A stretch of DNA of 21,175 bases from a virus: positions 1 to 21,175 of the IMG/VR virus record IMGVR_UViG_3300032053_000635; one strand, 5' to 3'. Shown one piece after another: positions 1 to 21,175 of the stretch; position 1 is the first letter of the stretch, and each line of letters opens with the position of its first letter. The notes beneath the pieces are model-generated. The model ran no database searches, was not told where the DNA came from, and saw only the letters and a program-made list of their open reading frames with translations. The translations under genes were made by a program, and so were the position numbers.

Positions 1-1764
1 GTCCTCCTTGTAACCGATGAAACCTCGCATCTGATTCAAGGTAGTAGTGTTGTGGGCTGCCCAGAATTCGATAAGGGCATCCCCCGATTCGTTGGGGTCT
101 GCACCACCGAAAGCACCGCCACCCGAAAGACGAAGATGCGGGCACGGGTATCCGTAATCCACTTCTTCTGTCAACCCGCTGTACCCACCGTGTGCATTAC
201 CAATGATGTGAACCTTGGGTACCGCTGTTACGGAGTTACCCCCCTCGCGGATTCTGACCTCAACGGGGGTCGAACCCCCATCAGGAAAGTAGGACCAGAC
301 ATCAGCAGATGTCATCCGTTGCCGAGTCGCTCCATTGATTATCGTATCCCAATTCACTGCATCCCATTTGAGGTAGTCATTAGTTCCAAGATAAAGTGAT
401 CCACCCATGGCTTTGATATCGCCTTCGGCATAGATCACGTTGTCCACTGGTACTTCAGTCGCACTTCCGACGTAAAGCCCGTTCGTAATGGCCAGACCAT
501 TTGTGGATAACCGCATCTTCTCAGCGCCACCGAGACTATGGGTAATCTTGGTGATAGTCCCAACATTGGTATCCCGCGTGATGGAAAACGCATCGGCAAA
601 GTTACTCCAGGCATCGTTTTGCGATCCGAACTGGAGAGTCTCAAAACCGCCTATGTCGGAGATGCTAAATTGCCAATTACGTTCCCCAGCTCCAGCCGCT
701 ACGCGACTCATTCGAAAAGAGTCGGCCACAGAAAGGGCACCGACAGCCATGGGCCCTAATGAATCAATAGAACCAGCGAGGTAAAGATTCGCGTAGCGGT
801 TATTGGGCGTGCCTAAATCAACCGTGTTGGTGGTCCCCGGCGACTGGGAGACCGCACCCCAGATGTGGCTTGCTGAACCGATGGCCAAGGTCAACACGTT
901 GCCGGTGCGGTTGTAGGTCAGGTGATCATCGGTGTCGAACTGCCAACGCTTGTTGGTGCCTCCGTCCAGAAAAAAGTTCGCGTCCCCTAGCGCGAGGCGG
1001 TCTTCGGTCGGGGCAGCATCAAAACCGAGGTTCATCCCGCCGATATCTCGCGCCCACCAGCGTCGGAGCCCGCGCCCCTTGATGTCCTCCAGGCACTGGC
1101 GGGTGGCCGCCGAGAACTCCTGGAAGTCGGTGACCCCGTAGGTCTTGCGATCGGCATTGCGATCGTTTGCGCCCCCACCCCCGTCAGTTGACCAGCCGGA
1201 AGCGTAGCTGCCGTCTACTGGTCCCTCGAAGTAGAAGTCCCGCATGTCGACGATGGCCATGTCCGCGCGATTGACAGTGCCAACCTGGAGCCATTCATCC
1301 CCTGGGCTCGTTGCCTCCACCCGCAGCGACCAGTTGGCCTGGTAGCGGGTGGCGATGGTCTCGGTGTACTCCGAACCCAACCCCGAAGCGTTCCAGAAAA
1401 TGCGCGGCTGGAAGTTGCCCTCTACCTCCTCGAATCGGACGTAGACCCCGTAGACCCCGCTCGCGTAAGTGTTGATGTCGACGATCTTGGTCGCGTCGCC
1501 CTCGGTGGTGAGCAGCCCGTAGTAGGTCGCCCCCGATCGGGCCTCGGCGAGCAACCCCCGGCCCTTGGCCACCTGTACCTGGGTGCCAGTCGGGCTGGTG
1601 ATAGCGAACCCCGAGAGCACCCACTTTCGCTCGCGGGTGGGCGAACAGATGAGCTGGGAGAGCAGCTGGCGGTGGACGGCAAGCGTCTGGTCCCCGAGCG
1701 AAAACTGAAAATCAGCCAGATCCATCCGCTCGTTTCCTTCAACTCGTAGCCTGTCAGTAGCCAT
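1..1764 (-). CDS. Tail fibre-like protein, C-terminus beyond left edge
   Basis: An open frame of 588 codons begins at the ATG ending at 1764 and stays open to base 1, so the stop is outside the window. The start is supported by an AGGAGG at 1773-1778, about 8 bases upstream, and the gene overlaps the end of the preceding gene by 11 bases. The N-terminus (MATDRLRVEGNERMDLADF) leads into a beta-rich region of about 180 residues. A Gly/Asp-rich linker (GWSTDGGGGANDRN) follows near residue 190-200. Beyond it are fibre-type repeats with short strands (for example NRYANLYLAGS) of the kind seen ahead of fibre tips. Position at the distal end of the tail operon, after the baseplate and adhesin genes, fits a receptor-binding fibre. 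The distal part (bases 1-850) is visibly more AT-rich than the first 300 codons. I recognise no specific family, so the role is inferred from composition and place. Confidence 0.75.
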   Translation of the reverse strand, partial: MATDRLRVEGNERMDLADFQFSLGDQTLAVHRQLLSQLICSPTRERKWVLSGFAITSPTGTQVQVAKGRGLLAEARSGATYYGLLTTEGDATKIVDINTYASGVYGVYVRFEEVEGNFQPRIFWNASGLGSEYTETIATRYQANWSLRVEATSPGDEWLQVGTVNRADMAIVDMRDFYFEGPVDGSYASGWSTDGGGGANDRNADRKTYGVTDFQEFSAATRQCLEDIKGRGLRRWWARDIGGMNLGFDAAPTEDRLALGDANFFLDGGTNKRWQFDTDDHLTYNRTGNVLTLAIGSASHIWGAVSQSPGTTNTVDLGTPNNRYANLYLAGSIDSLGPMAVGALSVADSFRMSRVAAGAGERNWQFSISDIGGFETLQFGSQNDAWSNFADAFSITRDTNVGTITKITHSLGGAEKMRLSTNGLAITNGLYVGSATEVPVDNVIYAEGDIKAMGGSLYLGTNDYLKWDAVNWDTIINGATRQRMTSADVWSYFPDGGSTPVEVRIREGGNSVTAVPKVHIIGNAHGGYSGLTEEVDYGYPCPHLRLSGGGAFGGADPNESGDALIEFWAAHNTTTLNQMRGFIGYKED

Positions 1765-4700
1765 AAAGCTCGCCTCCTATGAAATATTCGGGCACAACGC
1801 CAGCAGCTGTAAGTTGATCCACGAACGGTCTTAACATACCCAAGGGGTCTACGATAAACCACGGGTAATAGGAGTAGGTCGGCGGAGGCCCCTCGGAGTT
1901 GACCCGGGTGATGCAACTCTGTGCGGTTAGCATCTGTGCGGCGTGTTCGTCGATCGCCGAAATTTCCATGACCAGATCGTTTGCCCAGAGCGGCTCGCGC
2001 AGGGTCAACACCGTTCCAGAAAAACTCCCCGCCCCACTCTGCTCGAACGGGAGCCCCGACTCATCAACAAAATTCGGGAGCAGCCCCCAGGTCAACCCGA
2101 CTTCGGTCGTGAACGTAGCCGCGGATACCTGGCAGGTACGCGAGCGCTTTGTTCCAGAAAAAGTCTCGGTGGCGTAGTCGGCCCCGGTGTCCGGGTTGAA
2201 GAGCTGGGTGATTAAGTAGGTGCCGTCCTTGCCGCTGTGCGATCCAGAAATCACGATGCTCTTACCCAGGTCGTCTGGGTAGACGAAAGATCCCCGGCCA
2301 TCTGTCCAAGGGATGGTGATCTGGGTCGGAGCGCCTGAGCTGGTCTGGGCGTCTGCGCGCTCAATCCCGCGTAGGGTCACCTCGGTCGGACTCACGTAGG
2401 TCGCGATTCTCCAGCGCCCATTGTTACTCCCGCCCTGGGCGTTGGCCGCAGCCGATCCGTAGGTACGCAGCGGCTTGCCCACGTCGGTGGCCAGAAAGGT
2501 GTGGGTCGTCCCGCCGATGTCGAGCTGCACGGGGTTGGCCGTGAGCACCTCGCCGTCTACCCCTCGGCCGCTCCAGTAGTCGGTCGGGGTCTGGATGCTC
2601 GCCCGCAGCTGCTTCACCCAGAGCGCCATTCCAGAATTGGGGGCACCGCGGATGCCCAATTCGACCCGGTGGTCGGTATTCGGGGCCCCGGAGAAGGCGG
2701 AGTAGGCCACCCGAGAGATGGACTGCCCATTGAGGTACAGCTCTACCCAGGCTCCAGTCTTTTTCAACTCTACGGTATAATAGGTGTTTCTGGATAGAGT
2801 CACGGTCGTGCCCAGGAACCCGCCGCCAGAGGTAGCGAACAGCCCGAAGGCAAGGTCGCTCCCGAGCCCGGCGCTGATCCGGAAGGCGCCGTCGGACACC
2901 GCGAGCGAGGCCTGCTCCAGCTCCCCGGCCTTCAGGGTGGCCGCCGTAGGGATGGACAGGAGCAGAGCCACCACCCAGTCCGACTCTGCCGTGAGGCGCG
3001 CTCCCTGGGTGTCGAGCATGCGGTAGTAGACCGTCCCAGCGCTTCCCGCAGTCAGCTTGGTCTGGCCGTTCTCCACCGCAACCGAAGCTCCCTCGCTGAG
3101 CGCCCCTGCGTAGGTGAAGGCGCTGGCCGGGGTGATCCCCGGGTAATAGGGGTAGACCACATCGCTTGGCCGCACCGTGCGGAAGTCGAAGACTTCTTGC
3201 AGCGGCTTGAGCTGTACCCCATAAACAAAAAGTGGAGTAGCTGATAGGTCCAATGTCTCGGCCGTACCCCGTAGCGCATCCCAGTACAGTTCGGTCAACC
3301 AGGCCTTTCCGGATCCCTTCTGCGCCGAGTGGGTGAGCGCATCTCCAGTGAGTCGGACGAACACCTGGCAGGGGTATCGGATGAGATCCTCGTAGACCTC
3401 GAAGTTGCCTGCGCCGGCCATACCCGTGAGCGCCAACTCCAGGCCCAGCATTGAGCCCTTTGGGTTGTAGGCTACCCCGCGGATGACCTCCCGGTAGACA
3501 TCATCCTCGGTGAAAACGGGATGGCGGATGAGCCCGAAGTTTCGACCGATGACGTTCAGATCTTCGCCGTCGGCGTAATTGATCAGCATCGCGCGGCGGA
3601 GCTGCTCCATGAAACTGCGTTCACGGCTGATGTCAGTGACCTCGGCTTCGACATGGTGGATCATCGCCGCCCCGGCAGTCGACTCTCCCGCGCGGATGTG
3701 CTGGATGCCCGTGAACGAGGTAGCGGTCTTTCCAGTATAGGTGTAAGGCACCCCTTCTACCGCGCAGCGCCCAACGGCTGGCCAGCCCTCGGTGGTCTCG
3801 ACCACGAACGTCGTTGCCCCTTCCAGAATTGGGGTGAGGAGCCGGGTAGAAACCAGCCCGGCCATCTCGGTGCAGGCCTCCCCGATAGCGCCGGTGAGCG
3901 CCTCGATGAGCCCTTGGTCTTGCGGATGAGCGGCATCAGAGCCGGTGGGCGAATAACCGATGAACTCGTAGGTGCAATGGGCCGGGTCGATGGGCCCGCC
4001 GGCTAAGTCAGTCACCCCCGAAACCACCACCTCGTAAAGAGCCTCTGGGGTCTGCTGGTTGGTGCGCACCACGTACTGGTGCAACACCACGTTGAACAGG
4101 TAAACCCCGGAGATGATCAGCCCGTCGATTTCATAATTGTCGCCATCATCGGCCCCGAGCACGGGCTCAGAGAATTGCACCAGGACCCGGAAGAGCCCCG
4201 TCGACCGCGCGTCGGTCACCTGTGGCATCTCTCCCAGGCCGATGAACTCGAACTCCCGGGCAGTCGGGTCTATCGTGCGCAAATCGAAGGACTGGGCGGT
4301 CGCGACAATCACCGCGTCGTAGGTTTCCCCGGCAGTCCCTTCCCCGTCTAGCTGGATATCGATGATGGTCGGGCTGGCTTGCACCAGCGTGACCAAGGTC
4401 GCAGAGACTCCGTGGGCGAGCGTCTCGAAGGTCCAGTTAGAAGCCTTGAGCACGTCGGTCGAGTCGTCTTCTCCCAGCCGCATCAATTGGTCGAAGGTCG
4501 CCTGCACCTTGTCTTTGGCCGTCGCTTCGACCAGTACGAGTTTTGCCCGATCTGGATCCAGAACTGTCGCGCTGCCGGTCACCGCTTCCGAGTAGTCGTG
4601 ATAAATGTTGGAGGAGAACACCGAGTAGTAATAGAGCTGGCGATCTAGATCGTCGTCGAGAAATCCCGTCCCCGTTCCTTGGTAGGCCAAATCTCCGCTA

Positions 4701-5659
4701 CTGGGGGAAGAGGGGTACGCAGTGATCGAGCGGCGCACGATCACTTCCAGAAAATCACTGGATACCGGGTTGGCCCAAGAGAGTGAAACCTGGCGATATG
4801 CGGGACCAGCGATTACTGATAAGTCGGTGACCGACAAGAAATAGAGGCCTGGCTCCAGCAAAGCCAGGTTGCGCATATCCTCGACCCCACTCCCACCGAG
4901 TGAAGCCAGCGTAGGCGCCAGCACTTCGTCATAGTGGACCGGGTAACCGGTGTGGTAGAGGAAGCGTACCTCTTCAGCCGTCCAGGAACGGTTGGCGGCA
5001 GCGATCTCGTCATACTTGCCATTGCTTTGATGGAGTCTTTGGTTCGTCCCAAAATAGTCCCAGCAGGCCCCTCCAATTAACAGAGGGATCGTGCTGGTTT
5101 TCATACCTCCGATACTGCCAGTATTCGAGCTAGCCAGGTACCCGTTTTTGTAAACCCTGAGTGTGGTGATTCCTGAATCAGGATCATAGTCTACGGTAAT
5201 CGCCCAGTGAACCCAGGACCCATTTGTCACCGGCGCTGTTACCGCAATATTGCCGGTAGCTCCCCAGTAGGTGAAACTGATCGGGGTTCCTGTTCCCGCA
5301 GTTTGAGAAACCCAGAGACGGCACTGTGCGTGCATCACCGAACCATCCCAGCTCCCTAGTGTCAAATGAGTCTGAAACGGGGTAACACTGTTGAGGTTGG
5401 CCCAGTAGGACAGGGAAAAGCTCTGGGCGTCGGCGAGTAGTTGGCCAAGGTTCAGTGCCTGGCAGGTACCGATCGCATCTTGTGGGTCCCCGTTGCCATC
5501 AAAAGCGATGCAGTTTCGGAGTGCACCGGAGACCGTGCTTATCGCCTTTTCGGCAGTTCCGTTGTTGCTCCCGTGACTGTCGGTGACGTTACCTTCTAAC
5601 TTGTAGTAGGCGATCAGGCTGGAGAGGAGCGCGGCATTTGCCTGAATGGTGGAGGCCAT
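1754..5659 (-). CDS. Mosaic LamG / FN3-like / tail-protein-I-like baseplate adhesin
   Basis: A 1301-aa protein. Residues about 10-245 form a LamG/concanavalin-like domain (LIAYYKLEGN start, GYPVHYDEVLA end). Residues about 275-355 look like FN3. Residues about 370-570 look like two Ig-like/SwmB-type domains (for example VQATFDQLM and VLVQFSEPV). Residues about 610-660 hold a short beta module found in tail proteins. Residues about 685-780 match the general pattern of tail protein I or wedge proteins (DGEDLNVIGRNFGL, DDVYREVI, NPKGS). Residues about 840-1025 form a second lectin-like sandwich. The last 270 residues include two copies of an F..tDvGK...Gs...NG...I module. The ATG at 5659 has a GAGGAG upstream that lies inside the end of the previous gene. 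Likely role: a baseplate-anchored adhesin in which the I-like part docks to the wedge and the lectin-like parts bind surface glycans (inference). Confidence 0.82.
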   Translation of the reverse strand: MASTIQANAALLSSLIAYYKLEGNVTDSHGSNNGTAEKAISTVSGALRNCIAFDGNGDPQDAIGTCQALNLGQLLADAQSFSLSYWANLNSVTPFQTHLTLGSWDGSVMHAQCRLWVSQTAGTGTPISFTYWGATGNIAVTAPVTNGSWVHWAITVDYDPDSGITTLRVYKNGYLASSNTGSIGGMKTSTIPLLIGGACWDYFGTNQRLHQSNGKYDEIAAANRSWTAEEVRFLYHTGYPVHYDEVLAPTLASLGGSGVEDMRNLALLEPGLYFLSVTDLSVIAGPAYRQVSLSWANPVSSDFLEVIVRRSITAYPSSPSSGDLAYQGTGTGFLDDDLDRQLYYYSVFSSNIYHDYSEAVTGSATVLDPDRAKLVLVEATAKDKVQATFDQLMRLGEDDSTDVLKASNWTFETLAHGVSATLVTLVQASPTIIDIQLDGEGTAGETYDAVIVATAQSFDLRTIDPTAREFEFIGLGEMPQVTDARSTGLFRVLVQFSEPVLGADDGDNYEIDGLIISGVYLFNVVLHQYVVRTNQQTPEALYEVVVSGVTDLAGGPIDPAHCTYEFIGYSPTGSDAAHPQDQGLIEALTGAIGEACTEMAGLVSTRLLTPILEGATTFVVETTEGWPAVGRCAVEGVPYTYTGKTATSFTGIQHIRAGESTAGAAMIHHVEAEVTDISRERSFMEQLRRAMLINYADGEDLNVIGRNFGLIRHPVFTEDDVYREVIRGVAYNPKGSMLGLELALTGMAGAGNFEVYEDLIRYPCQVFVRLTGDALTHSAQKGSGKAWLTELYWDALRGTAETLDLSATPLFVYGVQLKPLQEVFDFRTVRPSDVVYPYYPGITPASAFTYAGALSEGASVAVENGQTKLTAGSAGTVYYRMLDTQGARLTAESDWVVALLLSIPTAATLKAGELEQASLAVSDGAFRISAGLGSDLAFGLFATSGGGFLGTTVTLSRNTYYTVELKKTGAWVELYLNGQSISRVAYSAFSGAPNTDHRVELGIRGAPNSGMALWVKQLRASIQTPTDYWSGRGVDGEVLTANPVQLDIGGTTHTFLATDVGKPLRTYGSAAANAQGGSNNGRWRIATYVSPTEVTLRGIERADAQTSSGAPTQITIPWTDGRGSFVYPDDLGKSIVISGSHSGKDGTYLITQLFNPDTGADYATETFSGTKRSRTCQVSAATFTTEVGLTWGLLPNFVDESGLPFEQSGAGSFSGTVLTLREPLWANDLVMEISAIDEHAAQMLTAQSCITRVNSEGPPPTYSYYPWFIVDPLGMLRPFVDQLTAAGVVPEYFIGGELYGY

Positions 5660-5662
5660 CGA

Positions 5663-6646
5663 TCAGCTTCTCCTCTTAATGTAAACCCCAGAGCCCATTC
5701 CGACGTGCTTTTCGTGTTGCGGATGCGTAGAGCGGATAACCGCATTCACGTCGGGATCGGTTTTCAGCAGCGCTTGCTGCAATCCTGAGTTGACCAACCA
5801 GGGGGCCTCGTCCGCGCACTTTCTTCCGATCTGGAACAAATCAGATACATCTCGGGCGTGGTCGGTCGGGTGATCGATCCGGTAGTAGTCTTCCCCAGAC
5901 AGAAGAATCCCATCGGCGGTAAGACTTGAAAACGCATCGGCACCATTCAGCACCAGGTCTGAGGCCAGAACTTCGTTGTATCGTAGCGGGTAACCTGAGT
6001 GATTGAGGTCCAGCAGCTCCGAATAGTTCAGCGCCCTGCTGTGCACAGTAACCTCATCCACCTTTCCGTCCAAGAACCGTAAGCGCCCAGTAGGGAGCGG
6101 TGCTTGTGCTTGCGCGCCTAGGAGCATTGGGACTGAAGCCCCCGTTGCGATAGCTCCACCGTACGCATGTGTTTTGAAATACACCACGCGGTCAACCCAG
6201 AGTTGCAGTAGGGCCGTCGAGCTGTTGTAGACGATAGCCACATGGTGCCAATTGGTATCTACCGTGCCCTCTTCCAGCCAGTCTCCTCCGGTAGTGTAGC
6301 AGCCACAGTTCCATTTCCCATTGGCGATCATCAACCACCACCCCTCATTTAGCGGGGTGTCTTCGCTTCGGTGGCAGGCGATAACGCGAGATCCGGTCGT
6401 GGTGTCGAGCTTCACCCAAGCTGCGCAAGTGATGCTAGCTGGGTTCAGCAATGCGCTGGTGCCCAAGCTGATGCACTGGGAGGTGCCATTCAAGTCCACG
6501 CAGCTGCGCAGCAACCCGGACGGGTAAGTGGGAGTCCCTTCGGCGGTGCCATTAAGCGCGTTGGTATGGGCGTCGTTGGCGTTGCCGTCGAGTTTGTAGT
6601 AGGCAACCAAGTTGGTTGGCAACGTAGGGTGGGTGATTATGTCCAT
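5663..6646 (-). CDS. LamG-domain virion protein
   Basis: A 327-aa protein. Residues about 12-222 form a LamG/concanavalin-like fold, seen in LVAYYKLDGNANDAHT at the start, the mid-domain NWHHVAIVYNSS and the late DGKVDEVTVHSRALN, which are family hallmarks. It resembles the N-terminal 250 residues of the next gene, including the shared ending GYPLRYNEVLA against GYPVHYDEVLA, so the two are paralogues. The last 100 residues are unlike LamG and end in a basic IKRRS tail. The ATG at 6646 is preceded by GGGAGG, next to the arm of a dyad at 6660-6695. Its stop overlaps the SD of the following gene. LamG domains in tail proteins usually bind carbohydrate, so a role in host surface recognition is likely but inferred. 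Confidence 0.82.
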   Translation of the reverse strand: MDIITHPTLPTNLVAYYKLDGNANDAHTNALNGTAEGTPTYPSGLLRSCVDLNGTSQCISLGTSALLNPASITCAAWVKLDTTTGSRVIACHRSEDTPLNEGWWLMIANGKWNCGCYTTGGDWLEEGTVDTNWHHVAIVYNSSTALLQLWVDRVVYFKTHAYGGAIATGASVPMLLGAQAQAPLPTGRLRFLDGKVDEVTVHSRALNYSELLDLNHSGYPLRYNEVLASDLVLNGADAFSSLTADGILLSGEDYYRIDHPTDHARDVSDLFQIGRKCADEAPWLVNSGLQQALLKTDPDVNAVIRSTHPQHEKHVGMGSGVYIKRRS

Positions 6647-6659
6647 CGCTTAGCGCCTC

Positions 6660-6695
6660 CCGGCTAGGGTTTTTCTGGAAAACGCTCCTAGTCGG
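6660..6695. repeat. Nested inverted repeat around a TTCTGGAA site
   Basis: Outer arms CCGGCTAGG (6660-6668) and CCTAGTCGG (6687-6695) pair except for one position. Between them GTTTTTCTGGAAAAC carries the dispersed octamer at 6673-6680, nearly on the same centre. The left-hand arm lies next to the GGGAGG of the LamG gene starting at 6646, and the other arm contains the stop codon of the 620-aa gene. No T-run follows on either strand, so it does not look like an intrinsic terminator. It may be an operator or a translation-control structure (inference). Confidence 0.55.
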
Positions 6696-8550
6696 TCTCG
6701 GGCCCCATGGCAACCCACATTGCACTGTCCGAGCAGTAAAACAATCGGAAGGTCTGGTAGCTTCCTTGGAACATCACCTTGATGATGTCCTCGTTGAGTG
6801 CGTTCCAGACATTGGAGACATACCGCACGTCGCGGACGTACCCAGGCCTTCGGTTGATGTCGCTCCCCATATAGCGGTAATCGGTAGCGCCATTTAGGCT
6901 AGACTCTCGCAGGCACATTGGGATCAGAAACTGTGACCCGGTAAAGGCCTCGGGATATGCGTTTGGCCCAGTAATCCGATCCGCCAAATTTTCCAGGCTG
7001 TAATCGCTATACGCGAAATCCGCCTGCCATGGTTTGACCACTCCGTTCGGCTGGAAGTTGAGGTTGGAAGTGCATCGCCAACGAATTCGGTGAACCGGGT
7101 TATACGGCATGGTGAAGACCCGGTCGTTTCGCACTTGGTGCCAGACGCACGCGCTTCCATTTCCACCGAATTGCACCCAGGTCTCAGCGGCGGGCCCGGC
7201 CGTGGGGCCTACGTGGCAACGAATGCACTCCCCGATGAGCGCTCCAGCCAAATAGCTGTAGCAGGTGCCAGTGAAAAGGGTAAGCACGTTGGTGCCCAAG
7301 TCCACGTTGGTAACCAGCACGTATTCAAATGGTGCTTCGTCCCCGTCCAGATTCGGCCAACTATTGCTGCCGCCTCCTCCAGGAGCACCCATGTACGGGT
7401 TGGATACCTGGTTGCGGTTGTTGTGCCAATCAGTGCCCGGCGTTCCAGAAAGCAACATGTACCGGCCGCCCTTTGTAAAGAGCGCAGCGTCAGCCACTTT
7501 GATCTGGGTCGCGCCGGCAGCAATGGCACCATCATTGGTCGCAGCAGCCGTGGTGTACACCGTGTTTCCGTACGGCTGGAATAGCCCGATGTAGTTCACG
7601 ATGTAGTTGTTGTTTCCCATCATCACGACAACCGACACCCCATCTTTGGATCCGTAGAACCAGCAATCCTTGGGGCTGGCAATGAAGTCATAGCGCAGGC
7701 AAGGGCAGCGCTGGTACGCGGCACCGCCGACCGTCTGATGGCGGCTCCCTTGCGGGTGCATGGCCGGAGAAATGATGGAGACGTGCTGCACGCCCGGCGC
7801 GGTGTAGAAGGGGCTGTACGCTGAAAGCCGGAGCTTGCCCGTGGCCTCACAGGTCTGGGTCGTGATGAAGCGCATCCGTCCGTCAGCGACTTTTACCAAG
7901 GTGCAATTGTCGATCTTGTAATCGTCATAGGTGGTGTGCAGGTCCGTGGAGTCCGTCGTGATGTCAGTGGCGCAAGTGGTCGTACCAATCGACCAACCAA
8001 CCGTACCAGTGCTCGACATGAGGGGGTTGACCAGATCTCTCACGCCGGCGATAGTCAGCGCTGGAGCGCAGTTGGTTATGCGCAGTGCTACATCCCCAGC
8101 ATCGTGGGCTACTGCAGTGGTCCCGTACATCCCGCGCACGCAAGAGGTCAGCGTGGCACCAGCTATGCCGACTTGGATCAACTCATCGGCAATCTGGATC
8201 ATGTCCCCGTTGAGTAGGTTCGGGATAGCGTTAACCAGTGGGATCACGGTATCCGTGGATAGGATACCGGCAAACACGTACGCCAGGTCACCATGCCAGC
8301 GCCGGGTGTTTCCGGTGCTCCAGGTGCCGATGTGCAATGGGATGTTTTGGTTGCCGTCTTCCCCGTTGGATTTCAGGAACCAACCCAGGATAAAGGCATG
8401 CTTGTCTTCCTGGGCGGTGCGGGCAGTAAGATCCTTGGTCGGGCTGTTTGGGTCATGGATCCAGCCGCAATCGGTGACCAGGAAATCCGCGAGTTTTTTG
8501 CAAAAGTCCGCGGTGGAATTGCACAGAACATGCTTACCTTTGAAGGCCAT
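6688..8550 (-). CDS. Large cysteine-rich virion protein, unknown family
   Basis: A 620-aa protein that I cannot assign to a named family. It starts at an ATG four bases beyond the previous stop, with GGAGTGA overlapping that stop. It has 18 cysteines, many for a phage structural protein, including a RCPC pair. Near residues 112-150 there is a beta module of the type G..IqIadE.I.V...VRG..GT.a..HdaGdv that recurs in tail fibre and baseplate proteins. A similar module (GATQIKVADAALF) appears near residue 340, followed by a Gly-rich loop (GAPGGGGSNSW). No signal peptide or membrane segment is apparent. Place between the J-like wedge gene and the LamG adhesins suggests a baseplate-peripheral or fibre-attachment component. 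The existence of the gene is secure; its function is not. Confidence 0.8.
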   Translation of the reverse strand: MAFKGKHVLCNSTADFCKKLADFLVTDCGWIHDPNSPTKDLTARTAQEDKHAFILGWFLKSNGEDGNQNIPLHIGTWSTGNTRRWHGDLAYVFAGILSTDTVIPLVNAIPNLLNGDMIQIADELIQVGIAGATLTSCVRGMYGTTAVAHDAGDVALRITNCAPALTIAGVRDLVNPLMSSTGTVGWSIGTTTCATDITTDSTDLHTTYDDYKIDNCTLVKVADGRMRFITTQTCEATGKLRLSAYSPFYTAPGVQHVSIISPAMHPQGSRHQTVGGAAYQRCPCLRYDFIASPKDCWFYGSKDGVSVVVMMGNNNYIVNYIGLFQPYGNTVYTTAAATNDGAIAAGATQIKVADAALFTKGGRYMLLSGTPGTDWHNNRNQVSNPYMGAPGGGGSNSWPNLDGDEAPFEYVLVTNVDLGTNVLTLFTGTCYSYLAGALIGECIRCHVGPTAGPAAETWVQFGGNGSACVWHQVRNDRVFTMPYNPVHRIRWRCTSNLNFQPNGVVKPWQADFAYSDYSLENLADRITGPNAYPEAFTGSQFLIPMCLRESSLNGATDYRYMGSDINRRPGYVRDVRYVSNVWNALNEDIIKVMFQGSYQTFRLFYCSDSAMWVAMGPETD

Positions 8551-8553
8551 GGC

Positions 8554-8790
8554 TCACTCCTCTCCGAGCGCGTTGACCTGGGCGGTCGCGGCAGCGATCA
8601 GATCGTGAAGGAATTCTCCCTCGGCGTTTTCAACGTAAACCGCCTTGGCCAGTGCGGTAAAATCGAGCGGGACGGCGAGTTGCGCGGAACCCCGCGAGGT
8701 CTCCACGAAGACATTGGCGTGGGTAGGCGCTGGAGCGCCTGCCACTACCCGCGGAAAGCTGATGCTGAAAGAGTGAATGTCGATTGCCAT
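8554..8790 (-). CDS. Small protein of unknown function in baseplate cluster
   Basis: A 78-aa protein (MAIDIHSFSISFPRV...). I do not recognise it. It is predicted from composition to be beta-rich at the N-terminus with a short helix (EGEFLHDLIAAATAQVNAL) at the C-terminus. The ATG at 8790 is preceded by GGAAAGGG. Unusually, this SD overlaps the dispersed octamer site at 8802-8809. Its stop TGA overlaps the SD of the 620-aa gene downstream, so the two are probably translationally coupled. The coding call rests on codon pattern, spacing and tight packing; a chaperone or adaptor for the neighbouring virion protein is possible but not shown. Confidence 0.72.
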   Translation of the reverse strand: MAIDIHSFSISFPRVVAGAPAPTHANVFVETSRGSAQLAVPLDFTALAKAVYVENAEGEFLHDLIAAATAQVNALGEE

Positions 8791-8801
8791 GGTCGAGCCC
8801 T

Positions 8802-8809
8802 TTCCAGAA
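8802..8809. promoter_or_regulatory. Dispersed TTCCAGAA site overlapping an SD
   Basis: TTTCCAGAAAA lies in the short gap between two genes. On the transcribed strand it reads TTTTCTGGAAAGGG, so its right half supplies part of the purine-rich SD for the gene starting at 8790. It is one of two family members outside coding sequence. A protein bound here could affect transcription or, at RNA level, initiation. This is inferred from position only. Confidence 0.4.
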
Positions 8810-8812
8810 AAT

Positions 8813-9229
8813 CTAGTTCGATTTTTCTAACCAAGTATCCCGTGCTCCGGTCAAATAATGCAACGGCAAAACGCGCCGGATGGCGTAGGTCTGATCGTGG
8901 AACAGCCGCGGGTAGACATTGACTATCTCGACCAGCGCGTCTTGTTCCATTGTCTCCAGATCGGTGACCACCACTGAGTAGGGCAAGCCCACTTCATCGC
9001 TCGGGTAAAGATAGGGAGAATACGCGCGCAAGATCCCTGCCGTGAACGGGTACAGCACAGTTCCCTGTCCCGGCACCCCGCTGTAGAACTTCGGATCAAT
9101 CGACATCATCGTATTGCCGATTTGTGCGCGGTAGCGATGCCCGTGTACGAAGGTTCCAGAAATCTTGACCAGTACCCCACCGCCGCCGGAGAGACTCAGG
9201 GGAGAGAATGAACTGAGTGAAAGCGCCAT
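8813..9229 (-). CDS. Small beta-rich virion protein, possibly IPT/TIG-like
   Basis: A 138-aa protein that directly follows the J-like gene in the operon, with AGGAGG upstream of the ATG at 9229; the SD overlaps the upstream stop. The first 30 residues (SFSPLSLSGGGGVLVKISG) resemble the opening strands of an IPT/TIG-type Ig fold, where a Gly-rich turn precedes a VxIxG strand. The rest is mixed, with aromatic and Pro-rich stretches and a basic-aromatic C-terminus. I see no enzymatic motif. Position suggests a baseplate or fibre-adaptor part. The family assignment is weak; the gene itself is well supported. Confidence 0.75.
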   Translation of the reverse strand: MALSLSSFSPLSLSGGGGVLVKISGTFVHGHRYRAQIGNTMMSIDPKFYSGVPGQGTVLYPFTAGILRAYSPYLYPSDEVGLPYSVVVTDLETMEQDALVEIVNVYPRLFHDQTYAIRRVLPLHYLTGARDTWLEKSN

Positions 9230-9238
9230 CGCCGCCTC

Positions 9239-10651
9239 CTAGCTGATGACGATGTTTTCGTCAGTGGTCCGTGCGATTTGATCGTCGAGCAAAATTACAT
9301 CCGCTGCCGGAGCCACCAGGTTCACGTTGTACACCCCAGCCGTGTTCATGATCCGCTGGATGAGCTGAGCACGTAACATGTCTCCGGATATGCCCAGCGT
9401 GTTGACGTAATCGCGGATCGAAGTTTTTATGCTGGCCCGCACCTCATCGTGATTGTACCCCTCAAGAACGGTGATGGACGCGTTGATTGACTGGATGAGC
9501 ACTTGCGGGGTGTCGACGATGACCAGCACACCCGCGGCGCGGTACCCGGGGTAGTGCGCGCGATCGTTTACATCCCCATCGACGATCTTCTGGGCGAGCG
9601 CGATCAGCCCGGTGTACCGCGTGTAGTTGGCAGTCAGGATCTCCCCCGCGACCAGCGCCGGGGCGAAGACGATCTGTCCAGACGCGGGGTTCAGCCAGAA
9701 ATCTACCCCACGATCCAGCATCCCTCGATCAGAGCTTTCCAGCGTGAACGCTTCCGAATCTTTGACCGCTGGGTAGTCCAGATAGAGTCGCGTCTCCCCG
9801 CCCACCGCCGATCCGGCTGGAGGACCGGCGAGCCCTTCGGTCACGATTTCGTCGACCACCTCTGCAGTCGATTCCGCCGCCCCAGTACCGTCGTCGATGA
9901 AGAGGGTGACGAAGCCCGGGTTGACGATGTCTTCGACCGCCTTTGTGAACAGGATAGTGGCCCCCGTGTCCTCGTTTATGGCGCCACGGACCGCGTCTTC
10001 AATTGATTCGATGGTCGAGCGCCCCAATGAGGCGAGGAAGCGCTTGATCCGGTTACGGAAACTATCGTCGCTCTCCTTATCCGTGCCCCAGGCAAAGGCG
10101 GTCGGGTTGGTGACGCTATCGGTTCCCGCCGGCCGCGAAGCAAAACGGATGACCGTGTTGGCCGCGGCGTTTCCAGAAACCCCCGGGAGCACCGCCTGGG
10201 CGGCAATCTGTCCCGAATCCTTTCCCACCCCGTGGCCAGAGATCTGCTCGGGGCTGGTGGGTGTGATAGAGCCGGCGACCGTGGTGATGAACTCGGTGCC
10301 GGCCGAGGTGCGCACTTTGGTACCCGAGGGGATGACCACTGTGCCCGTGGTTGTATTTCTGGAAAAGACCAGCAGCCCAGTCGCCTTGGCTGCCGGGTTT
10401 CTGGAAATAAGCGCTGGCTGGATCTCGGCCGCTCGCTCGTCCAGGTCGTCCCCGGTCGCGGTATCGATGGAGAAGATCTGGCGCAGCAGGTACATCTGGT
10501 AGCTGATTTCGTCGAGCTGGCGAGCCGTGGCTGCCAGCACGTGCTTGATCACAGACGTGTCCGAGATGTCCGAGAGCTTGGTCCGAGTGACTACTTTCGA
10601 AATCATCTGAGCCAAGAACTGCTCATACCGCTTGGTCGTGAAAACCGGCAT
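9239..10651 (-). CDS. Baseplate J/gp6-like wedge protein
   Basis: A 470-aa protein of the baseplate J-like (P2 gpJ / T4 gp6) family, which forms the inner ring of baseplate wedges and triggers sheath contraction. The N-terminal helical region (residues about 1-85, with TGDDLDERAAE) is followed by a beta-barrel part containing the family-typical VVIPSGTKVRTSAGTEF near residue 115. The diagnostic WGTDKESDDSFRNRI motif is near residues 186-200, followed by helices (SLGRSTIESIEDAVRGA). The C-terminus has HDEVRASIKTSIRDYVN and GVYNVNLV, as expected for J. A segment around residues 275-350 looks like an extra beta domain compared with minimal J proteins. The ATG at 10651 has TAGGAGGA upstream, overlapping the stop of the preceding gene. 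Confidence 0.92.
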   Translation of the reverse strand: MPVFTTKRYEQFLAQMISKVVTRTKLSDISDTSVIKHVLAATARQLDEISYQMYLLRQIFSIDTATGDDLDERAAEIQPALISRNPAAKATGLLVFSRNTTTGTVVIPSGTKVRTSAGTEFITTVAGSITPTSPEQISGHGVGKDSGQIAAQAVLPGVSGNAAANTVIRFASRPAGTDSVTNPTAFAWGTDKESDDSFRNRIKRFLASLGRSTIESIEDAVRGAINEDTGATILFTKAVEDIVNPGFVTLFIDDGTGAAESTAEVVDEIVTEGLAGPPAGSAVGGETRLYLDYPAVKDSEAFTLESSDRGMLDRGVDFWLNPASGQIVFAPALVAGEILTANYTRYTGLIALAQKIVDGDVNDRAHYPGYRAAGVLVIVDTPQVLIQSINASITVLEGYNHDEVRASIKTSIRDYVNTLGISGDMLRAQLIQRIMNTAGVYNVNLVAPAADVILLDDQIARTTDENIVIS

Positions 10652-10661
10652 CGCGCTCCTC

Positions 10662-12647
10662 CTACATCGCAGCCTTGACCGTGAAAGACTCGGCCGAGCC
10701 CCGCACCGAGACGGTCAAGTCGGTCTCGAAAATATCGCCTTCGATGATGAACTCCACATTTTCTACCCCAATAATTCGCGGGTCGGCGCACACCGCTTCC
10801 ACCACTCGAAACCGCGCCATCTCGATATCGACGGTGGAAAGGCCCAGACCCACCACCCGCTGCAAGCCGACGTTCTTGTACAGCGTATCAGTCCCTCGGT
10901 CGGTTACCAAGCGCTGTAGAACGGCCTGGGCGATGTTGGCTTTCCCCTCGACGAGCTTGGCGTCTACGGAACCCCCGTTGATGTCGATGGCGATGTCGTA
11001 GCGCGCGTTGCGCTCCCCGGTGTACCCCGTGGATACCTCCAGGGCGAAATCTACCCCCAGCAAGTGGTTTTCGGCTGGCTCTTCGAGCTTGACCCCGGCG
11101 ATTGGAAGTACCGGCAGATCGAGTACCGAGACCTGGTTGCTAGGGATGAGAATCTTCGACCCAATACCAACTGACTGGGGGAAGGGTTTGGCGTCGACTC
11201 CGCTGGTCGTTCCAGAAATACGACTGCCGACCAACGGCATCGAGGCATGGGCGTTGACGAACGGGGGCTGAAGGCCGTTCATGACGGCGATGTACTGCCA
11301 CTTGCGCGCGTCGCCCAGGTATTGAGCCGCAAGTGACATGAGCGTGTCGCCCTGGCCGATAACGACCTGGATAGCGGAGCGGAACTTGAAGACCTCCCCG
11401 CCGATGACCAACTCCCCGTCTATCGCCAACTCCTCGCCCGGGGTGAGCTTGCTTCCCCAGTTGCGCAGGGCGGAGAAGGTCGAAGGTGCCGTGCTCGCGC
11501 GAGCCTCCTTGCGCCGGTCTGCGCTCACCCGCCGGCGAGTCTCTTGGAAATCACGGATGTCAGCCATGACCGTGTTGTTTCCCCGCTCCCATCTTTCTGG
11601 AGCAGTGCCCAAACGCTCCAGGCCGTCTTTCACCTGGCGGATCTTCTGCCGGGCAATTTCTGGAAAGTCCAAGGTCGCTTCTGTCGCGTCGCTGAGTTCC
11701 TGGGCCGAGTTTTCGATCTCCAGGGCGTTTTCTAGCATATCGATGGTAGTTTCCAGAAAAGCGTAAGGGGCCTGGACGAGCGCAGTGATACCGTCCAGAA
11801 AATCATCGACCGCCCCCAAGATGGCGTTGACCGAGTCCAAGATGGCGTTGATGTTCTGCACGAACAGCCGCACTTCGTTGACCATCGCGGTCAGATCGGC
11901 GACCGCACCTCTGACCCAATCAGCAGCCGTCTTGGCCCAGGCTAGCCAGTCTTTCATCTTGTCGAAGATCGATTGATCTTCGCTGAAGTCGGCGTTAGCG
12001 TTTTTAGCCGGGCCCACCGCAAGCAGCTCGATGTCGTAGCGGTAGAGCAACGGTTCTCCGGAAGAGCGCGTCAGATCGAATCGCTGCGGGATGACCTCCC
12101 AGTCCTCCTGGTCTTTGGGGTTGTGAAAGAAGAGCTTGGTCTCGGCCGCAGTCTCGGGGTTTCGCTTCAAGTCTCCGTAGGTCCTGAAAACAGAATCCTG
12201 AAGGTACTGGAAGTGCCGTTGCCCAGACAGTGCCCCGACCCAGAAGGGCTGCAGAGCGCGCGAATAGTTTCGCTCTGTCTCCGTTAGCGAAGGGACTACC
12301 GCCTTCTTCAACGGCAGCGTCCGGGGTTTCCAGCCAGTGTGCCCCGCGAGCCGGATGGTGCGGACGATGATTCCGTTCTCCTCGACGTAGACCCCGCCTC
12401 CTTGGGTCTGGGTGATCTCCACCGCGAAGGGTTCGGACATCGAGTAGTTCTGGGGCGGGATGACCAGTGGGAAGAGAAAGCGCGAGTTGCCCAGAGTCGC
12501 AGCGATTTTCCCCGGCACCTGCAACTCGAAGTAGTAGATGAGCCGCTTGTAGAAGAAGTCATCTTTGTTCTGCTTCTGCCGGAGTACTTCTTTGAAGTGG
12601 GCGATGGCCCCGCCCGGAGCGTTGGGGATGTTGTCAGCCAGGGCCAT
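10662..12647 (-). CDS. Baseplate protein with LysM and C-terminal gp25-like domain
   Basis: A 661-aa multidomain protein. Residues 1-230 form a beta-rich domain (FELQVPGKI, RTIRLAGHTGWK) of the type seen in tail or baseplate initiator proteins. Residues about 240-350 are long helices with coiled-coil character. Residues about 430-506 form a LysM domain (QVVIGQGDTLMSLAAQYLGD, then KILIPSN), comparable to LysM-bearing gp53-type baseplate proteins. Residues about 530-661 resemble gp25/gpW-type wedge proteins (AVLQRLVTDRGTD, AVCADPRIIGVENVEF). In T4, gp25 and gp53 work with gp6 in the wedge, so this single chain next to the J/gp6-like gene probably supplies both parts. Start ATG at 12647 has AGGAGG 8-9 bases upstream and follows a hairpin. 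Confidence 0.85.
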   Translation of the reverse strand: MALADNIPNAPGGAIAHFKEVLRQKQNKDDFFYKRLIYYFELQVPGKIAATLGNSRFLFPLVIPPQNYSMSEPFAVEITQTQGGGVYVEENGIIVRTIRLAGHTGWKPRTLPLKKAVVPSLTETERNYSRALQPFWVGALSGQRHFQYLQDSVFRTYGDLKRNPETAAETKLFFHNPKDQEDWEVIPQRFDLTRSSGEPLLYRYDIELLAVGPAKNANADFSEDQSIFDKMKDWLAWAKTAADWVRGAVADLTAMVNEVRLFVQNINAILDSVNAILGAVDDFLDGITALVQAPYAFLETTIDMLENALEIENSAQELSDATEATLDFPEIARQKIRQVKDGLERLGTAPERWERGNNTVMADIRDFQETRRRVSADRRKEARASTAPSTFSALRNWGSKLTPGEELAIDGELVIGGEVFKFRSAIQVVIGQGDTLMSLAAQYLGDARKWQYIAVMNGLQPPFVNAHASMPLVGSRISGTTSGVDAKPFPQSVGIGSKILIPSNQVSVLDLPVLPIAGVKLEEPAENHLLGVDFALEVSTGYTGERNARYDIAIDINGGSVDAKLVEGKANIAQAVLQRLVTDRGTDTLYKNVGLQRVVGLGLSTVDIEMARFRVVEAVCADPRIIGVENVEFIIEGDIFETDLTVSVRGSAESFTVKAAM

Positions 12648-12666
12648 CCGCGCACCTCCTCAGTGC

Positions 12667-12715
12667 CTACCGACTCCCGGCACCGCCGTGGATTAATAGC
12701 GCCGGAAGTCGGTAG
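12667..12715 (-). other. Strong hairpin upstream of the LysM/gp25-like gene
   Basis: Arms CTACCGACTCCCGGC (12667-12681) and GCCGGAAGTCGGTAG (12701-12715) form a 15-bp stem. On the minus-strand transcript the single mismatch becomes a U-G wobble, so the RNA stem is continuous. The loop holds the stop codon of the small reading frame 12693-12818. There is no T-run after it on either strand, so it is not a typical intrinsic terminator. It ends about 10 bases before the AGGAGG of the gene starting at 12647, so an RNA processing, stabilising or translation-control role is plausible (inference). Confidence 0.6.
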
Positions 12716-12818
12716 CATTGTCGGGATCGCGGATGGCTATCAAAAGACCAAGGCCACCCCAGTATACTGCGTGATCCCGTGTTGTAAAGAGCATAGTTGC
12801 CATTTCAATCCTAACCAT
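12693..12818 (-). CDS. Possible 41-aa small gene in the baseplate operon
   Basis: In the only notable gap of the operon (about 160 bases) there is a reading frame of 41 codons plus TAA. It starts at the ATG ending at 12818, which overlaps the stop of the spike gene, and stops inside the hairpin loop. The product begins MVRIEMATMLFTTRDH, has a hydrophobic centre (YWGGLGLLIAI) and a polar C-terminus ending DFRRY. Internal starts are at 12803 (an AGG six bases upstream) and 12794. It has no match I know. Packing with the neighbours favours a real gene; the weak SD and short length are against it. Confidence 0.42.
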   Translation of the reverse strand: MVRIEMATMLFTTRDHAVYWGGLGLLIAIRDPDNATDFRRY

Positions 12819-13875
12819 CAGGAAATAATAACTTATTTGACTCTATCCCGCTATCCCAGGACGGAGCCCCCACTGGAATCGTCGGCGTGGTAGTCGGCCC
12901 GCTCATAGAGTCGGTGTGAATGTGCAAGTCAGCCGCATCGAGCTTAGCTTTCAATGAATTGTAAAGAGTCTTCAAGTGGTTAGCTATAGCCGCCTTCACC
13001 GCTCCGTCACCCAGGGTGAGCTTGGCGGTCGCCGCCTTGCCTTCCACCTTCAACTCAGGATCTTCTTCCAGAGTCACTTCTAACCCCGTTTTCTGGAAAG
13101 CTAACCTAGCTAATTCAGAAGGATTTTCCGGGTCAGCCATGTCGTAGATGACCACCTGGAGCTTGGCCTCCTTGGGCAGGTTGAGCGTCTGGTTTCCCTT
13201 ATCCGCATCGGTCGGGTAGAGTGTCTCTTTCCCGTCTTCCTCCAGCTTCCCGTCCCCAGCCCGGCGGGTATCAACCAGAAAGTTCCCCAAGCCGTCAACT
13301 CCCCAGTGCACTCCGTTGTGCCTCCGCAAGTCCGGGTTCCCGTCAACGAGCTTGAGCCCCATCCGCACCCCTAGCTCACCCTCGGCCCGCCCTAAGTCCA
13401 GAACTGGGTGAGGAAGTCCCCCCAAAATGACCGGCATTTCTAAAGAGTCGTTCAAAAACCCGACGATAACGTGATCCCCATCCATGTAGGCTGGATCGGA
13501 AGTCGGGCAGATCCCTTGATGCAGATCAACTCGGGCAGCTCGGGGCATCCAGATCCTGCCCCCGTGGATCCCCGCTCCCCCCTCCTGCATGACCAGTACG
13601 TTGGTCATCCCTACCCAGCGTTGCCCAGGGATAGATGGGAAGAGGAGGACATCACAATAGATTCCGACTGGAGTGACTGCCTTATTTCCGGGCTGTAAAT
13701 GCCCTTCAGGGCCATAGGGATGGTGGGCATCGTCTAAGGCATAGGTGGCGGTCACCACCCCCCGCAGAAGCAGCCCGTTTGTGCGGAGCGACCCGATCTG
13801 TCGCTTCGGGACGCTGCTTTGTAACAACGTCCCGGCGCGGGTGCGGGCAGGCTTGTAGGTGTCTTCGGTACCCAT
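12811..13875 (-). CDS. Baseplate spike protein with OB fold (gpV/gp5-like)
   Basis: A 354-aa protein. Residues about 36-155 fit the OB-fold domain of gpV/gp5/VgrG-like spikes, with GRIWMPRA, DGDHVIVGFLNDSLEMPVILGGL and similar strand patterns; the short PVILGGL is characteristic. Residues about 155-300 are beta-rich and charged (LEVTLEEDPELKVEG), fitting a trimeric beta-prism or helix. Near residue 317 is HIHTDSMSGPTTTP; a His-x-His pair at the tip of such spikes can bind a metal ion in this family. The gene lies directly after the hub gene, as is usual. The ATG at 13875 is preceded by TGAGGTAA, which includes the upstream stop. No lysozyme domain is present. Confidence 0.85.
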   Translation of the reverse strand: MGTEDTYKPARTRAGTLLQSSVPKRQIGSLRTNGLLLRGVVTATYALDDAHHPYGPEGHLQPGNKAVTPVGIYCDVLLFPSIPGQRWVGMTNVLVMQEGGAGIHGGRIWMPRAARVDLHQGICPTSDPAYMDGDHVIVGFLNDSLEMPVILGGLPHPVLDLGRAEGELGVRMGLKLVDGNPDLRRHNGVHWGVDGLGNFLVDTRRAGDGKLEEDGKETLYPTDADKGNQTLNLPKEAKLQVVIYDMADPENPSELARLAFQKTGLEVTLEEDPELKVEGKAATAKLTLGDGAVKAAIANHLKTLYNSLKAKLDAADLHIHTDSMSGPTTTPTIPVGAPSWDSGIESNKLLFPDG

Positions 13876-13882
13876 CGTTACC

Positions 13883-15382
13883 TCATTGCCACTTGAGCCA
13901 GGAAACGTCAGTCAATAGCTTCGGCTCCGCGTAGCGATCTGACATTTGCTTGAGCGCCTCTTTCATCGAGCGATCCGACCCTACCCACCCGCGAGTTACC
14001 CCCAATGCGGTCCGGGTTCCCTGGCCGAAAGACCAATTGTGCCCGACCGACTCCACGTAGTAGGTCTCCTGGTCGACTTCGCCGTGCTCCCCGGGAATGC
14101 GCAACTTGCAGCCGATCTTTATGTCCGGGCGTCCTATCCCCAGATTGAGGGACCCAGATAGAAAATATGGATTCAGGCAATGCCAATCTCTTGCAATTCT
14201 CCGCTGCTGTTCGCAGAGTTTCGAGAAATCGAGCTGGTCAGGGCTCATCGCGGATTGCACGTCAAAGCGCCGTAGCCCGTGCCGGTGCAGCGACTGGAAG
14301 TCCACCAACGGCGTGAGGATGTTGAGCGAATTCTGGCCGAAGGCCTCTTGGTGGAGCTGGCTCGCGACGAAAAAGGCGTTGAAGCGTTCCAGGCCCGAAC
14401 GGCCCACGTTGTCGTTGACGATCTGCTGACGGGGCACCACGAATTGCGGCACCGAATCCCAGCTGATCGGCCAAGCGTCGATTTTCGGATCGACCACTGG
14501 AAAGGGTCGATCGCGCACGACCACGGTCATGTACACGTCTTCCGGGGCGAACGAAGTACCCGACTGCAGCCGCCCATCGAATGGCCCACCACCAGGCAAC
14601 ATGTCCGCGTAGAATTCAACAAACGGGGGATCTGCGTGCTGCTGCGCTGTGGCCCAGAGAGTGTTATTCGGGTCCATGAAACTCGGGTTGAAGCTCTTCC
14701 GGGCAGGCGCGTTGTAGTAGTGGTTATCGTTGAACGTGACCCACTTTAGAAAAGAACCGCCCCCGTTGGGCATACCGGATGGCATCTCCCAATTGACCCC
14801 CGCAGTCACGCTCACTTTCTCCAGGAAGTTCCAGAGAAAAGCCCGCACCGCATCAGGTGGCGTCCCACGCAGGTTGGGGATGGCCTCAAAGATCATTGTC
14901 GCCCAGGCGTCGGATATCATATCCCGATCGCCACAAGGGGAGAACCATACCGGAGTGGTCTCCCAGATCTTCGCGAAGTCCCGACCGGTAAGGGTGTAGC
15001 TCTTGACCGTCGCCCCAGAGCCCCCGACCGAGCGGTTGCGCCGGATCTCATCAACCAGTCCGCGCATCACATGCCAGGGCTGGGCGTGACGGTAGAAGAC
15101 GATGTCGATCCAGTCGTCGTCGCAGATGTGCTGGAAGAGATTCGCCGCAGCGAGCGAAGGCTTGATGTCGACGGTGAAAGACCCGCTCGCTGCCCCGAGC
15201 ATTTTTTGGGTCGAGACCGAGACCAGGGAAGGGTGCTTGGCGTCGGCGCGTTTTCCAGAAAATGGGTACTTCCCCATTCCTTCTGGAAGCATGATCAGCG
15301 GGTCGTCGCCGTGCGAGTAGAGGATGACCTCGGCCCAGCTCGTCTCGCTCCCCTGGAACCCGGTCTTGTAGACGTTGGCCAT
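13883..15382 (-). CDS. Baseplate hub protein (gpD/gp27/XkdQ-like)
   Basis: A 499-aa protein between the tape measure and spike genes, the standard place for the hub that joins tube and spike. The N-terminus has beta strands typical of hub domain I, including the SGSFTVDIKPSL and DDDWIDIVFYRHAQP stretch, then DEIRRNRS and SYTLTGRDFAKI near residues 110-140, a pattern shared by gpD/XkdQ-like hubs. The C-terminus has KIGCKLRIPG and ETYYVESVGHNWSFGQG followed by TALGVTRGW, again typical of hub endings. It starts at ATG 15382, overlapping the tape measure stop (TGACATG) with only a weak CAGGG SD, so translation is probably coupled. It is longer than simple hubs, with a loop-rich insertion in the middle. 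Confidence 0.78.
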   Translation of the reverse strand: MANVYKTGFQGSETSWAEVILYSHGDDPLIMLPEGMGKYPFSGKRADAKHPSLVSVSTQKMLGAASGSFTVDIKPSLAAANLFQHICDDDWIDIVFYRHAQPWHVMRGLVDEIRRNRSVGGSGATVKSYTLTGRDFAKIWETTPVWFSPCGDRDMISDAWATMIFEAIPNLRGTPPDAVRAFLWNFLEKVSVTAGVNWEMPSGMPNGGGSFLKWVTFNDNHYYNAPARKSFNPSFMDPNNTLWATAQQHADPPFVEFYADMLPGGGPFDGRLQSGTSFAPEDVYMTVVVRDRPFPVVDPKIDAWPISWDSVPQFVVPRQQIVNDNVGRSGLERFNAFFVASQLHQEAFGQNSLNILTPLVDFQSLHRHGLRRFDVQSAMSPDQLDFSKLCEQQRRIARDWHCLNPYFLSGSLNLGIGRPDIKIGCKLRIPGEHGEVDQETYYVESVGHNWSFGQGTRTALGVTRGWVGSDRSMKEALKQMSDRYAEPKLLTDVSWLKWQ

Positions 15383-15383
15383 G

Positions 15384-17756
15384 TCAGTTTAGCCCTGCAG
15401 CCTTTTTGAGCACATCCCAGACATCGCCGAAGGACACGTCCTTGTTGTTGGTCACTTTCTCCATTGCCGCACCAAAGACTTGGAATTGCTTGGTTAATTT
15501 CACTAGCGGTCCCGCGTCCCCAGCGAGGTTCGAAAAAGATTTCACCAGGTCAGCCGCGGCTTTGTCCATGGAGTTGACCACATTGATCATATTCTCGCCG
15601 GCGGCGATTTGCTGGTTCTGAATAGCTGCTTGGGCCTTAAGCTCCCCGGGTACCGCACCCTTGGCTGCCCCGATGAGCCCCTTGGTGGTCACGATCTTAG
15701 CGCGCCCTTCCCCTTCGGCCCGCCTGGCGGCTTCGGAGTCGGCGTACTTCTGCTCTTCGGGGGTGAGCTTACCGCCGGTGAGCTGCTTCTCCAGTAGCCC
15801 GATTTCTTTCTGGCCCATCTGGATGCCCATCTGCTTGCCCAGCACGCTGCGCAGGAAGAACCGCCCGGTCGCCCCACCGCCACCCATTTCCATGATCGAG
15901 CGCATGACATCGGACATACCTTTGTCGGCACCAATGCCCCCCACCCCGCCTTTCTTCAGCTTCCCGCCCATCTCCTCCATCTGGATCACGGCTTTCTCGT
16001 ACTCAGCCGCCCCGCCTGTTCCCGTGTAGCCGCCCATCTTGTTGAGCAGCATCATATCGAGTCCGCCTTGCGGGCCCCGGGCGCCGATGCCCTGCATGTA
16101 GCTGGCGGCTCCGCTGGCTATCTTGGCCGCGCGAGTTCCAGAAATTCCCGCCTGAGAGAAGGTGGTGGCCATCTCCTTGATGGCGTCGGGGGCGATAGGG
16201 ATGCCGGTCGTCTCCCACTGCTTGATCCCTTCGGCCATCGACTGCATGTAATCGACCATCTCGCTACCTTCCAGCCCGAGCTTGAGCCCGTCATTGATCG
16301 CCCGGGTCATCATCTGGTCAGCCTGCCCCGGGCCACCGGAGATGCCGCCCCGACGCCCGGCCTGGAGAAAGGCGCCAGAGGTATCGCCCCCGATCCCGAA
16401 AAGCGTCTTTGCCGCAAAGCCAGTCTTGAGCATCCCCTGATTCATCATCTCGCGCCCTGAGCCCCCACCACTACGGAGGATTTCGGTCATCGCCTGGAGG
16501 GATTGGTCCTTGGCCATGCCGAACTGCACGCCCTCGCGCTGAGCGGCATAAACCGGATCATTCATGCGCCGACGCGCGCCAGCGATAGTCCTTTGTCGGG
16601 CTATGCTAGCTTGCTTCTCGGACGAAATATTGTCAGCCGCACGCATCCCCTGCCAGTTACTTTGCTGCTGGCTAGAAAATTGAGTGAACTCTTTTTCGTC
16701 GATGAACTGTCTAGCTTTCTGGGCCCAGGCATATTTTTCGTACCCGCGGGGGATACGAGTCGCGTACCCCCCGCCATCAGGGCTAGCGCGGAAGGCGCGT
16801 TCAGCAGCTTCCGGGTTCTTGGCGTTAAAGCGCTGGCGCATTCCCGGAATCATTTTCTGGAATTCTGCATCCGAGTAGATCGATGCGTTCTGCGAACGAG
16901 ACCGCGCGACTTCTGACTGGTATCGAGACCCCGCGGCCCCCCGCGCCACGGCCATCTCCAGCCCACCGCCAACGTAAGGCATCGCTTCGAGCTGTTGTCG
17001 GCGCCACTCCATCGCCCGGCCGGCGTAACCTACGGCGGTCCCCATCATCCCGCCGAGGATCCCGCCCCCAGGCAGCGCGCTGGCCATCTGGGCTAGGCCT
17101 TGGGCGCCCTGGAAGGGAGCTTGGGCAACGGCACCGCCGAAAGCCGCCGTACGCTGAAGCGCCCCGCGCGCTACCGCTCCGGTTGCCTGCCCGGCCGCCT
17201 GGCGCAGGAACCCTGGGCCACGCTGCAAGAACAGCGGGGCTACTCCGGGGGCAGCGGTCTGGGCGAATCCCTGGGTAAAGGCCCACTTAGCCTGTTGCTC
17301 TGCCTGGTGGCGCTTCTGGTCCTCGCGCTCCTGGGCCTGGCTCGTGGATTGCTTACGCTTCTCCTCGGTCTTGGCGAGCTGCTCCTCTGCGCGATTCAGC
17401 TCCCTGGCTGCACGAGCTTCCGCAGAGTAGGCCTTTTCCAGATTTTTGACCGCGCCTTCCAGATCCTCTGATTGGCCTTGGGTCTGCTTCAGGCTCTCGG
17501 AAAGCGCCTTGTAGGCGACTGAGGATTTGTCTTTGATCCCGGCCATCGCCGTGAAAAGCGTAGCTTGGGTCTTGGCTAGCTTAACGATTTGCCCATCGAG
17601 CCCGACGATTTTCGACTGAGCTTCATCGTAGCTCTTTGCCTGATCCTTCATTCCTTTGAGCGCTGACTCGCTGACCTTGAGGATTTTCTGGAGTGCTTCA
17701 TCGAAGCCCTGGGCTTCGGCGGTAATAACTACTCCGGTGCGGATATCACCTGCCAT
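15384..17756 (-). CDS. Tail tape measure protein
   Basis: A 790-aa protein following the tail assembly chaperone frames, the universal place for the tape measure. Residues about 20-155 are coiled-coil and highly charged (NLEKAYSAEARAARELNRAE, then KTEEKRKQ). Residues about 157-250 are Ala/Gly-rich and hydrophobic (GGGILGGMMGTAVGYAG), as in the membrane-interacting region of tape measures. The rest is Gly/Met/Gln-rich and helical. The general relation of about 0.15 nm of tail per residue would predict a tail of roughly 120 nm, an estimate only. The ATG at 17756 has GGAGGCC upstream inside the end of the previous frame, four bases beyond its stop. No lysozyme or peptidase motif is evident. Confidence 0.93.
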   Translation of the reverse strand: MAGDIRTGVVITAEAQGFDEALQKILKVSESALKGMKDQAKSYDEAQSKIVGLDGQIVKLAKTQATLFTAMAGIKDKSSVAYKALSESLKQTQGQSEDLEGAVKNLEKAYSAEARAARELNRAEEQLAKTEEKRKQSTSQAQEREDQKRHQAEQQAKWAFTQGFAQTAAPGVAPLFLQRGPGFLRQAAGQATGAVARGALQRTAAFGGAVAQAPFQGAQGLAQMASALPGGGILGGMMGTAVGYAGRAMEWRRQQLEAMPYVGGGLEMAVARGAAGSRYQSEVARSRSQNASIYSDAEFQKMIPGMRQRFNAKNPEAAERAFRASPDGGGYATRIPRGYEKYAWAQKARQFIDEKEFTQFSSQQQSNWQGMRAADNISSEKQASIARQRTIAGARRRMNDPVYAAQREGVQFGMAKDQSLQAMTEILRSGGGSGREMMNQGMLKTGFAAKTLFGIGGDTSGAFLQAGRRGGISGGPGQADQMMTRAINDGLKLGLEGSEMVDYMQSMAEGIKQWETTGIPIAPDAIKEMATTFSQAGISGTRAAKIASGAASYMQGIGARGPQGGLDMMLLNKMGGYTGTGGAAEYEKAVIQMEEMGGKLKKGGVGGIGADKGMSDVMRSIMEMGGGGATGRFFLRSVLGKQMGIQMGQKEIGLLEKQLTGGKLTPEEQKYADSEAARRAEGEGRAKIVTTKGLIGAAKGAVPGELKAQAAIQNQQIAAGENMINVVNSMDKAAADLVKSFSNLAGDAGPLVKLTKQFQVFGAAMEKVTNNKDVSFGDVWDVLKKAAGLN

Positions 17757-17759
17757 CGC

Positions 17760-18113
17760 TTAGGCCTCCAAGTCGGGCACGCGCCCTTCTTCCAGATCCC
17801 GCTCCCACTGATCGACTAGCTCGTCTCCGGTTTCCACTGGATCACCGAGCGCGGTCAACACCCCGCGCAATTGCCGGCTCAGTTCCTGCTGCTCCTTGAT
17901 CGGCTGGTCCTCATCTCCCAGTGCAGCGATGAGATCGCGCTTTCGTACCAGCAGATCCTCGATCATCTCCTGATTCAACTCGGCCACGCTCTGCTCCAGA
18001 AACAACGTGTGGTTGGGGGGCAGTTTGTACTTGCTGCTCCACCAGCGCTTGAGCGAAGCAAGCCCGGACTCAACCTCCCGTTCCGCTCGCCGACGAACCC
18101 TTCGTATATCCGA
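17760..18113 (-). CDS. Frameshifted extension of tail assembly chaperone (GT-like)
   Basis: This frame lies between the short chaperone and the tape measure, as the T extension of lambda G/GT does. No good independent start exists: the only nearby start is a TTG at 18005 with no SD. The frame stays open well upstream of it, past 18113, and encodes convincing protein there (ESGLASLKRWWSSKYKLPP), a sequence type usual for such extensions. It is joined to the upstream gene by a +1 or -2 shift. A good +1 candidate is TTT CTC at 18117-18112, where tRNA-Phe can re-pair on TTC. The shift would add about 117 residues and give a product near 279 aa. The fused protein is expected to bind the tape measure during tube assembly. 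Confidence 0.75.
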   Translation of the reverse strand, partial: SDIRRVRRRAEREVESGLASLKRWWSSKYKLPPNHTLFLEQSVAELNQEMIEDLLVRKRDLIAALGDEDQPIKEQQELSRQLRGVLTALGDPVETGDELVDQWERDLEEGRVPDLEA

Positions 18114-18600
18114 GAAAGGTCGATTCGTGCGAGACCACCTCCATGTAGATCTCTTGCAGCAAGCGCACGTCGTCGAGGGCGAGCAAATCCTCAGCCCACT
18201 TGGGTCGCGACACCAGGCTGAAAGAGAGATGCGATACCATCAGATTGATCTCGGCGGTGAGCGCGTCCAGATTCGACGGCGAGATCCCTGCAGCCAGGTT
18301 CGAACGCATGATGCCCATCAGTTGCCGGTCGCGGATGTTCAGCACCCGGTTGGTGAACTTCCCCGCCCAGACCTTGCCGCGCCCGCTCTTCCAGCGAAAA
18401 TCGAAAGTGTGCTCGCGCTGAGAACGAGGACCCTCCGCTTCGTTTTCTGGAACGCCATCGGCTATCCCCTCGATTTTACTGCTGATGGCTTTCTTCAGAT
18501 CGTCGATTTCTTCTGGAATCAGGGGTTGAAGGTGTTCCGGCCTGGTCAATCGCTCGAAGGCCTCTGAGGTAATCCCGATCTTGTCAGTCAATCCAGACAT
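18070..18600 (-). CDS. Tail assembly chaperone, short form (G-like)
   Basis: A 176-aa protein starting at ATG 18600 with AAGGAGA 9-10 bases upstream. It is mostly helical and charged, with a basic central segment (RWKSGRGKVWAGKFTNRVLN). It ends in a low-complexity tail (KGSSASGTGG), typical of a frame that is mostly read past by frameshifting. Position between the tube gene and the tape measure, followed by an overlapping frame, identifies it as the G-like assembly chaperone rather than any sequence motif. It is not expected in the finished virion. A terminator lies between it and the tube gene, consistent with lower expression. Confidence 0.8.
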   Translation of the reverse strand: MSGLTDKIGITSEAFERLTRPEHLQPLIPEEIDDLKKAISSKIEGIADGVPENEAEGPRSQREHTFDFRWKSGRGKVWAGKFTNRVLNIRDRQLMGIMRSNLAAGISPSNLDALTAEINLMVSHLSFSLVSRPKWAEDLLALDDVRLLQEIYMEVVSHESTFLGYTKGSSASGTGG

Positions 18601-18660
18601 TGCTCGCTCTCCTTATTGGGTCTGGGTCGAGAATACGAGATGCCGTGGAGGAGGGCAATA

Positions 18661-18710
18661 TCTCAAAAAGAAAGGGCCCCCGGGTGCGGGGGGGATACAT
18701 CCGGGGCCCT
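18661..18710 (-). terminator. Intrinsic terminator after the tail tube gene
   Basis: On the minus strand the order is a GGGCCCCGG arm (18701-18709), a loop, a CCGGGGGCCC arm (18674-18683, one bulged base), then TTTCTTTTT (18665-18673). A GC-rich stem followed by a T-rich run is the classic rho-independent form. It lies about 35 bases after the tube stop and about 60 bases before the chaperone start. It would partly stop transcription after the highly expressed sheath and tube genes; read-through must feed the genes beyond unless a further promoter exists. Confidence 0.85.
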
Positions 18711-18743
18711 GTTCCCGCTCAAGCTAATTGCCTGAGCATCCTA

Positions 18744-19193
18744 TCAGGTCAGTTCGCTCTCGTCCTTGGTGCGGATGGCGACGAATTCGATGTCTTCCCC
18801 GACAATCCCGCGGGCGTCCACCGTCCAGTTATGGCTGGCGATCTTCACCTGGTCGAGGTAGGTGATGATCTTGCCCGTTTTGGTGTCCTCGATCTGGGCC
18901 TCAAGAACGCCGGTGTCGAGTATGTTGGACAGGTGGTCATCGGTGCTCTTGCCGGTGGCCGGAAACCAGCGCTGCGTCTTGAGCGTCTCGCCGACAATCC
19001 GGAATTTTGAGGCGGAAAACCGTACCCGGTAGGCCACTGGCACGTGCTCTTCCACCTCGATGTTGTCGAGCACTTCGACGGGCTGGTACTCGATCTCCTC
19101 GGTGATGGCTACGTTTCGCGCGTAGCCCACCTTGACGCCTCCGATCGAGAATCGCGCCCGCGCGCCAGTGAAAAGATTTCCCTTGGCAGCCAT
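18744..19193 (-). CDS. Tail tube protein
   Basis: A 149-aa protein next to the sheath gene. Length, order and beta-rich composition match contractile tail tube proteins, which polymerise as hexameric rings inside the sheath. It begins MAAKGNLFTGARARFSIGG and has EEIEYQPVEVLDNIEVEEHV near residues 32-52. The late strand region DQVKIASHNWTVDARGIVGE is also tube-like. The ATG at 19193 is preceded by TAAGGAGT, in which the SD overlaps the sheath stop codon, so the two are translated in tandem. The downstream terminator marks it as the last gene of the high-expression unit. The family is inferred mainly from context and fold pattern. Confidence 0.87.
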   Translation of the reverse strand: MAAKGNLFTGARARFSIGGVKVGYARNVAITEEIEYQPVEVLDNIEVEEHVPVAYRVRFSASKFRIVGETLKTQRWFPATGKSTDDHLSNILDTGVLEAQIEDTKTGKIITYLDQVKIASHNWTVDARGIVGEDIEFVAIRTKDESELT

Positions 19194-19203
19194 GGATCAC
19201 TCC

Positions 19204-21175
19204 TTATGCCGTCTGGCGGATCGTCACCAGATGGATCGTATTTTTGACGAAGTTGACCGGGATGATCGGAGCCATCTCCACCTCGACATCGAGCACATCT
19301 GCAGCCATTTCGATGCCCAAGCTCTTCCAGGCCACCAGCACGATAGAGTCGACCAGCAACCCCAGCGTGCCGAGAGCGACTCCCTTGGCCGCGTTGATGG
19401 TACCGGCGAAACCGCGTTTCCCCACAGCCATCTCCATGTTTGTACGGAAGGAGAACGCTGCAAAGTTCACCGCCGCGTTGACCGAGCCTTCGATGTAGGC
19501 CAGGTTGTTCGAACTGAGGTGGGTGGTCACGTTGCGGACGAAGCGTCGGCCTACGCCCTCGACGTTTTCCAGAAAACAGAGTCCGCCCTGGATCATCTCC
19601 TCGGCGTCATCGACCGGGTTCCAATCGGTGTCCTGCCGCAACGCGAGCACGTTGGCGTACTTGAAGGTGAGCGAAGTCCCCGGAGGCGCCCCAGCCTGCA
19701 TGCCCGCGGCAATCGCTGCCGTGAAGAACGGCAGGAACTCTGCCCGCTCTCCCGCGGTGTTGTACCGCTCGATGGACTGGGGGAAGGCGCGGATGTGGCG
19801 AGTGTTCAGGTCCACCGCCTGCTCCTTGGCCTCGTCCTTGGTCGGGACGTCGTCGAGCGCGGTGTTGAGCAACCCAACGAAGCCATCCCGCTCGCTCCGG
19901 CCGATGCCACACATGTACGCGCAGTGCGCGTCAACCGCGGCATGGACCGCCGGATCTCCGGTCAACACTACGACCGAATTGACCCGCACCTTCTTCAGCA
20001 GGTTCAGCGCTGCCTGCCAGTGCGAGAAGCTTGTGGTGCCTTCACTGCCACCAGCAAGGAAGGTCGCGGTGGTGGTGTTCGACGGTAACCCGCCCTTGGC
20101 CCCCGAAGCCTTCGCCGCAGTGATGTACTGCGAGTTGGAGTTGATCCAGTCGATGCACGTCCAGAGATTGGCGTAGAAGGGGGGATCGGCCGGGGAAAGG
20201 CAACTCTGCGGACCCTGGGCTCCGGTGGTCACATCCAAATTCTGGGGGGAGAAAGTGGTCTTCGACGTCACCATCGTGAAGACGAATCCAGCGCTGGAGG
20301 CGTAGCGGCTGTTGTAGTAGTCGGCGCATTTCTGGAGCGTCGATTGCACCGTCACCGAGGTGCGCCCGGCGTTGGCCGAGAAAGTGATGGTCTGGGCTGC
20401 TTCCACCTCGCCCATGGCCAGGTACTGCAGCTCGGAGAAATTCGCCGTTCCGGCCACCCCGGTGGTCCCGGTCAGGGTGATCTTCTCCAGCTGTACCGCC
20501 CCCGAAGCCGCGAGCCCAACGAGCAGCAGCCGCTTGGTGCTCGCTCCGCTGGAGACCGAAGTCACTGGCAAGTTGCCCACGTAGCCAGCAGCGAACTTGG
20601 CCAGGCCCTTGACCGGGTTGGCACCGGCGGCGATGGTCAACAGCGTCGTGCCCCCGGTGTGCTTGGTCATGGTTCCCGTACCCACGAGGGTGCCGGTAAC
20701 GCGAGCCCCAAGCACTTTTGAGAAAGTCTGCGTGCCCGCCACCAGCGTGGTGCCGTTGAGCGTGAGGCTCTCGCTCACCGCTGCCGCGGAAGCATCCAAG
20801 CCATAGACGATGAGCGAGAGTCCAACGTCCGAGGCGCTGGAGGAGACCACGTCGACCAGACCATTGACATCGAGCTGGCTGGTGATGTCCCCGTCGAGAC
20901 CGAGTTGGGCGCGGGTGGCCTTGGCCACGATCGCTCCGCTCGACTCCACTTCAGCGGTCATCGCGTCCCAACCGTTGGTCGGCTTGACATACTTGAGCTT
21001 GAAGAACGTGTCTCCGCCCACGTCATCGCCGGCCTCCACCTGATCCTCGAAGGTGATGGTGATGAGCTTGCCCTGCACCGTGCCATCGTCGATGGCGACG
21101 TTGATCTGGCTGGTGAAGGCGCCGTAGTCGACTGACGTGAGCACGAGCGCGCTCCCGTAGCTGTTGCCCAGTGCA
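19204..21175 (-). CDS. Contractile tail sheath protein, N-terminus beyond right edge
   Basis: The frame is open to the right edge (657 codons visible). A GTG at 21144 is possible as a start, but the frame continues in coding style upstream (ALGNSYGSALVLTSVDYG), so the true start lies outside. The C-terminal part is typical of sheath proteins: DWNPVDDAEEMIQGGLCFLE, then the FVRNVTTHL strand, a helical region (EGSVNAAVNFAAFSFRTN), and the last strands DVEVEMAPIIPVNFVKNTI that donate to neighbouring subunits. The middle holds two tandem copies of a beta module (about 20690-20825 and 20410-20535). The SD of the tube gene overlaps its stop. Sheath contraction drives the tube through the host envelope. 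Confidence 0.93.
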   Translation of the reverse strand, partial: ALGNSYGSALVLTSVDYGAFTSQINVAIDDGTVQGKLITITFEDQVEAGDDVGGDTFFKLKYVKPTNGWDAMTAEVESSGAIVAKATRAQLGLDGDITSQLDVNGLVDVVSSSASDVGLSLIVYGLDASAAAVSESLTLNGTTLVAGTQTFSKVLGARVTGTLVGTGTMTKHTGGTTLLTIAAGANPVKGLAKFAAGYVGNLPVTSVSSGASTKRLLLVGLAASGAVQLEKITLTGTTGVAGTANFSELQYLAMGEVEAAQTITFSANAGRTSVTVQSTLQKCADYYNSRYASSAGFVFTMVTSKTTFSPQNLDVTTGAQGPQSCLSPADPPFYANLWTCIDWINSNSQYITAAKASGAKGGLPSNTTTATFLAGGSEGTTSFSHWQAALNLLKKVRVNSVVVLTGDPAVHAAVDAHCAYMCGIGRSERDGFVGLLNTALDDVPTKDEAKEQAVDLNTRHIRAFPQSIERYNTAGERAEFLPFFTAAIAAGMQAGAPPGTSLTFKYANVLALRQDTDWNPVDDAEEMIQGGLCFLENVEGVGRRFVRNVTTHLSSNNLAYIEGSVNAAVNFAAFSFRTNMEMAVGKRGFAGTINAAKGVALGTLGLLVDSIVLVAWKSLGIEMAADVLDVEVEMAPIIPVNFVKNTIHLVTIRQTA

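Follow-up and report, generated by a model that had tools for sequence, protein, structure and literature searches.

Chi, the uptake sequences known as DUS and HIP1 are dispersed words of bacterial chromosomes, and Chi is also enriched in some coliphages. DUS reach a density of about one per kb. In coliphages, Chi occurs at 0.2 per kb, about 2.5-3-fold enriched, and is over-represented in those phages that depend on concatemers or have no RecBCD inhibitors (PMC3784561). The stoperators of cluster A mycobacteriophages are 13 bp long, number up to about 30 and are mostly co-oriented with transcription (PMC6550527, PMC9283540), and the HIP words of cyanobacteria have been linked to methyltransferases (PMC4390886). 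Here, we describe a phage word, the octamer TTCCAGAA, which, as anticipated in the preliminary description, matches none of the known signals with which it was compared. The word was not found in the literature as a genome-wide motif, and the 30 text matches listed for the octamer, out of over two thousand, resemble primers or gene sequences.

Copies of the octamer in the 21-kb window

The window, that is, the whole stretch of 21,175 nt that was analysed, contains 24 copies of the octamer, 15 in the + orientation and 9 as TTCTGGAA, with the first starting at 1391 and the last ending at 19574, exactly as originally described:

1391..1398, + strand, octamer site encoding F W in the - strand gene 1-1764
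2014..2021, + strand, octamer site, among the 18 that the relative G001 shares out of 19 aligned
2152..2159, + strand, octamer site
2629..2636, + strand, octamer site
3821..3828, + strand, octamer site
4745..4752, + strand, octamer site
6673..6680, - strand, octamer site, intergenic (6647-6687)
7443..7450, + strand, octamer site
8802..8809, + strand, octamer site, intergenic (8551-8812)
9154..9161, + strand, octamer site
10171..10178, + strand, octamer site in the baseplate J gene
10357..10364, - strand, octamer site in the baseplate J gene, TCC AGA = S R
10399..10406, - strand, octamer site in the baseplate J gene, TCC AGA = S R
11210..11217, + strand, octamer site
11658..11665, - strand, octamer site
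11751..11758, + strand, octamer site
13091..13098, - strand, octamer site
15253..15260, + strand, octamer site in the gene 13883-15382
15281..15288, - strand, octamer site in the gene 13883-15382
16136..16143, + strand, octamer site
16855..16862, - strand, octamer site
18445..18452, - strand, octamer site
18511..18518, - strand, octamer site
19567..19574, + strand, octamer site in the tail sheath gene
1..21175, both strands, strict core TCCAGA, 54 copies in all (35 +, 19 -)

The enrichment estimated by hand stood up to computation, with its terms corrected: the GC content is 59.5% rather than about 58%, and base composition predicts 0.38 copies on both strands rather than 0.6, vs 24 observed. 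The codon-preserving shuffle that had been proposed as a check never reached similar counts (22 genic copies observed vs a mean of 1.8 and a maximum of 4 in 300 shuffles). The sites use all three reading frames and encode FW, SG, LE, SR, PE or QK, confirming that the residues vary with the frame. The initial remark that arginine within the motif of the J gene is encoded by AGA also holds: AGA accounts for 15 of the 342 Arg codons of the window, and 3 of these 15, including those of both J-gene sites, fall in the core motif.

The full 10-mer TTTCCAGAAA is present in just 10 copies vs 20 copies of TTCCAGAAA, so that the consensus is best written as the asymmetric TTCCAGAAA(w) and not as the symmetric 10-mer. 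The outer flanks of the octamers are unequal, with T on the left in 34% and A on the right in 73%. The strict core, TCCAGA, is itself asymmetric and is the top over-represented hexamer of the window, whereas its single-base neighbors show scarcely any enrichment, an exactness as for a word that would be read by an enzyme. The TTTC-NN-GAAA dyad, from which a dimeric binding protein had been suggested, is thus not borne out by the flanks and the core, nor by sister phages using the non-dyad words TCCAGACG and TCCGCA, although TTCCGGAA in 2 relatives is palindromic.

Genome-wide spread, conservation and dialects in relatives

In longer relatives in IMG/VR, the word extends across the entire genome with 1.1-1.5 copies per kb, such as 135 over 109 kb and 141 over 97 kb, Poisson-spaced and in near-random orientation (63/72 and 75/66), so that its original assignment to the tail operon was too narrow, the range 1391-19574 reflecting only the extent of the 21-kb record. 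Relative to genes, sense and antisense copies number 63/69 in G003 and 75/66 in G015; in G001, the orientation is skewed (48/16). The intergenic share of copies approximates the intergenic share of length, and no helical phasing, regular spacing or orientation runs were seen. Enrichment over the codon shuffle, observed in the window and in the longer relatives, reaches about ten-fold for the 8- or 9-mer. Collectively, these counts show that the word is over-represented genome-wide, independently of strand, frame and gene function.

The word is also conserved site by site. Between G015 and G003, two phages with a DNA identity of 65%, 41 of the 50 amino-acid-identical sites kept all eight bases, vs 5.7 expected from synonymous identity. 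When the window was compared with G001, the aligned TTCCAGAA sites were kept in all cases but one, including all 18 amino-acid-identical sites (4.8 expected), and for the TCCAGACG dialect, 21 of 30 sites were kept vs 2.1 expected. This conservation shows that selection on nucleotides, not on protein, holds the word at individual positions, as had been proposed from the window.

Counting the motif in relatives, likewise suggested at the outset, yielded a mixed picture: TCCAGA ranks first among about 2,080 hexamers in 9 motif-bearing records, 2 of which favor TCCAGACG, and dialects were recovered in others, whereas the word is absent from further family members, some of similar GC content. The rank-1 hexamer is TCCGGA in two 110-kb phages and TCCGCA in one, showing that relatives replace the word by the one- or two-base dialects TCCGGA, TCCGCA and TCCAGACG. 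In G1182 and G1183, TCCGGA is five-fold enriched and the dialect TTCCGGAA is a true palindrome. Conversely, G734, G009, G736 and G740 contain zero copies of TCCGGA vs 21-38 expected. The status of GCTCGAGC as an additional dialect is doubtful, because the only distantly related Bordetella phage PHB04 is also moderately enriched in it. The presence of the word is patchy on the sheath and helicase trees, the word being gained or lost several times along the former. A viral scan for paired words returned, among the matches listed, at least one new strongly enriched relative (G015). Weaker enrichment was found in L202, an apparently unrelated AT-rich viral contig (TTCCAGAA, 12 vs 2.8; TCCAGA, 43 vs 17).

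Candidate readers and possible roles of the word

Several candidate readers were considered. An H1-like protein that is rich in lysine and carries a DUF2924 domain, which adjoins replication genes in some family members (AlphaFold model with pLDDT of 83 and no PDB neighbor), correlated with the word in the first 5 genomes but failed elsewhere. A 176-aa protein encoded next to an SSB-like gene is present family-wide and, with distant homologues in word-free phages as well, is therefore not specific. The large virion-associated proteins contain SNF2 helicase, InPase, ART and intein domains, with no methyltransferase domain. The preliminary description had pointed to a repressor or DNA-binding gene linked to the word; none was found, and the annotated genes, in a partial annotation, include neither a repressor nor an integrase.

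We tentatively favor the reading of TTCCAGAAA as a Chi-like dispersed recognition word that saturates the whole phage genome, at about one copy per kb and about 2.5 per kb for the core TCCAGA, and would co-evolve with a putative reader. The recombination and replication module of the phages is T4-like (UvsX/RecA-like, SbcC/SbcD-like, RuvC-like, UvsW-like helicase and PolA), which makes Chi-like use the most likely. A sequence-specific protein, with a specificity drifting between lineages, would read the word on double- or single-stranded DNA, and the word would stop or switch a helicase-nuclease working on free DNA ends, either a host enzyme of the RecBCD/AddAB type or the phage's own end-processing machinery. 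Replicating, concatemeric phage DNA would be protected and recombination directed, and the high density would pay because any break should lie no more than a few hundred bases from a copy. Apart from the recombination module, the enrichment, genome-wide spread, site conservation, exactness, rank-1 dialects and asymmetric core all speak for a Chi-like word, and its coliphage counterpart provides a precedent. However, both the density of 1.1-1.5 per kb and the enrichment exceed those of coliphage Chi, the palindromic TTCCGGAA dialect is unusual for Chi, and the trait is patchy on the sheath and helicase trees. In addition, the bacterial genomes sampled lack the strong chromosome-wide TTCCAGAAA signal that might be expected of a host Chi, although they would be compatible with a slight excess. 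With more reserve, it is possible that the reader is phage-encoded and in fast co-evolution with a 6-9 bp word of the TCC-R-S-A type in T4-like/SPO1-like environmental phages, a private equivalent of Chi or DUS that would mark self DNA for replication, protection or packaging.

It is rather unlikely that a phage-encoded nucleoid, packaging or genome-organising protein binds the word so as to coat or condense phage DNA, the dialects reflecting the drift of that protein. The even genome-wide spread in both orientations, the near-dyad TTC-CA-GAA, the palindromic TTCCGGAA of relatives and the DUF2924 H1-like protein beside the replication genes of some members would all suit such a role, but the latter protein is missing (E<1) from G1182 and G1183, which are richest in a dialect word, and present in GCTCGAGC-rich phages, including one without the word. 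Moreover, TCCAGACG and TCCGCA do not preserve the dyad, there is no helical phasing or regular spacing, and sites of structural proteins usually tolerate mismatches, whereas the core neighbors are hardly enriched here.

We consider it unlikely that a phage or host enzyme modifies DNA at the word and that the word is kept dense because the modification marks or protects phage DNA. Restriction or modification sites are normally avoided, not accumulated, and a crude motif search revealed no methyltransferase common to the word-bearing phages, a D12-class adenine methyltransferase being encoded in G735 only. The latter enzyme nevertheless counts in favor of modification, as does the link of HIP words to methyltransferases. 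In some adenine methyltransferases, specificity drift resembles the base-by-base change of non-palindromic 6-8 bp words. Furthermore, with TCCGGA absent in 4 phages and enriched in 2, certain hosts may use this word as a restriction site.

Less probable still is a host genome signature (HIP-like, uptake sequence or chromosome-wide signal) mirrored by the infecting phages. The density of the word resembles that of HIP1 or DUS, and its patchy distribution, with gains and losses on the sheath tree as from host switching, together with the enrichment of L202, would fit this origin. However, none of 1,129 genomes from four phyla (398 Pseudomonadota, 297 Desulfobacterota, 226 Planctomycetota and 208 Acidobacteriota) showed strong host-wide enrichment of TTCCAGAAA, the best reaching about 0.11 per kb for the 9-mer vs about 0.9 per kb in the phage, values compatible with a weak Chi-like excess. 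No naturally competent bacterium among them was enriched in the word. The matches listed from a paired-word scan of 84,980 genomes were unrelated singles, with no organism repeated, and no tRNAs were found as a host hint.

Stoperator-type repressor sites that silence transcription in lysogeny are very improbable: dispersed asymmetric words with lineage variants do recall the cluster A stoperators, but the copies here number about 140 per 100 kb in near-random orientation, and neither repressor nor integrase was annotated. Finally, the codons TTC, CTG, GAA and CAG are unremarkable and many genomes show a modest background from composition, yet an origin by chance from codon usage, composition or protein sequence retains virtually no probability and is refuted by codon-preserving shuffles far below the counts and by synonymous positions conserved in sites well above expectation, in line with the use of three frames and both strands and with family members of similar GC content lacking the word.

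A virus lineage that keeps one exact word at more than 100 positions, conserves many of these and has relatives with drifting dialects would strongly support a new sequence-reading machine in phages. The word provides a handle on the reader, on the dialect as a possible host predictor and on the density as a possible shield from end-degrading or CRISPR-feeding nucleases, and could be useful as a marker for linking uncultured phages to hosts or classifying them.

Comparison with known dispersed words

The likenesses of the word to Chi, stoperators, uptake sequences and HIP are analogies, with no membership assigned, and the initially drawn parallels to stoperators, restriction-modification sites and Chi/KOPS remain analogies as well. 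HIP1 (GCGATCGC, PMC4390886) similarly saturates a genome with one short word, but is palindromic and belongs to the cyanobacterial chromosome, whereas TTCCAGAA and TCCAGA are viral and non-palindromic, with only the TTCCGGAA dialect of G1182 and G1183 sharing the symmetry. DUS (Neisseriaceae, Pasteurellaceae; PMC7371117) also lie in genes, have a strict core and form dialects among related lineages, but mark bacterial chromosomes for transformation, whereas the bearer of the word described here is a phage. Stoperators, too, are dispersed and asymmetric, with repressor-specific dialects drifting with the genome; however, they are fewer and mostly co-oriented, whereas no predominant orientation to transcription is seen in G003 and G015, G001 being skewed. 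Chi (GCTGGTGG, RecBCD; PMC3784561, PMC8022716) differs in sequence, none of five proteobacterial Chi octamers being equal to the word or its dialects, in density (0.2 vs 1.1-1.5 per kb) and in enrichment (about 3-fold vs up to about ten-fold over the codon shuffle), and the word, for its part, has a palindromic dialect. Like the word, Chi is short, asymmetric, genic and over-represented genome-wide, including in phages, and has lineage variants, and the word may plausibly share with it a tie to recombination and concatemers.

Abundance and positional conservation of the word

The genes of the window, a virus record of 21,175 bases, lie on the minus strand and include those for the tail sheath, tube initiator, baseplate J and LamG-domain tail proteins. 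The octamer occurs 15 times as TTCCAGAA and 9 times as TTCTGGAA, exactly as counted in the preliminary description, against 0.38 copies expected from composition. Two copies are intergenic, and the 22 copies within genes compare with a mean of 1.8 and a maximum of 4 in 300 trials in which synonymous codons were shuffled inside each gene; the codon-preserving shuffle, named in that description as a refuting test, thus did not yield similar counts. The sites use all three reading frames and encode unrelated residues, as previously claimed. With codon usage corrected for, no hexamer in the window is more over-represented than TCCAGA (51 vs 19). A candidate secondary word, apparently weaker, is CCTTGGCC/CTTGGCCA, which is present in the window in 9 and 7 copies (about 1.2 expected). 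Only in the related phage record G001 are the 8-mers ATGTGGTA and GTACCACA enriched (32/1.4 and 25/1.7), which may reflect protein repeats.

Related IMG/VR records, found via the tail sheath, carry 135 (G003, 109 kb), 141 (G015, 97 kb), 64 (G001, 56 kb) and 22 (G002, 23 kb) octamers, in structural and replication genes alike. The word is therefore genome-wide in the longer relatives rather than restricted to the tail operon, across which it was first described. Spacing is Poisson, the intergenic share approximates intergenic length, and no helical phasing of the copies was found in the relatives. Orientation is near-random in the two longest records but skewed in G001 (48 to 16), so that balanced orientation is not universal.

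In codon alignments of the window with G003, 14 of 18 sites are kept in genes of approximately 70% base identity. We then considered sites with identical amino acids, taking the expected conservation from the synonymous identity of each individual codon within those same pairs of genes.

Conservation of amino-acid-identical sites (kept/total; expected)
G015-G003: 41/50; 5.7
G015-G001: 18/19; 2.1
Window-G001: 18/18; 4.8
Window-G003: 11/11; 1.2

For the variant word (dialect) TCCAGACG, 21 of 30 sites are kept between G734 and G735 (2.1 expected). Control 8-mers of similar composition, all rare, displayed no comparable positional conservation. This pattern is one of purifying selection acting on the DNA word site by site, with turnover at the remaining sites. 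Collectively, the codon shuffle and site conservation rule out a chance origin and support the nucleotide-level selection suggested earlier; as far as sequence by itself can show, the word is almost certainly a selected DNA signal.

Shape and dialects

Pooled flank statistics of the window and its close relatives show a 3' A in 73% of copies but a 5' T in only 34%, and a weak A/T run behind the octamer. Inside TCCAGA, one-base neighbours are hardly enriched, whereas substitutions are tolerated at the outer T and A. Consequently, the word is asymmetric, (k)TTCCAGAAA(w), and built on a strict TCCAGA core; it is not a symmetric form of the TTTC-NN-GAAA near-dyad initially described.

We applied the same codon shuffle to relatives with protein identities of 40-60%. 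TCCAGA ranks first in the window, G001, G003, G015, G744, G004, L018, G734 and G735, followed on the 3' side by AAA in the window clade, C(G/A) in G734 and G735 (129 and 112 copies of TCCAGACG) and AA/AT/CT in G004 and L018. In two further 110-kb phages the top hexamer is TCCGGA (354 and 311 vs 67 and 60 expected), and TTCCGGAA is present in 155 and 37 copies; in G737 it is TCCGCA (367 vs 123), and G009 prefers CTCCAG, TCCAGC and TCCAGCAA. Codon-shuffle scoring revealed no such word in family members of similar composition (G006, G739, G007 and G008), and hence it is caused neither by composition nor by the protein families. The trait is patchy on quick trees of the sheath and a UvsW-like helicase, requiring several gains or losses.

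TCCGGA has zero copies, against 21-38 expected after codon correction, in the genes of four records, covered in full by the following stretches:
G734: L365-L370
G009: L293-L298
G736: L377-L381
G740: L388-L393
Conversely, it is five-fold enriched in G1182 and G1183. The same hexamer thus resembles a restriction site that some family members avoid, but a word under selection in others. The palindrome GCTCGAGC is strongly over-represented in G737 (138 vs 18, both strands counted), G736, G012, L345, L420 and L453, and is possibly a second word class, although phage PHB04 is also moderately enriched.

Candidate readers and hosts

The longest relatives encode a T4-like set of proteins for recombination and replication (RuvC-like, SbcC, SbcD, UvsX/RecA-like, SSB-like, PolA, primase and helicase). 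Adjoining phage replication genes are lysine-rich, histone H1-like proteins with a C-terminal DUF2924 domain:
L288:13181-14362, G015
L038:12514-13587, G003
L420:9536-10483
The AlphaFold model is confident (83), and the predicted fold has no match in the PDB. As a protein recognising the word, this candidate was rejected, being absent from TCCGGA phages and present in one wordless phage. The word may be a site for a nucleoid or packaging protein. It may also be a modification mark; a crude motif scan revealed no methyltransferase common to the word-bearing phages, and no gene was found to be present exactly where the word is.

Giant proteins that resemble injected polyvalent proteins are encoded beside the capsid genes and have multiple domains, of the SNF2 helicase, inorganic pyrophosphatase, ADP-ribosyltransferase and intein/homing-endonuclease types:
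L292:1598-7390, G015
L291:15436-19764, G015
L484:10964-19999, G1182
The G015 major capsid protein (L291:2839-4272) is about 40% identical to those of SPO1-type Bacillus phages; the replication genes of the phages that carry it look T4-like.

The word may, alternatively, be a host signature. We counted TTCCAGAAA in 398 Pseudomonadota, 297 Desulfobacterota, 226 Planctomycetota and 208 Acidobacteriota genomes (each phylum taken from the anchor genome of its search); none of them reached phage-like density, the highest being about 0.11 per kb vs about 0.9 in the phage. A search for paired words across 84,980 genomes yielded only unrelated single hits among the matches listed. A weaker, Chi-like excess may exist in the sampled bacterial genomes. 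The viral contig L202 (IMGVR_UViG_3300031998_000825, GC 32%) is enriched in the word (TCCAGA, 43 vs 17), and none of its proteins matched sequenced members of the window phage's family; both viruses may infect the same host.

Comparison with known signals

Stoperators are disfavoured, since the orientation and number of the copies speak against them (PMC6550527). The best-fitting reading, which we advance tentatively, is that the word would act as a Chi-like signal, given its dialects, its density, a core that is strict and asymmetric, its independence of strand and gene, and the recombination-based replication module. Coliphages dependent on RecBCD recombination or concatemers enrich host Chi (PMC3784561), although Chi in coliphages, with a density of 0.2 per kb and an enrichment of about three-fold (PMC3784561), is less dense and less enriched than the word described here.
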